Of a stretch of 64,000 bases of DNA, positions 1 to 64,000 are shown one piece after another. The translations under genes were made by a program, and so were the position numbers. The DNA is from Clostridium saccharobutylicum DSM 13864 (GTDB lineage: Bacteria > Bacillota > Clostridia > Clostridiales > Clostridiaceae), in NCBI RefSeq assembly GCF_000473995.1, contig NC_022571.1, forward strand, positions 1,700,501 to 1,764,500. Direction: 5' to 3'. Numbering within the stretch: the first letter of the stretch is position 1; each line of letters starts with the position of its first letter. Below the pieces are notes generated by a model, which saw only the letters and a program-made list of their open reading frames with translations, did no database searches and was not told where the DNA came from.

Positions 1-117
1 CAGACTTAAAGTTTTTACAATATAATCCGTTTCTGCACCATTGAGTTCTGAACAAATATAAGCACTTTCCCAATCTGCATATCCATCAAAAATAAACACA
101 AGTATTTCTTTTTTCAT
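1..117 (-). CDS. DJ-1/PfpI family protein (3' part outside window)
   Basis: Only the first 39 codons lie in the window; the gene runs off the left edge. The protein begins MKKEILVFIFDGYADWES, which fits the first beta strand and following loop of the DJ-1/PfpI (class I glutamine amidotransferase-like) fold. The ATG at 115-117 is preceded by a strong AGGAAGG ribosome binding site. The WYL regulator lies just upstream on the same strand, with a terminator-like hairpin in the 46-bp gap, so the pair may be functionally linked but need not be one transcript. Family assignment rests on a short N-terminus and is moderate; the catalytic Cys region is not visible. Confidence 0.6.
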   Translation of the reverse strand, partial: MKKEILVFIFDGYADWESAYICSELNGAETDYIVKTLSL

Positions 118-149
118 TGTAACACTTCCTTCCTTAAGTATTGTACAAC

Positions 150-177
150 GAAAAAGATGACACCTATATGTCATCTT
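150..177 (-). terminator. intrinsic terminator after WYL regulator gene
   Basis: An inverted repeat AAGATGACA / TGTCATCTT is followed on the minus strand by a T run. It overlaps the last codons of the WYL regulator gene and lies before the PfpI-like start. Confidence 0.65.
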
Positions 178-1111
178 TATAAAGTTCATTTATTTTTTTT
201 ATTCTGGTTTTTATTGCTTCTTTTAATTCAATAGGTGCTATAACTTTAACTTTATCTTGTAGGTTGAAAACTAAATTGGCAGCCCACTGTAAGTTAGAAA
301 CAGGAAATATAATCTGCCCCTTTTCTTCTGCACTGCTAATCCTATGAAAAAATTTAGCATCTATCGTATCTGTTAAGAAGAATTCATTAGTAACATCATA
401 TTCTAGTATAACTTCAAACAATGATGATTTGTCTTGTGAATAAAATAAATCAGTACTAAAGTTTTTTCTAAAATCTATTTTTTCAATCGACTTACAATTG
501 AAACTTACATCCGTAACTTTAATATCAACAATTCGATTGATTTTAAACAAACGGAACTCCCGCTTGTTCTCACAAAAAGCATATAAATACCAGTATGATT
601 GTTTAAAAACAAGTTTATGGGGGTGAATGATTCTTGATGAATGTGAACTTTGGGAGATATATTCTAGATAAATGCAATTTCTATTTTTAATCGCCTCATG
701 TAAAATTGATACCTTTTCTTGTGTAATACTGTCTTGAAACCATGATGATAAATCAATTACATAATCGCTTTCTGAAAATACCATACTTATTTCTTCAGGA
801 ATTAATTTCGCTATTAGATTTGTTAAATCACTGCTTTCATCAATACTCATGAGGCCATTAAGAGCAGTAAAAATATTTTTTTTATCTTTCTTAGAAAGAA
901 TATTATTTTTTATTTTATATCCCTCAATAATTGATACTCCGCCACCAATGCCTGAATATGTAACAATAGGAACTCCAGACTCGTTTAGAGTCTCCAAATC
1001 TCGAAAAATTGTACGTTTAGAAACTTCAAATCTTTCTGCTAATTCTTGTATTGTAATTCTATCTACATTTGCAAGGACATTTAAAATTCCTAGTAATCTA
1101 TCAATTTTCAT
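164..1111 (-). CDS. WYL-domain transcriptional regulator (YafY/DeoR-like)
   Basis: A 315-aa DNA-binding regulator. Residues 1-60 form a winged helix-turn-helix of the HTH_11 type (MKIDRLLGILNVLAN...SKRTIFRDLETL). The middle to C-terminal part is a WYL domain, with the aromatic motif SYWYLYAF near residue 170 followed by the REFRLFKINRI strand, and a WCX-like tail. WYL domains bind small effectors or nucleic acid. The ATG at 1111 is preceded by GGAGAAAG. The PfpI-like gene lies downstream on the same strand and is the obvious candidate target. The effector cannot be told from sequence. Confidence 0.85.
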   Translation of the reverse strand: MKIDRLLGILNVLANVDRITIQELAERFEVSKRTIFRDLETLNESGVPIVTYSGIGGGVSIIEGYKIKNNILSKKDKKNIFTALNGLMSIDESSDLTNLIAKLIPEEISMVFSESDYVIDLSSWFQDSITQEKVSILHEAIKNRNCIYLEYISQSSHSSRIIHPHKLVFKQSYWYLYAFCENKREFRLFKINRIVDIKVTDVSFNCKSIEKIDFRKNFSTDLFYSQDKSSLFEVILEYDVTNEFFLTDTIDAKFFHRISSAEEKGQIIFPVSNLQWAANLVFNLQDKVKVIAPIELKEAIKTRIKKINELYKDDI

Positions 1112-1344
1112 TATAACATTCTTTCTCCATTTCTAAGTAACAATATAGCGTAGTTATTTCCTCATCATAATTAACCATTATCAATTAAATTATATTTTAA
1201 ATTATACTTATTTTGTAGCATAATTTACAAATAAATCATGTGCGATATATTATATCAAAATATATTCTACAGTAGGAATAAGTAGCACTTTTTTGAGAAG
1301 TATTTTACTTAGTAAATTATAGCATAAGTCTAATATATTATATA

Positions 1345-1375
1345 TTGACTCTACCCTTAGGTAAGGTAGTAAAAT
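1345..1375 (+). promoter_or_regulatory. MerR-type promoter with 19-bp spacer and dyad
   Basis: TTGACT (1345-1350) and TAAAAT (1370-1375) are separated by exactly 19 bp, the over-long spacing typical of promoters activated by MerR-family proteins. The spacer holds an interrupted dyad, CTACC...GGTAG. It lies about 25 bp upstream of the MerR-methyltransferase start, so autoregulation is the simple reading. It resembles the downstream site at 2570-2600. Confidence 0.8.
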
Positions 1376-1399
1376 ATACATAATAGGGGAGTGAAGATA

Positions 1400-2566
1400 T
1401 TGAAAATTGGTGAATTTGCTAAAAGATCAGGAGTAACTGTTAAAGCATTGCTTCATTATGATAAAATAGGCCTACTTAAGCCAAGTGAGAAAACTGATTG
1501 TGGGTACAGAATTTATTGTGAAGAAGATTTTTTAAAGCTTCAACAAATTACAACTTTAAAATTTATAGGATTATCCCTTAGTGAAATAAGTCATATTCTT
1601 GATGAAAGTGGAGAAAATTTAGAGAATATGATTAGTATTCAAAAGAAAGCTCTAGAAGAAAAGAAGAAACATATTGAATCGGTAATAAGTGTTTTTAATA
1701 AAGCTGAGAGTAAAGCTAAGGAAAATGGATTTTTAGATGCAAAAAATTTGATTAATATAATAAAGATGACCAATATGGAGAGAAGTGTAAAAGAACAATA
1801 TAAAAGTGATAGAAATCTTAATCTAAGAAGTAATTTACATAGCTATAATACTAATAAGGTAGATTGGGATATATGGTGTTTTAATCAAATTAAGTTCCCT
1901 AAAAATGCAAAAGTATTAGAACTTGGATGTGGTCCGGGAAAGCTTTGGCGTAAGAACAAAGATAATATAGATAAAAATTTAAATATAATATTATCAGATT
2001 TTTCTAGAAACATGTTAAAAATTGCAAAAGAAAAATTAAAGAATGTTAATCACAAATTTGAATATAAAGAGATAAATGCTGAAGAGATTCCTTATGAAGA
2101 TGAAAGTTTTGATGTTGTAATAGCACAACACATGATTTATTTTGTTCCTAATATAGAAAAAGCATTAAGTGAAGTAAATCGAGTATTAAAACCAGGTGGA
2201 ATGTTTTATGTAACAGCTAATTCTTGTGAGTCTATGGCTGAATTAAATGAGTTATCAGAAGCTTTTGAACCTAATGCTGGATTAAGTAACAATGGTTTTT
2301 CAGCTAGATTTGATTTGGAGAAAGGAAAACCAATGTTAGAAAAGTATTTTGATAATGTAAGTGTTGAAATTTTAAATGGAAAAATAATAGTCGATAATCC
2401 AAAACCAGTGGTTTCTTATAAGGCTTCTACGATTCAAGGAAGTTTAATACTGGATGAAGAAAAGAAAGAGAAGTTTACTAAGTATTTAGAGGATTATATT
2501 AATAAAAATGGTAACATTTCAATTACTACAAAAACATGTATGTTTAAGGCTCATTCAAAAAAATAA
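1400..2566 (+). CDS. MerR-family regulator fused to a SAM methyltransferase domain
   Basis: A 388-aa two-domain protein. Residues 1-70 are a MerR winged helix (MKIGEFAKRSGVTVKALLHY), followed by the dimerisation coiled coil to about residue 110. From about residue 165 there is a class I methyltransferase fold: motif I VLELGCGPGKLW, acidic motif SDFSRNML, and the post-I segment DVVIAQHMIYF. The TTG at 1400 is chosen because it lies 8 nt after GGGGAG and gives the usual MerR N-terminus; the GTG at 1391 has no ribosome binding site. In MerR regulators the C-terminal domain senses the signal, so the methyltransferase-like domain may bind SAM or a substrate. Catalysis is not shown. Confidence 0.88.
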   Translation: MKIGEFAKRSGVTVKALLHYDKIGLLKPSEKTDCGYRIYCEEDFLKLQQITTLKFIGLSLSEISHILDESGENLENMISIQKKALEEKKKHIESVISVFNKAESKAKENGFLDAKNLINIIKMTNMERSVKEQYKSDRNLNLRSNLHSYNTNKVDWDIWCFNQIKFPKNAKVLELGCGPGKLWRKNKDNIDKNLNIILSDFSRNMLKIAKEKLKNVNHKFEYKEINAEEIPYEDESFDVVIAQHMIYFVPNIEKALSEVNRVLKPGGMFYVTANSCESMAELNELSEAFEPNAGLSNNGFSARFDLEKGKPMLEKYFDNVSVEILNGKIIVDNPKPVVSYKASTIQGSLILDEEKKEKFTKYLEDYINKNGNISITTKTCMFKAHSKK

Positions 2567-2569
2567 CTA

Positions 2570-2600
2570 TTGACTCTGTCCTAAGGGCAGGGAATACAAT
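2570..2600 (+). promoter_or_regulatory. second MerR-type promoter (19-bp spacer)
   Basis: TTGACT (2570-2575) and TACAAT (2595-2600) are 19 bp apart, with a CTGTCC/GGCAGG dyad in the spacer. It starts 4 bp after the MerR-methyltransferase stop and points toward the aminotransferase gene 146 bp downstream. The architecture matches the promoter at 1345-1375. Confidence 0.8.
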
Positions 2601-2746
2601 AAATGTGCTCAAGAAATTATATAAAACAATAATTTTATTAGATTAGTAATTTTTTGATTGTATCTTATTTAATTGTAATTTTGAATAAAAAATAAGTGTA
2701 GTTTAGTAAGTTATGCTACATTATATATTTAAAGGAGAGTAAAAAA

Positions 2747-3937
2747 ATGAATATTTCATTGGTTGATTTAAAAACTCAATATAAATCTATTGAGAAAGAA
2801 GCAGAAAGAAAAGTTAATGATGTACTTTCATCTGCGAGTTATATTATGGGAAAAGACGTAACTGAATTTGAAAAGGAATTTGCAGAATATATAGGTGTTA
2901 AACATGCTATTTCAGTAGGAAATGGAACAGATGCTTTAGTTGTTGCACTTATGGCTTGTGGAATAGGAAAAGGAGATGAAGTTATAACTACACCTTTTAC
3001 TTTCTTTTCTACAGCAGAAAGTATTTCAGCTGTTGGAGCTACCCCTGTTTTTGTAGATGTTGAAGTGGACACATACAATATAGATGTGACAAAGATAGAA
3101 GAGAAAATCACTAAAGAAACAAAGGCAATTATGCCAGTTCATATATTTGGGCAGCCTGCTAAAATGGATGAAATAAATAAAATAGCTAAGAAGTATAATT
3201 TAAAGGTTATAGAAGATGTGGCACAAGCTGTTGGCTCAGAATATAAAGATAAAAAATGTGGCGCAATAGGAGACGTAGGATGCTTTTCATTCTTCCCAAC
3301 TAAAAATCTTGGATGTGCTGGTGATGGTGGGATGATAACTACATCTAATGATGATATAGCAACTATTGTTAGAGCACTAAGAACTCATGGAAGTGGAGAA
3401 AATGGTCAAAGGGCATATAATTTATTAAATAATATAAGTGAAGATGTAAAAACTTCAGAGGATCATGATGATACAGTATATAATCCACTTAAATACTATA
3501 ATTATTTGATTGGATTTAACACAAGATTAGATACAGTACAAGCTGCATTATTAAGAGTTAAATTGCCTTATATAGATGAATGGAATGAAAAGAGAAGAGT
3601 TAACGCCAAAATGTATAATGAAAAATTAAAAAGCTCATCTTTAACATTACCTGTAGTAATAGGTGAAGTTAAATCAGTATACAATATGTATGTGGTACAA
3701 TCTGAAAATAGAGAAGAAGTAGTAAATCAACTTAAAGAAAGAGGAATTAGTACAGGAATTTATTATCCAGTTCCAATGCATCTTCAAAAAGTTTATAAAG
3801 ACCTCGGTTATAAAGAAGGAGATTTGCCAGTATCTGAATACTTATCTCATAGAACTTTTGCAATACCAATATATCCAGAGTTAACACAAGAACAAAAGGA
3901 TTATATAGTTAATAACATAGTTAGTATTTGTAGATAA
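2747..3937 (+). CDS. DegT/DnrJ/EryC1/StrS family PLP aminotransferase
   Basis: A 396-aa fold-type I, PLP-dependent enzyme of the sugar-aminotransferase family, which transfers an amino group to keto-sugars in polysaccharide or antibiotic sugar synthesis. Visible motifs are the substrate loop GNGTDALVVAL near 60, the PLP-pyridine Asp in VIEDVAQAVGS near 157, and the Schiff-base lysine in SFFPTKNLGCAGDGG near 185. Length is normal. The ATG follows AAGGAGAG. It stands alone, without other nucleotide-sugar genes, behind a promoter that looks MerR-controlled, so the fusion regulator at 1400-2566 probably controls it. The last codons and stop lie in the start of a family-2 repeat element. Confidence 0.9.
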   Translation: MNISLVDLKTQYKSIEKEAERKVNDVLSSASYIMGKDVTEFEKEFAEYIGVKHAISVGNGTDALVVALMACGIGKGDEVITTPFTFFSTAESISAVGATPVFVDVEVDTYNIDVTKIEEKITKETKAIMPVHIFGQPAKMDEINKIAKKYNLKVIEDVAQAVGSEYKDKKCGAIGDVGCFSFFPTKNLGCAGDGGMITTSNDDIATIVRALRTHGSGENGQRAYNLLNNISEDVKTSEDHDDTVYNPLKYYNYLIGFNTRLDTVQAALLRVKLPYIDEWNEKRRVNAKMYNEKLKSSSLTLPVVIGEVKSVYNMYVVQSENREEVVNQLKERGISTGIYYPVPMHLQKVYKDLGYKEGDLPVSEYLSHRTFAIPIYPELTQEQKDYIVNNIVSICR

Positions 3938-4481
3938 ACCGAAATTAGAAATATTTTTATTCCGAAAGACTATGAAAATGTCGCTGAAGGTTCTAAGCTG
4001 CAGGCTGTACCCAATTCAGCATGTTACCACTAAAAGTAGTGACAAGCTAAATTGGACACCCTACAATTAAGAACCTTTAACAGCTTGTTTTCAAATGCTT
4101 TCTATATAAAAATATTTCTAATTTCTGGTATAATCACTATCCTAAAGTTTAGTAAGTGTGTAATATATATTATTCAAACATGATATATATTAATAAATAA
4201 CTTACGAACTAATGTTATACTTTGAAATGTATTCTAAACTAGAAAGAAATGGTGCTCTTTTGTGGAGTGTTGCATTTAAAAAAGGATTGTAGGATTTCTT
4301 CAACAGAAATTGCTCCATTCTTGCATGTCATTAACTTGCTTAAGGAGCATGCTGGAATGATTACAACTTCTGTTGTTAGAAATCCACAATCCTTTTTTCT
4401 AGTAACCAGAACAAAAAGAGCACCATTTCTTTCGGTTGGCCCCACCACATAAATTTAGAATACATGATTATTTATCTATAG
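3931..4481. repeat. family-2 composite inverted-repeat element
   Basis: The stretch between the convergent aminotransferase and padR-like genes is almost all inverted repeat. Its outer ends read TAGATAAA and TTTATCTATA. Inside are two nested long hairpins: 3942-4125 (TTAGAAATATTTTTAT paired with its complement, and GAAGGTTCTTA-type inner arms) and 4228-4460 (GAAATGGTGCTCTTTT paired with AAAAAGAGCACCATTTC). The element carries the stop codons of both flanking genes. Open frames on both strands of the second hairpin mirror each other and are not genes. Related copies lie at 49723-50294 and 51861-52180. Confidence 0.75.
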
Positions 4482-5022
4482 TAAGTATTTTGTTTATACA
4501 GTCGTTAATCCAATCTATATATGATTTTTCTCTTATAATAGCACCATTTAATACTATATAATCTCCAAATCCAGGTGAATTAACTTTTGAAATCTCTTTG
4601 TTTTTCAAAAGTTCTTCCATAGATTTTTCTAAGCTTGATAATTTTTCTTTATGTTTTTCTAATTGACTTTCAAATTGTTTTAATAATGTAGAGGCATCTA
4701 TTTCATCACAAAAATATGCTTTAAGCCTAAAAATATCCTTAGGGGTTGGCTCTAATGGCTGATCTTTGGTAAGCCATTTTTGTAAACAGGACTTACCTTG
4801 TTCCGTTATACTATATAACTTTTTTTCTAACTTTTCGCCTTGAATTATTGTTTTATAAGTTATAAGTCCTTCATCTGTTAATTTTTTCAATTCAGGGTAA
4901 ATTTGGCTATGTTTTGCGTACCAAAAATTAACTAATCCTTCATTAAATTGTTTTGTTATATCATAACCTGTTAAAGGTTCTCTATTAATCAATCCTAAGA
5001 TTGCATATTTTAAAGTTCTCAT
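4468..5022 (-). CDS. PadR family transcriptional repressor
   Basis: A 184-aa regulator with an N-terminal PadR winged helix (MRTLKYAILGLINREPLTGY, then SQIYPELKKLTDEGL) and a C-terminal Vir_act_alpha_C-type helical dimerisation region (residues 95-175). The ATG at 5022 is preferred over the GTG at 5031: GAGGTG sits 6 nt upstream of the ATG and overlaps the GTG. It is divergent from the 2-enoate-reductase-like gene, and the gap holds a perfect palindrome with the PadR core ATGT-N8-ACAT. PadR proteins usually respond to phenolic or hydrophobic compounds, which suits an enzyme that reduces unsaturated acids; the actual ligand is unknown. Confidence 0.9.
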   Translation of the reverse strand: MRTLKYAILGLINREPLTGYDITKQFNEGLVNFWYAKHSQIYPELKKLTDEGLITYKTIIQGEKLEKKLYSITEQGKSCLQKWLTKDQPLEPTPKDIFRLKAYFCDEIDASTLLKQFESQLEKHKEKLSSLEKSMEELLKNKEISKVNSPGFGDYIVLNGAIIREKSYIDWINDCINKILTIDK

Positions 5023-5095
5023 TTTTAACACCTCATTCTATTGAATTTTATTTTAACATTATTTTATAAAAAGTAAAAACAAATTATTACATATA

Positions 5096-5136
5096 AACAT
5101 GTCAATATTGACATGTTTGGAATTTGAGAATATAAT
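5096..5136 (+). promoter_or_regulatory. consensus promoter overlapped by a perfect PadR palindrome
   Basis: Bases 5096-5117 form a perfect 22-bp palindrome whose core is ATGT (5099-5102), 8 bp, ACAT (5111-5114), the PadR operator pattern. It covers the -35 box TTGACA (5108-5113), which lies exactly 17 bp from TATAAT (5131-5136). A bound repressor would block sigma-A access. The promoter drives the gene at 5180. Confidence 0.88.
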
Positions 5137-5179
5137 AAACGTGAAAATATTAACAAAATTGTGCATAGGAGGAATATTA

Positions 5180-7174
5180 ATGAACAAATATAAAAAGTTA
5201 TTTGAACCGATTAAAATAGGAAATTGTGAAATAAAAAATCGTTTTGCTTTAGCACCAATGGGACCATTAGGTCTTGCAGATAGTGAAGGTGGATTTAATC
5301 AAAGGGGAATCGATTATTATACTGAAAGAGCTAAAGGGGGTACAGGCTTAATTATTACAGGAGTTACTTTTGTTGATAATGAAGTAGAAGAACATGGAAT
5401 GCCAAATTGTCCATGCCCTACACATAACCCTGTTCAATTTGTTAGAACAGGTAGAGAAATGACTGAAAGAATTCATGCCTATAATTCAAAAGTATTCTTA
5501 CAAATGTCAGGTGGATTTGGTAGAGTTACTATTCCAACTAATCTTGGTGAATTCCCACCAGTTGCACCATCACCTATTCAACATAGATGGCTTGATAAAA
5601 CTTGTCGTGAACTTACAGTAGAAGAAATTAAATCTATTGTTGAAAAATTCGGAGATGGAGCATTTAATGCAAAAAGAGCTGGATTTGATGGAGTTCAAAT
5701 TCATGCAGTTCATGAAGGGTATCTAATAGATCAGTTTGCAATTAGTTTATTTAACCATAGAACTGATGAATATGGTGGATCTTTAGAAAATAGACTTCGT
5801 TTTGCACGTGAAATAGTTGAAGAAATAAAGAAAAGATGTGGACAAGATTTCCCTGTTACTTTAAGATATTCGCCTAAGAGTTTTATTAAAGATTTAAGAG
5901 ATGGAGCTCTACCAGGTGAAGAATTCGTTGAAAAAGGTAGAGATTTAGATGAAGGGGTTAAAGCAGCTAAGCTATTAGTAGAATATGGATATGATGCTTT
6001 AGATACAGACGTTGGATCATATGATTCATGGTGGTGGAGTCATCCTCCAATGTATCAAGAAAAAGGACTATACAGACCTTACGCTAAATTAATGAAAGAA
6101 ACTGTAGATGTGCCTGTTATTTGTGCAGGAAGAATGGATGATCCAGATATGGCTCTTGAAGCAGTTGAAAATGGAACATGCGATATGATAAGTCTTGGAA
6201 GACCATTACTTGCTGAACCGGATTATGTAAACAAATTAAGAAGTAACAATTGTAAGTCAATTAGACCTTGTATATCATGTCAAGAAGGATGTATGGGTAG
6301 AGTTCAACATTATTCAATGTTAAACTGTGCAGTAAATCCACAAGCATGTAGAGAAAAAGATAACGCACTTACTCCTATAATAAAAAAGAAAAAAGTTTTA
6401 ATAGTTGGTGGCGGAGTTGCTGGATGTGAAGCAGCAAGAGTTTTAGCTTTAAGAGGACATGAAGCAGTTTTATATGAAAAAAGTGACAGACTTGGAGGAA
6501 ATCTTATTCCAGGTGGAGCACCAGACTTTAAGGAAGATGATATTGCCTTAGCTGACTGGTATGCAAATACATTAAAAGACTTAAATGTAGAAGTAAAATT
6601 AAATAGTATAGTTACAAAAGATTTAATTTTAAGTAGTAAAGCAGATACAGTAATAATTGCAACAGGATCTACACCAAAAGTATTCTCTCTTGGAGATGAT
6701 GAAAAAGTATATACAGCTGCTGATGTTTTAACACAAAAGAAAGATTGTGGAGATGAAACAGTTGTTATAGGTGGAGGATTAGTAGGATGTGAGACTGCTC
6801 TTGATCTTGCTAAAAAAGGAAAGAAAGTAACTATAGTGGAAGCATTAGATAAGTTACTTGCCTTAAATGGACCATTATGTTCTGCAAATAGTGAAATGCT
6901 TCAAAAGTTAATTCCATTTAACAACATAGATGTAAAGACAAATTCAAAGGTTAAGAAATTCAGTGATGGAATCCTTGAAATGGAAACTAATAATGGAATA
7001 GAAAAAATTAAATGTGACTCAGTAATTCTTGCTGTAGGGTATAAAGAAGAAAATTCTTTATACAAAGAATTAGAATTTGAAATTCCTGAAATATATATAT
7101 TAGGTGATGCACGTAAAGTTTTTAATATAATGTATGGTATATGGGATGCTTATGAAGTGGCAAATCATATATAG
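5180..7174 (+). CDS. NADH:flavin oxidoreductase, 2-enoate reductase type (FMN, Fe-S, FAD)
   Basis: A 664-aa enzyme with the layout of 2-enoate reductase, 2,4-dienoyl-CoA reductase and BaiCD/BaiH. Residues 1-360 are an Old-Yellow-Enzyme FMN barrel (FEPIKIGNCEIKNRFALAPM; HAVHEGYLIDQF). A [4Fe-4S] cluster segment CISCQEGCMGR plus LNCAVNP follows, then a FAD/NAD(P)H module with GGGVAGCEAA and a second dinucleotide motif GGGLVGCETA. It probably reduces the C=C bond of an unsaturated acid, aldehyde or steroid-like acid with NADH. The ATG at 5180 follows AGGAGG; the upstream in-frame start has no such site. The adjacent PadR gene and operator suggest substrate induction. The substrate is not predictable. 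Confidence 0.92.
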   Translation: MNKYKKLFEPIKIGNCEIKNRFALAPMGPLGLADSEGGFNQRGIDYYTERAKGGTGLIITGVTFVDNEVEEHGMPNCPCPTHNPVQFVRTGREMTERIHAYNSKVFLQMSGGFGRVTIPTNLGEFPPVAPSPIQHRWLDKTCRELTVEEIKSIVEKFGDGAFNAKRAGFDGVQIHAVHEGYLIDQFAISLFNHRTDEYGGSLENRLRFAREIVEEIKKRCGQDFPVTLRYSPKSFIKDLRDGALPGEEFVEKGRDLDEGVKAAKLLVEYGYDALDTDVGSYDSWWWSHPPMYQEKGLYRPYAKLMKETVDVPVICAGRMDDPDMALEAVENGTCDMISLGRPLLAEPDYVNKLRSNNCKSIRPCISCQEGCMGRVQHYSMLNCAVNPQACREKDNALTPIIKKKKVLIVGGGVAGCEAARVLALRGHEAVLYEKSDRLGGNLIPGGAPDFKEDDIALADWYANTLKDLNVEVKLNSIVTKDLILSSKADTVIIATGSTPKVFSLGDDEKVYTAADVLTQKKDCGDETVVIGGGLVGCETALDLAKKGKKVTIVEALDKLLALNGPLCSANSEMLQKLIPFNNIDVKTNSKVKKFSDGILEMETNNGIEKIKCDSVILAVGYKEENSLYKELEFEIPEIYILGDARKVFNIMYGIWDAYEVANHI

Positions 7175-7192
7175 ATAATTAGATTTTTAGAT

Positions 7193-7342
7193 TTAGGCAC
7201 ATGAAAAGAAATAATAGACCAAATATGCTACGTATATTTTAATCAAACAAGAAAGTTAGTTATGCTTATAGCAAGCTTATTACGATAACTTGATGATTTA
7301 AAATAGGCGAGTATATTGGTCTATTATTTTTTGATTAAACTT
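7193..7342. repeat. family-1 inverted-repeat element (subfamily with AATAATAGACCA arms)
   Basis: It begins TTAGGCACATGAAAAGAAAT, continues into AATAATAGACC and ends with GGTCTATTATTTTTTGATTA. The inside has further dyads around TTATAGCAAGCTTATTACG. Its termini match the other family-1 copies; its inner arms resemble the copy at 51700-51862. Confidence 0.75.
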
Positions 7343-7415
7343 AACTATATGGTTAAAATATAATTAATAATATTAGTACATAGTATTAATTATAGCTAAA
7401 AGGGGAGAAGTATAA

Positions 7416-8198
7416 ATGAGAATAATGACATTTAATTTAAGGTGTGATTTTCCTTTGGATTTTGGTAACAGGTGGAATTCTAGAAAAGAAATGATTTATA
7501 ATATAATGAAAAATTATAATTGTGATATTATTGGAATTCAAGAATGTACAAATAAGATGTTTAAGGATATACAAGATAATATTGATAATTATAATATTGT
7601 TGGTAGCCCTAGAAGCAAAAGATTCTTTGTAGAGAAAAATGATATTTTAGTTCTAAAAAAACATTTTATAAAGGAGAATAGAACTTTTTGGTTGTCAGAT
7701 AATCCTGATAAAATTGGGACTATGAAATGGTATTCACTTTTTCCACGAATTTGTACAACTGCAATTGTGAAACTTGAAAATAACCAGACAATTAGAGTAT
7801 TTAATTCTCATTTAGATTGTCTTTTACCTCAGGCACGAGAATATGGATTAAGGAAGATAATGCAAACTATAACTGAAGATGAAAAAAAGGAACAACTTCC
7901 TATAATATTAATGGGAGATTTTAATGCTACTCCAAATAGTAAATTGATAAAAGATTTTTCACAAGGTAAATTTTCAAATAAAAGATTAGTTGCAGTTCAA
8001 GATATTAATAAAGAACTATATAATCACGGAACAATGGGGAATTTCAAAGGAAAAGAAAATGGAGTTCATATTGATTATATATTTGTATCAGAAGAAATAG
8101 AGATAATAAATGCAGAAATAGTAAAATATAATGTTGATGGAAAATATCCTTCAGATCATTACCCTTTGATAGCAGATGTTAAAATAAAATCCTTTTAA
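7416..8198 (+). CDS. endonuclease/exonuclease/phosphatase family protein
   Basis: A 260-aa protein of the EEP superfamily (DNase I/exonuclease III/sphingomyelinase fold). The metal-binding and catalytic signatures appear in order: MTFNLRCD at the N-terminus, DIIGIQECT near 43, LMGDFNATPNS near 167, HIDYIFVS near 220 and the terminal YPSDHYPL. There is no signal peptide, so it should be cytoplasmic. It may act on a phosphodiester or phosphomonoester; EEP members differ too much to name the substrate. It differs from the exonuclease III at 35403-36161. It is a single gene, preceded by AGGGGAG. Confidence 0.85.
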   Translation: MRIMTFNLRCDFPLDFGNRWNSRKEMIYNIMKNYNCDIIGIQECTNKMFKDIQDNIDNYNIVGSPRSKRFFVEKNDILVLKKHFIKENRTFWLSDNPDKIGTMKWYSLFPRICTTAIVKLENNQTIRVFNSHLDCLLPQAREYGLRKIMQTITEDEKKEQLPIILMGDFNATPNSKLIKDFSQGKFSNKRLVAVQDINKELYNHGTMGNFKGKENGVHIDYIFVSEEIEIINAEIVKYNVDGKYPSDHYPLIADVKIKSF

Positions 8199-8311
8199 AG
8201 GATTAAATTATGTAATATAATAAAAAATAATGTCATATTTCCATATTATATCATGATTAGTGAATTTTTTATATTGAGATAAATCGAAAAGAAATTGAAG
8301 GGAATGATTTA

Positions 8312-9049
8312 TTGTCGAGACTGGAGAAATATGTATGTGCATTGTACATATGTATAGCAATTGTATTGGGGGGATTTGCAGCTTACTTTAAAGTTACATG
8401 GATTGATGTTAATTCCAATACTTTAATGGCTGGTAAGCAAGAGGGTAGTTCTTCTAGCAATTATTATAAAAAACATGGACAAGTAATTAATACTAGTACT
8501 AATTTGTGCATTAGACAAGAACCAAATTCAGAAAGCAATATAGGTGATTATTTATATAATGGAATGATTTTCGATATTTTAGATAAAAGCGATAATTGGT
8601 ATAAAATAAAATATGAAAATGTTACTGGATACGTGAATTCAGAATATGTAGAGGAATATGATCAAGAGCCTCCACATCCAATATATAGTGATATACAGGA
8701 TAATCCAATATTCAAAAATACTTTGAAAGTTCCAAAACCAATTAAGGTAGAATTAACAGCTTACTGCAATTGTAGTATATGTTCAGAGGCATGGGGAGCG
8801 GAAACTGCAATGCAAACACATACTAGAGTTGGAGTTATCGCAGCACCTAAAGAAATACCATTAAAAAGTAAAATATATATTCCTGAGTTAAAAGATTATA
8901 AAGATGATTGTATTTTTGATGTAGAAGATAGAGGCGGAGCTGTAGTTTTAAAAGATGATGGAACTTATATAATAGATGTTTGGTTACCGTCTCATGATCA
9001 GGTTATTGCTTTTGGAAGAAAAAAAGCAACTGTTTATTTAATACAATAA
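8312..9049 (+). CDS. membrane-anchored SH3b + 3D domain cell-wall protein
   Basis: A 245-aa exported protein: an N-terminal membrane segment (residues 7-25), an SH3b domain (about 55-115, LCIRQEPNSESNIGDYL...GYVNSEYVEE) and a C-terminal 3D domain (about 145-245). The 3D domain shows its conserved acidic residues in FDVEDRGGA and YIIDVWLP. 3D domains have the double-psi beta-barrel of MltA-like lytic transglycosylases and occur in resuscitation or peptidoglycan-remodelling proteins such as YocH and YuiC. The start is TTG, after AAGGGA. A paralogue of the 3D domain follows at 9387. Confidence 0.85.
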   Translation: MSRLEKYVCALYICIAIVLGGFAAYFKVTWIDVNSNTLMAGKQEGSSSSNYYKKHGQVINTSTNLCIRQEPNSESNIGDYLYNGMIFDILDKSDNWYKIKYENVTGYVNSEYVEEYDQEPPHPIYSDIQDNPIFKNTLKVPKPIKVELTAYCNCSICSEAWGAETAMQTHTRVGVIAAPKEIPLKSKIYIPELKDYKDDCIFDVEDRGGAVVLKDDGTYIIDVWLPSHDQVIAFGRKKATVYLIQ

Positions 9050-9076
9050 TTGAAGTATAAATATTTTAGTTTAATG

Positions 9077-9132
9077 TAAATGAAAGAAAATAATTTTGAC
9101 ATATGGACTTGTTATTTTTTTGATTGCACCTA
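9077..9132. repeat. family-1 element remnant
   Basis: The sequence GGACTTGTTATTTTTTTGAT followed by TGCACCTA matches the right end of family-1 elements, and AAATGAAAGAAAATAA recalls the left end. It is short, so probably a deletion derivative. The rest of the 9050-9386 gap has a TTCCC/GGGAA dyad at 9178-9192 and an imperfect GTGACTTTAA/TTAAAGTTAC repeat just upstream of the next gene. Confidence 0.5.
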
Positions 9133-9386
9133 GTCACTGAATTAAGATTTTTTCAAGTATTTTTTTCTGTTAATTTATTCCCTGGCCGGGAAAAGTATGT
9201 TAAGAAATTCATATATAAAATCATAAAAATTATCCATAATTTAAATTTTATACATAAGTAGAAAAGAATGACTTTGAAATAAAATAATTAATACTCTATA
9301 ATTGGTTTTACCCCATAGGAAATTAAGGTGACTTTAAATATACATCATATATTAAAGTTACTGAAAAAGAACTAGGAGTGATTTTT

Positions 9387-9983
9387 ATGATGAGAGTAAA
9401 GAAAAATATGTTTAAGGTATGTGCTATTTTAGGCATATTTTTAGCATTAATTAAAGTACAAAATTTCAAGGTTGAATCTAACGATATTCAAAACCAAGAG
9501 TTATTATTAGGAAATTTAAAAAAGAATTCAGAGGATCAAGATAGTCTGGAGACTGCGGATAAAGAAAATCTTGAAAGTATAGATACATCTACTGAAAAGG
9601 AGATTTCTAAAAATATAGCTACATCTATTAAAAGTGAAGGTAGTGTTTCAGATAATAATAATTCACGCAAATCAATTAAAGTAGAATTGACTGCTTATTC
9701 AAATGATAAGAGATGTTCAGATAATTGGAATTCACAAACTGCTATGGGAACAGAAACTAGAGTAGGAGTTGTGGCAGCACCTAAGAATATTCCGCTTGGG
9801 AGTAAGTTATATATTCCAGAACTTAAAAATTATAAAGAAGATGGTATATTTGATGTTGAAGATAGAGGTGGAGCTATCAAGATGAAGAAAGATGGAACAT
9901 ATATAATAGATGTTTGGATGCCTACTTATGAAGAGGCAGTACAGTTTGGAAGAAAAACAACTACGGTATACATAGCTGCTTAA
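9387..9983 (+). CDS. 3D-domain protein, exported
   Basis: A 198-aa protein with an uncleaved anchor or signal segment (about residues 7-24), a low-complexity Glu/Ser/Asn linker (30-90) and a C-terminal 3D domain (about 95-198, with FDVEDRGGA and YIIDVWMP). The 3D domain closely resembles that of the preceding gene, but the SH3b domain is absent and the CNCS cysteine cluster is reduced to a single Cys, so the pair looks like a diverged tandem duplication. The ATG at 9387 is chosen because AGGAG lies 8 nt upstream; the GTG at 9378 overlaps that site. Likely a peptidoglycan-modifying protein; activity is not established. Confidence 0.85.
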   Translation: MMRVKKNMFKVCAILGIFLALIKVQNFKVESNDIQNQELLLGNLKKNSEDQDSLETADKENLESIDTSTEKEISKNIATSIKSEGSVSDNNNSRKSIKVELTAYSNDKRCSDNWNSQTAMGTETRVGVVAAPKNIPLGSKLYIPELKNYKEDGIFDVEDRGGAIKMKKDGTYIIDVWMPTYEEAVQFGRKTTTVYIAA

Positions 9984-10024
9984 TTTAGAATGTATATTAT
10001 TTTTGTTCATATAATTAGAATAAA

Positions 10025-10058
10025 ATCCTCAAGAACATGTATGTTCAGAGGATTTTTT
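10025..10058 (+). terminator. intrinsic terminator
   Basis: ATCCTC pairs with GAGGAT, and the inner GAACAT pairs with ATGTTC; a run of six T follows. It ends the 3D-domain transcript. Confidence 0.85.
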
Positions 10059-10061
10059 GTT

Positions 10062-10100
10062 TTAATCACATGAAAATAAATAACAAGTTCAAAGTTGATA
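10062..10100. repeat. family-1 element left-end remnant
   Basis: AATCACATGAAAATAAATAA followed by CAAGTTCAAAG matches the left end of family-1 elements; no matching right end is seen before the nitroreductase gene. Confidence 0.5.
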
Positions 10101-10154
10101 ATAACACTATTTAATAACAAGTAAAAAATGCTAAAATAATAATGAGGTGATGAA

Positions 10155-10721
10155 ATGATTAAAGAACTTATATTAAAAAATAGATCATATAGAAGATTTT
10201 ATGAAGATAAAACTATTAAAATGGAGACTTTAAGGGAATTAGTTAATTTAGCGAGACTATCACCTTCGGGTCGTAATATACAAGGGTTAAGATATGTTTT
10301 ATCAAATACTAAAGAACAAAATGATAAAATATTTGAAAATGTATTTTGGGCAGGATACTATAAAGATTGGGCAGGCCCAGAAGAAGGAGAAAAGCCAAGT
10401 GCTTATATAGTAATAGTAAAAGATATAACTCTTGGTGCAATAGCACAACAGGATGAAGGAATTTCAGCTCAAAGTATTTTGCTTGGAGCAGTTGAACAGG
10501 GGTTAGGAGGATGCATAATAGGAAATATAAATAGAAAAGATTTAACTAAATCACTTAATTTAGCACATAAATATGAAATTGCTATTGTATTAGCGTTAGG
10601 CTATCCTAAGGAAGAAGTTGTGATTGAAGATATGGATGATAATGGTGATTTTAAATATTGGAGAGATGAAAATAAAGTTCACCATGTACCAAAAAGAAGT
10701 TTAGATGATCTAATATTATAA
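10155..10721 (+). CDS. nitroreductase family protein
   Basis: A 188-aa FMN-dependent nitroreductase-fold protein. The N-terminus KNRSYRRFYEDKTIKMETL and the FMN-contact segment ARLSPSGRNIQGLRYVL are typical, as is GCIIGNINRKDL toward the C-terminus. Such proteins reduce nitro groups, quinones or flavins with NAD(P)H; the natural substrate is unknown. The ATG at 10155 has AGGTGAT upstream. It is monocistronic, ending in a terminator at about 10765. Confidence 0.87.
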   Translation: MIKELILKNRSYRRFYEDKTIKMETLRELVNLARLSPSGRNIQGLRYVLSNTKEQNDKIFENVFWAGYYKDWAGPEEGEKPSAYIVIVKDITLGAIAQQDEGISAQSILLGAVEQGLGGCIIGNINRKDLTKSLNLAHKYEIAIVLALGYPKEEVVIEDMDDNGDFKYWRDENKVHHVPKRSLDDLIL

Positions 10722-10764
10722 ATGGCAAAGCTTAAATGAGCTTATATACGTAATTATTAAATAA

Positions 10765-10798
10765 AAACATAGAGGAATAACAGTCTCTGTGTTTTTTT
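10765..10798 (+). terminator. intrinsic terminator
   Basis: AAACATAGAG pairs with CTCTGTGTTT, followed by seven T. The following 10799-11049 gap is A+T-rich with no gene or clear regulatory site. Confidence 0.85.
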
Positions 10799-11049
10799 AA
10801 AATTATAAATAATAGGATAGATATAAGAAGAATCTTTTTCTTTGTGTGATAAAAAATAATCATGGAATTTTGGATTTGTTAATTTCTTTCAAGTGTGTAA
10901 TTAAGATAATTTACTTTTAAATATTATTAATATATACTTTAGTTGTAAACAAAAACATTAATGTGTAAAAACATATTAAAATAATAAACAAATTTACATA
11001 TATAAAGCTATGTATGTATTCAATATTAAATATTAAGGAGAATTTACAT

Positions 11050-12369
11050 ATGAATAAACCAGAATTATTGGCTCCAGCAGGGAACTTAGAAAAGCTTAAA
11101 ACAGCTATAACTTTTGGAGCAGATGCGGTATACCTTGGAGGCGGTAAACTAAATTTGAGAGCATTTGCAGATAATTTCTCAACTGAAGAATTAAAAGAAG
11201 GGCTTGAGTTTGCACATGCTAGAGGAAGAAAAGTATATGTTACAGTAAATATAATTCCTCACGATAGTGATTTAGTTGGAATAGAAGATTATCTTAAGGA
11301 ATTATATGAAATTGGAGTTGATGCAGTCCTTATAGCGGATCCAGGAGTTATGGCAATAGCAAAGGAAGTAGTACCAGGTCTTGAAATACATTTAAGTACT
11401 CAGGCTAATTGTTTAAATTATGAAGCAGCTAAATTTTGGCATAGTGTTGGTGTTAAGAGAGTTGTAACAGCTAGAGAAATGACTTTTGAAGAATTTAAGG
11501 AATTAAGAAGAGAACTTCCAGATACATGTGAGATAGAAGCCTTTGTTCATGGAGCAATGTGCATGGCTTTTTCAGGTAAATGTACATTATCAAATTATCT
11601 TATAGGAAGGGATTCTAACAGAGGTGCATGTGCCCAACCATGCAGATATAAATATCATTTAGTTGAACAAACTGAAGATGGAGAATACCATGAAGTTATA
11701 AAAAACTTTGATATTGGAGATTGTAATGAATCTTGTGGAACATCTAGTCATTATGGCAATAAAGTTTCGGGAAATATTAATATAGTAGATGAGAATATTG
11801 GTAGCGAGCAGGGAATTTATCTAATGAATTCAAAGGATTTATGTATGATAGAACATATTCCTGAACTTATGGAATGTGGAATTGATTCTTTTAAAATAGA
11901 AGGAAGAATGAAAAGTCTTTATTATGTAGCATCTGTTGTAAAAGCATATAGACAAGCAATTGATGAATACATGAAAGATCCACAAAATTATAAATTTAAT
12001 CCAGAGTGGATTGATTATCTTGTGAAACCAAGTCATAGACCATTTACAACAGGCTTTTATTTTGGAGAAGAAGTTAAACAAACTTATGGAAGTGCCACAT
12101 ATATTAGAAGTTATGATATTGTGGGAGTTGTAAGAGATTATGATAAAGAAAGTAAGATAGCAACTATACAGCAAAAAAATAAGGTGTTAAATGGAGCTTA
12201 TGTTGAGGTTTTAGAAGTAGAGGGAGATAATAAAGTAACAAAACTTGATGATATGAAAAAGAAAAATGGAGAAAGTATAGAAAGCGCAAATGTTCCGCAA
12301 ATGATTTTTACTGCAAAATGTGATTATGAACTTAAAAAAGGTGACATACTTATTAAGAGTATAAAATAA
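11050..12369 (+). CDS. U32 family peptidase-like protein (tRNA hydroxylation TrhP/YrrO type)
   Basis: A 439-aa member of the U32 family. It starts NKPELLAPAGNLEKLKTA and has the U32 cysteine signature AMCMAFSGKCTLSNYL followed by GACAQPCRYKY. Homologues such as E. coli TrhP (YegQ) and Bacillus YrrO act in prephenate-dependent 5-hydroxyuridine formation in tRNA, so tRNA modification is likelier than proteolysis. The ATG at 11050 follows AAGGAG; the upstream in-frame ATG has no site. Compared with what I recall of the family there is an extra stretch at about 225-260, between EVIKNFDIGDC and the conserved NSKDLCMIEH, with its own CNESCG motif. No partner yrrM/yrrN gene is adjacent. Confidence 0.85.
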   Translation: MNKPELLAPAGNLEKLKTAITFGADAVYLGGGKLNLRAFADNFSTEELKEGLEFAHARGRKVYVTVNIIPHDSDLVGIEDYLKELYEIGVDAVLIADPGVMAIAKEVVPGLEIHLSTQANCLNYEAAKFWHSVGVKRVVTAREMTFEEFKELRRELPDTCEIEAFVHGAMCMAFSGKCTLSNYLIGRDSNRGACAQPCRYKYHLVEQTEDGEYHEVIKNFDIGDCNESCGTSSHYGNKVSGNINIVDENIGSEQGIYLMNSKDLCMIEHIPELMECGIDSFKIEGRMKSLYYVASVVKAYRQAIDEYMKDPQNYKFNPEWIDYLVKPSHRPFTTGFYFGEEVKQTYGSATYIRSYDIVGVVRDYDKESKIATIQQKNKVLNGAYVEVLEVEGDNKVTKLDDMKKKNGESIESANVPQMIFTAKCDYELKKGDILIKSIK

Positions 12370-12517
12370 TGAAATAATAACTTAAGCTAATTATTTTTAT
12401 TAGCTTATTTTATTTGTAAATCGTAATGTAAAGTAATATATAAGATTATTACTTATAAATACTAGTGTATGTGAACATTTTAATTAATTTATTAGTTATA
12501 TAGGAGTGAATAACATA

Positions 12518-13918
12518 ATGATTAATTCAGAGTTAGAGTTGCAAGATGTACAGAAAATTCTTGAAGAACATAACAATTTTTTTTATACTGGAAAGACATT
12601 AAGTATAGATTTTCGTATTGAACAATTAAATAAGCTAAGAGAAGGCATAAAAAAATATGAAATTGAGATTACTGAAGCACTTAGGAATGATTTAGGAAAA
12701 CATGAGTTTGAATCATATACAACAGAAATTGGTTTTGTATTGATGAGTATTAAAGAAGCGATTAAGAATCTTAAGAAATGGACTAAGATAAAAAAAGTTA
12801 AAACACCAGTATATCTATTTCCAGCTAAAGGATTTATTATGAGTGAGCCTTATGGAACTGTATTAATAATTGGACCTTATAATTATCCGTTTCAGCTTTT
12901 GATAGAACCATTAATAGGAGCAATTTCAGCTGGTAATTGTGCAGTACTTAAACCTTCGGAAATATCTCAAAATGTTACTGCAATTATAAAAAGAATGATA
13001 TCAGATATATTTGACAAAAAATATATTAGATGCGTTGAAGGAACAATAGAAACTAACACGTCTCTTATTAATAGTAAATTTGATTATATATTTTTTACAG
13101 GTAGTGTTGGTGTTGGTAAGGTTGTAATGGAAGCGGCAGCAAAGAACTTAATTCCAGTGACTTTGGAACTTGGTGGGAAAAGTCCAGTAATAGTTGATGA
13201 AACAGCAAATATTAAAGTTGCAGCACAACGTATCATTTGGGGAAAGATGATAAATGCAGGACAAACGTGTGTAGCTCCAGATTATCTCATAGTTCATGAA
13301 TCCATTAAAAATACTCTTATAGAAGAAATGAAAAAAGTCATTAAAGAATTTTTTCGAGAAGATTTAAGAAAAAGTAAGGATTTTGGACGGATTATAAATG
13401 AAAGACATTTTAATAGGATAAAGTCAATAATTGAAAAAGATAAAGAAGGAATTGTTTATGGAGGATATACTAATAAAAATGAAAAATATATAGAACTAAC
13501 ACTTATTGAAGTTTCATCTTGGAATTGCGCATGTATGTCAGAAGAAATTTTTGGACCAATTTTTCCAATACTTACTTATACTGATTTAGATAAAGCAATA
13601 AATAAAATTAGAAATCTACCAAAGCCATTAGCTTTATATTTATTTACTTCTAACAAAAAAATAGAACAAAAGATTTTAAGGGAAATATCATCTGGAGGCG
13701 TGTGCATTAATGATACAATAACTCATGTAGCAAATCCTAATTTACCTTTTGGTGGAGTTGGGAATGCAGGAATAGGTTCTTATCATGGAGAACAGAGTTT
13801 TATAACATTTTCACATAAAAAAAGTGTTTTAAAGAAGACAAATAAAATTAATCTTACTATTTTGTTTCCACCATATGACAAAAAGAAATTAAAGCTAATA
13901 AAAAAAATTATGAAGTAA
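12518..13918 (+). CDS. aldehyde dehydrogenase, class 3-like
   Basis: A 466-aa NAD(P)+-dependent aldehyde dehydrogenase. Visible are EPYGTVLIIGPYNYPF near 112, the coenzyme loop FTGSVGVGKVV near 190, the general-base Glu in LELGGKSP near 217 and the nucleophilic Cys in NAGQTCVAPDY near 250. The missing N-terminal extension and a lysine-rich, mildly hydrophobic C-terminal tail suit the ALDH3/fatty-aldehyde type. The ATG at 12518 is preferred; the GTG at 12506 overlaps its AGGAG ribosome binding site, though the spacing of 11 nt is long. It would oxidise aldehydes to acids; no partner gene is nearby. Confidence 0.88.
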   Translation: MINSELELQDVQKILEEHNNFFYTGKTLSIDFRIEQLNKLREGIKKYEIEITEALRNDLGKHEFESYTTEIGFVLMSIKEAIKNLKKWTKIKKVKTPVYLFPAKGFIMSEPYGTVLIIGPYNYPFQLLIEPLIGAISAGNCAVLKPSEISQNVTAIIKRMISDIFDKKYIRCVEGTIETNTSLINSKFDYIFFTGSVGVGKVVMEAAAKNLIPVTLELGGKSPVIVDETANIKVAAQRIIWGKMINAGQTCVAPDYLIVHESIKNTLIEEMKKVIKEFFREDLRKSKDFGRIINERHFNRIKSIIEKDKEGIVYGGYTNKNEKYIELTLIEVSSWNCACMSEEIFGPIFPILTYTDLDKAINKIRNLPKPLALYLFTSNKKIEQKILREISSGGVCINDTITHVANPNLPFGGVGNAGIGSYHGEQSFITFSHKKSVLKKTNKINLTILFPPYDKKKLKLIKKIMK

Positions 13919-14055
13919 TATCTTTTGTAGCTTTAAAAATGCAGACTAATATATTGACTTTAGTACATACTATAATTGTGTGATTCATTTAAGAATCCAT
14001 AAGATAATTAACAAAGTTTTAAATTATAAAACTTTTAATGGAAGGAGACTATAGT

Positions 14056-14259
14056 ATGGAAAGAGAACATTATATGGTTGAAGGATTGGCAAATGAGAAC
14101 ATGAAAACTCAAGTGAAAAATGCTCTTGAAAAAATTGAAGGAGTAAATCAAGTTTGTGTAGATCTTGCACGTGGAAGTGTTGAGGTTATTTATAATAATC
14201 CAGCTACAACTGAAGAAATAAGAAATTGTATTGAAAATACAGGTCATCATATTCAATAG
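14056..14259 (+). CDS. small HMA-like protein lacking the CxxC metal site
   Basis: A 67-aa protein with the beta-alpha-beta-beta-alpha-beta pattern of heavy-metal-associated domains (YMVEGLANENMKTQVKNAL; GVNQVCVDLARGSVEVIYN). Where copper chaperones have GMxCxxC, this has GLANENMK, so the metal-binding pair is gone; single Cys residues remain near 37 and 57. The ATG at 14056 has GGAAGGAG upstream; the in-frame ATG at 14038 includes that site. It could be a chaperone-like or protein-interaction module. No P-type ATPase is nearby. A hairpin at 14371-14420 follows. Confidence 0.75.
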   Translation: MEREHYMVEGLANENMKTQVKNALEKIEGVNQVCVDLARGSVEVIYNNPATTEEIRNCIENTGHHIQ

Positions 14260-14370
14260 TATTATCAAATAATTTCATGGTAGTAATTGACAATTGCATT
14301 TAAAAGTGTAAAATAAAAAGTAGCTTTTAAATAAATTTTTACTAATTTTAATTCTAATAAACATTTCTTT

Positions 14371-14420
14371 TATAAGGTGAAATGAGAAATATTCTAATAA
14401 GAAACTCTTTTCACCTTATA
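14371..14420. terminator. convergent hairpin, possible bidirectional terminator
   Basis: TATAAGGTGAAA pairs with TTTCACCTTATA, between convergent genes. T runs are weak, so termination strength is uncertain. Confidence 0.5.
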
Positions 14421-14453
14421 AATATGTATTAATAAGAAATAAGGTTGTCTAAA

Positions 14454-14849
14454 TTATTTTTTTTCACCAATAAGTTTATCATTATGAAGTATATGACCTG
14501 TTAACCAATTGTTTAGGAATTCGAGCATCTCAAATACATACTTATCAGGATTTTCATCTATAGTCTTAAAATCAATGTCATCAAGTTTTTTAATAAACGC
14601 ATCGTGTTCTATTTTTTGAGTAAACATCCTTTTATAGTTTATGCTTTCCATATATTCTTCTTCACATTTAAAATGAAATGCAGTATATTCTTTTAATTCA
14701 TTGATTAATTGAACTACTTTGTCATATTTATCAATTGTAAATTCATTTTTTAATAAGTTATAGGCATCATCAGCTATATCAAAAAGTTTTTTGTGCTGCG
14801 CGTCAATAAAATCAATGCCGGTTTTAAACTCATCTTTCATTTTATACAT
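14454..14849 (-). CDS. bacteriohemerythrin
   Basis: A 131-aa four-helix O2-binding protein with a di-iron site. The ligands appear in order: DAQHKKLF (His near 19), FHFKCEEEYM (His and Glu near 58-62), KIEHDAF (His near 80) and GHILHND (His, His, Asp near 118-124). The length is normal for single-domain hemerythrins. In anaerobes these proteins sequester oxygen or deliver it to detoxifying enzymes. It is monocistronic. A second ATG three codons in is an alternative start. Confidence 0.93.
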   Translation of the reverse strand: MYKMKDEFKTGIDFIDAQHKKLFDIADDAYNLLKNEFTIDKYDKVVQLINELKEYTAFHFKCEEEYMESINYKRMFTQKIEHDAFIKKLDDIDFKTIDENPDKYVFEMLEFLNNWLTGHILHNDKLIGEKK

Positions 14850-15123
14850 TATAAATCACGTCTCTTTCTTAAGTATTCTTCTTATATAATCAATATAAAT
14901 TATAACTTCAATTTTAAAAAATTACTACTATGTTAATAATAAAATTCACTGTTATATATTGGATAGAATTATGATTATATTAGAGTAAGCATAATTAAAC
15001 ATATGATCAACATACTTTTAATTTAAAGTGAAATAAAATTTGTCATATGATAGAATAATAAATATTGTAAGATAAATTTTACAGTATTTATTCTCAATAT
15101 TAATAGATAAAGGAGGAATTATT

Positions 15124-16908
15124 TTGGACATAAACTGGAGTTTAGAAGAAATATATAAATCATTTGATTGTAAAGAATTTAAAGATGATATTAAATCATT
15201 TGATGAAATTATAGAAAATATTAATAAATGGGTTGATAATTCAGTAGTAGATAGGGAGAATTTGTTACAAAAATTGGAGGAATATGTGAAGAAATTCTCT
15301 GAATTTGAAAAGTTATCTAACAAACTATCAATGTTTACAAATCTTAAATTAAGTGTAGACACGAGGGATAAAACGGCATTAAAATATAGTGATATTTTAG
15401 AAAAAAAATTAACTTATTTAGTTGAAAGTTCTACTAAAATTACAAGGTATATAAGTCAAATAGCGAATCTAAATGATATTATTGGTAAATCTGAATTACT
15501 TAAAGAGCATGAATTTATTTTAAAAGAAATAGTAGAAAAAAGTAAGTATTTACTTAGTGATAAAGAAGAAAAAATAATTGCTAATATGCAAAACACAGGA
15601 TCTAATGCTTGGCTTAAATTAAAAGATAACTTAATTTCTACATTAAAAGTAGAAATTGAAGAAAATGGGCAAGTCAAGGAATTACCTCTTACTGTAGTAT
15701 TAAACATGGCATATGATAGTGATAGTAGTGTTAGAAAAAAAGCGTATGAAGCTGAAATTGCTTCTTATGTGAAAGTTGAAGAGGGTGTGGCATCAGCACT
15801 TAATGGAATAAAAGGTGAAGTTTTAAGTATTTGTGATTTTAGAGGATATAAATCTCCATTAGATATGACACTTAAAGATTCAAGAATGGATGAAGAAACG
15901 TTAAATGCTATGCTTGAAGCAATGAAAGAAAATCTTCCAATGTTTAGAGAATATTTAAAAAGAAAAGCAAAAATGCTGGGTCACAAGAATGGCCTTCCTT
16001 TTTATGATTTGTATGCTCCTGTATGTAATGCAGAGATGAAATTTACATACGAGGAAGCTGCTGAATTTGTAGAAAAGAATTTTAGAACTTTTAGTGATCA
16101 TTTAGGAGATTTTGCAAAAAAAGCAATAGATAATAAGTGGATAGATGTTATGCCAAGAGAAGGAAAAGTTGGAGGAGCATTTTGTGAAAATCTCCATTTT
16201 ATTGGGGAAAGTAGATTTTTATTAAATTATGGAGGTAATTTCGGAGATGTAATAACTCTTGCTCACGAATTAGGTCATGGTTTTCATGGTGAATGTCTAA
16301 ATGATGAAACAACATTAAATTCAGATTATCCAATGCCAATTGCTGAAACAGCTTCTACATTTTGTGAAACAATTATAAAAAAGGCTGCTATAAAGAATGC
16401 AAGTAAGGAAGAAGCATTAGCTATTCTTGAAACTGAAATTTGTGATTGTACTCAAGTAATTGTCGATATATATTCTAGATTTTTATTCGAGAAATCATTT
16501 TTTGAAGCTAGAAAAGAAAGTGCATTAAGTGTTGAAGAAATAAAAAATCTGATGTTGGATACACAAAGAAAAGCTTATGGTGATGGATTAGATCCAAGTT
16601 TTTTACATCCATATATGTGGACTTGGAAACCACATTATTATTATGCTAATAGTAATTATTATAATTTTCCTTATGCTTTTGGCTTATTATTTGCAAAAGG
16701 ACTTTATGCTGAGTACCTAAAGAACAAAACAGAATTTGCAGATGAATATGAAAAGCTTCTATCAATTACTGGTAAAAATAATATTGCAGATGTAACTCAA
16801 ACAATAGGAATAGATATTCATGATAAAGAATTTTGGAGAAACTCATTGAAAATAATTGAAGAAGATATTGAAGAATTCATGAAACTTAGTGAAAATAAAA
16901 CATTCTAA
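15124..16908 (+). CDS. pepF: oligoendopeptidase F (M3 family)
   Basis: A 594-aa zinc metallopeptidase that cleaves short peptides in the cytoplasm. The N-terminal half is the helical M3 cap; the zinc site is ITLAHELGHGFHGE near residue 383, with the third ligand Glu in PIAETASTFCET downstream. The length matches PepF. The start is TTG at 15124, preceded by AAAGGAGG with good spacing; no in-frame ATG near the start competes. It lies upstream of the PAP2 gene with a family-1 remnant in the gap. Confidence 0.92.
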   Translation: MDINWSLEEIYKSFDCKEFKDDIKSFDEIIENINKWVDNSVVDRENLLQKLEEYVKKFSEFEKLSNKLSMFTNLKLSVDTRDKTALKYSDILEKKLTYLVESSTKITRYISQIANLNDIIGKSELLKEHEFILKEIVEKSKYLLSDKEEKIIANMQNTGSNAWLKLKDNLISTLKVEIEENGQVKELPLTVVLNMAYDSDSSVRKKAYEAEIASYVKVEEGVASALNGIKGEVLSICDFRGYKSPLDMTLKDSRMDEETLNAMLEAMKENLPMFREYLKRKAKMLGHKNGLPFYDLYAPVCNAEMKFTYEEAAEFVEKNFRTFSDHLGDFAKKAIDNKWIDVMPREGKVGGAFCENLHFIGESRFLLNYGGNFGDVITLAHELGHGFHGECLNDETTLNSDYPMPIAETASTFCETIIKKAAIKNASKEEALAILETEICDCTQVIVDIYSRFLFEKSFFEARKESALSVEEIKNLMLDTQRKAYGDGLDPSFLHPYMWTWKPHYYYANSNYYNFPYAFGLLFAKGLYAEYLKNKTEFADEYEKLLSITGKNNIADVTQTIGIDIHDKEFWRNSLKIIEEDIEEFMKLSENKTF

Positions 16909-16913
16909 GGTAA

Positions 16914-16934
16914 TTAGGTACATGAAAATAAACA
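16914..16934. repeat. family-1 left-end remnant
   Basis: TTAGGTACATGAAAATAAAC resembles the left end of family-1 elements and sits right before the ribosome binding site of the PAP2 gene. Confidence 0.4.
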
Positions 16935-16946
16935 TGAGGTGAAAAA

Positions 16947-17492
16947 ATGCAACAAATTCAGAATGTTGATTTTAAAATTTTAGATTTTATAGAAAAGCAT
17001 ATGCATAGCGTATTATTAGATAATACGATGCCAATCATAACACAGATGGGAAACAAAGGAATACTTTGGATTATTATTGGCATATTACTTATAGCAATAA
17101 AGAAGTATAGAAAATATGGATATATGCTCATATTTGCATTAATATTGTGTGGTATTATAGGGAATTTAACACTAAAGCCGTGGATTGCAAGATCACGTCC
17201 ATTTGATGTTGAACCATTATTGCAACCTTTGCTTATATCTCCGCCCAAAGACTTTTCATTTCCATCAGGACATACAATGGCATCTTTTGCATCTTCTTTT
17301 GTAATATATTATATGAATAAAAGATTAGGAACTTTGGCATTTATTTTAAGCATACTTATTGCATTTTCAAGATTATATTTATATGTACATTACCCATCTG
17401 ATGTTTTAGGTGGAATAATTATTGGAATTTTAATGGGATGTCTTTCAATAATATTTTATAAATTTGTATCAAGACAGATAAAAAAGTTGTAA
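16947..17492 (+). CDS. PAP2 family lipid phosphatase
   Basis: A 181-aa integral membrane phosphatase with about five membrane helices. All three PAP2 catalytic motifs are present: KPWIARSRP near 74 (K-x6-RP), PSGHTMAS near 105 (PSGH) and SRLYLYVHYPSD near 148 (SR-x5-H-x3-D). Members remove phosphate from undecaprenyl pyrophosphate or phosphatidate; undecaprenyl-PP recycling (BcrC-like) is plausible but not certain. The ATG follows GAGGTG. Confidence 0.9.
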   Translation: MQQIQNVDFKILDFIEKHMHSVLLDNTMPIITQMGNKGILWIIIGILLIAIKKYRKYGYMLIFALILCGIIGNLTLKPWIARSRPFDVEPLLQPLLISPPKDFSFPSGHTMASFASSFVIYYMNKRLGTLAFILSILIAFSRLYLYVHYPSDVLGGIIIGILMGCLSIIFYKFVSRQIKKL

Positions 17493-17902
17493 TTAAATAA
17501 GTAGAAAAATTATATCTATAGTGTTTCTCGTTGAGAATTTAATATATCACAAATAGAGAAGTTAGATAATACATATTTGTTTCATAGGTCCATGGAACAA
17601 ATATGTATCTAATGTCGGTTGGAATTCACATAAGCTATACTCTCATTGCATAACATATATGCAAGTTAAATACATGTAATATTTTAACTTGCTATTTTTA
17701 TTTAAAAAAGACTATTCGAGAAATATTTTGTTGCAATATGAGTAATTTTAAATATAAGAAATAATTTACAAAATTCAAATATATGGTAATATATTATGTG
17801 GGATAAATATGAGAATTTAATTTATAAAGTTTTTTAAACTTTATAAAAGATAAGAATATCAAAAGACATAAACAAGGGTAGCGTTTAAAAGGAGGATAAA
17901 AT
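17493..17902. other. 410-bp intergenic region with decayed hairpins
   Basis: No gene is seen. ACATATTTGTTTCATAGG and GGAACAAATATGTATC form a long hairpin at 17567-17616, flanked by TATCTATAG and by TGTCGGTTGG that recall family-2 elements. At 17821-17847 a TTTATAAAGTTT/AAACTTTATAAA dyad could be an operator or RNA hairpin for the next gene. Confidence 0.5.
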
Positions 17903-18394
17903 ATGGTCAATATAAAATATAATGCTTTATATACGGATAATTTAGGATGTGAGAAGGCAGTAGTATACTTTTCTAAAAAAGGACTTCAGTTAGAAATAAG
18001 AGGTTGTAGTTTTGAAAACGAATACTTAGATTTTGATTTTGTAGCTAAATCTTCAAACGAAGCAAAAAATCTTTTCTATATGAAAGATAATGAATTAATA
18101 GATTATGTTCTAGATATAAAAATACCATTGATTTTGACGCATAGTAATGCGGAATATTCAGAAAAGTTTTTATTAAGTGTAGAAAGACATAGAAATCATT
18201 ATAAAAATACTCTATCTTTTTTATCAAAAGATAGAAATTATAGTGTTAAAGGATATGATCTAGAAGAACTATTTTTAAAAATGAAAAGAGAATTACCAAA
18301 GGGATATAATATAAAAAGTTATCTTTTATCTATATTTGACAATAAAGAAGAAAATAATAGATTTGATAATATATTTCAAGAATCAGTTCTCTGA
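17903..18394 (+). CDS. hypothetical protein, 163 aa
   Basis: I do not recognise this soluble 163-aa protein. It is predicted mixed alpha/beta: the N-terminal half has short strands (KAVVYFSKKGLQLEIRG), the C-terminal half is charged and helical (LEELFLKMKRELPKGYNIK). There is no signal peptide or membrane segment. AAGGAGG precedes the ATG and a strong terminator follows, so it is a real single-gene unit. Codon use matches its neighbours. Confidence 0.75.
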   Translation: MVNIKYNALYTDNLGCEKAVVYFSKKGLQLEIRGCSFENEYLDFDFVAKSSNEAKNLFYMKDNELIDYVLDIKIPLILTHSNAEYSEKFLLSVERHRNHYKNTLSFLSKDRNYSVKGYDLEELFLKMKRELPKGYNIKSYLLSIFDNKEENNRFDNIFQESVL

Positions 18395-18421
18395 CTAAAT
18401 TAAAAATAAAGTTATAAGAAA

Positions 18422-18462
18422 AAAGTTGTTTTAGATTTCATTAAAAAGCTAAAACAACTTTT
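18422..18462 (+). terminator. intrinsic terminator
   Basis: AAAGTTGTTTTAG pairs with CTAAAACAACTTT, followed by T residues. The 18463-18711 gap is A+T-rich with nothing else recognisable. Confidence 0.85.
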
Positions 18463-18711
18463 ATGGTTAATTAACGCAATTTAGAAGTTCATAATCATTT
18501 ATTATTATTGCTCAAAATACAAAAAATATTCAACAATAAATATTAAAATATATAATTTTAGCAAAAATATATATTACATAGTAAAAGAATTTATGTTAAA
18601 TTAGAATTAGTAATTAAATTTAAGTGTATAATTTATGTGAAAAATCTATATAATAAGCTTAGTCAGATAATAGTCAAGAGTTAATAGTTAACTGTTAGTG
18701 GTGATAAAAAC

Positions 18712-19188
18712 ATGGGATATAATGTAATAGATTTAATAGATAAAGCGATAAAGATTGAGCAACAAAGAAAAAATATAATTATGAATGCTATGAGAAAAGA
18801 TAGTAATTATCCTAATATAAGATTAATATCCAAAATATTAGTAGATCAAGGAGATAAAAGAATTAATTACTATGAAAAGATAAAGGAAGAAACAAAGAAT
18901 AAAGATCTTGAAGACATTGATTTTATGACATATGATAAAATATCTTTTCTAATAAATGAATTTAATAAGAAAATTTATATAACAGAAGCAAAAAATCCAA
19001 AGGAATACATATTATTTTCACTTGAGTTAGCTAGGGATAAGTATTCATTATTTATTGATATCCAAGGTAGATTATTTAACAATACTAAAAATAAGAATAC
19101 AAAGACGTATGAAGTATTATCAAAGATAATTGAAGTTGTAAGTAAACAAATAGATACACTTGAAAAAACTATACAATATATTCATTAA
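18712..19188 (+). CDS. hypothetical helical protein, 158 aa
   Basis: A 158-aa protein predicted almost entirely alpha-helical. The helix pattern (IDLIDKAIKIEQQRKNII; YILFSLELARDKYSLFID; VLSKIIEVVSKQIDTLE) recalls ferritin-like/rubrerythrin four-helix bundles, but the paired Glu and ExxH iron ligands are not in place, so no di-iron role is claimed. There is no export signal. The ATG at 18712 has a modest GGTGAT site upstream. It converges on aspA with a shared bidirectional terminator. Confidence 0.7.
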   Translation: MGYNVIDLIDKAIKIEQQRKNIIMNAMRKDSNYPNIRLISKILVDQGDKRINYYEKIKEETKNKDLEDIDFMTYDKISFLINEFNKKIYITEAKNPKEYILFSLELARDKYSLFIDIQGRLFNNTKNKNTKTYEVLSKIIEVVSKQIDTLEKTIQYIH

Positions 19189-19192
19189 ATAT

Positions 19193-19249
19193 AAAAAAGA
19201 TTTATGAACTGTAGTTAATTATTTTAATTACAGTTCATAAATCTTTTTT
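19193..19249. terminator. bidirectional terminator
   Basis: GATTTATGAACTGTA pairs with TACAGTTCATAAATC, with A and T runs on the outer sides, so it works for both convergent genes. Its right edge touches the aspA stop codon. Confidence 0.9.
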
Positions 19250-20678
19250 ATATTGCTTTAATAATATTTAATTTTGATTTTTCAAATGAAGAACGATCAA
19301 TTTCTGTCATTGAAATAGGGTTTAAGATTTGTTCTAGTTCATCAGCACTTAAGATTTTTTCGCTTAATACAAGTTCTTTAACTGATTTTCTAGATTTTAA
19401 CGCTTTTTTTGCAATTTCAGCAGCTTTTTTATAACCAATATAAGGGCAAAGAGCTGTTGAAATTCCAACACTACTTTCTAAAAGTTCTTTACATCTATCT
19501 TCATTAGCTGTGATTCCTGAAATACAATTATCAGTTAAAGTTTTAGTAGCATTTTGAAGTGTTTCTATAGATTCAAATAAATTATAGAATAACACAGGCT
19601 CAAAAGCATTAAGTTCTAATTGGCCAGCTTCTGCAGCCATTGTTATAGTGAAGTCATTCCCAATAATGTTAAAAGCAACTTGTGAAACTACTTCGGGAAT
19701 AACTGGATTTACCTTACCTGGCATAATTGATGATCCGTTTTGCATAGATGGTAAATTAATTTCATTCAAACCAGTTTTAGGTCCACTTGATAATAATCGT
19801 AAATCATTAGCCATTTTAGAAAGGTTAACAGCACATGTTTTTAAAATTCCTGAAACACAAACAAATCCATCAAGATTTTGAGTAGCATCGATTAAATCTT
19901 TTGATTGAACTACTTTAAGTCCAGTTACTTTTTGAATATTATCAGCTATATTGCATAAATATTCTGGACTAACATTGATGGAAGTACCAATAGCTGTAGC
20001 TCCAATATTTACTGTCAGCATTTCCTCCTGAACTTTTTTTAAACGTGTTACATCACGTTTTATCATTGATGCAAATGCATGAAATGATTGTCCGAGTCTA
20101 ATAGGAACAGCATCTTGAAGTTGGGTACGTCCCATTTTTATAATATTATTGAATTCTAGCGATTTTAGTTCAAGTACATTGCACAAACGTTGAAGTTCAT
20201 TAATTGCTTTTGGAAGTAATTTTAAAATTGTAAGTTTTCCAGCAGTAGGAAAAACATCATTAGTAGATTGAGCCATGTTTACATGATCATTTGGATGAAC
20301 TATGCTATAATCGCCTTTATTTCCTCCAAGTAATTCAATAGCACGATTTGCGATAACTTCATTTGCATTCATATTAGCAGAAGTTCCAGCGCCTCCTTGA
20401 ATAGCATCGACTATGAATTCATCGTGGAGTTTGCCACAAATAATTTCATCGCAAGCATTAATAATTGCATTAGCAATTGTAGGAGGTAAAAGATTAGCAT
20501 TTTTATTAGTAATAGCAGCAGCTTTTTTTACCTCAGCAAGACTTATGATTAGTTCTGGATGAATTGCTTTTTTAGTAATATTAAAATTTTGCTTAGCTCT
20601 TAAAGATTGGACTCCATAATATGCATTGGCAGGTACACTCATACTTCCTATTGAATCAAATTCTATTCTTGTTTCCAT
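19248..20678 (-). CDS. aspA: aspartate ammonia-lyase
   Basis: A 476-aa member of the fumarase/aspartase superfamily, converting L-aspartate to fumarate and ammonia. The superfamily signature GSSIMPGKVNPV is present near 318, along with AQSTNDVFPTA near 140 and GRTQLQDAVP near 187. The N-terminus (ETRIEFDSIGSMSVPANAYY) is aspartase-like rather than fumarase-like. The ATG has AGGAAT upstream. It is divergent from an Lrp/AsnC-type regulator 660 bp away, which may respond to amino acids and control it; no operator could be assigned. Confidence 0.93.
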   Translation of the reverse strand: METRIEFDSIGSMSVPANAYYGVQSLRAKQNFNITKKAIHPELIISLAEVKKAAAITNKNANLLPPTIANAIINACDEIICGKLHDEFIVDAIQGGAGTSANMNANEVIANRAIELLGGNKGDYSIVHPNDHVNMAQSTNDVFPTAGKLTILKLLPKAINELQRLCNVLELKSLEFNNIIKMGRTQLQDAVPIRLGQSFHAFASMIKRDVTRLKKVQEEMLTVNIGATAIGTSINVSPEYLCNIADNIQKVTGLKVVQSKDLIDATQNLDGFVCVSGILKTCAVNLSKMANDLRLLSSGPKTGLNEINLPSMQNGSSIMPGKVNPVIPEVVSQVAFNIIGNDFTITMAAEAGQLELNAFEPVLFYNLFESIETLQNATKTLTDNCISGITANEDRCKELLESSVGISTALCPYIGYKKAAEIAKKALKSRKSVKELVLSEKILSADELEQILNPISMTEIDRSSFEKSKLNIIKAI

Positions 20679-21341
20679 TTAAAATTCCTCGCTTCCATCA
20701 TTTTGTTATTTATGATTAACAAATAATATAAATTTCTTTTATAATAATAATTGTTATAAATCTAAATAAATAAGCTTTAGGTAAATTTTATATAATTAGT
20801 ATTTAGATTTATAATTTCAAATTTATTTTGTTGACAATTGAAGATTAACACCCTTTAAAATCAAAGTAAATATTAAAACAATAATTGTGAATAAAAATTA
20901 AAAATGATTAGGGTATACTTAATTTAAATTAATGAATATATAAATTCACTTAATTTTATAAAGGGAATTATTCTAAGAGAAATACGAATTATTTTAAAAA
21001 AAATACAGATATAGTTCGAGAAAAGCTTAGAAATTAATAGAATTATTCTGTAAGTTATAATTGAAAATCCTAAATTAGCGATGTAATTCTAGATTTATAA
21101 TTTTAATATAAGAGAATAAAAAATATTGTATCAATAAGAATTAATATTTTTAACTAAAGCAGTAAAAAACTATTGTCAAATTTGATAAAAAACTTTATTA
21201 TATAAATATAGAAGTGAATTTAGAAAATATATATAAATAAATTAATAAAATAACGCAAAGAAGCGTATCGATAATTTTAAATTATTTGATATGTTTTTTT
21301 TATTATTGCATTGTTTATATAATAAATAGGAGTGTTTATTT
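20679..21341. other. 663-bp divergent intergenic region
   Basis: No coding signal is seen. It is extremely A+T-rich. A candidate promoter for the Lrp-type gene is TTGTCA (21173-21178), 17 bp, TATTAT (21196-21201), giving a leader of about 135 nt. The size and position suit regulatory DNA for aspA and the regulator, but I see no convincing repeat. Confidence 0.5.
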
Positions 21342-21794
21342 ATGGATAAAATTGATTTTAAGATTATTGAACTTTTACAGAAAAATGCAAGATACCCATT
21401 AAAGCATTTAGCAGAACAAGTATTTCTATCAACTCCTGCTGTTTCTGCACGTATTGAAAAGTTAGAAGAAGCGGGTGTTATTACAGGATATTCAGCTCAT
21501 GTAGATCCGTTAAAACTCGGATATAATATTAAAGCATTCATTAATTTAGAAGTGTCGCCAAAACAAAAACCTGAATTCTATCCTTTTATAGCAGCATGCC
21601 CCAATGTACTTGAATGTAATTGTGTAACAGGAAAGTATTCAATGCTTATTAAAGTAGCTTATCATACTACATTAGAATTGGATGCATTTATTGGGGAATT
21701 GCAAAAATTTGGACATACAGAAACCCAAATAGTATTTTCTACAGCTGTAGAGCATAGGGGAATTGATGTGACATCTGAGGAATCACGTAAGTAA
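21342..21794 (+). CDS. Lrp/AsnC family transcriptional regulator
   Basis: A 150-aa feast/famine regulator. Residues 1-50 are the AsnC helix-turn-helix (KIDFKIIELLQKNARYPL...STPAVSARIEKLEEAGVI), and residues 60-145 the RAM ligand-binding domain (VLECNCVTGKYSMLIKVA). Such proteins form octamers and sense amino acids. It is divergent from aspartate ammonia-lyase, so aspartate catabolism is a reasonable guess for the target. The ATG at 21342 follows AGGAGTG. Confidence 0.92.
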   Translation: MDKIDFKIIELLQKNARYPLKHLAEQVFLSTPAVSARIEKLEEAGVITGYSAHVDPLKLGYNIKAFINLEVSPKQKPEFYPFIAACPNVLECNCVTGKYSMLIKVAYHTTLELDAFIGELQKFGHTETQIVFSTAVEHRGIDVTSEESRK

Positions 21795-21811
21795 ATAATA
21801 TTGAAATAAAA

Positions 21812-21882
21812 TTAGGGAGCTTATAACTTTTGCATGCATTAAGTACAAGCAATTAAAGTTTAAGCTTCCTAATATTATTTTT
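21812..21882. terminator. convergent terminator
   Basis: TTAGGGAGCTTATAACTTT pairs with AAAGTTTAAGCTTCCTAA, followed by a T-rich tail on the plus strand that overlaps the end of the methyltransferase gene. Confidence 0.8.
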
Positions 21883-22600
21883 TACAAACTAAAATTATAG
21901 GTAAAGATTTATCTTTATTAAATGCACAACCATTAAATCTTCCATAAAGATGCACATCTCTAAATCCACATTTACGGATTATAGAAATCAAATTAGAGCT
22001 AGTTAGTGGTAGAAGAGAAACTGTATTTTTAAATTCTTGATTATCCCTGGTTTTTAAAATCGTATTGAATAAAATTCTATTATTTTCTTTTTCATATTGT
22101 CTAATAAACTCGATTCCTGCTTCATCATTCTTTATAGTAGGCAGTTCTTTAATATCATGATTTAATATTCTATCGTAATTTATGATTTGAATAATTAGGT
22201 TACCATTATGTTTCAATAAATTATACATATCTTTAAGCGAAACATATATCTCATCTATATTTTTTAAATGAACTAGTGAATTGCCTATGCAAAATATTCC
22301 TGAAAAATCATTTTCTTTGAAATTTTCTTTTAAAGAAAGCATATTAGCTACTTGGAAATTTATATTTAAATGCATTCTTTTGGCTTTATCTTTAGCCTTT
22401 TTTATCATTTCTTTTTCCAAATCTACACCAATAACGTTATAATTATTTTGTGTTAGCTGTATAGTATATTCACCACTGCCACAAGCTACATCTAGTATTG
22501 AATCTCTATTTTTTAGGTGATTTAAAAGAAAAGTTAGTGTAGTTGTATTAGGGGGAAATATATCATTATAATATTTTGATAGTTCATTGTAAAATTCCAT
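21875..22600 (-). CDS. class I SAM-dependent methyltransferase
   Basis: A 241-aa cytoplasmic methyltransferase. Motif I is ILDVACGSGEYTIQL near 38, motif II NVIGVDLEKEMI near 58, and the post-II segment FSGIFCIGNSLVHLKN near 100. It resembles stand-alone Methyltransf_25/11 small-molecule methyltransferases; the substrate is unknown. It starts at ATG 22600 behind a weak GAGGATGATCC region. It is a single gene convergent with the Lrp-type regulator. Confidence 0.85.
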   Translation of the reverse strand: MEFYNELSKYYNDIFPPNTTTLTFLLNHLKNRDSILDVACGSGEYTIQLTQNNYNVIGVDLEKEMIKKAKDKAKRMHLNINFQVANMLSLKENFKENDFSGIFCIGNSLVHLKNIDEIYVSLKDMYNLLKHNGNLIIQIINYDRILNHDIKELPTIKNDEAGIEFIRQYEKENNRILFNTILKTRDNQEFKNTVSLLPLTSSNLISIIRKCGFRDVHLYGRFNGCAFNKDKSLPIILVCKK

Positions 22601-22654
22601 AGGATCATCCTCTCATGCTTTTTATTAATTTTAAGAAATAAATACAAGTACATT

Positions 22655-22703
22655 TTAGGTACATGAAAATAAATAATAAGTTTAAATTTTTGAATGTGCC
22701 TTA
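22655..22703. repeat. family-1 minimal copy (internal deletion)
   Basis: TTAGGTACATGAAAATAAAT and the terminal GAATGTGCCTTA are almost joined, leaving a 49-bp remnant. The rest of 22704-23071 is A+T-rich; a GAATAATAG...CTAATTATTC dyad lies just upstream of the next gene. Confidence 0.6.
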
Positions 22704-23071
22704 ATTGATATTCTAGTACTTTAAAACATAAAAGCTTAAATAACTATTTGCAAGAAATAGTTTCCCTAGTAAATAGTAAAAATATTATAACACAAACAAT
22801 AATTTTTAACACATATACTCAAGTTATTAAATACTAGTTCTAAGTAATTACTTAAAACAATGTAATATTTTAAATTTTTAAATCATAAAATTAAGTAAGT
22901 ATAAATAAAGGAGAATGTGATTAAGTATATTTTATGATTATAAATAATCACTAAGAATATGAATTTATTAGGGATTATCTAGTGTGAAACTTTGGTTATT
23001 CGCATCTTCTAAAGGGAATAATAGCTTAATTATTCTAGCAGAGCAATTTTTAATAATAAGGAGGATATATT

Positions 23072-23302
23072 TTGAGTGAATACGATGATAAGCTGAATGA
23101 AAATAAGAATATAATTCTTAGGAACATAGAGCAAGGTAAACAAGCCGGTGTTAATAAAGTTTCTGCTGTTTTTGCAATAAGTAAACGAGATGAATTTCGT
23201 AAAAGTATGGTTACAGATTTGGCAATATGGCTAATAACTGATGGATATAAGGTATCACTTAAAGAAGGAGAACTAGAGATTTTAACTATAGAATGGGATT
23301 AA
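23072..23302 (+). CDS. hypothetical protein, 76 aa
   Basis: A 76-aa protein that I do not recognise. The N-terminal half is a charged helix (DDKLNENKNIILRNIEQG), the C-terminal half a possible helix-strand unit ending GELEILTIEWD. The start is TTG at 23072, well placed after AAGGAGG. There is no export signal. A hairpin (AAGGTTTATA/TATAAACCTT, 23431-23489) lies downstream and may end the transcript. Confidence 0.65.
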   Translation: MSEYDDKLNENKNIILRNIEQGKQAGVNKVSAVFAISKRDEFRKSMVTDLAIWLITDGYKVSLKEGELEILTIEWD

Positions 23303-23550
23303 AGATATAAAAAGTGTCTTGTATCTCTTACATAAACAGAGATATAATAAATAAAAAATATTTAAATTTTAAAAATATAATAAAAGTATCATTAAATTAT
23401 ATGATATAATATTCAAACAGTTGTTACAAGAAGGTTTATAGTTTGGCATATATATGTATATACAATCTTATGTCATGCGTATAAACCTTTAATTTATTAA
23501 TTAATAAAAATACAATATTGAATTTCTTTATATATAAATTATATTAAATA

Positions 23551-23664
23551 ATGAGGAACATTTTAAGTATTGCAACGCAAACAAATTTTTTAGCCTTGAA
23601 TGCTGTAATTACAGCGGAAAATAGATTTGTAGTAGTTAATATAAGAAATCGAAAAAATTATTAA
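23551..23664 (+). pseudogene. remnant of a methyl-accepting chemotaxis protein signalling tip
   Basis: An open stretch from ATG 23551 to TAA 23664 reads ILSIATQTNFLALNAVITAE and then FVVVNIR. This matches the highly conserved hairpin tip of MCP cytoplasmic domains (I..IA.QTNLLALNA.IEAARAGE...GFAVVA.EIR), but the RAGEAGKG part is missing and no MCP sequence is seen on either side. With no ribosome binding site and only 37 codons it is a decayed fragment, not a working gene. Confidence 0.75.
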
Positions 23665-23793
23665 GATTAAAAGAATTTTCTTAGTTAAATATCAAAATCT
23701 AAGATTAAACAAAGATTAAATAAGAATTTTAAAGTTTGAAATAAAAGTCACATATTTATATAATTACATTATATAATGAAAGGGATGAATGCT

Positions 23794-24093
23794 ATGAAAG
23801 TTGAATTTTGTCTTGTGAGTAGTGGAGATATTGTATTTACAAAAGAGTCTAAGGATTTAAAAGATGTAATAAATATCATTACTAAAATAGGAACAGAAAT
23901 AAATTTATTTTTTAGCAAGGATGATTTCATTCACGGATATGTACAAAGTGTAATGTATGTAGTAAATGCAGAGAACAATAATGAAAGTTTAAGAATATAC
24001 TTTTCAAAAGATTATGTTACAGCTAAACAAAAAGATAGAATATCAGCAGAACATATAAGTGCTACAAAAATAAGCGAAAAGAGTAAAAAGTAA
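23794..24093 (+). CDS. hypothetical protein, 99 aa
   Basis: A 99-aa soluble protein, not recognised. It begins KVEFCLVSSGDIVFT and has an alternating strand/helix pattern with a charged, lysine-rich C-terminus. The ATG at 23794 is preferred because AAAGGG lies upstream; the in-frame ATG at 23776 precedes that site. A terminator at 24102-24140 closes the unit. Confidence 0.65.
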   Translation: MKVEFCLVSSGDIVFTKESKDLKDVINIITKIGTEINLFFSKDDFIHGYVQSVMYVVNAENNNESLRIYFSKDYVTAKQKDRISAEHISATKISEKSKK

Positions 24094-24101
24094 TAAAATT
24101 T

Positions 24102-24140
24102 AAAGCAGTATGTAGGAAAAACTTACTTACTGCTTTTATT
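24102..24140 (+). terminator. intrinsic terminator
   Basis: AAAGCAGTA pairs with TACTGCTTT and T residues follow. Confidence 0.75.
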
Positions 24141-24354
24141 GTATTTGTAATATATTTAGATTATATACCAATAATTTATGATAACATTAAGCTTTATTTA
24201 AGTAGTGATTTTATTAAAATGTGATAAAATAATATCTGTAATGTATACTAATAAAAATATAATAAATTAGATGAGCCTAATAAATAAATTAGTTTGATTT
24301 AATTGATTATATTTAAGACAACATAGAAGTGCAAATAAAAAGGAGATATATATA

Positions 24355-25239
24355 ATGAGAAAACGAAGACGGAAAAAAAGAAGAAGCAATAAAAAGTTTA
24401 TTAGAATAAGTCAAATAATGATTGGAATAATTTTAGTTGTAGGTATTATTATTGGCTTTAATCAATATAGAATAAATAAAGATAAAGTTGTTTATTCAAA
24501 TGATGTAGCCAATGGACAATCATCAGATAGTGATAATCAAAGTAATGAAGTAACAGCTGCAAATGATAATAAGGGAGTACCAGTGCTTTGCTTTCATTCC
24601 ATAAGTGATGATCCAAAAGCAAAAAGTTCAATTGTTATTCCAAAAGATAAATTTAAACAAGACCTTCAAGCTGTTAAAGACTATGGTTATACAACTTTAA
24701 CAATAGCTCAATTAAATGATTATTTGTTTAATAACAAGCCTATTCCTAAAAAAAGTGTTATTATAAGTTTTGATGATGGATATAAGGATAATTATACAAA
24801 TGCGTTTCCTATATTAAAGGAATTAAATATGAATGCAACAATTTTTGTTATATCAAGTTATTTAGATGGGCAAGTTTATATGACACCTGATGAAGTAAAA
24901 GAGTTAAGTAATTATGGAATTGATATAGAATCTCATACATTTGATCATAAGCAACTTTCTACATTATCTTATGATGAACAATATAAGGAATTGAAAGATT
25001 CAAAAGATTCATTAGAAAAACTTATTGGCAAACCTGTGACTGCAATTGCGTATCCAGAAGGAAAGTATAATGATGATACAAAAAAAGCTGTTGTTGAAGC
25101 AGGATATTCTATGGGATTTACTATAGAGAGAGGATATGCAGATAAAGATGATAGTCGTGTTCTGCTAAATAGAATCTGTATAGATTATACATATAAACCT
25201 TCTGATATTAAAAAAGTTTTAGAAAATTTGCGTAAGTAA
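24355..25239 (+). CDS. membrane-anchored polysaccharide deacetylase (NodB domain)
   Basis: A 294-aa protein: a very basic cytoplasmic start (RKRRRKKRRS), one membrane helix (about residues 20-40), a Ser/Asn/Asp-rich linker and a NodB deacetylase domain (about 75-290). Catalytic motifs are SFDDGYKDNY near 140 (base and metal Asp), SHTFDHKQL near 196 (H-x3-H zinc ligands) and AYPEGKYN. It should remove N- or O-acetyl groups from wall peptidoglycan or another polysaccharide outside the membrane. The ATG follows AAAGGAG. Confidence 0.9.
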   Translation: MRKRRRKKRRSNKKFIRISQIMIGIILVVGIIIGFNQYRINKDKVVYSNDVANGQSSDSDNQSNEVTAANDNKGVPVLCFHSISDDPKAKSSIVIPKDKFKQDLQAVKDYGYTTLTIAQLNDYLFNNKPIPKKSVIISFDDGYKDNYTNAFPILKELNMNATIFVISSYLDGQVYMTPDEVKELSNYGIDIESHTFDHKQLSTLSYDEQYKELKDSKDSLEKLIGKPVTAIAYPEGKYNDDTKKAVVEAGYSMGFTIERGYADKDDSRVLLNRICIDYTYKPSDIKKVLENLRK

Positions 25240-25281
25240 TTTGTAATAACTAAATGTTTTTGATTAGTTAGTTTAATAAAC

Positions 25282-25442
25282 AAGGCGCAATCAAATAAAT
25301 AGCAAGTCTATTTGCCAGCCTATTTTCAATCATTCTTCTTCGGTAAATTGACCTAATAGCCAGCTATAAGGACAATTTTCATCCTTGCCTGATGAAAAAT
25401 ATCCATGGCAACTTTGGAATTGTTATTTATTTTCATGTGCTA
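25282..25442. repeat. family-1 element, full length (subfamily A)
   Basis: It begins AAGGCGCAATCAAATAAAT and ends TTATTTATTTTCATGTGCT, about 160 bp. The inside (TTCTTCGGTAAATTGACC, GGACAATTTTC, CCTTGCCTGATGAAAAATA) matches the reverse complement of the copy at 36954-37117 over its whole length. Confidence 0.85.
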
Positions 25443-25443
25443 A

Positions 25444-25492
25444 AAATAGCTATAATAATGAAAAAAATTCATTATTATAGCTATTTTTATTT
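25444..25492. terminator. bidirectional terminator
   Basis: AATAGCTATAATAATGAA pairs with TTCATTATTATAGCTATT, with flanking A and T runs, between convergent genes. Confidence 0.85.
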
Positions 25493-25509
25493 TAAGTATT
25501 ACAACAAAA

Positions 25510-25950
25510 TTAATCTATAATTTTCAATTCATTTTTGATATTAAATAATTCTTTTTCTGCTTGCTGCATCTTATGTGTTATAAAATTTAAGTCATTTGAA
25601 AGAGTTGTCATTTTATGTGATGAATCAACACTTAAATTAGATATAGCTGTAGATAAGTTAGTAAGCTCATTTTCTAGGTTATTTAATTTATCATTAAGAA
25701 TAGTTGTATCGCTATTTTGTTTATTTTTTATGAGTTCCTCAGTTAATAATTTTTTATGTTCTGTAAACAAACTTAAATCTTTGCTAATTTGTTCTAGAAT
25801 GGTATTATTTTTTTCAATTTTATTATTTAAATTTGAAATAGCGCATTTCATGGTTGTTATTTCAAAATGTATTCCATCAAACTTATTATTAATTTCTGAT
25901 GATATTTTATTCATCAAGTCAAATAACTCATTATTATCATCAAATGTCAA
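25510..25950 (-). CDS. hypothetical coiled-coil protein
   Basis: A 146-aa protein that is nearly all coiled coil: heptad-like Leu/Ile spacing runs from about residue 10 to the end (KISSEINNKFDGIHFEIT; LNNKIEKNNTILEQISKDL). There is no membrane segment. The TTG at 25950 is chosen because AGAGGAG lies 8 nt upstream; the more distal ATG would have that site inside the gene. Function unknown; possibly structural or a partner-binding protein. Phage-like and spore proteins can look like this, but nothing nearby supports either. Confidence 0.6.
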   Translation of the reverse strand: MTFDDNNELFDLMNKISSEINNKFDGIHFEITTMKCAISNLNNKIEKNNTILEQISKDLSLFTEHKKLLTEELIKNKQNSDTTILNDKLNNLENELTNLSTAISNLSVDSSHKMTTLSNDLNFITHKMQQAEKELFNIKNELKIID

Positions 25951-26209
25951 AATACCATCTCCTCTAAAAATAATCATAATTTTTAAGTTACTTTTTCATA
26001 TGTATTTTAATTTATGTAAATATCATAAAAATTATTACATAATATAATTATAATAGATAAACTAAAAAAGTATATATATTATATTATGCCAAATAATATA
26101 AAAAACAGAGATTTTTATATTGAGACGAATATATAATATAATTTTGTGGAAATAATAAATGCTAGTACGAATGAAAGCTGTATAAAAAGCATAAAATATT
26201 CTGTAAAAA

Positions 26210-26238
26210 TTGACAAAAGCTTTTATAAATTATAGAAT
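26210..26238 (+). promoter_or_regulatory. sigma-A promoter for ACT/UPF0210 operon
   Basis: TTGACA (26210-26215), 17 bp, TAGAAT (26233-26238), about 65 bp upstream of the ACT-domain gene. The rest of 25951-26306 shows no gene. Confidence 0.7.
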
Positions 26239-26306
26239 AAGATAAAATAAAAATACAAAAAAATATTTTAATATCTTAATAAAAATATGAATGGAGACGA
26301 TAAGCA

Positions 26307-26576
26307 ATGAAGGCAATATTAACAGTAATTGGGCAAGATAAAGTTGGTATTATAGCAGGAGTTAGTCAAAAAATGTTGGAGTTTAACATAAATATTTTAG
26401 ATGTTAACCAAACTATAATGCAGGAGTTTTTTACTATGATGATGGTATTGGATTGTAAAGATATGAAAGGTAGCTTTGAAGATATACATAAGGCTTTAGC
26501 TGATGAAGGAAAAAGACTTGGGGTAGATATAAAGATTCAAAGAGAAGAAATATTTAAATCAATGCATACATTATAA
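26307..26576 (+). CDS. ACT domain protein (UPF0237 type)
   Basis: An 89-aa single ACT domain (AILTVIGQDKVGIIAGVS, beta-alpha-beta-beta-alpha-beta), similar to the UPF0237/YwqF group. It lies 14 bp upstream of the UPF0210 gene, and this pairing is conserved in Firmicutes and other bacteria. ACT domains bind amino acids or other small ligands, so it probably regulates or partners the UPF0210 protein. GGAGACGA lies upstream of the ATG. Confidence 0.92.
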   Translation: MKAILTVIGQDKVGIIAGVSQKMLEFNINILDVNQTIMQEFFTMMMVLDCKDMKGSFEDIHKALADEGKRLGVDIKIQREEIFKSMHTL

Positions 26577-26590
26577 TATAGGAGGAACTT

Positions 26591-27946
26591 ATGAATACTA
26601 ATAATATACTTGAAACAATAAGAATGATTGAAGAAGAAAAACTAGATGTAAGAACTATAACAATGGGAATATCCTTGCTTGATTGCATAGATCCAGATGG
26701 AGATAAAGCTAGAATTAAAATATATGATAAGATTACAAAATCAGCAGAACATTTAGTTGAAGTTGGTAGACAAATAGAATCAGAATTTGGAATTCCAATA
26801 GTAAATAAAAGAGTTTCGATAACACCAATGTCAATAATTGGGGGAGCTACTAATGAAACTGATTATGTTGAATTTGCAAGAACTTTAGATAGAGCAGCAC
26901 AAACTTTAGGAATAGATTTCTTAGGTGGATTTTCAGCATTAGTTCAAAAAGGCTGCACTAAGGGAGATAAGATTTTAATTAAATCAATTCCAGAAGCATT
27001 AGCTGTAACTAAAAAAGTTTGTGCATCAGTTAACGTTGGATGTACTAAATCAGGAATAAATATGAATGCTGTAAGAGATATGGCGGAAGTAATAAAGAAA
27101 ACAGCAGAACTTACTAAAGATGCAAAAGGTTTTGGATGTGCTAAATTAGTTGTGTTTGCAAATGCAGTTGAAGATAATCCATTCATGGCAGGAGCATTCC
27201 ATGGAGTGGGAGAAGCTGAAAGAATTATAAATGTTGGAGTAAGTGGACCAGGTGTTGTTAAGAGAGCACTTGAGAAGGTAAGAGGAGAATCTTTTGATGT
27301 TGTTGCTGAAACAATTAAGCAAACTGCATTTAAAGTTACTAGAATGGGAGAATTAGTTGCAAAAGAAGCATCAAGAAGATTAGATGTACCTTTTGGTATA
27401 GTTGATTTATCTTTAGCACCAACACCTGCGGTTGGAGATTCTGTTGCAGAAATTTTAGAAGAAATAGGTCTTGAACAAGTTGGAACTCACGGTACTATAG
27501 CTGCACTCGCTATGCTTAATGATGCAGTTAAAAAAGGTGGAGTTATGGCATGTAGTCATGTTGGTGGATTAAGTGGTGCTTTCATACCAGTATCAGAAGA
27601 TGCAGGAATGATAGATGCAGTTAATAGTGGATGCTTAAATTTAGAAAAATTAGAAGGTATGACATGTGTATGTTCAGTTGGTCTTGATATGATAGCAATT
27701 CCAGGAGATACACCTACTTCAACAATTGCAGGTATGATTGCTGATGAAGCTGCAATTGGAGTAATTAATAATAAGACTACAGCTGTTAGAATAATACCAG
27801 CTCCAGGATGCAATATAGGAGATACTGTTGAATTTGGTGGACTTTTAGGTTCAGCACCTGTAATGAAGGTAAATGGAAAATCATCAGAATTATTTGCACA
27901 AAGAGGCGGAAGAATTCCAGCTCCTATACATTCATTTAAGAATTAG
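26591..27946 (+). CDS. UPF0210/DUF711 family protein
   Basis: A 451-aa protein of the UPF0210 family, which has a pyruvate-formate-lyase-like barrel fold but no known activity. Recognisable blocks are [20 protein letters not shown] at the start, [19 protein letters not shown] near 200 and [19 protein letters not shown] near 358. The length is normal. AGGAGG precedes the ATG. It is co-transcribed with the ACT-domain gene and ends at a strong terminator. Confidence 0.92.
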
Positions 27947-27976
27947 TTTGAATTATTTATAATAAACATACATAAG

Positions 27977-28013
27977 AGACCCATAAGATTAAGTATCTTT
28001 TTGGGTCTTTTTT
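27977..28013 (+). terminator. intrinsic terminator
   Basis: AGACCC pairs with GGGTCT, followed by six T. Confidence 0.85.
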
Positions 28014-28016
28014 AAA

Positions 28017-28088
28017 TTAGGCACAATCAAATAAATAACAAGTCCATTTGCCAGCCTACTTTGGACTTGTTATTTATTTTCATGTGTG
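28017..28088. repeat. family-1 element, internally deleted (subfamily A)
   Basis: A 72-bp copy: AGGCACAATCAAATAAAT on the left, TATTTATTTTCATGTG on the right, with TTTGCCAGCCTA in the middle as in the full copy at 25282-25442. The interior between TTTGCCAGCCTA and CTTTGGA is missing, as if excised at the hairpin. Confidence 0.85.
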
Positions 28089-29405
28089 TTATTTAACTTT
28101 AATTGTATTTAAAAGAGTAAAATCATTATAAATATCAGCAATCTTAAGAAAAGAAAGTTCTATTTTTTTATCTTTAGGGAGATTATTAAATTCTATTGTA
28201 AAATTGTTTTCATCATTAGTATTAGGTATAACTTTAGAAATAGTCAATTTTATATTACCCTTATACCATGCGCACATGTCGCTTAAAGCAATAACATCAC
28301 TTGGTTTACCTTTATAATGAAATTTTATTGTATTTTCATTTCTTTCTAAATTATAAAATTCTCCCTTATGCTTATCTGAAAAGTTATAGTATGGAAAAAA
28401 TGATACATTTTTTTCTTCGATACGATTAGGTTGTTCTATTTTATTTAATGATTCTATAAAATCACGACATTCATCTTCAGAATACTTTGCTTCATATATT
28501 AATAAACTTATGTTTTTAGAATTATTAATTGTATTTACATCTAGTCCTTCAAATCTAGTAGTCATTTTACCAGATGATGAAGATTTAAGGCCACCATAAA
28601 GTTTACCATCAATATTTAGGAGAAACTCCAATTTATCGTCTTCATAGCCTTCACTAATGATTTTTGTTTGCATTATGTTTGAATTTATTTCTTTAACTTT
28701 TACTCCAAATTTATCTATGTTTACATTTTTTATAGGAATAGATGTAAATTCAGTATAACTTCTATCAAAATCAGCTTTAAATTCAAATGTACCATGAGAA
28801 TTGGAATCCATATCCCTAGAATCAAGAGACTCAATATCAATTTTTATGGTTGATTTTTTAGGAACTTTATTTACATAGTCATGTTCAAAAGTAATAACTA
28901 TATTGTGATCGTCTATCCTATAGTTTTTAGAAGAACCAGAATTGCAAGGAACACCACCTATACTTGGAGTTATTATAAATCCTTCATGATCATCAGGGAT
29001 AGGCCCCGTACTTGTAATTTTAATAGCCATTAGAGATTGATTTGGAGTAACCATTATGTTATCAAGTGTATAAGTATATTTAGAAGTTGTTATGCTTTGA
29101 CCAATATACGTTGTGTAATCTTTATATTCATTATATATACCCAAGGATTCGTATATATTACTTAAAATGGGGATATTACTTGCCATAACTGGAGATGCGA
29201 TTATAGGCGTAACACCAATGGCTATAATTACTGCACAAGCGATGCAGACCTTTTTTACAATAGAATCTTTTTTATTAATAGCTTTTCTAAAGTTTTTTCT
29301 TATTCTCTTTTTTTCAATATCAGTAAGTTCAACATCTATATAATCAAATTCATTTTCATTGATATCTATTTTATCTAACATATTCATAATTTCTTTTTCA
29401 TTCAT
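28089..29405 (-). CDS. anti-sigma factor-like membrane protein (DUF4179)
   Basis: A 438-aa protein: an N-terminal cytoplasmic segment (1-50) that would bind the sigma factor, one membrane helix (about 52-72, ACAVIIAIGVTPIIASPVMA) and a large extracytoplasmic beta-rich part (DUF4179, then a DUF5643-like region). It starts 4 bp after the sigma gene stop, the usual sigma/anti-sigma order in Clostridium and Bacillus. It probably holds the sigma factor inactive until an envelope signal arrives. GGAGG lies upstream of the ATG. Confidence 0.87.
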   Translation of the reverse strand: MNEKEIMNMLDKIDINENEFDYIDVELTDIEKKRIRKNFRKAINKKDSIVKKVCIACAVIIAIGVTPIIASPVMASNIPILSNIYESLGIYNEYKDYTTYIGQSITTSKYTYTLDNIMVTPNQSLMAIKITSTGPIPDDHEGFIITPSIGGVPCNSGSSKNYRIDDHNIVITFEHDYVNKVPKKSTIKIDIESLDSRDMDSNSHGTFEFKADFDRSYTEFTSIPIKNVNIDKFGVKVKEINSNIMQTKIISEGYEDDKLEFLLNIDGKLYGGLKSSSSGKMTTRFEGLDVNTINNSKNISLLIYEAKYSEDECRDFIESLNKIEQPNRIEEKNVSFFPYYNFSDKHKGEFYNLERNENTIKFHYKGKPSDVIALSDMCAWYKGNIKLTISKVIPNTNDENNFTIEFNNLPKDKKIELSFLKIADIYNDFTLLNTIKVK

Positions 29406-29409
29406 AACT

Positions 29410-29946
29410 TTAAAGTACCTCCTCTTTTAGTGATTCAATAAGCTTCAATTTACAACGTCGTAATCTATTACTAATGGCATTTTCACTTATACCAGTAGAT
29501 TTGCTTATATCTTTTATAGAGTAGTCAAGGAAGAATCTTTTAATGAAAATTTCCTTATTATCTTTATCAAACTTACTAATTTCTTTTAAGATTTCTTCTT
29601 TAGTTTCCTTTTGCATTAGACCATCTTCAAATCGTATATCTTCATTATTATAGAAATCTAAATTGGTTACATTGCTGTGCTTACTTTCTTTTCTAATCAT
29701 ATCTATAGCAGTGTATTTTGTAAGAATTATAATCCAACCTTTAAATTTGTTATCATCATTTTTAAATGAATCTATGTTGTTCCAAATTTTTAGTAATGAA
29801 TCATTTACACATTCTTCACTAAGTTCCCTACTATTAAGTACAGAATATGCTACTTTGAAAATTAGATTTCCATATGTGTCAAAGACATAATCTAAAGCTT
29901 TAGGATTATGATTTCGCAGTTCTTTTAAAAAGTTTTTTTGCTTCAT
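29410..29946 (-). CDS. ECF RNA polymerase sigma factor
   Basis: A 178-aa extracytoplasmic-function sigma factor with region 2 (residues 10-80, ALDYVFDTYGNLIFKVAYSV; NKFKGWIIILTKYTAIDMIR) and region 4 (115-170, FLDYSIKDISKSTGISENAI). The first gene of a two-gene operon with its likely anti-sigma. It probably directs its own operon, though no conserved ECF promoter pair was recognised upstream. The ATG at 29946 has AAAGAGG upstream. Confidence 0.93.
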   Translation of the reverse strand: MKQKNFLKELRNHNPKALDYVFDTYGNLIFKVAYSVLNSRELSEECVNDSLLKIWNNIDSFKNDDNKFKGWIIILTKYTAIDMIRKESKHSNVTNLDFYNNEDIRFEDGLMQKETKEEILKEISKFDKDNKEIFIKRFFLDYSIKDISKSTGISENAISNRLRRCKLKLIESLKEEVL

Positions 29947-30100
29947 TATTTTACCTCTTTATGTTTGATTGAAAGTACATTCATTAATTAAGTCGTAATA
30001 TTTCCAATAAATCTTTCGCTTAAAATGATATTAATAAAATATAAGTCATTAATAATTGAACTTATATCTTTAAATATTACAACTTTTTCGGTGAGTTAAC

Positions 30101-30269
30101 ACGGGCATATTAAACAAAATAACAAGTCAAAGATGCAACGTATATTTTGTGTAAGACGAGGAATCAATGTTAGTTCATAGCTGTTTTTGCTATTAGCTAA
30201 TATTGATGACGAAGTATTACACAAAATAGACTAACATACTGACTTGTTATTTATTTTAATATGACTTAT
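30101..30269. repeat. family-1 element, diverged
   Basis: The ends read AAACAAAATAACAAGTC and GACTTGTTATTTATTTTAAT. The inside has GTATATTTTGTGTAA paired with TTACACAAAATA and a TAGCTG...TAGCTA loop. Lies upstream of the sigma operon, toward the Cys-rich gene. Confidence 0.75.
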
Positions 30270-30373
30270 ATCTATTGTTAATAAGGATTTCAAGTACATA
30301 AGCTATATAGTACTTTTATCATTAGTATATTTCATATAAAAATTTCTTGGAATAGTATTAATATCTATTACGA

Positions 30374-30541
30374 TTATAAGAAAAATAATAGAAGGAGCCA
30401 ATTCCAAGGAAAAAATCCGCAACCATTATTACAGCAATTATTACAGCAATTCATGCAACGATTATTGCAACAATTAATGCGACGATTATTACAACAATTC
30501 ATACAACGATTATGGCAGCGGCGTCTACAACATCTACTCAT
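30374..30541 (-). CDS. small Cys-rich peptide with hydrophobic tail
   Basis: A 55-aa peptide with fourteen Cys. The first 40 residues are built from repeats of the form (R/N)CMNCCNN and INCCNN; the last 15 are hydrophobic and aromatic (GCGFFPWNWLLLLFFL). The ATG at 30541 is chosen because GGAG sits 9 nt upstream; the longer in-frame start at 30571 lacks this. The layout (low-complexity polar repeats plus hydrophobic end) resembles small sporulation or spore-coat peptides such as YjcZ types, but this is analogy only. Thiol-rich repeats could cross-link or bind metal. Confidence 0.7.
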   Translation of the reverse strand: MSRCCRRRCHNRCMNCCNNRRINCCNNRCMNCCNNCCNNGCGFFPWNWLLLLFFL

Positions 30542-30862
30542 AATGCATTTCTCCTTTGTATATTTAATCATTTGTTATAGTAATAATATATTCACATAAT
30601 TAAAAAATGTTACACATGGATAAACTAGAATGTTTAATTATATATGAAATAATTGAAAGAAGAGTAATTCCATTGTTTTATATGGCTAGAATATAAGTTT
30701 AAATTTTTAGCTGTTTGCTTATGTAATAAAAGATACAGAATTAAGTTGCTTTATGTTATAATACCAAAGAGAAATTAACAAACAGGGATATTAAAATAAT
30801 AATATGTCAATTGTAGTGCATCTGATTTTTTATATCCTTAGGAAAAATAAGTAGGTGGAAAA
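30542..30862. other. 321-bp intergenic region between divergent genes
   Basis: No gene is seen. A TATAAT at 30757-30762 with weak -35 sequence is a candidate promoter for the YgiQ gene; nothing else stands out. Confidence 0.4.
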
Positions 30863-32863
30863 ATGGTAACGGAAAAAAGATTTTTACCAATAAATAAAAA
30901 AGATATGGCAGAAAGAGGCTGGGAACAATGTGATTTCATAATTGTTACAGCAGATGCATATATAGATCATCATAGTTTTGGAACTGCAATTATTTCAAGA
31001 GTTCTAGAAGCACATGGATATAAAGTTGGAATTATAGCACAACCAGATTGGAAGACTATATATGAATTTCAAAAGTTAGGGAAACCAAAGTATGCATTCT
31101 TAGTTAATGGTGGAAACATGGATTCTATGGTTAATCATTATACTGTAAGTAAAAGGTTGAGGGAAAAAGATCTTTATTCACCAGGTGGGAAGATGGGGCT
31201 TAGACCAGATAGAGCAACTATTGTTTATTGTAATAAAATAAGAGAAGCGTATAAGGATGTTGATATTGTAATAGGTGGAGTAGAAGCAAGTCTAAGAAGA
31301 TTTGCACATTATGATTATTGGGAAAATAAAGTTAGAAAATCGATGCTTATTGATAGTACAGCAGATCTTTTAATTTATGGTATGGGTGAAAAACCAATAG
31401 TAGCTATTGCAGAAGGTTTGAAAAATGGTGTGGCAGCAAAGAATATTAATTATGTAAATGGGACCTGTTATGTTGCTGAGAATTTGGATGATGTTCAAGA
31501 TTATGTTGAAATACCATCTTATAAGGAAGTTTGTGTAGATAGATATAAATATGCTGAAGCTAGCAGAATTGAGTATGAAGAGCAAGATTCGGTACGAGGA
31601 CGTATAATAGTGCAAAAGCATGGAAATAAATATTTAATTCAGAATAAACCTGAAACACCTTTAAGCAGGGAAGAACTAGATAAAGTTTATGATCTTCCAT
31701 ATATGAAAAATTACCATCCAGTGTATGAAGGAAAAGGTGGAATAGCCGCAATTGAAGAAGTAAAATTTAGTACAGTAAGTTCAAGAGGATGTTTTGGAGA
31801 TTGTAAATTCTGTGCAATTACGCTTCATCAAGGCAGAGTTGTGCAAAGCAGGAGTAAGGAATCTATACTGAAGGAAGTTGAAGAAATAACACAGCTTCCA
31901 GACTTTAAAGGATATATACATGATGTTGGAGGACCAACAGCAAACTTTAGAAAACCTGCATGTTCTAAACAATTAGCTTTTGGAGCATGTAAGGGAAAAG
32001 AATGTTTATCTCCAGGGGTTTGCAAAAACATGGATGTGGATCATAGCGAATATTTAGATTTACTTAGAGCGATAAGAAAAGTACCAAAAGTAAAAAAGGC
32101 ATTTGTTCGTTCAGGTCTTAGATATGATTATATAATGGCAGATAAGGATGATACTTTCTTTAAGGAATTAGTAGAACATCATGTTAGCGGGAAGTTAAAA
32201 GTAGCGCCAGAACATGTTTCAAAACAAGTTCTAAAGTATATGGGTAAGCCAGCAGGAGAAACTTATGATAAATTTGTAGCTAAGTTTGAAAAGATAACTA
32301 AAAAGCTTGGTAAGAAACAATACATAATTCCATATTTAATGTCTTCTCATCCTGGAAGTACATTAGAGTGTGCTATAGAACTTGCAGAATATTTAAGAGA
32401 CATTAATTATCAACCAGAGCAAGTACAAGATTTTTATCCAACGCCAGGAACATTAGCCACAACGATGTATTACACTGGACTTGATCCAATGACAATGAAA
32501 GAAGTGTATGTTCCAAAGACTAAGCACGAAAAGGCAATGCAAAGAGCATTACTACAATATAGAAATCCAAAGTATTATACATTAGTATATGACGCATTAA
32601 CGGAGGCTGGTAGAACTGATTTAATTGGAAATGATCCAAAATGTCTTATAAGAGATAAAAATCATGTTTCAAAAAGTTCAACATATAGCAAATATAAGGG
32701 AAGTAAAAAAGTAGAAAATAGCAAAAGTAATTCTAATAATGGAAGTAGAGATAAAAAAGGTAAGGAGAAATTTCAAGAAATCAAGAGAAAAAATAAGACA
32801 AACGGAAAAGAAAAATCAGATTTCAGAAGTAAGACTAAGAGCAAGAAACGTTCAAGAAATTAG
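30863..32863 (+). CDS. YgiQ family radical SAM protein
   Basis: A 666-aa protein of the YgiQ/UPF0313 family. An N-terminal domain (1-300, [19 protein letters not shown]) precedes the radical SAM core with the cluster motif [14 protein letters not shown] (C-x3-C-x2-C) near 310. The C-terminal 70 residues are a Lys/Ser/Asn-rich tail, as in many YgiQ proteins. Activity is unknown; it binds a [4Fe-4S] cluster and SAM. It has a GGTGGA site before the ATG and forms a single-gene unit with a terminator at 32950. Confidence 0.92.
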
Positions 32864-32949
32864 TAAGTTATATATGTTAAGTATGATTAGAATTGTGAAA
32901 AAATTATAATAAATGGAATTTTATAGTTTAACCTGATATAATAAAAATG

Positions 32950-32977
32950 GAGATAACAGAATTGTTATCTCTATTTT
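32950..32977 (+). terminator. intrinsic terminator
   Basis: GAGATAAC pairs with GTTATCTC, then ATTTT. Confidence 0.75.
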
Positions 32978-33125
32978 AACATAGAAATTATTAAATATTT
33001 AATTGTTTGAAATTAATATAGAAAACAATAAGTTTACTACAAATTGTATATGAATGTTTAATCAATTTATTAAATGAATAATAAATTGTAGTATTATTTT
33101 TTAGTAAAAAGAAAGGAAGTTTAAG

Positions 33126-34043
33126 ATGGGGGCAATTTTAATAAAGGCATTTAGTTTTGTACTTATTATTATAATAGGATATGTTTTGAAAAAATTAAAA
33201 GTATTTGGAGCTACAGATTATAAAATTGTAACTAAAATAATTATGAATATTACACTTCCATGTGCGCTTATTACTGGATTTGCTAATTTTAAAATGGATA
33301 CGTCAATGTTATTTATTGTTTTATTAGGATTTTTATGTAACATTATAATGTCATCTATTGGATATATGTTAGCACGAAAAAAAGATGGAAAAGAAAAAGC
33401 TTTTAATGTTTTAAATCTTGCGGGATACAATATAGGATGTTTTACTCTTCCATATGTACAAAGCTTTTTAGGTGCAAGCGGAGTTGGAATTACAAGTCTT
33501 TTTGATATTGGAAATTCAATTATGTGTACAGGCGGTACTTATGCTATTGCAGCTGGAATTGCAGGTGAAGGTGATAAGCAAAGCATAAGAGGATTTATTA
33601 GGAAAATTTTATCATCTGTGCCTTTTGATACATATTTAATTATGTTTATTATTACAGTAACTGGAATTAAATTGCCAGACGTTATATATAACATTACATC
33701 CAATTTAAGTGCAGGAAACGCATTTTTATCAATGCTTATGATTGGTATGGTATTTGAATGTAAGTTTCATAAGGACCAATTATTTAAGGTAGGTTCACTT
33801 TTGTGTATACGTTATTTATTTGCGGTTTTATTTGCTGTTATAATTTATTATTTTATTCCTTTTTCAATTGAGATAAAGCATATTTTAGTAATATTAGTAT
33901 TTGGACCAGTTTCAGTTCTTTCACCTGTATTTACTGGACGATGTGGCAGTGATGAGGGGTTAGCAGGAGTGATTAATTCTATATGCATTCCTATAAGTAT
34001 TATTATAATAACATCAATATTGTTTTTTTGGCAGATAGGGTAA
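33126..34043 (+). CDS. AEC family transporter (auxin efflux carrier-like)
   Basis: A 305-aa membrane protein with about ten helices, of the AEC/BART family that exports organic acids such as malate or malonate. Typical are the start FVLIIIIGYVLKKLKVF, the middle GYNIGCFTLPYVQSFLG and the C-terminal VFGPVSVLSPVFT. It lies alone after GAAAGGAAG. Substrate not predictable. Confidence 0.87.
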   Translation: MGAILIKAFSFVLIIIIGYVLKKLKVFGATDYKIVTKIIMNITLPCALITGFANFKMDTSMLFIVLLGFLCNIIMSSIGYMLARKKDGKEKAFNVLNLAGYNIGCFTLPYVQSFLGASGVGITSLFDIGNSIMCTGGTYAIAAGIAGEGDKQSIRGFIRKILSSVPFDTYLIMFIITVTGIKLPDVIYNITSNLSAGNAFLSMLMIGMVFECKFHKDQLFKVGSLLCIRYLFAVLFAVIIYYFIPFSIEIKHILVILVFGPVSVLSPVFTGRCGSDEGLAGVINSICIPISIIIITSILFFWQIG

Positions 34044-34154
34044 GATAATAATAATAGAATTTATTATTCCTATTGAATTAAGTAATATTTGTATGACATA
34101 ATAAGATTAACGTATCATACTATAAATACATAAAGAGGGTAGGGAAGATAGACA

Positions 34155-35246
34155 ATGTTTGGAATAAAAAATTTGGGAAAAGATACAACAATTAAAAGAA
34201 GCATTACTAGAAAGTACAAGAATGCCAGAATAACAATTTTAGATGCAAAGTTTAAAAAAGTGGACAATAAAGAAGTGATACTAGATGAAGAACAAGTAAA
34301 TAAAATGTTTATGGATGTAAATAAAGCTATTGAGAGCAATAGTTCAAGATACAATCCAAGTACAAAGAGAATCATTATTGCAAATGAAGAAGAAATTATT
34401 GAAAATCTTCTAAATAAAAATAATAATGAAGAGCTTAAAACAACTGTGTTTAAGGAAGAATTTATTGATATATATTCACCTAGATATACAATGGATCAAG
34501 TATATTTATGCGAAGAAGAGAAAAAACAAATTATTACAGCATTAAATATAAAAAAGCATGAAGATAAAATTTATAAGGAATGGGGGTTCAATGAAATAGA
34601 TAGCCAAAATAGAGCTTTGGTATTTAATTTCTTTGGAGCACCTGGAACAGGAAAGAGTATGGCAGCAGAAGCTATTGGAAGTTATTTAGATAAAAAGATA
34701 TACTCTATAAATTATGCTGAGTTAGAATCTAAGTATGTAGGACAAACACCTAAGAACATAAAAAAAGCATTTGAAAAAGCTAAGATGGATAATGCAGTTT
34801 TAGTATTTGAAGAAGCAGATTCATTTTTAGGAAAGCGACTAACTAATATTACTCAGTCAGCAGATTATGGTGTAAATATTACTAGAAGTGTAATGCTTCT
34901 AGAATTAGAAAAATTTGATGGAGTAGTTATTTTTACTACAAATTTACTTTCAAATTATGATGAAGCATTTAAGAGAAGAATTCTTGCTAGTGTAGAATTT
35001 AAATTGCCAGATGAAGAAGGAAGAAAAACTATATTTAAAACTCATATTCCAGAAAAATTACCATTAGATGATGACGTTAATATAAGCAAGTTAGCAAAAG
35101 AGTTTGATAATGTATCAGGAGCAGATATAAAAGATATAATTTTTATGGCAGCAATAACAGCTTTAGAAAGAGATTCTGAAATAGTTAGTATGGAAGATTT
35201 CAAAGTATCATATAAGGATATTAAGAATAGATATAAGGAAGCATAG
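34155..35246 (+). CDS. AAA+ ATPase
   Basis: A 363-aa protein with a roughly 110-residue N-terminal region of unknown kind and a classical AAA domain (150-360): Walker A FFGAPGTGKSMAAEA near 160, Walker B VLVFEEADSFLGKR near 212, sensor-1 VIFTTNLLSN and arginine-finger region AFKRRI near 276. The usual Walker B DEAD-like Asp-Glu is Glu-Glu here. Closest in style to spastin/katanin/FtsH-type single-ring remodelers. It is alone, with no protease or substrate gene adjacent. The target is unknown. Confidence 0.85.
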   Translation: MFGIKNLGKDTTIKRSITRKYKNARITILDAKFKKVDNKEVILDEEQVNKMFMDVNKAIESNSSRYNPSTKRIIIANEEEIIENLLNKNNNEELKTTVFKEEFIDIYSPRYTMDQVYLCEEEKKQIITALNIKKHEDKIYKEWGFNEIDSQNRALVFNFFGAPGTGKSMAAEAIGSYLDKKIYSINYAELESKYVGQTPKNIKKAFEKAKMDNAVLVFEEADSFLGKRLTNITQSADYGVNITRSVMLLELEKFDGVVIFTTNLLSNYDEAFKRRILASVEFKLPDEEGRKTIFKTHIPEKLPLDDDVNISKLAKEFDNVSGADIKDIIFMAAITALERDSEIVSMEDFKVSYKDIKNRYKEA

Positions 35247-35255
35247 AAAGATGAG

Positions 35256-35292
35256 AGATGGTACTTAATATATTGTTAAGACCATCTTTTTT
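35256..35292 (+). terminator. intrinsic terminator
   Basis: AGATGGT pairs with ACCATCT, followed by six T. Confidence 0.85.
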
Positions 35293-35402
35293 AGAAAAAT
35301 ATAAGAAAATATAGATTATATTTTAAAAGTAATTTATAATAATTATTATCAAATAATAATTAGAAGAAAATAAAATTTTGTAAATATACATAGGAGGATT
35401 TT

Positions 35403-36161
35403 ATGAAGAAATTAATTTCATGGAATGTTAATGGATTAAGAGCTTGTGTTAAAAAGGGCTTTTTAGAATATTTAAAAGAATCAGATGCAGATATTTTTTG
35501 CATTCAAGAAACTAAGCTTCAAGAAGGTCAAATAGATTTAGAATTAGATGGTTATTATGATTATTGGAATTATGCTGAAAAAAAAGGATATTCAGGTACA
35601 GCTATTTTTACTAAAGAAAAGCCTTTAAGTGTAAAAATAGGTATGGGCATAGAAGAACATGATAAAGAAGGAAGAGTAATAACTTTAGAATTTAGTGAGT
35701 TCTATATAGTAAATGTCTACACTCCAAATTCAAAACAGGGATTGGAGAGAATTGATTATAGAATGGTTTGGGAAGATGTATTTAGAGAATATTTAAAAGG
35801 TCTAGAAAATATGAAACCAGTTATAGTATGCGGTGATTTAAATGTTGCACATAACGAAATAGATCTTAAAAATCCGAAAAGTAATAGGCAAAATGCTGGA
35901 TTTAGTGATCAAGAAAGAAGTAAAATAGGAGAGCTTTTAGATTCAGGATTTATAGATACATATAGATATTTTTATCCAGAAAAAGAAGGCGAATATTCTT
36001 GGTGGTCATATAGATTCAATGCAAGAGCTAATAATGCTGGATGGAGAATTGACTATTTCTTAATTTCAGAAAGCTTAAAAAATAAGTTAAATGATGCTAA
36101 AATTCATGCAGAAGTAATGGGATCAGATCATTGTCCAGTAGAATTAACAATTAATATATAA
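35403..36161 (+). CDS. exoA: exodeoxyribonuclease III / AP endonuclease
   Basis: A 252-aa base-excision repair enzyme that cuts 5' of abasic sites. Motifs in order: ISWNVNGLRACVKKGF, DIFCIQETKLQ near 33, VCGDLNVAHNEIDLKNPK near 140, SWWSYRFNARANNAGWRIDY near 198 and the terminal GSDHCPVEL. This is the full ExoA/XthA set, unlike the looser EEP protein at 7416. AGGAGG precedes the ATG. Cytoplasmic; monocistronic with a terminator behind. Confidence 0.95.
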   Translation: MKKLISWNVNGLRACVKKGFLEYLKESDADIFCIQETKLQEGQIDLELDGYYDYWNYAEKKGYSGTAIFTKEKPLSVKIGMGIEEHDKEGRVITLEFSEFYIVNVYTPNSKQGLERIDYRMVWEDVFREYLKGLENMKPVIVCGDLNVAHNEIDLKNPKSNRQNAGFSDQERSKIGELLDSGFIDTYRYFYPEKEGEYSWWSYRFNARANNAGWRIDYFLISESLKNKLNDAKIHAEVMGSDHCPVELTINI

Positions 36162-36180
36162 TAAGTAATTTAAAATCACA

Positions 36181-36250
36181 AAGAAGGATACTATTTGGTG
36201 TAATATTGCTTCACTTTATGATGCAACATGACATAAATAATATCCTTCTT
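36181..36250 (+). terminator. long hairpin terminator
   Basis: AAGAAGGATA pairs with TATCCTTCTT around a 50-nt loop holding a weaker TTGCTTCA/TGATGCAA stem. Between convergent genes. Confidence 0.6.
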
Positions 36251-36303
36251 AAGTTAATTATTCAATAATCTTAAATTAGCATTAGTTATAGAAAAAATAC
36301 TTA

Positions 36304-36792
36304 CTACATATTTGGCATATTTGACATATTAGATACAAGCGATGGATTTACCATACCAAATATCATTGCAATATGTGCAACAACTAAAAATCCTCCCAGA
36401 AGAAGAAAATGAATTTTCATTTTTTCATCAAAAGTTTTATTTTTAAATATTATTCCTAGCTCCATCAATGCAATAGGAAGTAGGAAGATAAATCCTGATA
36501 GATAGAAACCTACAGCTAATATATCTATAATGCCATGCCATCCACCAGATTGAGTTAATGGAATAACAGCTGTAGAGAATAGATAAATGAAAATTCCTGT
36601 AAAATATAGTCCGTCAAATATTCCTATAACTTTATTAAAACTTCTTAAACCTCCATTTTTTGATTTGTTAAATATAATAAAGAATTCTGAGATTGTAAGA
36701 GCCTCTGCGCAAATTACTGGTATTGCCATGAAAATTATTAAATTCCAAGGCTGATTATCTGCAAGCAAAGACATGTAATGAGTCATGTTCAT
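36304..36792 (-). CDS. four-helix membrane protein of unknown function
   Basis: A 162-aa integral membrane protein with four predicted helices (about 17-38, 58-80, 88-108, 128-148) and a Met/Asn-rich C-terminus (SLVSNMSNMPNM). It starts NMTHYMSLLADNQPWN; AAGGAGG is upstream of the ATG. I do not recognise a functional motif, apart from a possible metal- or heme-coordinating Met/His distribution, which is speculation. Neighbours give no hint. Confidence 0.7.
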   Translation of the reverse strand: MNMTHYMSLLADNQPWNLIIFMAIPVICAEALTISEFFIIFNKSKNGGLRSFNKVIGIFDGLYFTGIFIYLFSTAVIPLTQSGGWHGIIDILAVGFYLSGFIFLLPIALMELGIIFKNKTFDEKMKIHFLLLGGFLVVAHIAMIFGMVNPSLVSNMSNMPNM

Positions 36793-36953
36793 AATTAGTA
36801 CCTCCTTGATTTATGTGATGTTTAAAAAATAATAAATTATAATAATGATTTATTACTCTCTTTAATATCATAATTTATTTTACAAAATTCTTATGAAGAT
36901 TTTATGAAGATGATTTTTATTTCATGTATTATTAATTTTAAGAAGATTTATTT

Positions 36954-37117
36954 TTAGGCACATGAAAATAAATAACGAGTTCAAAGTTGCCATGAATATT
37001 TTTCATCAGGCAAGGAGGAAAATTGACCTCATAGTGAGCTATTAGGTCAATTTTCCGAAGAAAGATGATGGAAAATAGGCAGGCAAATACACTTGTTATT
37101 TATTTGATTGTGCCTTA
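36954..37117. repeat. family-1 element, full length (subfamily A)
   Basis: TTAGGCACATGAAAATAAAT on the left and TTATTTATTTGATTGTGCC on the right, about 164 bp. The inside matches the copy at 25282-25442 in reverse complement, including the AAAATTGACCTCATAG / CTATTAGGTCAATTTT inner hairpin. Confidence 0.9.
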
Positions 37118-37181
37118 GTTGTATTGACAAAATTTCAAACTAATATAAAATTAAAGCAGAGTAAAAAAATTTGATTTTAAA

Positions 37182-37250
37182 ATATGTTGCAATGGTAATT
37201 ATTGAAATAATGGTTATGATTTCTAACATAAATATTATTTTGCAACATAT
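37182..37250. repeat. inverted repeat upstream of cysteine hydrolase gene
   Basis: ATATGTTGCAA (37182-37192) pairs with TTGCAACATAT (37240-37250) in the leader region of the next gene. No T run follows, so it may be an RNA structure or an operator pair. Confidence 0.45.
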
Positions 37251-37291
37251 AAATAATGTATTTAGAGAATTATGGAAGATGAGGATGGTAA

Positions 37292-37807
37292 ATGAAAAAG
37301 GCACTTTTAGTCATTGATGCTCAAGAAGACTTTATTGGGGAGCAGCGGAATAAGAAAAGATTCAATTATGAAGAAGTAGATGAACTTGTGAGAAATATGA
37401 ATAATAAGATTAGAATTTATGAAAAAAATAAAGATGAAGTAATTTATATAGCACATGTTTTGACTAGTAGCTTCTTTAATAAGAAAATTTTCGGATATGG
37501 AATAGCAGGAAGTTTTGGAGCCAAAATTGATAAAAGAATAAAAATTGTATCAGAAAATTATTTTGAAAAACAATTTGCTAATGCTTTCAAAAATAATAAT
37601 TTAATAAAATTTATCAAAGATAATAAAATAGATGAAGTTGAGCTTATTGGTGTTGATGGAACTGGATGTATTGCTGGAACAGCTAAAGGAGCAGTACATA
37701 TTGGACTTAAAGTTACTATTTCTAATGATGCTGTAGGAACAAGAAATATAGAGAAACTTCTTAAAATAAGCACAAAATTGAAAAGCTTTGGCGTAGCATA
37801 TATATAG
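37292..37807 (+). CDS. isochorismatase-like cysteine hydrolase
   Basis: A 171-aa protein of the isochorismatase/nicotinamidase fold. The catalytic Asp is in KALLVIDAQEDF, the Lys/oxyanion region in YFEKQFANAF, and the nucleophilic Cys in GVDGTGCIAGTAKGA near 130. Members hydrolyse amides or isochorismate; nicotinamidase is one possibility, but the metal-ligand Asp-x-His motif is not obvious. GATGAGGATG precedes the ATG. It ends at a strong terminator. Confidence 0.85.
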   Translation: MKKALLVIDAQEDFIGEQRNKKRFNYEEVDELVRNMNNKIRIYEKNKDEVIYIAHVLTSSFFNKKIFGYGIAGSFGAKIDKRIKIVSENYFEKQFANAFKNNNLIKFIKDNKIDEVELIGVDGTGCIAGTAKGAVHIGLKVTISNDAVGTRNIEKLLKISTKLKSFGVAYI

Positions 37808-37811
37808 TTGT

Positions 37812-37857
37812 AAAACTATCTCAAAATTTGTTAAATGATTTTGAGGTAGTTTTTTTA
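37812..37857 (+). terminator. intrinsic terminator
   Basis: AAACTATCTCAAAA pairs with TTTTGAGGTAGTTT, then a T run. Confidence 0.9.
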
Positions 37858-37988
37858 TTTAGGTACGTCTTATATTTTATTTATATATTTTTATATAAAA
37901 GCATCATATTTTGAATGAACATTTATAATCAATATGAATATTATAGAATATGAAGCAAAGAGGGATTTAATAGGAGGATAATATAAAA

Positions 37989-38222
37989 ATGAATGGTTAT
38001 CAATTAATAATGAAGATTCAGCAAAAAATGCAACAGGATCAGAATTTTGCAAATAAATTTAATCAAGCGGTAGCCAATTTGAATAGAATACCTGGTCTTC
38101 AACAACAGGTTCTAAAAATAGCACAAATTAATAATGAAGCAGAAAGACAACATGCTCTTGACAGATTGCCACAAGAAGCTAAGCACTCTGTTGAAGAATT
38201 ATTAAAACTTTTAAATAGTTAG
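37989..38222 (+). CDS. hypothetical protein, 77 aa, Gln/Asn-rich helical
   Basis: A 77-aa helical protein rich in Gln and Asn (IQQKMQQDQNFANKFNQA; LPQEAKHSVEELLKLLNS). It has no membrane or signal segment. TAGGAGG lies upstream of the ATG, so translation is likely. Not recognised; could be a small sporulation or structural protein. Confidence 0.65.
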   Translation: MNGYQLIMKIQQKMQQDQNFANKFNQAVANLNRIPGLQQQVLKIAQINNEAERQHALDRLPQEAKHSVEELLKLLNS

Positions 38223-38460
38223 TTAAATATTTATAAAATATCGAATGAATTATTACACACTAATTATTAATTTCATACTTTTTGAATAGCAGTTACATTA
38301 TAATTATAATCAAAAAAGTAATCAATAAGTATGCATGTTTATTTAATATAATGTTTAATAAATATGTTTAGTTCATAGCTAATATAAAAAATATAAATTT
38401 TTTAATTAGTGTAAAAGTATAGGGAAAATTTTAGTCTGTTATTTTATTCCATATGACTTA

Positions 38461-38502
38461 AAACCTCATCTTATAAATAAATTTATTTATAAGATGAGGT
38501 TT
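38461..38502. terminator. perfect 42-bp palindrome, likely bidirectional terminator
   Basis: AAACCTCATCTTATAAATAA and its exact complement meet with no loop. It separates two convergent small genes. The gap before it (38223-38460) shows no gene. Confidence 0.7.
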
Positions 38503-38555
38503 AAATCTAGGATGTTCAAACAATTTATTTTTTAGCATGAGTTAGTTAGGTTTAT

Positions 38556-38711
38556 CTAAAAACCTCTTTTTTTTGCCTCAACTCCACTTTCGTTGATTCC
38601 AGGCTTTTCTATAGTTGTATTAAAACTGCTCTTGCCATACTGGTCTTGTGTTTTATTACCGTTCCTTAGGTAATTACTTTTTGAATAATCTTTTTTGTTA
38701 TTGTTTTGCAT
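38556..38711 (-). CDS. small hydrophilic protein, 51 aa
   Basis: A 51-aa gene starting at ATG 38711 (QNNNKKDYSKSNYLRNG...) and ending VEAKKRGF. AAGGAGAT sits at the right distance upstream. The product is highly polar (Asn, Lys, Ser), with no hydrophobic core, as in many minor acid-soluble spore proteins, but it does not match one I can name. Read by eye from the sequence. Confidence 0.65.
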   Translation of the reverse strand: MQNNNKKDYSKSNYLRNGNKTQDQYGKSSFNTTIEKPGINESGVEAKKRGF

Positions 38712-38833
38712 AGTATCATCTCCTTATTTATTTTGTACATATATAGTATGTCTAATATTAATATAAATTACTAATGTTAATATTAAAAAAATAAGATTTC
38801 TATATTTTTATTTTAATTTATTAATACATGTAA

Positions 38834-38918
38834 TTAAGTCATATAAAAAAATAACAAGTTCATCTGCTAGCATATTTTCATGTTAGATTGGACTTGCTAT
38901 TTTCTTTCATTTGACTAA
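38834..38918. repeat. family-1 element, short copy
   Basis: AAAAAAATAACAAGTTC on the left and GGACTTGCTATTTTCTTTCA on the right, 85 bp, with ATATTTTCATGTTAGA inside. Confidence 0.75.
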
Positions 38919-39016
38919 GAAATTATAGTTATAAAACATGAATAAAGAATTATTTAAAATTAATTGTGATAATATATAATAAAGATGATATTATACCAAA
39001 GAAAGGGTGAATAATT

Positions 39017-39958
39017 ATGATTGATCTAATTTTATTAGGATGCGGTGGCGGAATGCCTATGCCAAATAGATTTTTATCATCTCTTTTAATTAGTTATAGA
39101 GGAAGAAAAATACTTATAGATTGTGGAGAAGGAACTCAAGTATCTATGCGAATGTGTAATGCAGGATTTAAAAGCATAGATGTTATATGTATTACACATA
39201 TTCATGGAGATCATATAGTTGGCCTTCCAGGATTACTTGGAACTATAGGAAACAGTGGAAGAAAAGAGCCAATTACAATCATTGGACCGAAAGGAATAAC
39301 AGAAGCTGTAAATGGACTTAGAGTCATTGCAAGTTGGTTACCTTATGAAATTAATGTAATAGAGAATCCAAGAGATATTATTTATGTAGATAACAATTAC
39401 ATAAATAAAGATATAGAGATATCAACATTAGAGCTTGATCATTCAGCTCCTTGTATTGGATATAGCTTTTATTTGAAAAGAAAACCAAAATTTGATCCTA
39501 AAAAAGCTGCTATGAATAATGTTCCTAAAACTATTTGGAGTAAGCTTCAAAAAAGTCAAGAGAGCATATATTTTGAAGGTATAGAATATAACCCTGAAAT
39601 GGTTATGGGCGAAAATAGAAAAGGAATAAAAATTAGTATGACTACTGATACAAGACCAATCGAAGATATTGTGGAATTTGTGAAAAAAAGTGATTATTTT
39701 ATTTGTGAAGGAACATATGGAGATGATAGTGATATAGAAAAAGCAATTAAAAATAAGCATATGACATTTAGAGAAGCAGCCACTTTATCTAAAAATGCTG
39801 ATGTAAAAAAACTTTTATTAACGCATTTTAGTACTGCGATTGCAGAGCCTGATATTTATATTAATAATGCAAAAGAAATTTTTGAAGATACAATAATTGG
39901 ATATGATAGATATAATATTACTCTAAATTTTGAAGATGATAAAAATAATGAAAATTAA
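39017..39958 (+). CDS. rnz: ribonuclease Z
   Basis: A 313-aa metallo-beta-lactamase-fold tRNA 3'-processing endonuclease. The start LILLGCGGGMPMPNRFLSS and the zinc motif THIHGDHIVGLPGLLG (H-x-H-x-D-H) near 63 are diagnostic; later ligands are in LELDHSAPCIGYSF, TTDTRPIED and LLLTHFSTAI. Length is normal for bacterial RNase Z. AAAGGGTG precedes the ATG. Monocistronic. Confidence 0.95.
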   Translation: MIDLILLGCGGGMPMPNRFLSSLLISYRGRKILIDCGEGTQVSMRMCNAGFKSIDVICITHIHGDHIVGLPGLLGTIGNSGRKEPITIIGPKGITEAVNGLRVIASWLPYEINVIENPRDIIYVDNNYINKDIEISTLELDHSAPCIGYSFYLKRKPKFDPKKAAMNNVPKTIWSKLQKSQESIYFEGIEYNPEMVMGENRKGIKISMTTDTRPIEDIVEFVKKSDYFICEGTYGDDSDIEKAIKNKHMTFREAATLSKNADVKKLLLTHFSTAIAEPDIYINNAKEIFEDTIIGYDRYNITLNFEDDKNNEN

Positions 39959-40301
39959 ATTTATAAGTGAAAATGTTAATTTAATTGAATAAATAAGAAA
40001 ATGATAAACATAATATATATTTTACCAATAACATTAAGAAAATTTTTATGAAATATGTTATAATAAGTTCATGTAAAAGTTGTCATTTTATTTAAATAAA
40101 GCAGGTGATGAAGTAGAATTTCACACATGGAATAGGTTGGACAAGATATAGATACTTTATTACTTAAACAAAAGTTCTTAATAAAGATTAATAAAAAGGA
40201 AGAAGAGATTGAATTAGGCAAACATATAAATAGCATAAAAAATAACATGGGTAAAAATTACATTATGGAAAAGAAAGAATTGAAAGAGAGTAGGGACAAG
40301 A
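39959..40301. other. 343-bp region with possible broken small ORF
   Basis: From ATG 40127 the frame reads ATG-GAA-TAG and then stays open to 40372 (VGQDIDTLLLKQKFLIKI...), overlapping the start of the next gene. No ribosome binding site lies within 12 nt of the ATG, although AGGTGAT occurs at 40103. It may be a decayed short gene or chance. Confidence 0.3.
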
Positions 40302-40751
40302 ATGGAAATATCAACAATATTACCAATTCTATTTATAGTAGCAATGGATGTGATACTTTTTGTTATAGATAGAAGAAATAAAATTATTTTTAGGGGAAGA
40401 AATAAATATGGAATTATAGTGCCAGTAATGGTAGCAGTATTTATAGTTGTAACAATAGCATCTAAAAGTTTTGTTCTTAATGCTTATAACATTATATTAT
40501 TAATTGCAATATTGCCAATTGCAGTTCTTGGAAATAAAAGTGGCTTAACAGAAAAAGGAATATTATTAAATTCATATGTAGCAATTTGGCAAAAGATAGA
40601 AAGCTATTCTCTGGATGAAGAGGCTAGTAGATATGTTCTTTTATATAAAACGAATGCAGGAGTAAGAAGAATATATTTTAAAAAAGAAAATATAGAAGAA
40701 GTTAGAAAATATTTATCACGTGCAATAAATTATAAGCACTACAGAAGATAA
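40302..40751 (+). CDS. DUF5673-like membrane protein
   Basis: A 149-aa protein with three membrane helices (about 5-22, 38-57, 62-78) followed by a cytoplasmic PH-like/beta domain (LTEKGILLNSYVAIWQKIES...VRRIYFKKENIEEVRKYL). The arrangement matches DUF5673-type proteins of Clostridia. Function unknown. The ribosome binding site is weak (AGGGACAAG). Confidence 0.75.
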   Translation: MEISTILPILFIVAMDVILFVIDRRNKIIFRGRNKYGIIVPVMVAVFIVVTIASKSFVLNAYNIILLIAILPIAVLGNKSGLTEKGILLNSYVAIWQKIESYSLDEEASRYVLLYKTNAGVRRIYFKKENIEEVRKYLSRAINYKHYRR

Positions 40752-40774
40752 AACACATTAAAAAAATAATATAT

Positions 40775-40821
40775 CAATCTCGCAGAATATTTGAAATTGC
40801 TATTTTCTTTCATGTGCCTAA
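40775..40821. repeat. family-1 right-end remnant
   Basis: TTGCTATTTTCTTTCATGTG followed by CCTAA is the right end of a family-1 element; only AAATAATATATCAATCTCGC resembling a left arm precedes it. Confidence 0.55.
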
Positions 40822-40826
40822 GTGAA

Positions 40827-40868
40827 AATAAGGTTAACATTTAGTATTGGATGTTAACCTTATTTTTT
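40827..40868 (+). terminator. intrinsic terminator
   Basis: ATAAGGTTAACAT pairs with ATGTTAACCTTAT and six T follow. Confidence 0.9.
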
Positions 40869-40937
40869 ATTTTATTCACATAAATATGTAAATGAACATA
40901 ATATGTAATATATTAAATTACTAAGGAGGAACTTTCA

Positions 40938-41342
40938 ATGTCAGATAGTTGCAGCAGTTCTGATTCTTCTTTTGAAGAAAGTGACAAATATAATCAAAAT
41001 TGTAATAGAATAATAAATCATAATCATGAATTTTTATCAAGCACAGATTATGCAAGAGATGATAATGGGGATGTTCATAATCATAGAATTGCAGGTGTAA
41101 CAAGTCCACCAATTAGATATCGTGAATCTCATATTCATATAGTAGAGGTTCTCACTGATACTTTTGATGATCATTTTCATGTTATCCGTTATACTACAGG
41201 TAGGGCGATTAATCTTCCAGGTGGAAAGCATATCCATTTAGTAAGAGGTGTAACAAGCCGTAATGATGGACATCAGCATAATTTTTATTTTACAACATTA
41301 ATTGAAAATCCTTCTAGCGTACCAGAAGGCAGAAGATGTTAG
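40938..41342 (+). CDS. YmaF family His-rich protein
   Basis: A 134-aa protein with six H-x-H pairs, spaced about every 15-20 residues (NHNHEF, DVHNHRI, SHIHIVE, DHFHVI, KHIHLV, GHQHNF) between short strands. This is the YmaF family pattern. The N-terminus is Ser-rich (SDSCSSSDSSFEESD). The evenly spaced His pairs suggest metal binding, though the family has no proven function. The TAG stop is formed by the first bases of the adjoining family-1 element, so insertion may have trimmed or replaced the original C-terminus. AAGGAGG precedes the ATG. Confidence 0.8.
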   Translation: MSDSCSSSDSSFEESDKYNQNCNRIINHNHEFLSSTDYARDDNGDVHNHRIAGVTSPPIRYRESHIHIVEVLTDTFDDHFHVIRYTTGRAINLPGGKHIHLVRGVTSRNDGHQHNFYFTTLIENPSSVPEGRRC

Positions 41343-41404
41343 GCACATGAAAATAAATAACAAGTCCAATTTGTTGTGAATCGCTTACTTAGTGAGCGTA
41401 TGTG

Positions 41405-42925
41405 CAATGTCGTCAACTTAGTAAAATAGTAATGAAAAAATTACTACAAATTTCGAATAGCGTATGCTATATTTCTTAAAAAATGGTATAATTAATAAAC
41501 CTACTGGCAAAAGTAGGATTTTGGAAATATTTAGTTTTTACAAACTTATATGCAAGATTTCCTTTGAGAATGATGCTTTTTCCATGGGTGCTTGTTTTTT
41601 CGCTCACAATTACGGTTTGGACGTATTTGTGAGCGTATTTTTTTAGCTTTTTCTAATATATGTTCTAATATTCTTTTTCCTGAAATAGGCTTTACCATCA
41701 TAACTATTATCTTCTTCAAAACGTCACATAATATAAAATTTCTATTTGCTTGATATTCTGATTTTAAATTTTTATCTTTATTTTTATTTGCTATTGCAGC
41801 GTCGGCATCTTTCTTTATAAGTGCTGCAACCATAGATATATAAATAGATGCATAAAAATCTTGTTCAATTGCAATTGGCTTAGTTCCAGAAAATTCTTCT
41901 ATTTCAATACTACTTTTAAGTTCTTTATATTTGCATTCAACTCCCCATCTAAGAAAATACAATTCTTTAAATTGATTAGGAGTAATAATTTCATCAAATA
42001 TATTAGTTACTAATATTTCTGTGGTGTCAGCAGAAAGTTTTATTTTTATAACTCTTACTTTTTTCAATTCTCCTTTTGATTTATATTCAAAAATACAATC
42101 TTCAGAAGAAATAGATTGTATTATCTTAAATGAAGATGATATTCTCATTAAGAAAAATAAATTTCTATCGTTTAAATAATCAAACATATCATAAGAAGGA
42201 TAGCCCCTATCAAAAATTACAATGCTATTATTGAGTAATTTTTCATTATTAAGTGTATTTATATGTTGTTTGGCCATTTCTCTTTCACTAGTTCTAAATT
42301 TAGTTACAGACGCATCAATTATTATATCATTTAATACATCATATAAGGCTGACGCCGACGCAATAGCAGTTTGTACTTTATTTTGATTTTTACTTAATCC
42401 AAAATATTCACCACATTCAATTGTATCAGGAACTTGCAAAGAGGTTCCATCGACAGCAAGAACATTAAATCCATTCCACTTTTTTAAATTGTTTGTTGAG
42501 CTATAAAAAGAATCAACAAATAATCTGCATAATTCTTTAAATGCTTCAGGGGAAATATTTTGTCTTGCTTTAGAAAATGCTTGTTTTGATATACAAGGAA
42601 AATCTAAATATGTATGCTCTTCAATGAAATTACTTATTTCTGTAGCCATAGATTTTCGTAATGCGGAGCAAATAAAATGTACTGCATTAGAAAAAGATAA
42701 TTTTCTTTTTCTTGAAAATGAATTACCTAAGCTATACGCTTCTTTAAACTCATTGGAAATAATTAATTTATTTGTTTTCTTTAAAATTTGGGATAATAAT
42801 TTAATATTTTTCATAAAATCAAACCTCGCTATAAATTTAATATCTATAATGAGGCTTCATTTTTTCTAATTATTGTCAAGTGTTTTTTTATTAATTTTAT
42901 ATATTTCTTTAAGTTGACGACATTG
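41405..42925 (-). mobile_element. IS4-family insertion sequence, 1521 bp
   Basis: Inverted ends CAATGTCGTCAACTTA (41405-41420) and its complement (42910-42925) bound the element. A 10-bp direct repeat AGCGTATGTG flanks it on both sides (41395-41404 and 42926-42935). It carries one intact transposase gene on the minus strand. Size, ends, transposase motifs and a 10-bp duplication fit the IS4 family. The perfect duplication and intact gene suggest recent movement. Confidence 0.95.
41546..42814 (-). CDS. IS4 family transposase
   Basis: A 422-aa DDE transposase. The first Asp lies in LAVDGTSLQVP near 122, the second in IVIFDRGYPSYDMF near 200, and the Glu in the IS4 signature YFLRWGVECKYKELK near 288, which satisfies Y-x2-R-x3-E-x6-K exactly. 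The C-terminus is Lys/His/Arg-rich. The frame is intact with an ATG at 42814 and GCGAGG upstream, so it may be active. Confidence 0.95.
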   Translation of the reverse strand: MKNIKLLSQILKKTNKLIISNEFKEAYSLGNSFSRKRKLSFSNAVHFICSALRKSMATEISNFIEEHTYLDFPCISKQAFSKARQNISPEAFKELCRLFVDSFYSSTNNLKKWNGFNVLAVDGTSLQVPDTIECGEYFGLSKNQNKVQTAIASASALYDVLNDIIIDASVTKFRTSEREMAKQHINTLNNEKLLNNSIVIFDRGYPSYDMFDYLNDRNLFFLMRISSSFKIIQSISSEDCIFEYKSKGELKKVRVIKIKLSADTTEILVTNIFDEIITPNQFKELYFLRWGVECKYKELKSSIEIEEFSGTKPIAIEQDFYASIYISMVAALIKKDADAAIANKNKDKNLKSEYQANRNFILCDVLKKIIVMMVKPISGKRILEHILEKAKKIRSQIRPNRNCERKNKHPWKKHHSQRKSCI

Positions 42926-43133
42926 AGCGTATGTGAGTCGAGCTTCCTCTGATGAAAAATAGGCCAGCAAATGGAATTGTTGTTTTTTGAATGTACTTTA
43001 AAGTTTATATAGAATAATCGCATCTTATTTTAATATGAGGTGCGGTTAAATATATGATAATATACATTTGTATTTTATATTAGATTAGTTTAAATTTATA
43101 ATATAATAATTAAGTTAGCAAAAGGATGATTTT

Positions 43134-45308
43134 ATGAAGAAAACAATAGGTGTACTAGCTCATGTTGATGCGGGTAAAACTACATTTTCAGAACAGGTAC
43201 TTTATCATACAAATAGTATAAGGAGCAGAGGAAGGGTAGATCATAAGGATGCTTTTCTAGACAGTCATAGCATTGAGAGAAAAAGAGGCATTACAGTGTT
43301 CTCTGATCAGGCTGTTTTTAAATTTAGTGATTCTACATATTATTTAATCGATACACCTGGCCATGTAGATTTTTCTACTGAAATGGAAAGGTCCATTGGA
43401 ATTATGGATTATGCAATAATAATTATAAGTGCTGTAGAAGGAGTACAAGGGCATACGAAGACTGTATGGAGATTACTTGAAAAATATAAAATTCCAACAT
43501 TCTTTTTTATAAATAAATTAGATAGAGTTGGAGCAGATAAGGATAAAGTAATTGAGGAAATAAAAAAGAATTTAACTAAGGATATATGTTATATTGATAA
43601 AAGTTCTATAAAGTTTAAAGCTGATAAAGAATTTAATTATGAGAGTAAAGTTAATAATAGTAATACTCAAAATGTACAAAATAATTATTTAGATTTAAAT
43701 GATGAAATCATTGAATTTATAAGCGAATATGATGAAGTACTTTTAGAAAAATATTTGGATGGAGAATATGATGAAAAGCTATGGAAAAATGTATTTAGAA
43801 ATTTGATAAAGGAAAATAAGGTTTTTCCATGCTTTGCAGGATCTGCACTTCAAGATGAAGGAATATTAGAATTTATATATGGATTAGATGAATTAACATT
43901 TACAAATTATGAGGATTTAAACATAGCGGATTGTAATGATAATAGTAGTTTAATGCCTATGTTTAGAGATAATATTTTAAATACTACTAATAAATTTGCT
44001 GGATATGTTTATAAGGTTCGTCATGAAGCAACTGGAAATAGAATAACATTTATAAAGTGCTTAAAAGGAGAATTAAAGGTTAGGGATGAAATTATCCATG
44101 GAGGTGAAATAAAAGCTAATAATTATTCAAATGAAATGGAGAAAAGTGATAACAGCAAATTACAATTAAGTTTTGAATATGGGAATGAAATTAAGGAAAA
44201 AGTGAGTAGTATAAGAATTTATAATGGAAATAAATTTAAAGCAGTTGATAATGTAAAAGCAGGGGATGTGTTTGGAGTTACAGGATTAACAAATGTTTTA
44301 CCTGGTGAAGGAATTGGAGAGCTAAGATTAAAAACAAATTATGAAATGGTTCCTACGTTAATGTCTAAAGTTATTTTTGATGCTTTCTATAATATAAAAG
44401 AAGTTTTAGGATATTTTAAACTTTTAGAAGCAGAAGATCCAGCATTAAATGTAATATGGAGTGAAGCTATTCAAGAAATGCATGTACATATAATGGGGAA
44501 AATTCAATTGGAGGTTCTTAAAGAAATTGTTGAAGAGAGATTCAATTTAAGCGTTGAGTTTGGGCCTTGTGAAATTCTCTATAAAGAGAGCATTTTAGAA
44601 ACAGCTATAGGAAGTGGTCATTTTGAGCCATTAAGACATTATGCAGAAGTGCATTTAAAGATTGAGCCTTTACCAAGAAATAGTGGAATTATTTTTGATA
44701 ATAAATGTCATTCGGATCATTTGACTATTGGAAATCAAAATTTAATTAAAACACATATTTTTGAAAGAGAACATCATGGAATTTTAACAGGATCTCCATT
44801 AACTGATATAAAAATAACTCTTTTAACAGGCCGTGCTCATTTAAAGCATACTTCTGGTGGAGATTTTAGAGAAGCAACATTTAGAGCGTTAAGACAAGGT
44901 TTAGAAAAGGTGGAAAATATACTTTTAGAACCTTATTATAAGTTTACAATAGAAGTCGAACAAGATTTTATTGGAAGAGTATTAAGTGATATTCAAAAAA
45001 TGGATGGAACTTTTGATGCACCAGAAATTGCAAAAGATAAAATGATAGTAAATGGCCGTGGACCAGTTGCAAGATTTATGGATTATCCTATGGAAGTTAT
45101 TGCTTTTACTAAAGGTAAAGGACATATAAATTTAATTTATGATGGTTATGATAATTGTCATAATAGTGAAGAAGTAATTCAAAAAAGAGATTATAATAAA
45201 AATGCGGATATTGAATATACGTCAAGTTCAATTTTTTGTTCACATGGTCAAGGTTATATAGTAGAGTGGGATGAGGCAGACAAATCAATGCATTGTGAAT
45301 TAGAATAA
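43134..45308 (+). CDS. Tet(M)-like ribosomal protection family GTPase (divergent)
   Basis: A 724-aa EF-G-type GTPase. G1 is GVLAHVDAGKTTFSEQ, G2 lies in SIERKRGITVFS, G3 is DTPGHVDFSTEM and G4 NKLDRV. The start and overall layout follow Tet(M)/Tet(O)/Tet(W) rather than EF-G: a short start, domain II near 300-420, and domains III-V to the end. It is too divergent for me to claim tetracycline resistance; some clostridia carry chromosomal members of unknown role. An insert near 165-185 rich in Asn/Ser (ESKVNNSNTQNVQNNY) and another near 325 are unusual. AAAGGATG lies upstream. Confidence 0.85.
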   Translation: MKKTIGVLAHVDAGKTTFSEQVLYHTNSIRSRGRVDHKDAFLDSHSIERKRGITVFSDQAVFKFSDSTYYLIDTPGHVDFSTEMERSIGIMDYAIIIISAVEGVQGHTKTVWRLLEKYKIPTFFFINKLDRVGADKDKVIEEIKKNLTKDICYIDKSSIKFKADKEFNYESKVNNSNTQNVQNNYLDLNDEIIEFISEYDEVLLEKYLDGEYDEKLWKNVFRNLIKENKVFPCFAGSALQDEGILEFIYGLDELTFTNYEDLNIADCNDNSSLMPMFRDNILNTTNKFAGYVYKVRHEATGNRITFIKCLKGELKVRDEIIHGGEIKANNYSNEMEKSDNSKLQLSFEYGNEIKEKVSSIRIYNGNKFKAVDNVKAGDVFGVTGLTNVLPGEGIGELRLKTNYEMVPTLMSKVIFDAFYNIKEVLGYFKLLEAEDPALNVIWSEAIQEMHVHIMGKIQLEVLKEIVEERFNLSVEFGPCEILYKESILETAIGSGHFEPLRHYAEVHLKIEPLPRNSGIIFDNKCHSDHLTIGNQNLIKTHIFEREHHGILTGSPLTDIKITLLTGRAHLKHTSGGDFREATFRALRQGLEKVENILLEPYYKFTIEVEQDFIGRVLSDIQKMDGTFDAPEIAKDKMIVNGRGPVARFMDYPMEVIAFTKGKGHINLIYDGYDNCHNSEEVIQKRDYNKNADIEYTSSSIFCSHGQGYIVEWDEADKSMHCELE

Positions 45309-45363
45309 TTAAAAATATCGTTATGTTAATAAATTATAATATATGATAATTTAACTAAATGTT

Positions 45364-45417
45364 TAGGCATATTTAATAAAAAACGTTTTTTATAATTTAT
45401 TTATTTAAATATGCCTA
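45364..45417. terminator. bidirectional terminator
   Basis: TAGGCATATTTAA pairs with TTAAATATGCCTA around an A/T-rich loop (inner AAAAAACGTTTTTT), between convergent genes. Confidence 0.75.
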
Positions 45418-45468
45418 TTGATTTAAAGTGAATTCAGCATTACATTTAGAGTTTATATGATGTTTTAA

Positions 45469-46044
45469 TTATTGATAGACGGTTTTTAAGTTTGAATTAT
45501 AATCAGAAATATCTTTATGATTTTTGTATTTTATAAGAAGCCAAGGTGGATTTGAAGAATTAGCAGAAGCTAATTTTACCAGTGATGAATAAAAATTATT
45601 AGCTTCCAATGTTATACCATAGTTTTTGTCATCTTGAATCCAACTGTTCACAATATAAGTTATATTAATTTTAATATATTTTCCGACATCATTTGGAGTT
45701 ATACTTAGATGCATATGAGAGTCTGTTGGTGGCAGAGTATTCCAAGTAACAGATTTTACATCAAAATCACAAGTATTTTTATAAAGTGAAAGAGTATCAT
45801 TACTATAGTAGCTAGTATCAGAGTTGATATCCTTTACAAACAAGCATAAATAAGCAGATGAAATTGGATATGGTTGTAAGTTAGACAAATCGAAAGTAAT
45901 CAAAGATTTGAACATGGTAGAATGTGAGGAAGTTTTATGAACACTTCCAGCAAATAAGTTTTTACAGTCATAAAAGTTTTTATTAGCATTACCGCTATCT
46001 ACATAATTTGTACCATTACATTTAAATTTAAAAATAGAATCCAA
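45469..46044 (-). CDS. DNRLRE-domain surface-type protein
   Basis: A 191-aa beta-rich protein resembling DNRLRE domains: LITFDLSNLQPYPISSAYLC, VTWNTLPPTD and IVNSWIQDDKNYGITLEA are characteristic blocks. These domains are usually found in long secreted or surface proteins and in spore-surface proteins, but here there is no signal peptide and only one domain. AAAAGGAGTTG precedes the ATG. Possibly a spore-surface protein released by mother-cell lysis; that is conjecture. Confidence 0.8.
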   Translation of the reverse strand: MDSIFKFKCNGTNYVDSGNANKNFYDCKNLFAGSVHKTSSHSTMFKSLITFDLSNLQPYPISSAYLCLFVKDINSDTSYYSNDTLSLYKNTCDFDVKSVTWNTLPPTDSHMHLSITPNDVGKYIKINITYIVNSWIQDDKNYGITLEANNFYSSLVKLASANSSNPPWLLIKYKNHKDISDYNSNLKTVYQ

Positions 46045-46192
46045 TAATAATCAACTCCTTTTATATGTTTAAGCATATGCTACAAAATTAATTCTCTTAC
46101 TCTAAATATATATGTAGAAACTGATAATATTCATGGAATTTTGGTAAATATTACATATAATTTTACTTATTATTTTTTACAGTCGATAAAAA

Positions 46193-46272
46193 GAAAAACC
46201 TAGGTTAGTTTCATAAAACATACAATTATCTGAAGATAATTATTTGTTTTATCAAACAAACCTAGGTTTTTC
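46193..46272. terminator. long inverted repeat, likely terminator
   Basis: GAAAAACCTAGGTT pairs with AACCTAGGTTTTTC, with an inner ATAAAACA...TGTTTTAT stem. The following 46273-46560 is A+T-rich with no gene. Confidence 0.65.
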
Positions 46273-46563
46273 ATTGTAAAATTTAAAATGTAAACATAGT
46301 TTAACTACATTTAGAGCTTAGGTTAATTTAAGATTTAAAAGTGAATATGTAAAAAAATAATGTTAAAGTGGCCTTAATTGTTTTAAAAGTTTCCCCATTG
46401 TTGAATATTAATTCACATCTTAGAATCTTAAAAATCTAAAGCTTTATTAGAGTATACCACATTTCTACACTTAAATGTTTTTTAAATTTTAACATTTTAT
46501 ATTTTTTTATTGGTTTAATAGCTAAAATATAAATATTATAAGAGGAAAGTAGTATAAAATATA

Positions 46564-46733
46564 TTGACTTTGAAATATAAATATGTAATAATTACCTTGT
46601 TAAGTAAAGGATTACAGTTGAATTAAATAAAGTTAGAATATGTAGTTTGAAGAGTATGAGAGTAGGTAACTACATAAAGCAGCATTCATTTTAATAAGAT
46701 TAATGTGAGTTGTGCTTTATGTAGTTATTTTTT
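46564..46733 (+). promoter_or_regulatory. candidate promoter and attenuator upstream of glpF-dhaKLM
   Basis: TTGACT (46564-46569) with TAATAAT-like sequence about 17 bp on forms a possible promoter. About 75 bp further a strong hairpin, TAACTACATAAAGCA (46667-46681) paired with TGCTTTATGTAGTTA (46713-46727), ends in a T run. A terminator in front of glpF suggests either the end of an untranslated RNA or attenuation of the glycerol operon. The antiterminator, if any, was not identified. Confidence 0.5.
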
Positions 46734-46862
46734 ACAATAATTTATTCATAAAGGACTATATAAACTTATATTAATAAAATGGCAACAATGTAACGTTAAC
46801 AATAATGATTATTAATTAAAACATTAATTAATATATAATGCAGAAAAAGGGGAGGTATTATT

Positions 46863-47567
46863 ATGTCAATTTTTATGTCAGAATTTCTAGGATCAATGCT
46901 ACTTATACTTTTAGGTTGTGGAGTATGTGCTAATGTTGCATTGAAAAAATCAAATGGTAATGGTGGCGGATGGATAGTTATAACAACTGGTTGGGCATTA
47001 GCAGTTGCAATTCCAGCACTTATATTTGGTAATTACAGTGGAGCTCATTTTAATCCAGCATTAACTATTGCACTTGCAGCAATTGGAAAGATATCTTGGG
47101 CAACAGTTCCACAATATTTTGCAGGGGAATTTTTAGGAGCATTTGTAGGGGCTGTATTAGTATTTATTATGTATCATGGTCAATTTGAAGCAACAGAAGA
47201 TCCAGGAACAAAATTAGGTGTTTTTGCTACAGGGCCAGCAGTAAAAAGCACATTATATAATTTTTTAACAGAAGCAATAGGAACATTTGTATTAGTATTT
47301 GGTATTTTAGGACTAGGTGCAAATCAAATGGCACCTGGAATCAATACAATAGTAGTTGGTGGACTAATTTTTGCAATTGGTTTAAGTTTAGGTGGACCTA
47401 CTGGATATGCTATTAATCCATGTAGAGATTTATCTCCTAGAATTGCACATGCTATTTTACCTATTCCTAAAAAGGGTGATTCTAATTGGGGATATGCTTG
47501 GATTCCAGTTGTTGCACCAATAGTTGGAGGTTTAGTAGCCGCATTTTTCTATCAAGCAATAGTATAA
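46863..47567 (+). CDS. glpF: MIP family glycerol facilitator
   Basis: A 234-aa six-helix channel of the aquaglyceroporin family. The first pore motif is normal (GAHFNPALTIAL, near 62). The second reads GYAINPCRDLSPR near 180, with NPC in place of NPA; the Asp after Arg marks a glycerol rather than water channel. It lies directly upstream of dhaK, so it would supply glycerol or dihydroxyacetone to DhaKLM. GGGGAGG precedes the ATG. Confidence 0.92.
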   Translation: MSIFMSEFLGSMLLILLGCGVCANVALKKSNGNGGGWIVITTGWALAVAIPALIFGNYSGAHFNPALTIALAAIGKISWATVPQYFAGEFLGAFVGAVLVFIMYHGQFEATEDPGTKLGVFATGPAVKSTLYNFLTEAIGTFVLVFGILGLGANQMAPGINTIVVGGLIFAIGLSLGGPTGYAINPCRDLSPRIAHAILPIPKKGDSNWGYAWIPVVAPIVGGLVAAFFYQAIV

Positions 47568-47671
47568 ATTTAAAAGGTTAAAGTTTATAATATAAAATCA
47601 CAAATTATGAGTAGAGCAGTTAAAGCAATAATATGTACAAGTAGAGTATAATTATTTAGGAGGCACTAACA

Positions 47672-48667
47672 ATGAAAAAATTAATAAATAATGCAGATGA
47701 TGTTTTAAAGGATATGTTAGATGGACTTACAGCTGCTTATCCAGAATACTTAAGAAAGTTAGATAGTGCTAATGTAGTAGTTAGAACACATAGTTCAAAA
47801 GATAAGGTGGTTGTAATAAGTGGTGGAGGAAGTGGACATGAACCTGCACATGCTGGATATGTTGGATATGGAATGTTAGATGCTGCAGTATGTGGTGAAG
47901 TATTTACATCTCCAACTCCTGATCAAGTATATTAAGCAATTAAAGCCACTAATAATGGACAAGGAGTTTTACTTGTAATAAAAAATTATACCGGAGATGT
48001 TATGAACTTTGAAATGGCAAAGGAAATGGCTGAAATGGACGGTATAAAAGTTGAAGAAGTTATTGTGAATGATGATGTAGCTGTAGAAAATAGTTTATAT
48101 ACAGCTGGAAGAAGAGGAATTGCTGGAACAGTTTTTGTCCATAAGATATCTGGTGCTAAGGCTGAAACTGGAAGCAGTTTAGAAGAAGTAAAGAGAGTTG
48201 CAGAAAAAACTATAGAGAATGTTAGAAGTATGGGAATGTCTTTGTCATCCTGTATAGTACCTGCAGCAGGCAAAGCTAATTTTGAGTTAGGTGAAGATGA
48301 AATTGAAATTGGAATGGGTATACATGGTGAACCAGGTACTCACAGAGAAAAAATTTCTAGTGCAAATGAAATTGCAGAGCATTTAACTAATAAAATATTA
48401 GATGATATAACAATAAATAGTGGAGATGAAGTTGCAGTTCTTGTAAACGGTTTAGGATCGACGCCAAATATGGAATTGTATATAGTAAATAAAAAGGTTA
48501 ATGAAATTCTAAATAAAAAAGGAATAAAGATCCATAAAACATTCATTGGAGAGTTTATGACATCTTTAGAAATGGCAGGATGCTCTATATCCATATTAAA
48601 GCTTGATGATGAATTAAAGGAGTTACTTGACGCGAAATCTAATACTCCAGGTTTTAAAGTATTTTAA
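47672..48667 (+). pseudogene. dhaK: dihydroxyacetone kinase subunit DhaK, interrupted by an in-frame TAA
   Basis: The DhaK frame runs 332 codons but codon 88 is TAA (47933-47935) in SPTPDQVY-stop-AIKATNNGQGV, where homologues have Glu (GAA); one G-to-T change explains it. Frame and homology continue perfectly afterwards. The substrate-binding loop GSGHEPAHAGYVG lies before the stop and the catalytic His in MGIHGEPGTHR after it, so neither half can be a working kinase subunit. Re-initiation at ATG 48002 would lack the N-terminal part. Could be a true mutation or a base-call error. AGGAGG precedes the start. Confidence 0.9.
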
Positions 48668-48693
48668 AAGTATATTATACAAGGAGGTTAGAA

Positions 48694-49323
48694 ATGATTA
48701 ATGGTACTCAATTAAAGGAAATTTTAAATAAAATTAACATTGCTATAGAGAAAAATAAACTATATTTAAGTGAACTAGATGCTGCAATTGGAGATGGGGA
48801 TCATGGCCTTAACATGAGTAAAGGATTTAAAGCAGTTGTAGAAAAAGTAAAGGATCTTCCAGAAGATGATTTAGGAAATATATTAAAAAGTTGTGGCATG
48901 GCACTGGTAAGTAATGTTGGTGGGGCATCTGGACCGTTATACGGAACAGCTTTTATGAAGTCAGCAAGTGTAGTTGCAAATAAAAGTTCTATGGATATAA
49001 ATGATTTTATTGAAATATTACAAGTTTCTTTAGATGGAATAAAAATGAGGGGAAAATCCATAGAAGGAGAAAAAACTATAATTGATACTTTATCGCCATC
49101 TATAGAAGCTGGTAGGAAAGCCTTAGATGAAAACAAATCTCAAAACGATGTTTTAATTGCAATTATAGATGCAGCTAAAAAAGGAATGGAGAATACTAAA
49201 AATATAATTGCAACAAAAGGTAGAGCAAGCTATGTGGGAGAAAGAAGTTTGGGACATCAAGACCCAGGAGCTACTTCAATGTATATAATACTCTGTACTA
49301 TAGCAGAAGAATTAAAGTTTTGA
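48694..49323 (+). CDS. dhaL: dihydroxyacetone kinase subunit DhaL
   Basis: A 209-aa ADP-binding subunit that phosphorylates dihydroxyacetone held by DhaK. The Mg-ADP Asp cluster is in DAAIGDGDHGLNM near 29, with GGASGPLYGTAF near 79 and SLGHQDPGATSM near 188. Length is normal. It follows dhaK by 26 bp with AAGGAGG and precedes dhaM by 11 bp. It remains intact although dhaK is broken. Confidence 0.95.
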   Translation: MINGTQLKEILNKINIAIEKNKLYLSELDAAIGDGDHGLNMSKGFKAVVEKVKDLPEDDLGNILKSCGMALVSNVGGASGPLYGTAFMKSASVVANKSSMDINDFIEILQVSLDGIKMRGKSIEGEKTIIDTLSPSIEAGRKALDENKSQNDVLIAIIDAAKKGMENTKNIIATKGRASYVGERSLGHQDPGATSMYIILCTIAEELKF

Positions 49324-49334
49324 GGTGACATGAG

Positions 49335-49721
49335 ATGGTTGGAATTGTGGTAGTATCCCATAGTGAGTTAGTTGCTAATGGAGCTAAAGAAATTGCGCTT
49401 CAAATGGCACCAGAGGCAAAGATTGAGGCCGCTGGAGGAACAGGAGATAATAGACTTGGAACTGACATTAATAAAATAACTGAGGCTATAAAAAAGGTTT
49501 ATAGTGAAGATGGAGTAATGATATTTTTCGACTTGGGAAGTGCGTTTATGAATGCAGAAATGGCAGTTGAATTTTTAAATGACTCTATGAAGGAAAAAAT
49601 TCAAATTGTAGATGCTCCTTTAATTGAAGGTGTAGTAGTGGCAGCAGTTGAATGTAGCATGAATAAGAGTATGGAAAAAGTTAATATGTCATTAACAGGA
49701 ATGTCATTAAATAAAATTTAA
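49335..49721 (+). CDS. dhaM: PTS-dependent dihydroxyacetone kinase phosphotransferase subunit DhaM
   Basis: A 128-aa single EIIA-mannose-type domain. The phosphorylated His is in GIVVVSHSELVANGA (His near 9), and GGTGDNRLGTD and MIFFDLGSAFMNAEMA are typical. It lacks the HPr and EI parts found in E. coli DhaM, as in other Firmicutes, and so takes phosphate from general HPr to recharge ADP on DhaL. The start is close to the dhaL stop with GAGGTGAC. A family-2 element begins 2 bp after its stop. Confidence 0.95.
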   Translation: MVGIVVVSHSELVANGAKEIALQMAPEAKIEAAGGTGDNRLGTDINKITEAIKKVYSEDGVMIFFDLGSAFMNAEMAVEFLNDSMKEKIQIVDAPLIEGVVVAAVECSMNKSMEKVNMSLTGMSLNKI

Positions 49722-49722
49722 A

Positions 49723-50294
49723 TATAGATAAACAACTTTTAACTTAGACTTATGTAATAGCTAACCGAAATAGAGATTATGCATTTGTTTCGGTTACTGA
49801 AAATTTTGATAGATGCTTCTAAGACTGCAAGTTGCACCCACAGTGCTTGCTTCACAAACATGTTGTGAGCAAGCACATGTGGAACAACTTACAATCTAAG
49901 AAGCATAGCTATCAAAATTTTTAAAGTAACACTACACAAATACATAACCTCTATTTCTACTTTGGGATATATATTCAAAGCATAAGTGTAATTCTTAAGT
50001 TGGATATATATATATACAGCTTAGAGTTTAGACTTAGGATGTAATTAGCTGAAAGAAGATATATTCTTTTTCTCGGTTGTTATATGATTGTGCTGCGGAT
50101 TCCTAGCAATAGAGGTTGTCACCAGTTATGAATACTCCTCAAACAAGTTAAGGACAAGCAAAAATTGAACAACTTTTATTGAAGAAATACCTATAGCCAT
50201 ATTCTAAATGCAATGCTCGCAAAAGAGTACCCTTAATTTATGCTTTGGAATATATTTTAAAGTTTAAATCTAGTTCGTAGTTTGTTTATCTATA
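49723..50294. repeat. family-2 composite inverted-repeat element
   Basis: TATAGATAAACAAC at the left end and GTTTGTTTATCTATA at the right end are inverted, spanning about 570 bp. Inside lie a long hairpin (49760-49965: AACCGAAATAGAG ... CTCTATTTC and TTGATAGATGCTTCTAA ... AAGAAGCATAGCTATCAA) and a second imperfect dyad (50056-50260). The left part resembles the copy at 51861-52180 (GAAATAGAGAT, TTTGTTTCGGTTACT). Confidence 0.75.
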
Positions 50295-50411
50295 GGAGGA
50301 TGTGATTGAACAAAGTTTTACAGTCGGAAAATCGTTATAAAACAACATATTAAGCGATTAGCTTTTCGATAATTTATTCTATAAAATAGACTTTATCACA
50401 TCCTCCTATAG
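50290..50411. repeat. inverted repeat with 17-bp arms
   Basis: CTATAGGAGGATGTGAT pairs exactly with ATCACATCCTCCTATAG, 122 bp overall; the loop has a TCGGAAAATCG/CGATTAGCTTTTCGA sub-dyad. It abuts the family-2 element. Confidence 0.75.
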
Positions 50412-50413
50412 TT

Positions 50414-50448
50414 AGGATCATCTCAATGAAAAAAGAGATGATCCTTTT
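50414..50448 (+). terminator. intrinsic terminator-like hairpin
   Basis: AGGATCATCTC pairs with GAGATGATCCT, then TTTT. It may end the glpF-dhaKLM transcript after the repeats. Confidence 0.75.
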
Positions 50449-50488
50449 AATGTCTAGGAAAGAAAAGAGTGCAAATTTCTTGTTTACT

Positions 50489-50538
50489 TATAATTTATGT
50501 AATAATATATGTTAAAATATATTATTACATAAATTATA
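50489..50538. repeat. perfect inverted repeat, 22-bp arms
   Basis: TATAATTTATGTAATAATAT and its complement flank a 6-base GTTAAA loop. All A/T-rich, so it could extrude or act as a protein site. Confidence 0.7.
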
Positions 50539-50599
50539 TAGGAATCCTCATTGCGGAACCCTATGTATGTATTCAATTTAACAATTAAATTTATAATTA

Positions 50600-50830
50600 G
50601 AATATGTTTCCATGCTAGAAATTCCATACATTTTTGTGAAACAGGCATTTGAAATTGAACTGTGAAGGTTCTTAGTACGAGGTTGTACCATTTTGGCTTG
50701 TCATAATTTTATATTAGGAGCATGCAAAAATGGGCACGCCCTTGTATTTAGAACCTTTCAGTGAAAATTTCATAGCCCTGTGGAACAAAAATGTATGGAG
50801 TTTTGGTTAACCGTCACTCAAGTTTGGATA
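50600..50830. repeat. family-2-like hairpin element
   Basis: ATTCCATACATTTTTGTG pairs with GGAACAAAAATGTATGGA, and GTGAAGGTTCT with AGAACCTTTCA; the centre is GTACCATTTTGGC...GCAAAAATGGGCAC. It ends next to the GTCACTCAAG before the metallopeptidase gene. It shares GAAGGTTCTTA with the copy at 3931. Confidence 0.65.
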
Positions 50831-50867
50831 TATAGCAAATCTGTATATTAATTTTAATGAGGTAAAT

Positions 50868-51698
50868 ATGAAAATTAGTTTTGAATATGAAAATAAAATT
50901 ATAGAATTTACTATTGTACGTAGTAAAAGAAAAACTTTAGGAATAAAGATAGATGAAAATTGTAAAATAATAGTAAGTGCTCCTTTTAGAGTATCAGAAG
51001 AAACTATAATAAAAGCAGTTAAAGATAAGGTTAGATGGATAGTTGAAAAGCAAGACGAAATACGTAAAAGGAACATAAAAAAGGTAGATAGAAAAGCTAT
51101 TGAAGGAAGTACATTTATGTATTTAGGTAAGGAGTATCCTTTACATTTGGTTTTTGACGGTATGAGAAAAAATATAATTGTAGAATTAAATAATGAGAAT
51201 TTTAATAAATCAAAGTCTAATAGATTATTTATAGATAAAACTTATATTACATCATCAATTAATACATTAGAAGAATGTAAAAATGTTTTTATAAGTAAAG
51301 AACAATTAGCAAATAAATTTATTATACATACTAATACAAGAGATGAAGAAAAAATAAAATTAGCATTAGAGAAATGGTATAGACAAAGAACTATGGAAAT
51401 TGTAAAGGAAAGGATACAATATTATACGGGAAATTTTAAAGATAAAGTAAGTGAGGTTAAAGTTAAGGAACAAAAACGGAGATGGGCAAGTTGTACAGGA
51501 AAAAATGAAATTCTATTTAATTGGAGGATTAGTATGGCTAGCCTTGATGTAATTGATTATATTGTAGTTCATGAAATGTGTCATATGGATCATAGAAATC
51601 ATTCGAGAGAGTTTTGGAATAGGGTAAAGGAAGTAATGCCAGATTATAAAGAAAAACATGAATGGCTTAAATTAAACGGAATGAATTTATATATATAG
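50868..51698 (+). CDS. YgjP/DUF45-type zinc metallopeptidase
   Basis: A 276-aa protein of the WLM/DUF45 (M48-like) family. The zinc motif is VVHEMCHMDHRNHSREFW near 228 (HExxH), preceded by the family motif KEQKRRWASCTG, and it starts SFEYENKIIEFTIVRSKRK. A stretch of about 60 residues (100-155, EECKNVFISKEQLANKF) is longer than in the short YgjP proteins I recall. Some members are linked to DNA repair or restriction, but nothing nearby supports that. The ATG has TGAGGTAA upstream. A family-1 element follows immediately. Confidence 0.85.
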   Translation: MKISFEYENKIIEFTIVRSKRKTLGIKIDENCKIIVSAPFRVSEETIIKAVKDKVRWIVEKQDEIRKRNIKKVDRKAIEGSTFMYLGKEYPLHLVFDGMRKNIIVELNNENFNKSKSNRLFIDKTYITSSINTLEECKNVFISKEQLANKFIIHTNTRDEEKIKLALEKWYRQRTMEIVKERIQYYTGNFKDKVSEVKVKEQKRRWASCTGKNEILFNWRISMASLDVIDYIVVHEMCHMDHRNHSREFWNRVKEVMPDYKEKHEWLKLNGMNLYI

Positions 51699-51699
51699 A

Positions 51700-51862
51700 T
51701 AAGGCACAATTAAAAAATAATAGACCAGTATGCTTACATATTTTGCGTCATACTGCGTCAGTAAGTTTTGCCAATAGGCTTGCTATTACCAAAACTTACT
51801 TCCTTGTCTGACACCAAATATGTATCGCATCTTTGGTCTATTACTTTCTTTCATGTGCCTAA
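51700..51862. repeat. family-1 element, full length (subfamily C)
   Basis: AAGGCACAATTAAAAAATAA on the left and TTACTTTCTTTCATGTGCC on the right, with inner AATAGACCA / TGGTCTATT and AGTAAGTTTTG / CAAAACTTACT arms. The arms match the 7193-7342 copy better than subfamily A. Confidence 0.85.
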
Positions 51863-52180
51863 ACAACTTATGCGATAGTTAATTGAAATAGAGATAGTGT
51901 ATTTGTTTCGGTTACTACTACTCAAAAGCATTAACTCTATTTCTAATTTTGAATATATATTTAAAACATAAGTGTTATTTATAATTAAAATATATATAAA
52001 TGTTTACTAAATTTAATGAGAGATTGTTCCATTATTGCTTGTCCTTAAATTGCTTAAGGAGTATTCAGTAATGGTGCAATGTCTCATTTAGAAACTTCTA
52101 GAGCTTTTATAGTCATGCGGAACAAAAATGTATTTGATTTCGGTAAAGTTACCACATGATTCTAAATTCTAAGTTGTTTA
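51861..52180. repeat. family-2 inverted-repeat element
   Basis: TAAACAACTTATG at the left and CTAAGTTGTTTA at the right, about 320 bp. Internal hairpins include GAAATAGAGAT...CTCTATTTC and GCACCATTACTGAATACT-type arms in ATTGTTCCATTATTGC / AGTAATGGTGCAAT. It overlaps the end of the family-1 copy by two bases, so the two are nested or adjacent insertions. Confidence 0.7.
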
Positions 52181-52184
52181 TTTA

Positions 52185-52982
52185 TTATTTCGTAACGTTT
52201 AAATTAGAATTATCAATATTTTTAATTTTTTTAATTGCAAGTACACAATAAATTAAAGCAATTATGTAGTATAATATGTAAAATTCAGGTATATCTATTT
52301 GCGCAACATTTAATAAAGCTTCTATTAATATTGATGAAGTCATTGCATAAAAGCTTAAGGTACAAGACTTTGAGTAATTTAATTTAAAGCCAATAATAGA
52401 ACTAATAATTAAGGTTCCAGGACCTAAAATTAAAAATACAGAAAATAAATTTTCTAAAAAAGAAAGCATAGGATCAATAAATAACAATGTTACATTATAC
52501 ATAAATTTAAAAACTGACAATGCTTCTCGAAATGTATTATTATTTGCACCTATGTTAGCAAAGTCACTAAATTTTAAAGTTTTTAGTGTATGATAGTTTT
52601 GTCTAAATGTTATAGAATTTGCATCTATGTATACACCATTGTTATATGGACTTAAAGCGGATAAAGTTGTTGCTCCACTTGTATCTACAATAAGAGTTTG
52701 ACCGTCATGTTTATAGTAAATAGGTTGAGTGGAATCTATAGATAATACACCATTTTCGAGAGTGAAATTTGGCGCTTCATTTATAAATTTTGCTTGCACT
52801 TTCGATATGTCAGAGTTAAATGAGCTCAGGGTAATAATATTAACTATAGTAGAAAATATTATAGTGACAAGAAAAATATAAAATATAGATTTACCAACTC
52901 CTTGTCTTAAAAATTCTTTATAGGCAGTAAGATTGAAAAAGCTATATGCCAGTTTATGCCTAAATCCCATTTTAGTTTCCAA
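52185..52982 (-). CDS. DUF1189 family membrane protein
   Basis: A 265-aa protein with one N-terminal helix (about 33-52), an extracytoplasmic beta-rich part (55-150, with YYKHDGQTLIVDTSG) and four C-terminal helices (155-250). This is the DUF1189 layout (formerly annotated YqhR/malE-like). Function unknown. It starts FRHKLAYSFFNLTAYKEF after GGAGG. Divergent from the queuosine operon. Confidence 0.88.
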   Translation of the reverse strand: METKMGFRHKLAYSFFNLTAYKEFLRQGVGKSIFYIFLVTIIFSTIVNIITLSSFNSDISKVQAKFINEAPNFTLENGVLSIDSTQPIYYKHDGQTLIVDTSGATTLSALSPYNNGVYIDANSITFRQNYHTLKTLKFSDFANIGANNNTFREALSVFKFMYNVTLLFIDPMLSFLENLFSVFLILGPGTLIISSIIGFKLNYSKSCTLSFYAMTSSILIEALLNVAQIDIPEFYILYYIIALIYCVLAIKKIKNIDNSNLNVTK

Positions 52983-53204
52983 AGAAAAACCTCCTCAAAT
53001 TTAATATATAATCAAACGATATTGCTAATTATAACATATTGTGTACAAATGGCAAATGGGGTTGAAATATGGCTAAAATAAATTTTGGATAATTTTAACT
53101 TTGATTTATTTAAGTTATAGAGTTATAATTATTTATTGTATTATGAATATATAAATTCAATTAAAATAGAATATTTGTAGATTTATATTTGAGTATAAAT
53201 CTTA

Positions 53205-53245
53205 GACAGTTCGTTAGACCATCCTGTCTCTAAATAAAACTAGGC
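53205..53245 (+). ncRNA. preQ1-I riboswitch
   Basis: A short hairpin GACAG (53205-53209) / CTGTC (53224-53228) encloses the loop TTCGTTAGACCATC, followed by the A-rich tail TCTAAATAAAACTAGG. The small stem with a pyrimidine/AG loop and an A-rich tail ending ACTAGG matches the preQ1-I H-type pseudoknot aptamer. It lies 30 nt before a terminator and about 185 bp before queD, so it fits the operon it should control. Confidence 0.88.
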
Positions 53246-53275
53246 AAAATTAAAGTTTAAATTGATTATGAATTT

Positions 53276-53328
53276 AAGGTTTATTTTATTATGATGGTGT
53301 AAATTGTGATAAAATAAACCTTTTTTGT
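53276..53328 (+). terminator. riboswitch-controlled terminator
   Basis: AAGGTTTATTTTAT pairs with ATAAAATAAACCTT, then six T. With preQ1 bound, the aptamer would favour this terminator and stop que transcription. Confidence 0.85.
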
Positions 53329-53430
53329 TTAAAATTTCAATATATAGATTATGATTCTATAAGTGTATTTTAGATATATAAAATAATGTAATATAAAAAT
53401 TAAAAATATATATAAATTAAGGGGAAAAAT

Positions 53431-53859
53431 ATGTTTAAGATAAAAAGTGAAATACAATTTGATACAGCACATTATTTAAGTGGATATAAAGGAAAATGTT
53501 CAAATATTCATGGGCATAGATATAGATTAATTGCTAAATTAAAATCAGAAACATTACATGAAGATGGTCAACTTAGAGGAATGGTAGATGATTTTTCAAA
53601 CTTTAAAGGTGCATTAAAAGAAATAGAAGAGATTTTTGATCATAAGTTAGTTATTGAAAATAATGATGAAGGAAAAGCTTTGGCTAGGAAATTAGAAGAT
53701 TTACCAAATAATTTTGATATCTATTTTGTGAATTATAGGCCAACAGCAGAAGAAATGTCTAGAGATATTTTTAATATGTTAAAAGCTAAGGGATTATCAG
53801 TATGTGAAGTCGAATTATTCGAAACACCTAATAATAGTTGTATATATACGGAAGACTAA
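53431..53859 (+). CDS. queD: 6-carboxytetrahydropterin synthase QueD
   Basis: A 142-aa enzyme of the PTPS fold converting 7,8-dihydroneopterin triphosphate to 6-carboxytetrahydropterin. The zinc His residues are in FDTAHYLSGY and NIHGHRY, the catalytic Cys is in GKCSNIHGH, and the catalytic His/Glu are in FDHKLV and VELFETPNN. First gene of the operon, behind the riboswitch. AAGGGG precedes the ATG. A 226-bp family-1 element separates it from queE. Confidence 0.93.
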   Translation: MFKIKSEIQFDTAHYLSGYKGKCSNIHGHRYRLIAKLKSETLHEDGQLRGMVDDFSNFKGALKEIEEIFDHKLVIENNDEGKALARKLEDLPNNFDIYFVNYRPTAEEMSRDIFNMLKAKGLSVCEVELFETPNNSCIYTED

Positions 53860-54085
53860 TTAGTCATATTCAAATAAATAACAGGTCTCTTTGTTAGTCT
53901 ATTTCCAATCAGAGGAAGCTTGACTCGCATTTGCTCACTGAGTAAGCAATTCACACAAAATCATTTTTATATGAGGTTAACTCATAAATGAGTTAACTAA
54001 GTTCAAGAAACCAAATCATAGATTTGGACTTTCACTTATCTGCTCATCGGAAAATTGAACTTGTTATTTATTTTCACGTGTCTTA
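53860..54085. repeat. family-1 element inside the queuosine operon (subfamily B, enlarged)
   Basis: It starts one base after the queD stop and ends 22 bp before queE. ATTCAAATAAATAACAGG on the left and ATTGAACTTGTTATTTATTT on the right. The first half matches the IS-interrupted copy at 41339; the second half has an extra 90 bp with GAGGTTAACTCATAAATG and CCAAATCATAGATTTGG dyads. Confidence 0.85.
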
Positions 54086-54107
54086 TTTGAATACTAGGAG
54101 GGGTAAA

Positions 54108-54776
54108 ATGTTTAATATAGTAGAAAAATTTTTATCAATAGATGGAGAAGGACCAACTTCGGGTGAAATTGCTACATTTATAAGATTTCAAGGATGCAAT
54201 TTAAGATGTTCTTGGTGTGATACAGTTTACTCATGGGGTAAAGAAAGTACTAATGAAAAATTGAGTGCTAATGAAATTTATCAATATATAAAAGAAAATG
54301 GGGCCACAAATGTTACTTTAACAGGTGGTGAGCCACTTATCCAGGAAAATATAGATGAACTATTAAATATTTTAAATAAAGATGAGAACTTAATGGTTCA
54401 TATAGAAACAAATGGCGCTGTAAACATAGGGGCATTTAAAGAGAAACATAAGGGTGGAAATATAAGTTATATAGTTGATTTTAAGCTTCCAAGTAGTAAT
54501 ATGACCAATTCAATGGATATGAATAATTTAAAGCTAGTTGAATCTAGTGATGTTTATAAATTTGTTGTGGGTAGCAGCGAAGACTTAAATATGGCATACG
54601 ATATAATAAAAAAATATGATTTAACTTCTAAATGTTTGGTTTATCTAAGTCCTGTTTGTGGAAATATAGAAATGAAAGATATTGTTGAATTTATGAAGGA
54701 GAAAAAATTAAATAAAGTTAGATTGCAAGTTCAACTTCATAAAGTTATTTGGGATAAGAGCGAAAGAGGGGTTTGA
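54108..54776 (+). CDS. queE: 7-carboxy-7-deazaguanine synthase QueE
   Basis: A 222-aa radical SAM enzyme forming CDG from 6-carboxytetrahydropterin. The N-terminus FNIVEKFLSIDGEGPTSGE and the cluster motif CNLRCSWCD (C-x3-C-x2-C) near 30 are typical, as is NVTLTGGEPLIQ near 68. The ATG at 54108 is chosen because AGGAGGGG lies upstream; the longer frame from 54024 begins inside the repeat element. Three bases separate it from folE. Confidence 0.94.
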   Translation: MFNIVEKFLSIDGEGPTSGEIATFIRFQGCNLRCSWCDTVYSWGKESTNEKLSANEIYQYIKENGATNVTLTGGEPLIQENIDELLNILNKDENLMVHIETNGAVNIGAFKEKHKGGNISYIVDFKLPSSNMTNSMDMNNLKLVESSDVYKFVVGSSEDLNMAYDIIKKYDLTSKCLVYLSPVCGNIEMKDIVEFMKEKKLNKVRLQVQLHKVIWDKSERGV

Positions 54777-54779
54777 TTA

Positions 54780-55373
54780 ATGAAAAAGAAAATTGATACT
54801 GAAAAGATTCAAGAATGTATAAAAGAGATATTGATTGCATTAGGTGATGACCCAAATAGAGAAGGATTGATAGATACGCCAAAGAGAGTTGCAAAGATGT
54901 ATGAAGAGGTTTTTGAAGGAATGACTCATTCAAATGAAGAAATAGCAGAAATGTTTGGAACAACATTTGAAGAAGAAGATTGTACTTCAGAAAATTATAA
55001 AAATATGGTAGTTGTAAAAGACATACCAATACATAGTTATTGTGAACATCATTTAGCACTTATGTACAATATGAAAGTTACAGTAATTTATAAGCCAAAA
55101 GATAAAATAATAGGTCTTAGTAAAATTGCGAGAATTGCGGATATGGTTGGAAGAAGGCTTCAACTTCAAGAGCGTATTGGTAAAGATATCGCAGAGATAG
55201 TATCTATGGTTACTGAAACAAAGGATGTAGGAGTTTTAATTACAGGAGAACATAGCTGTATGACATCAAGAGGAGTAAAAAAACCAGGAACATTGACTAC
55301 AACAACGACTTTTACTGGTGAGTTTGAAGAAAATGATTTATTAAGACAAGAAGCATTATTAATTATGAAATAA
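54780..55373 (+). CDS. folE: GTP cyclohydrolase I
   Basis: A 197-aa zinc enzyme making 7,8-dihydroneopterin triphosphate from GTP, the first step of both folate and queuosine synthesis. Zinc ligands are in [11 protein letters not shown] near 84 and [10 protein letters not shown] near 155; [11 protein letters not shown] is also typical. Its place within the que operon means it feeds QueD here. It follows queE by 3 bp with AGAGGGG. Confidence 0.96.
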
Positions 55374-55402
55374 AGATTAGATTAAAAAAATAAATTGTAG
55401 TC

Positions 55403-55440
55403 TTAGACACATAAACTTGTTATTTTTTGAATGTAACTTA
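55403..55440. repeat. family-1 minimal remnant between folE and queC
   Basis: TTAGACACATAA and ACTTGTTATTTTTTGAATG are the two ends with the interior deleted, 38 bp, inside the queuosine operon. Confidence 0.6.
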
Positions 55441-55457
55441 TTTAGGAGGAATTTAAT

Positions 55458-56114
55458 ATGGATAAGAAAAAAGCAGTAGTTGTATTTAGTGGTGGTCAAG
55501 ATTCTACCACATGTTTATTTTGGGCACTTGAGAAGTTTGATGAGGTTATAGCAGTTACTTTTGATTATAATCAAAAGCATAAGAAAGAAATAGAATGTGC
55601 AACATCTATAGCAAAGGAATTAGGTGTTGAACATCATATTTTAAATATGGATTTATTAAATCAACTAGCACCTAATGCTCTTACAAGAGATGATATAGAA
55701 ATTAAAGCAGGAGAAAACGGTGAATTACCTTCAACATTTGTAGAAGGAAGAAATATGTTATTTTTAACTTTTGCAGGTGTACTTGCTAAAGTTAAAGGTG
55801 CAAATCATATAGTAACAGGTGTTTGCGAAACAGATTTTAGTGGATATCCTGATTGTAGAGATGTGTTTATAAAATCATTAAATGTCACATTAAATTTAGC
55901 TATGGATTACAATTTCGTAGTTCATACTCCATTAATGTGGATAGATAAAGCTGAAACTTGGAAAATGGCAGACAGCTTTGGTAAGTTAGATTATATTAGA
56001 GAAAAAACTCTTACTTGTTATAATGGAATAATTGGAGATGGATGTGGAGAATGTCCAGCTTGTAAACTTAGAAAAAGAGGACTAGAAAATTATTTAGCTA
56101 GTAAAGCAAAATAA
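55458..56114 (+). CDS. queC: 7-cyano-7-deazaguanine synthase QueC
   Basis: A 218-aa ATP-dependent PP-loop enzyme converting CDG to preQ0. The PP-loop is [13 protein letters not shown] near 8; the structural zinc is held by four Cys in the C-terminal TCYNG...[10 protein letters not shown] near 190-205. Length is normal. TTAGGAGG precedes the ATG. It is 84 bp after folE, the gap holding a family-1 remnant. Confidence 0.96.
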
Positions 56115-56177
56115 GCACTCTAGCACAAAACAAACAGAATGTGTTGAAAATAAGTATTTATAGATAGGAGAAAAATA

Positions 56178-56681
56178 ATGAGTGAAAGTGGAAGAAAATC
56201 AAAGGAACTTGAAGGATTAAGCCTTTTAGGAAATCAAGGAACAAAGTATGATTATGGATATAATCCAGAGGTTTTAGAAGTATTCGATAATAAACATCCT
56301 GGAAATGATTATTTTGTAAAATTTAACTGCCCTGAATTTACAAGTCTTTGCCCTATTACAGGACAACCAGATTTTGCAACGATATATATAAGTTATATGC
56401 CAGGTAAAAAGATGGTTGAAAGCAAATCATTAAAATTATATTTATTTAGTTTTAGAAATCATGGTGATTTTCATGAAGATTGCATGAATATAATAATGAA
56501 AGATTTAATTAAGCTTATGGATCCAAAATACATTGAGGTTTGGGGAAAATTCACTCCAAGAGGTGGAATAAGCATAGATCCATATTGTAATTATGGAATT
56601 CCAGGAACAAAATATGAGGAAATGGCTAACTATAGAATGATGAATCATGATATGTATCCGGAAAAAGTAGATAATAGATAA
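56178..56681 (+). CDS. queF: NADPH-dependent preQ0 reductase QueF
   Basis: A 167-aa T-fold nitrile reductase turning preQ0 into preQ1. The nucleophilic Cys is in [14 protein letters not shown] near 56 and the NADPH/substrate motif is [15 protein letters not shown] near 78. It is the short unimodular form. It closes the operon, so the whole path from GTP to preQ1 is encoded here; tgt and queA are not in the window. Confidence 0.96.
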
Positions 56682-56878
56682 TTAAGGAAATGAAAATACG
56701 TGAAGCCTTGAAATTACTAGCTTTATTAATTTGATTATTATTTAAAAAATACATTGGTCAAAAATTAGTCAAAAAATATTGTCAATAATTTTTCGTGCTT
56801 CATTTTTAAATTATAAACAATTCATACAAGCCATAGGTTGTAGACAGTAGAAATATTATTTAGTACTTATATTCTTTT

Positions 56879-56917
56879 AGCAGTAGCCAGGATTAATCTG
56901 ACTACTGCTTTATTTTT
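56879..56917 (+). terminator. intrinsic terminator
   Basis: AGCAGTAG pairs with CTACTGCT, then a T-rich tail. It closes the region after queF and abuts the next gene on the minus strand. Confidence 0.75.
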
Positions 56918-57371
56918 AGTTCGGCATCATTTGATAATATACATCTGGTAAATGTACCAATCCATTAGTATCTATATAATTTGAAGAACCAAATTGATCC
57001 CAATATTGATTAATAACCATAGCTCCATTATCATCTAATAGATATCTTTCTCTTTTGTGCTTATCTCCAACTAAAACACCATATTCCATTTGGCCATCAT
57101 CTCTAACATAGTACCATTTGCCATTAGTATAAATCCATGCATTAGTATATCCTTGATAAAAATCAGGAGTTTCACACATCCAATAATATGAATTTGTATT
57201 AGAATCATATATTCTATCCCATTGAGAAGAATCAGCATAAACAATCATTGGATCCCCAGAGTAAAATACAGTATTTGATCGCCAACCACTATATTCATTT
57301 GCACTAGCACCAATGCTAAATAAACTAAACAGTATAAATATTACACTTAATGATTTAATAAATCTGTTCAT
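56916..57371 (-). CDS. secreted protein with aromatic wall-binding-like repeats
   Basis: A 151-aa protein with a clear signal peptide (residues 1-24, ending IGASANE). The mature part has weak aromatic repeats (AWIYTNGKWYYVRDDGQM; RYLLDDNGAMVINQYW; SNYIDTNGLVHL) like choline- or glucan-binding repeats. No enzymatic domain is visible. It is convergent with the queF side and divergent from the small secreted paralogues that follow. GGAGGAAT precedes the ATG. Confidence 0.75.
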   Translation of the reverse strand: MNRFIKSLSVIFILFSLFSIGASANEYSGWRSNTVFYSGDPMIVYADSSQWDRIYDSNTNSYYWMCETPDFYQGYTNAWIYTNGKWYYVRDDGQMEYGVLVGDKHKRERYLLDDNGAMVINQYWDQFGSSNYIDTNGLVHLPDVYYQMMPN

Positions 57372-57510
57372 AAATTTATTCCTCCTATAATTTTATATAC
57401 AAATTATACCACAAAATCTGAATGGCTATGTTTGCATTCTTAATAATAGTTTTACAGAGGCATCATGTAATATGTAACTTTAGTATCTAAAAGTTTAGGG
57501 AGATAAAATA

Positions 57511-57579
57511 ATGATTAAAAAACATTTAAACAGAATTATGACTTTAGGAATAATTTCTACATCTTTACTAAAAATATAA
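57511..57579 (+). pseudogene. truncated signal-peptide remnant of a secreted paralogue
   Basis: ATG 57511 begins IKKHLNRIMTLGIISTS and stops after 22 codons. It matches the first residues of the three downstream paralogues (IKNYLIKAISL, IRKYLNKIITLGIV, IKKHLKKIIAWGIV) and has the same AGGGAG leader. The rest of the gene has been lost. Confidence 0.7.
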
Positions 57580-57654
57580 TTCTATATAAAGATTGTCTAA
57601 AATGTTAATACAATGTAGAATATTCCTGTATTACGAAAATAGGGGGATAATAAT

Positions 57655-58287
57655 ATGATTAAAAATTATCTAATAAAAGCAATATCTTTAACAACTTTGG
57701 TGATTTCTTCAACAGCAGCTAATCCAATTTGTGTAAAAGCAGAAGATAATGTGAATATTCAACAAATAAAATCAGAAATATTAAAACAGGTTAATCCTAA
57801 TCAGGTATTTGGTATTAATGTATCTAAAGATGAACTTGAATTTCAAGGAGAGACAACAGTAAAAAAAGAATTTTATTATGAAGATACTAATTATACTAAT
57901 GTTAATCTTGCAGATGAAAAATTATATCATTTCAGTTATAACAAATATGCGACGATTTCCTTTTATTATGGATTAACATCAAAATGTATTTATATGCAAA
58001 TTGTTGGTCATGACATGCAAGATGTAACCATATTTAAAGATGAAAACATATATGCATATTTTTTTAAGAATACAAATAAATATACCACAACACATGGATG
58101 GATTGGAAATAATGGTTGGGATAAAGAAGTAGCTAATGCTTGGAGATACTTTAAAGATGGAATAGTTCAGACTGGTTTGATTCGCAATGGTGGTAATTGG
58201 TATTATTGTTATAGCAATGGAGATATGGCACATGATACAATAATCGATGGATATCATTTAAATTCAAGTGGAGCATGGGATTATTAA
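57655..58287 (+). CDS. secreted protein with C-terminal aromatic repeats (paralogue 1)
   Basis: A 210-aa protein with a signal peptide (1-30, ANPICVKAED). Residues 30-130 are a unique domain of mixed strands (QGETTVKKEFYYEDTNY) that I do not recognise. The C-terminal 60 residues hold aromatic repeats (AWRYFKDGIVQTGLI; NWYYCYSNGDMAHDTIIDGY). The last repeat is very similar to that in the third paralogue (YIARNTTIDGYYLNNSG). GGGGG precedes the ATG. It is likely exported and wall-associated. Confidence 0.75.
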   Translation: MIKNYLIKAISLTTLVISSTAANPICVKAEDNVNIQQIKSEILKQVNPNQVFGINVSKDELEFQGETTVKKEFYYEDTNYTNVNLADEKLYHFSYNKYATISFYYGLTSKCIYMQIVGHDMQDVTIFKDENIYAYFFKNTNKYTTTHGWIGNNGWDKEVANAWRYFKDGIVQTGLIRNGGNWYYCYSNGDMAHDTIIDGYHLNSSGAWDY

Positions 58288-58322
58288 TATTTAATATACA
58301 ATAAAAAATAGGGGATGATATT

Positions 58323-58856
58323 ATGATAAGGAAATATTTAAACAAAATCATAACTTTAGGAATAGTTGTTATATCAATATCAGCATTAAATCCAATAAGA
58401 GTGCATGCAGATACAAAGATATATACTGAGATAGATGCTAATAGAAAGAAATTTGTTAATAATAACAGAATTGAGTTTTTAAAAGAAGATGGAACATACG
58501 CCAGAAACGAATGGATTCATGAAAAAGGAAGTAATATAGTATGGGGGCACTACGATATTTGGAATTATTTCGGAGATGACTGTATTGACAAAGAGGGATG
58601 GTTTCAAGTAGATGGGAAATGGTATTATGGAGATGAGGACCATTCATCAGATTATTATGCTATACGAACCAATGAATTTAATGGCGATTACTATCTAGGA
58701 GCAGATGGTGCAATGGTGACAAATACTTGGTTTAAAACATACGCTCTAAGAGGATTGGGTTTAGCTTGGTATTATTCTGGAGCAGACGGAAAAATACTAA
58801 GAAATACTTATACCCCTGATGGTTATTGGGTTAATTCGGATGGTATTTGGGAATAA
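58323..58856 (+). CDS. secreted protein with aromatic repeats (paralogue 2)
   Basis: A 177-aa protein with the same type of signal peptide (LNPIRVHAD) as its neighbours. The mature part is mostly aromatic repeats (GWFQVDGKWYYGDED; YYLGADGAMVTNTWF; WYYSGADGKILRNTY; GYWVNSDGIWE). It follows paralogue 1 by 35 bp with AGGGGATG, so the two are probably one transcript. No catalytic motif is seen. Confidence 0.75.
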   Translation: MIRKYLNKIITLGIVVISISALNPIRVHADTKIYTEIDANRKKFVNNNRIEFLKEDGTYARNEWIHEKGSNIVWGHYDIWNYFGDDCIDKEGWFQVDGKWYYGDEDHSSDYYAIRTNEFNGDYYLGADGAMVTNTWFKTYALRGLGLAWYYSGADGKILRNTYTPDGYWVNSDGIWE

Positions 58857-59036
58857 TGAGATAAAGTTAAATATACTTAATAGAGGTAGATTAGGGAGAA
58901 ATCTATTTTTATGTAAAAAATACAATTAAATAATTATATATACTATCTTTTTTTACAAATGGAATTTTATATAACATTGCATAAAGTATAAATGAAATGT
59001 AAAATATTGCCGTACAATAAAATAGGGGATGGAATA

Positions 59037-59561
59037 ATGATTAAAAAACATTTAAAAAAAATCATAGCCTGGGGGATAGTTATTACATCAGTATTAGCGT
59101 TTAATCCAATAGGAGTTAATGCAGAATGGAAAAATAATTCCACTGGTTGGTGGTATTCAGATGGTGGTATATGCTATATAGGATGGAAATTAATTGATGG
59201 AAATTGGTATTATTTTTATTCAGATGGTTATATAGCTAGAAATACTACTATTGATGGTTATTATCTAAACAATAGTGGTGTATGGACAAATGATAAACCA
59301 GTTAGTCAAAAAATACAAGGTACATGGAAAGAACGTTATGAATCTTCAGGAAATAATCTTATAATTGATGGAAATACAATTGGAGGAAAGCCTTATACAA
59401 TCATTGAAGAGGATTCAGATAGAGTAATAATTGAGATTAAGGAAGGTAGTGATACTTATAGATATATGTTTAAGCCTTATGACAACGGAACTATGATGAT
59501 ATATTTGTATAATGAATGCACTAACTCGTATTCAGGAGGAGCACAGTATACAAGAGTATAG
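59037..59561 (+). CDS. secreted protein with N-terminal aromatic repeats (paralogue 3)
   Basis: A 174-aa protein with a signal peptide (FNPIGVNAEW). Here the aromatic repeats lie directly after it (GWWYSDGGICYIGWKL; NWYYFYSDGYIARNT) and a beta-rich domain follows (85-174, IQGTWKERYESSGNNLIIDG, a lipocalin-like or immunity-like small barrel, not recognised). The ATG at 59037 follows AGGGGATGG. The order of repeat and domain is reversed relative to paralogue 1. Confidence 0.75.
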   Translation: MIKKHLKKIIAWGIVITSVLAFNPIGVNAEWKNNSTGWWYSDGGICYIGWKLIDGNWYYFYSDGYIARNTTIDGYYLNNSGVWTNDKPVSQKIQGTWKERYESSGNNLIIDGNTIGGKPYTIIEEDSDRVIIEIKEGSDTYRYMFKPYDNGTMMIYLYNECTNSYSGGAQYTRV

Positions 59562-59621
59562 TTAATTTTGGTAAGTCTATTGGAAGAAAGTGGCTAATAC
59601 ATTAGTAAAATTGGTAGATAT

Positions 59622-59665
59622 AAAAAGAGATAGCGTGGGTGATTTAAAAACGTTATCTCTTTTTT
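59622..59665 (+). terminator. intrinsic terminator
   Basis: AAAGAGATA pairs with TATCTCTTT, then six T. Confidence 0.85.
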
Positions 59666-59737
59666 ATGTCTCAATTATTATACTATATTAAAATTATTAA
59701 CTAGAATTTTGAAGAATATACAATAAGGAAGTAATTA

Positions 59738-59800
59738 ATATATAGATATCCAATTTAAGAATTAAACTTATTTCTGATTTCGGTTATTCACTACATAAGT
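59738..59800. repeat. family-2 remnant
   Basis: ATATCCAATTTAAGAATTAA followed by ACTTATTTCTGATTTCGGTTA resembles the reverse complement of 49980-50020 within the family-2 copy at 49723. Confidence 0.5.
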
Positions 59801-59859
59801 CTAGATCTTGATTTGACAAAATAATCAGATAATATACAATTGTTTTATAAAAGTTTAAG

Positions 59860-59883
59860 GCTAGGATTTTATCCTAGCTTTTT
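59860..59883 (+). terminator. intrinsic terminator
   Basis: GCTAGGAT pairs with ATCCTAGC, then five T. Confidence 0.8.
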
Positions 59884-59920
59884 ATATTTACAAAATAGTC
59901 CAAAAGTGGTATTATAAAAT

Positions 59921-59934
59921 CAAACGTTTGTTCG
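59921..59934. promoter_or_regulatory. LexA (SOS) box
   Basis: CAAACGTTTGTTCG matches the Gram-positive LexA site GAAC-N4-GTTC with one change in the left half. It lies 20 bp upstream of the lexA-like gene, as for an autoregulated lexA. Confidence 0.75.
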
Positions 59935-59952
59935 TATAATGAGGAGCTGAAA

Positions 59953-60558
59953 ATGGAAAAAGAAGTTAATAAACAATCAGAAATATATGAATTTTTAAAA
60001 AAGTATACAGAAAATAAAGGATATCCACCTTCAGTAAGAGAAATTTGTCAAGCTGTATCTTTAGCTTCAACCTCAACTGTTCATGGTCATTTAAAAAGAT
60101 TAGAGAAAAAGGGACTAATTAAAAGAGATCCATCTAAGCCAAGAGCTTTAGAGATAGCAGAGCTTTCAACACCACAAAGAGAAATGATTGAGATTCCTAT
60201 CATAAGGGAAATAAAAGAAGGTTATCCACTATTTTCACGTGAAAATATAGAAGATACCTTTTCATTGCCATTAGATTTTATAAAGCATAATAAAGAACTT
60301 TTTATCTTGCGGGTATCAGATAAAAGTATGATTAATGTAGGAATTATAAATAATGATTTGGCTATTATAGAGCGTGTAGAAACTGCAAGTAATAGAGATA
60401 TAATAGCAGCACTAATTGATGGTGAAACAACTATAAAAAGATTCTTTAAAGAAAATAATTATATTAGACTTCAATCTGAAAATGATACTATGGATTCTAT
60501 CATATTAAGTGAGTGCAAAATATTAGGTAAGCTTGTTGGAATATTTAGATCATTTTAA
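59953..60558 (+). CDS. LexA-like repressor with altered cleavage site
   Basis: A 201-aa S24 family protein. The N-terminal LexA winged helix is clear (GYPPSVREICQAVSLASTST near 22-45). In the C-terminal domain the catalytic Ser (RVSDKSMINVGI near 128) and Lys (TTIKRFFK near 160) are in place. The usual Ala-Gly scissile bond (V..V.AG.P) reads IIREIKEGYPLF, so Ala is Glu, and the GDSM box is DKSM. In E. coli LexA, changes at Ala84 or Gly85 reduce or block self-cleavage. It may be a divergent second LexA. AGGAGCTG precedes the ATG. Confidence 0.85.
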   Translation: MEKEVNKQSEIYEFLKKYTENKGYPPSVREICQAVSLASTSTVHGHLKRLEKKGLIKRDPSKPRALEIAELSTPQREMIEIPIIREIKEGYPLFSRENIEDTFSLPLDFIKHNKELFILRVSDKSMINVGIINNDLAIIERVETASNRDIIAALIDGETTIKRFFKENNYIRLQSENDTMDSIILSECKILGKLVGIFRSF

Positions 60559-60916
60559 GAAGTAGAAAAGCTGAGATTAAATTCTTGGCTTTATTTTTTT
60601 GTTCTAAATCTGAAATTTACAGTAAGTTCTATTTATACTTTTCACCTTAAAACAGGTATCAAAGTAATGCTTAATTTTAGTATGAATTTTATATTATATT
60701 ATTTTAATAAAGTATTAAATTAATACATGAGTAAAATTGTTGAGTATTAATTTTATGACTAGGATATCTTCTATCTTGCTTAAAAATATATTTATTCTTA
60801 TAACTATGTAAACAAAAGATTATAAAAAAGGGTAAATGATATATTATTAATGATCTTGATAAGTTAATATATTTATTTGAAGATTTATATAAATAAAATA
60901 GTTTAGAAGTTTAGAA
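60559..60916. other. 358-bp convergent intergenic region
   Basis: A weak AAGCTGAGA/TTGGCTTT hairpin with a T run at 60570-60600 may end the lexA-like transcript. The rest is A+T-rich with no gene. Confidence 0.4.
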
Positions 60917-61336
60917 TTATTTTAATAAATTATATCCTTGTTTTTTAAAATAAGATATTAAGGAATTTCTGCAAGTACATTTTTCTGTACATGTACACAT
61001 ATCCATTAGTAAACATTGTTTTAAATTTATAAAAGCTTTGTCAAGGTTAGCTTTAGATTCTTTAGGAATTTGGTTGATAATAAAAATAGCAGCAGAAAGA
61101 ATGATTATATTTTTTGAAATATAGATTATTGATGAAAGATCATATATATTAGCATTAGTAAAGAACACATACTTAAATTTATAAAAGAATGTTGCAGTTA
61201 CAATACAATATAAAATTATGCAGAGTTTTGTAATAAATTCATAATGAATACATGAATTGTAAAAATTATCAATTCTAGATTTTACAAGTTCACTAAGATT
61301 TTTATAGAAATCTTCATTGCGGATGTTGTCATTCAT
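60917..61336 (-). CDS. small membrane protein with Cys cluster
   Basis: A 139-aa protein, not recognised. Residues 35-52 and 70-88 are two membrane helices (FITKLCIILYCIVTATFFY; ISKNIIILSAAIFIINQI). The cytoplasmic C-terminus has a tight Cys cluster MDMCTCTEKCTCR (five Cys in 11 residues), suited to binding a metal or Fe-S centre. GGAGG lies upstream of the ATG. A single gene. Confidence 0.7.
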   Translation of the reverse strand: MNDNIRNEDFYKNLSELVKSRIDNFYNSCIHYEFITKLCIILYCIVTATFFYKFKYVFFTNANIYDLSSIIYISKNIIILSAAIFIINQIPKESKANLDKAFINLKQCLLMDMCTCTEKCTCRNSLISYFKKQGYNLLK

Positions 61337-61676
61337 TTAATATACCTCCAAATTAATAATCTAATTAATAAAGAATATTAAATTATTAGGTAGATTATGA
61401 CTTGGAAAATAAAAATAGTGTTTTATAATATACATGTTGTAATATTATTTACTAATTGATTTACTTATACAGTACATAATTTAAGCATAGATTTAAATTT
61501 TTAAATTATGTATTTAAAGTGTTGTAAAAATAAAGATTAAGAAATTTATTAAAAGAATAAACAACTTGGTTAATATTGATTAATTGACAATTAATAGATT
61601 ATAATAAACAAGAGAAATTTAGATTATTACTAAATTGTAATATATTGATAAACTAAAGTAAAGAAGGGAGAGTAAT
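61337..61676. other. 340-bp divergent intergenic region
   Basis: A+T-rich regulatory DNA between divergent genes; no promoter pair was clear enough to call. Confidence 0.35.
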
Positions 61677-62579
61677 ATGAATTTAAGCAAATTAAGTACT
61701 AGAAATAAAGGAATATTATTTATAATAATGTCTGCTTTTGGATTTGCAATGATGGCTGCATTTATAAAGTTATCAGGAGATTTGCCATCATTTCAAAAAA
61801 CATTTTTTAGAAATATAGTAGCTGTTGTTATAGCATTTATTCTTATACTTAAGCATAAAGAAAGCTTTTTTGGTAGAAGGAAAAACCAAAAAACACTATT
61901 GCTTAGATCAACGTTTGGAACATTAGGAGTAATTTTTAATTATTATTCAATTGATAGATTAGTTTTATCAGATGCTAATATGCTTAATAAACTTAGTCCA
62001 TTTTTTGTAATTATTTTTTCAGCTTTATTTCTGCGAGAAAAGATAAAAAATAAGCAGTTCATAGCAGTTATGATTGCATTTGTTGGAGCATTATTTATAA
62101 TTAAGCCATCATTTACTTTTGAAGTGATACCAGCACTTGTAGGAACACTAGGAGGCATATGTGCAGCAGCAGCTTATACTTGTGTTAGAGCTTTAAGTGG
62201 AAAGGAAAAACCAAATACAATTGTATTTTATTTTTCTTTTTTTTCAAGTGTTGTTACATTTCCACTAATGATGTTCTCATATAAGCAGATGTCAACAATA
62301 CAATTAACTTATTTAATTTTAGCAGGAGTATTTGCAAGTCTAGGGCAATTTGGAATAACATTAGCATATAAATATGCTCCAGCTAAAGAAATATCTATAT
62401 TTGATTATACAAATATACTTTTTTCAGCAATAATTAGTTTATGTTTATTTGGAGTACTTCCAGATTACTTAAGTGTTATAGGGTATTTAATCATCTTTGG
62501 AGCATCTTTTTACATGTTTTTATTTAATAAGAAGCTGGATAAAGAAGAGTTTATAAAGATAAAAGAAATTGAAAGATAA
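61677..62579 (+). CDS. EamA/DMT family transporter
   Basis: A 300-aa protein with ten membrane helices in two EamA repeats (residues 14-140 and 150-290). FIIMSAFGFAMMAAFIKLSG and DANMLNKLSPFFVIIFSALF belong to the first repeat, and GVFASLGQFGITLAYKYAPA to the second. The drug/metabolite superfamily exports metabolites, amino acids or riboflavin-like compounds; the substrate is unknown. AAGGGAG precedes the ATG. Confidence 0.9.
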   Translation: MNLSKLSTRNKGILFIIMSAFGFAMMAAFIKLSGDLPSFQKTFFRNIVAVVIAFILILKHKESFFGRRKNQKTLLLRSTFGTLGVIFNYYSIDRLVLSDANMLNKLSPFFVIIFSALFLREKIKNKQFIAVMIAFVGALFIIKPSFTFEVIPALVGTLGGICAAAAYTCVRALSGKEKPNTIVFYFSFFSSVVTFPLMMFSYKQMSTIQLTYLILAGVFASLGQFGITLAYKYAPAKEISIFDYTNILFSAIISLCLFGVLPDYLSVIGYLIIFGASFYMFLFNKKLDKEEFIKIKEIER

Positions 62580-62607
62580 TATTTATTAATGAATGCAAGT
62601 TCTAATT

Positions 62608-62655
62608 ATGAGGTTATTTTAAAGAGTTTTTAAAATAACCTCATTTTAATTTTTT
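62608..62655 (+). terminator. intrinsic terminator
   Basis: ATGAGGTTATTTTAAA pairs with TTTAAAATAACCTCAT, followed by T-rich sequence. Confidence 0.85.
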
Positions 62656-62765
62656 ATCAATTAGATTAGATAAGATAATTTAGTGAAAGCGAGAATTGTG
62701 AAGAACATAATTCAAGGAACAATAAAGGTATAAAAAAACAATATTAAAAAATATAAGAAAAAAAC

Positions 62766-62814
62766 TTGACAAATATACCCCGATATCTTATTATGTAGTT
62801 GAGAATGATTTTCA
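62766..62814 (+). promoter_or_regulatory. consensus promoter with Fur box
   Basis: TTGACA (62766-62771), 17 bp, TATTAT (62789-62794). TGAGAATGATTTTCA (62800-62814) matches the 7-1-7 Fur consensus TGATAATNATTATCA at all but two positions and covers the start site. Iron-loaded Fur would block transcription of the flavodoxin operon. Confidence 0.88.
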
Positions 62815-62847
62815 AAATTAACTGAGGAAAATTAGGAGGTAGATAAA

Positions 62848-63258
62848 ATGAAAATAGTTTATTGGTCAGGAACAGGAAATACAGAAAATATGGCTGAATT
62901 AATTGCAAAAGGAATTGCAGAAGGTGGTAAAGAAGCCAAAGCAATAAGTGTATCAGATGTAAATGTAGATGAATTACTAAAGGAAGAAGTTCTTGTTTTA
63001 GGATGTCCAGCAATGGGAGATGAAGTCCTAGAAGAAGGAGAATTCGAACCATTCATAGATGAAATTTCAACTAAGGTATCTGGTAAAAAAGTTGTACTAT
63101 TTGGCTCATATGGTTGGGGAGATGGTCAATGGATGAGAGATTGGGAAGAAAGAATGCTTGGGTATGGATGCGTAATCCCAGAAGAATGTTTAATAGTCCA
63201 AAATGAACCAGATGAAAATCAATGCATAGAGTTTGGAAAGAAGATAGCTCTTTTATAA
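62848..63258 (+). CDS. flavodoxin
   Basis: A 136-aa short-chain flavodoxin. The FMN phosphate loop is WSGTGNTENMAEL at the N-terminus; the isoalloxazine-contact loops are LGCPAMGDEVLEE and FGSYGWGDGQWMRDWEERM. It replaces ferredoxin in electron transfer when iron is short, consistent with the Fur box. AGGAGG precedes the ATG. Followed by a DUF3793 gene 20 bp downstream. Confidence 0.95.
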   Translation: MKIVYWSGTGNTENMAELIAKGIAEGGKEAKAISVSDVNVDELLKEEVLVLGCPAMGDEVLEEGEFEPFIDEISTKVSGKKVVLFGSYGWGDGQWMRDWEERMLGYGCVIPEECLIVQNEPDENQCIEFGKKIALL

Positions 63259-63278
63259 AATGAAAGTGGTGTGATGAT

Positions 63279-63899
63279 ATGAAGTATCTAGATTTTTATA
63301 ATAAATTAGATTCAATGAAAAATAAAGAATATATAGAAAACTTTTTGGTTTACAATATGTCATTAGTTATAGCAGGAGTTAAACCAGCTGTAACCATAAC
63401 AATTAAGAAGAATAATAAAAAGATTTATGATAATTGGAATAAATTCGGGAAAGATTTTATAGATAATATAAAATTAAAATCTATTGAATTAAGAGAAAGT
63501 GATGATTCTATAATATTAATGATTTATGATGAAGAGATTCTTAAAAAAGAAGTTTTAAGTAAAGACAATATGAAATTTTTAATTAATCTCGGATATTCAT
63601 CTGAAGCTAAAATTGAAGATTATATAAATACATTAAAGTCTAGATATGAAAAATATCATTGCCCACATGAATTAGGATTATTCCTTGGAATACCTTTTGA
63701 AGATGTTAAAGATTTTATGGAATGTACTACTAAGAAATGTTTACTATGTGGATATTGGAAGGTATACAATAATAGTGGACAAGCAAAAATTATTTTTAAT
63801 CAATACAATAAAGTTAAAGAATATACAATGAAGAGTATGCTTAAAGGAAATCTATCGCAAGACCTCGTTTTTAATATAAAAAAGTCCTTTAGTGCATAA
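63279..63899 (+). CDS. DUF3793 family protein
   Basis: A 206-aa protein of the DUF3793 family: FLVYNMSLVIAGVKPAVTI near 22 and HCPHELGLFLGIPFEDVKDF near 127, followed by Cys residues (ECTTKKCLLCGYW) that could hold a metal. It is in an operon with flavodoxin behind a Fur box, so it should be made under iron limitation. DUF3793 genes commonly neighbour iron or heme genes in Clostridia. Function unknown; a heme or iron role is inference. Confidence 0.88.
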   Translation: MKYLDFYNKLDSMKNKEYIENFLVYNMSLVIAGVKPAVTITIKKNNKKIYDNWNKFGKDFIDNIKLKSIELRESDDSIILMIYDEEILKKEVLSKDNMKFLINLGYSSEAKIEDYINTLKSRYEKYHCPHELGLFLGIPFEDVKDFMECTTKKCLLCGYWKVYNNSGQAKIIFNQYNKVKEYTMKSMLKGNLSQDLVFNIKKSFSA

Positions 63900-63928
63900 T
63901 TCAAATAATACAAATCTCTCTATTGAAA

Positions 63929-63968
63929 GCTCTAAATACAGTAATGCTCCAGTTCTTTATTTAGAGCA
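63929..63968. terminator. hairpin after DUF3793 gene
   Basis: GCTCTAAATA pairs with TATTTAGAGC around a 20-nt loop; no strong T run follows on either strand. Confidence 0.5.
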
Positions 63969-64000
63969 CTAACAGATAATCATATAAAATATAGTTTTTG

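Follow-up and report, generated by a model that had tools for sequence, protein, structure and literature searches.

A multi-copy MITE family with 3-bp TTA/TAA duplications and a conserved hairpin in Clostridium saccharobutylicum and related clostridia

A family of short intergenic elements with common ends recurs in the window

The window analyzed here is a 64,000-nucleotide stretch of the Clostridium saccharobutylicum DSM 13864 genome (NC_022571.1, positions 1,700,501 to 1,764,500), and positions are counted from its first letter. It contains copies of an element with terminal inverted repeats of ca. 26 bp, ends GGCACA...TGTGCC and a conserved internal mismatch, whose interiors fall into types A, B and C. 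Its end motif GGCACATGAAAATAAAT is matched 15 times in the 64 kb with up to 3 mismatches, compared with 0.82 matches expected and a maximum of 3 in 100 shuffles. The copies and fragments are listed below with their flanking triplets and scores.

7196..7341, + strand: type C copy, right end decayed; 58 bits
9075..9128, + strand: decayed short form; E 0.11
10065..10095, + strand: single-end fragment; end-motif match
10870..10903, - strand: degenerate end fragment, missing from the initial annotation; repeat family D2
16917..16933, + strand: single-end fragment directly upstream of a start codon; end-motif match
22658..22700, + strand: internal-deletion form, 43 bp; TTA/TTA; model match
25284..25441, - strand: near-full core copy, type A; decayed flanks CAA/AAA; 136 bits
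28020..28088, - strand: internal-deletion form; TTA/TTA; model match
30104..30265, + strand: near-full copy resembling forms from other genera; ACG/TTA at its flanks; 128 bits (in the model alignment)
36957..37114, + strand: near-full core copy, type A; TTA/TTA; 158 bits (in the model alignment as L001); fold z -12.8
38838..38915, - strand: internal-deletion form; TAA/TAA; model match
40752..40818, - strand: internal-deletion form; TAA/TAA; model match
41342..42997, + strand: type B copy, interrupted by the IS4-type element of the next line; TTA/TTA intact at its outer flanks
41405..42925, - strand: IS4-type insertion sequence within the type B copy, 1521 bp; transposase ORF 41546-42814; 10-bp duplication AGCGTATGTG
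45366..45415, + strand: possible short form, weak, missing from the initial annotation; E 0.09
51703..51859, - strand: near-full copy, type C, with a different apical stem; TAA/TAA; 138 bits (in the model alignment); fold z -10.5 on the + strand
53863..54082, - strand: type B copy carrying additional hairpin sequence; TTA/TTA; site empty in relatives
55406..55437, + strand: internal-deletion form, 32 bp; TTA/TTA; model match at only E 2

Every site named by the initial annotation is present, but its entries at 10062 and 16914 are single-end fragments, and its pair 41339/42926 is one element, since the copy at 41342-42997 is split by the IS4-type insertion with its 10-bp duplication. With boundaries set by model and by eye, 9 of the 14 two-ended window copies have identical TTA or TAA at both flanks. 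The 53863-54082 copy lies right after the stop codon of the ORF at 53431-53859, and it aligns poorly to the core (score 82.6).

Across the whole C. saccharobutylicum genome, the end pattern GGCACANNNAAATAAATAACAAGTCC gives 400 matches with up to 3 mismatches (192 + 208), compared with 0 for the reversed pattern used as a control, so that the multi-copy intergenic family first proposed from the window is real. Scoring with a family model covered 150 of 8107 candidates, and all 150 match it at E ≤ 0.001. Sizes, available for 141 copies, range from 50 to 359 bp, with most close to 159 bp and 89 of the 141 between 157 and 160 bp. When compared with crude ORFs, 124 of 125 copies lie outside, and no genes were seen inside copies apart from inserted IS4-type elements. 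In a search of clostridial genomes for the ends, 21 of the 68 genomes from the genus had matches. With up to 2 mismatches allowed, so did 54 of the 206 from the family; the own genome is included, and reversed matches numbered 0. The remaining 152 of 206 genomes lack the ends at this threshold, and occurrence is patchy over genera, 14 of 46 carrying them. Plasmid and phage record collections queried with one type A copy returned no match. Among viral contigs, a first search pattern found two that carry the same phage copy with TAA at both flanks; of three further patterns two had no match and one returned only the same two contigs. The phage relative L186 leaves the insertion site uncovered and thus provides no empty phage site. 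By eye, the reading frame of a short phage ORF continues through the element plus one TAA, which no relative confirms.

Copies are mobile DNA that duplicates TTA or TAA on insertion

Identical 3-bp flanks were found for 102 of 123 unique two-ended copies picked without regard to their flanks, compared with a mean of 51.3 and a maximum of 67 in shuffled sets. The 102 comprise 52 TTA, 49 TAA and 1 CTA, and the other duplication lengths tried show no excess of identical flanks. For a single site, that of the 53863-54082 copy, we carried out the empty-site comparison that the initial annotation had called for. Out of 29 relative loci fetched, 18 were examined and both flanks could be placed in 16, all of which are empty; the relatives' flanking genes are mostly 74-87% identical, and the empty site is neither base-exact nor at strain level. 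The suggested MITE-like mobility is borne out by inverted ends, TWA duplications, the empty orthologous site, hundreds of end matches and patchy occurrence.

One conserved hairpin underlies the interior types

The majority of copies are imperfect palindromes of ca. 159 bp. Types A, B and C exist, yet they represent variants of one hairpin architecture: in type C the apical stem is replaced, and in type B hairpin cassettes are inserted. The swapped interiors originally described hold in the sense that the apical stem can be replaced and cassettes inserted, within a single conserved hairpin. Short copies are internal deletions, and the many short forms back the proposal, also made at the outset, that the middle is lost while both ends remain.

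In the structure test, 88.5% of cells are paired, compared with 81.0% in shuffled and 38-45% in slid controls. Both-side changes occur in 36 of 65 pairs (shuffled 23.8, slid 14-23) and in 241 cells (shuffled 73, slid 27-54). The tested structure is a weighted vote of single folds, a choice that favours it over the slid controls. RNAalifold gives a poor consensus for 59 type A copies (-15.9 kcal/mol), with both-side changes in 9 of 32 pairs. The unpaired parts are conserved. The loop consensus is identical between a divergent set and type A at 17 of 21 positions, and GA facing GA within the terminal repeat is found in 33 of the 48 copies counted in one set and in 83 of the 103 counted in the other. 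The apical stem is the most variable part, with 13 of 28 consensus positions common to both sets. We conclude that the fold of the element itself is conserved.

Paired changes could also arise by template switching within the palindrome, one arm being copied from the other without selection on the fold. Arm-to-arm correction of imperfect palindromes is known, variation is greatest in the apical stem, at which the two arms lie nearest each other, and related sequences may beat every shuffle without structure. On the other hand, the loops and the GA facing GA are unpaired and would be lost under such copying, and they stay conserved. Mismatches in 48 copies also favor G-T over A-C (133 versus 57), but this strand signal is weak because the excess is inconsistent, with 23 versus 30 among rare variants and 29 versus 15 among shared ones. 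We consider template switching a serious contender that probably does not explain the paired changes.

It is very unlikely that the hairpins are cis-acting RNA elements such as terminators, attenuators or regulators, selected in place and immobile. Strong folding, both-side changes at paired positions and the intergenic location of the copies would fit such a role. The TWA duplications, the site empty in 16 relatives and the contrast between 400 end matches here and none at up to 2 mismatches in 152 of 206 family genomes argue against it. Gap types are near background and both orientations are used, with only a weak bias (17 copies with and 33 against co-directional genes). Paired sites in 16 own-genome copies look decayed, with 37 G-T and 31 A-C mismatches. 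The 64-kb window has no Rfam match at gathering score, and four copy-bearing loci of other genera gave three sub-threshold matches, none overlapping the copy. Duplications and strand counts likewise lend no support to the early suggestion that the elements spread as RNA structures, although the fold is nonetheless conserved.

The mover is sought in trans

Transposition as a single strand, as in REP/RAYT or IS200/IS605, would suit the hairpin shape and a possible strand-specific structure, but we regard it as highly improbable given the 3-bp target duplication, the long inverted ends and an even use of strands in both genome halves: with the origin assumed at base 1 and the terminus opposite, 150 copies divide 33:33 and 46:38 (p 0.62). 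The resident IS4-type element, present in 8 copies in the same genome and once within a family member, was ruled out as mover with near certainty by comparing its ends, CAATGTCGTCAACTT, and its duplications of ca. 10 bp with the different ends and 3-bp duplications of the family.

A transposase with matching inverted ends, the partner that the initial annotation asked for, was not found in the loci checked. In the own genome, 18 DDE_Tnp_1 loci yielded no such partner, and neither did all 51 rows for six other high-copy genomes, several of these loci being cut by contig ends. DDE_Tnp_4 and DUF4096 loci show no matching end pair around the gene. PF13359 occurs in 1 of 67 genomes and PF13340 in 4 of 67, with ends that differ from those of the family; DDE_Tnp_4 and DUF4096 have 0 matches in the own genome, G012, G028 and G065. 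Two high-copy genomes, G056 and G048, do contain DUF4096, with other ends. Around DDE_Tnp_1, DDE_Tnp_4 and DUF4096 genes, the sole matching end pairs are family copies interrupted by an IS. Exact ends (68 in G012 and 19 in the own genome) flank no transposase in the stretches covering them, some only ca. 500 bases long, and the unpaired ones look truncated. One exact end, L377, adjoins an apparently ordinary transporter gene. Some 50 loci or stretches from 20 low-hit genomes, part of 57 hits, contained no transposase with family ends. End pairs with matching TWA and a spacing of 400-4000 bp were sought in 124 sequences; the ORFs of nine loci were read, and by eye none of the nine showed a transposase. 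The search as a whole is blind to ends with more than 7-9 mismatches in 23 positions.

Further candidates were rejected. In G012, two spaced end pairs, of 1.7 and 1.8 kb, belong to small copies separate from each other, and a 1789-bp end spacing in a repeated transposase is chance similarity within coding sequence. The G056 transposase L238 has an end 168 bases upstream and seems to be one more case of a copy interrupted by an IS4-type element.

The family resembles Tourist-like MITEs in its target site

ERIC, RUP, Correia and Nezha elements are, like the clostridial family, short intergenic imperfect palindromes in many copies; they have other ends and TA or unknown duplications, and are set apart here by description, not by sequence. 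REP/RAYT elements are intergenic hairpins moved in trans, and REP/RAYT and IS200/IS605 palindromes, which insert in a strand-linked way, are not known to duplicate their target, unlike the clostridial family. Tourist-like MITEs are short and gene-less, with many copies and ends starting with GG, and the same is true of the clostridial family. According to PMC2213677, PIF/Harbinger elements encode an IS5-like transposase and duplicate 3 bp, TTA or TAA, and the eukaryotic Tourist-like MITEs share this duplication with our family, in which TTA or TAA makes up 101 of the 102 identical flanks. PMC2516522 describes a three-nucleotide target site as common in the IS1031 group of IS5, again as in the clostridial family; no IS5-type element with family ends was present in the loci checked. 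Unlike Tourist-like MITEs, the clostridial family is bacterial, has a conserved internal hairpin with fixed loops and hairpin cassettes, and showed no partner transposase in the loci checked. A literature search on titles and abstract openings found no published description of it. The family is a MITE of a known general type, with the conserved fold and exchanged hairpin pieces as its unusual traits.

A gene-less element moved in trans would account for the observations

We put the probability at about 0.82 that this is a gene-less MITE family moved in trans at TWA, most likely by a DDE enzyme of the IS5/PIF-Harbinger kind, with internal deletions and a retained hairpin. Each copy would be a gene-less imperfect palindrome, mostly of ca. 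159 bp, both ends of which may be cut by a transposase supplied in trans. The element would then insert at TWA and duplicate 3 bp, as the flanks and the empty site record. An IS5/PIF-Harbinger enzyme is the mover we somewhat favor because of the TWA duplication together with the GG...CC ends. Once inserted, copies would degenerate and shed their middle through internal deletion; many such forms are seen. Comparison of copies shows that successful lineages retain a defined hairpin in which the unpaired loops stay fixed, that they replace the apical stem, and that they take up small hairpin cassettes at a few points. The fold would matter for propagation rather than for neighboring genes. We know of no requirement for a conserved fold in ordinary MITEs, which counts against this explanation. 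More speculatively, and in our estimate improbably, the family could belong to a MITE superfamily that propagates via the folded form of one strand, as RNA or single-stranded DNA, with stems free to change as long as they still pair, non-canonical loops fixed across genera (GA facing GA in the terminal repeat and the ACAAGGA / GACGCAGTATGA loop) and an interior that captures hairpin cassettes also found in hairpin repeats with different ends.

With this finding, solvent-producing clostridia gain a highly abundant family of mobile elements, one whose TTA/TAA target is the same as that of the Tourist-type MITEs of eukaryotes. The family also cautions that covariation among intergenic hairpins is not necessarily a sign of a regulatory RNA. 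Its conserved fold and cassette exchange provide a test case for selection on single-strand shape in a DNA transposon, and the family is likewise suited to asking how palindromic repeats gain and lose their interiors.

Copy number, ends and target duplication of the hairpin family

The host genome is a single contig of 5,107,814 bp, with the window at 1,700,501-1,764,500. The end motif of the intergenic hairpins matches 15 times in the window versus 0.82 expected by chance, and the shared ends proposed in the initial annotation thus lie far above chance. Genome-wide, a 26-base end with three free positions gives 400 matches (≤3 mismatches) and its reversed pattern gives none in the same genome. 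A covariance model, as the initial annotation had suggested, was built from 48 copies, 3 of them from the window. It recovers the near-full window copies and matches all 150 scored genome candidates (one partial); since these were scored out of 8107 first-look candidates, about 150 copies represent a floor for the genome.

The inverted repeats at the two ends are inexact: the left one is GGCACATGAAAATAAATAAC and the right one mostly GGCACAATCAAATAAATAAC or GGCACATTCAAA(T/A)AAATAAC. Copies of type A, one of at least three previously proposed interior types, align end to end across 30 loci. Left and right ends were paired in 124 fetched sequences without any flank condition, yielding 136 pairs, 125 of them ≤400 bp and 123 unique with sufficient flank. 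Identical 3-bp flanks are found in 102 of these 123 two-ended copies (TTA 52, TAA 49, CTA 1), compared with a shuffled mean of 51.3 and maximum of 67. The central base of the flanks is identical in 110 of the 123, and flank identity shows no excess at the other lengths tried. TTA and TAA are mutual reverse complements, so the flanks are direct and not inverted repeats, which makes this a genuine duplication of the target. Another 141 copies, picked for matching flanks, were used for lengths and interiors only.

Empty site and distribution

The copy at 53863-54082 is located between an ORF at 53431-53859, which by gene order would be queD, and queE. The orthologous comparison drew on 29 fetched relative loci, of which 18 (L155-L172) were examined and L173-L183 left out; both flanks could be placed in all but L158 and L159. 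In 16/16 placed relatives the flanks are 7-21 bases apart, versus ~250 in the window, and the empty sites sought by the initial annotation are thereby found at this one site. Identity of the flanking genes to those of the relatives is mostly 74-87%, so this represents absence at a gene junction and not a base-exact empty allele. In one relative (genome G012, L163), 191 bases separate queE from the next gene, presumably folE by gene order, compared with 9 in L156 and 20 in L160. The 191 bases are a repeat of another kind, which has AATTGACAATTG close to its start and bears one of the shared cassettes.

The ends (≤2 mismatches) occur in 21/68 genomes of the genus and 54/206 genomes of the family, own genome included, covering 14/46 genera with 1 to 263 ends per carrier; the reversed pattern has no match at this threshold in the genus and family genomes searched. 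Carriers with exact matches (93 stretches) include C. beijerinckii HUN142, C. chromiireducens, C. uliginosum, C. neonatale, C. weizhouense, C. sartagoforme, Clostridium sp. LS and several MAGs. Copies from other genera, including forms of 62-67 bp and 157-159 bp, mostly carry ...AAGTCA in place of ...AAGTCC. A phage or prophage copy with TAA on both sides is present within a short ORF in two viral contigs, L153 (3784-3942; IMGVR_UViG_3300031261_000998) and L152. One type A copy used as query had no match in plasmid and phage record collections.

The copies share a fold with conserved loops

The copies starting at window positions 36957 and 51703 fold at -71.1 kcal/mol (z -12.8) and -57.7 kcal/mol (z -10.5), respectively. 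Most of 18 divergent copies (forms set against type A) folded singly share one outline, from which decayed or cassette-bearing copies deviate. It consists of a terminal stem, a GA/GA step, a long AT-rich stem, short stems, an asymmetric loop (left strand near ACAAGGA, right strand near GACGCAGTATGA) and an apical stem. In an alignment of 48 hand-chosen copies (14 divergent, 34 type A), 88.5% of cells are paired in the common structure and changes on both sides are found in 36/65 pairs (241 such cells). None of 500 shuffles attains any of five pairing measures, a test in which kinship of the aligned copies alone can exceed shuffles. Structures slid by 1-3 columns score far lower, an advantage inflated by taking the structure from folds of the same sequences. 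RNAalifold found little structure in type A copies alone.

The consensus of the divergent set matches that of type A at 44/48 positions of the outer stems, 17/21 of the loop and 15/20 of the stem below it, and at only 13/28 of the apical stem. GA lies opposite GA within the terminal repeat in 33/48 copies, or 83/103 with other core copies added. Template switching could be the source of part of the paired-change pattern, but the conserved unpaired loops argue against it as the whole cause. A strand test based on excess of G-T over A-C mismatches gives a weak signal: 133 vs 57 in the 48 copies, 37 vs 31 in 16 own-genome copies, 23 vs 30 for variants confined to one or two copies and 29 vs 15 for those shared by three or more.

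Interior exchange, decay and insertion sequences

Window features beside the family copies
41405-42925: IS4-type insertion sequence, ~1520 bp, inside the family copy '41339/42926'
50120-50172, 52024-52076; also 17580, 49748, 50768, 51866, 52105: further hairpin repeats within the intergenic regions that harbour family copies

Among 33 copies of 185-300 bp, 27 carry extra sequence at three core places and 6 differ. Insertions are found at core position 124 (~41 bases, 10 copies; 58 in one), at position 36 (~43 bases, 5 copies) and near positions 102-109 (~51-71 bases in total, 16 copies), with two places used at once in 4 copies. The cassettes contain small hairpins. Four overlapping cassette probes had no family ends within 330 bases at 6/42, 5/7, 9/15 and 6/32 matched places, some of these being decayed copies or copies cut by a contig end. 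By eye, hairpin repeats whose ends differ from those of the family occupy at least two such places (L132, L073), the ends in L132 resembling the 50120-50172 group. Separately, three neighbouring stretches at window positions 57499, 58311 and 59025 have a common 72-base repeat (74-75% alike) near small-ORF starts.

The loss of the middle with both ends kept, described in the initial annotation, is seen in many copies, which retain the outermost 8-12 bases on both sides and TTA or TAA flanks at lengths down to 32-34 bp. These short forms fit deletion inside an inserted hairpin.

The paired sites at 41339 and 42926 belong to the family as proposed and represent one element split by the IS4-type insertion. 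Eight similar IS4-type copies (L125-L132) have ~10-bp duplications, and three of them (L126, L128, L132) lie, by eye, within hairpin repeats or cassettes. A different DDE transposase (G056, L238) and the beginning of such an insertion (L110) each apparently lie within a family copy. These insertion sequences seem to prefer the hairpins as sites. Separately, window 43134-45308 encodes an EF-G-like GTPase of 724 aa; it resembles ribosomal protection proteins but scores well under the curated cut-off (421.6 of 775 bits).

Candidate mover and host role

PIF/Harbinger elements, as described in PMC2213677, have an IS5-like transposase and the same TTA/TAA duplications as the hairpin family. Harbinger, canonically with 3 bp, is discussed together with the IS5 family in PMC12730594, and three nucleotides are common for the IS1031 group according to PMC2516522. 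Given this match in target duplication, the mover would be a DDE enzyme of IS5/Harbinger type. The transposase with matching ends that the initial annotation had envisaged was not found in the loci checked, within the mismatch tolerance allowed for the ends. The enzyme may have been lost from these genomes, be rare, or have ends diverged beyond tolerance.

Where loci were long enough, 124/125 copies lie outside crude ORFs. Gap types of the 105 classifiable copies are much like those of other gaps, and copies show no strand bias between genome halves. Nothing here points to a regular cis function for the host. The MITE-like kind was rightly proposed, and the family is clearly a large, mobile MITE family that goes beyond ordinary MITEs in its conserved fold with fixed loops and its cassette exchange.
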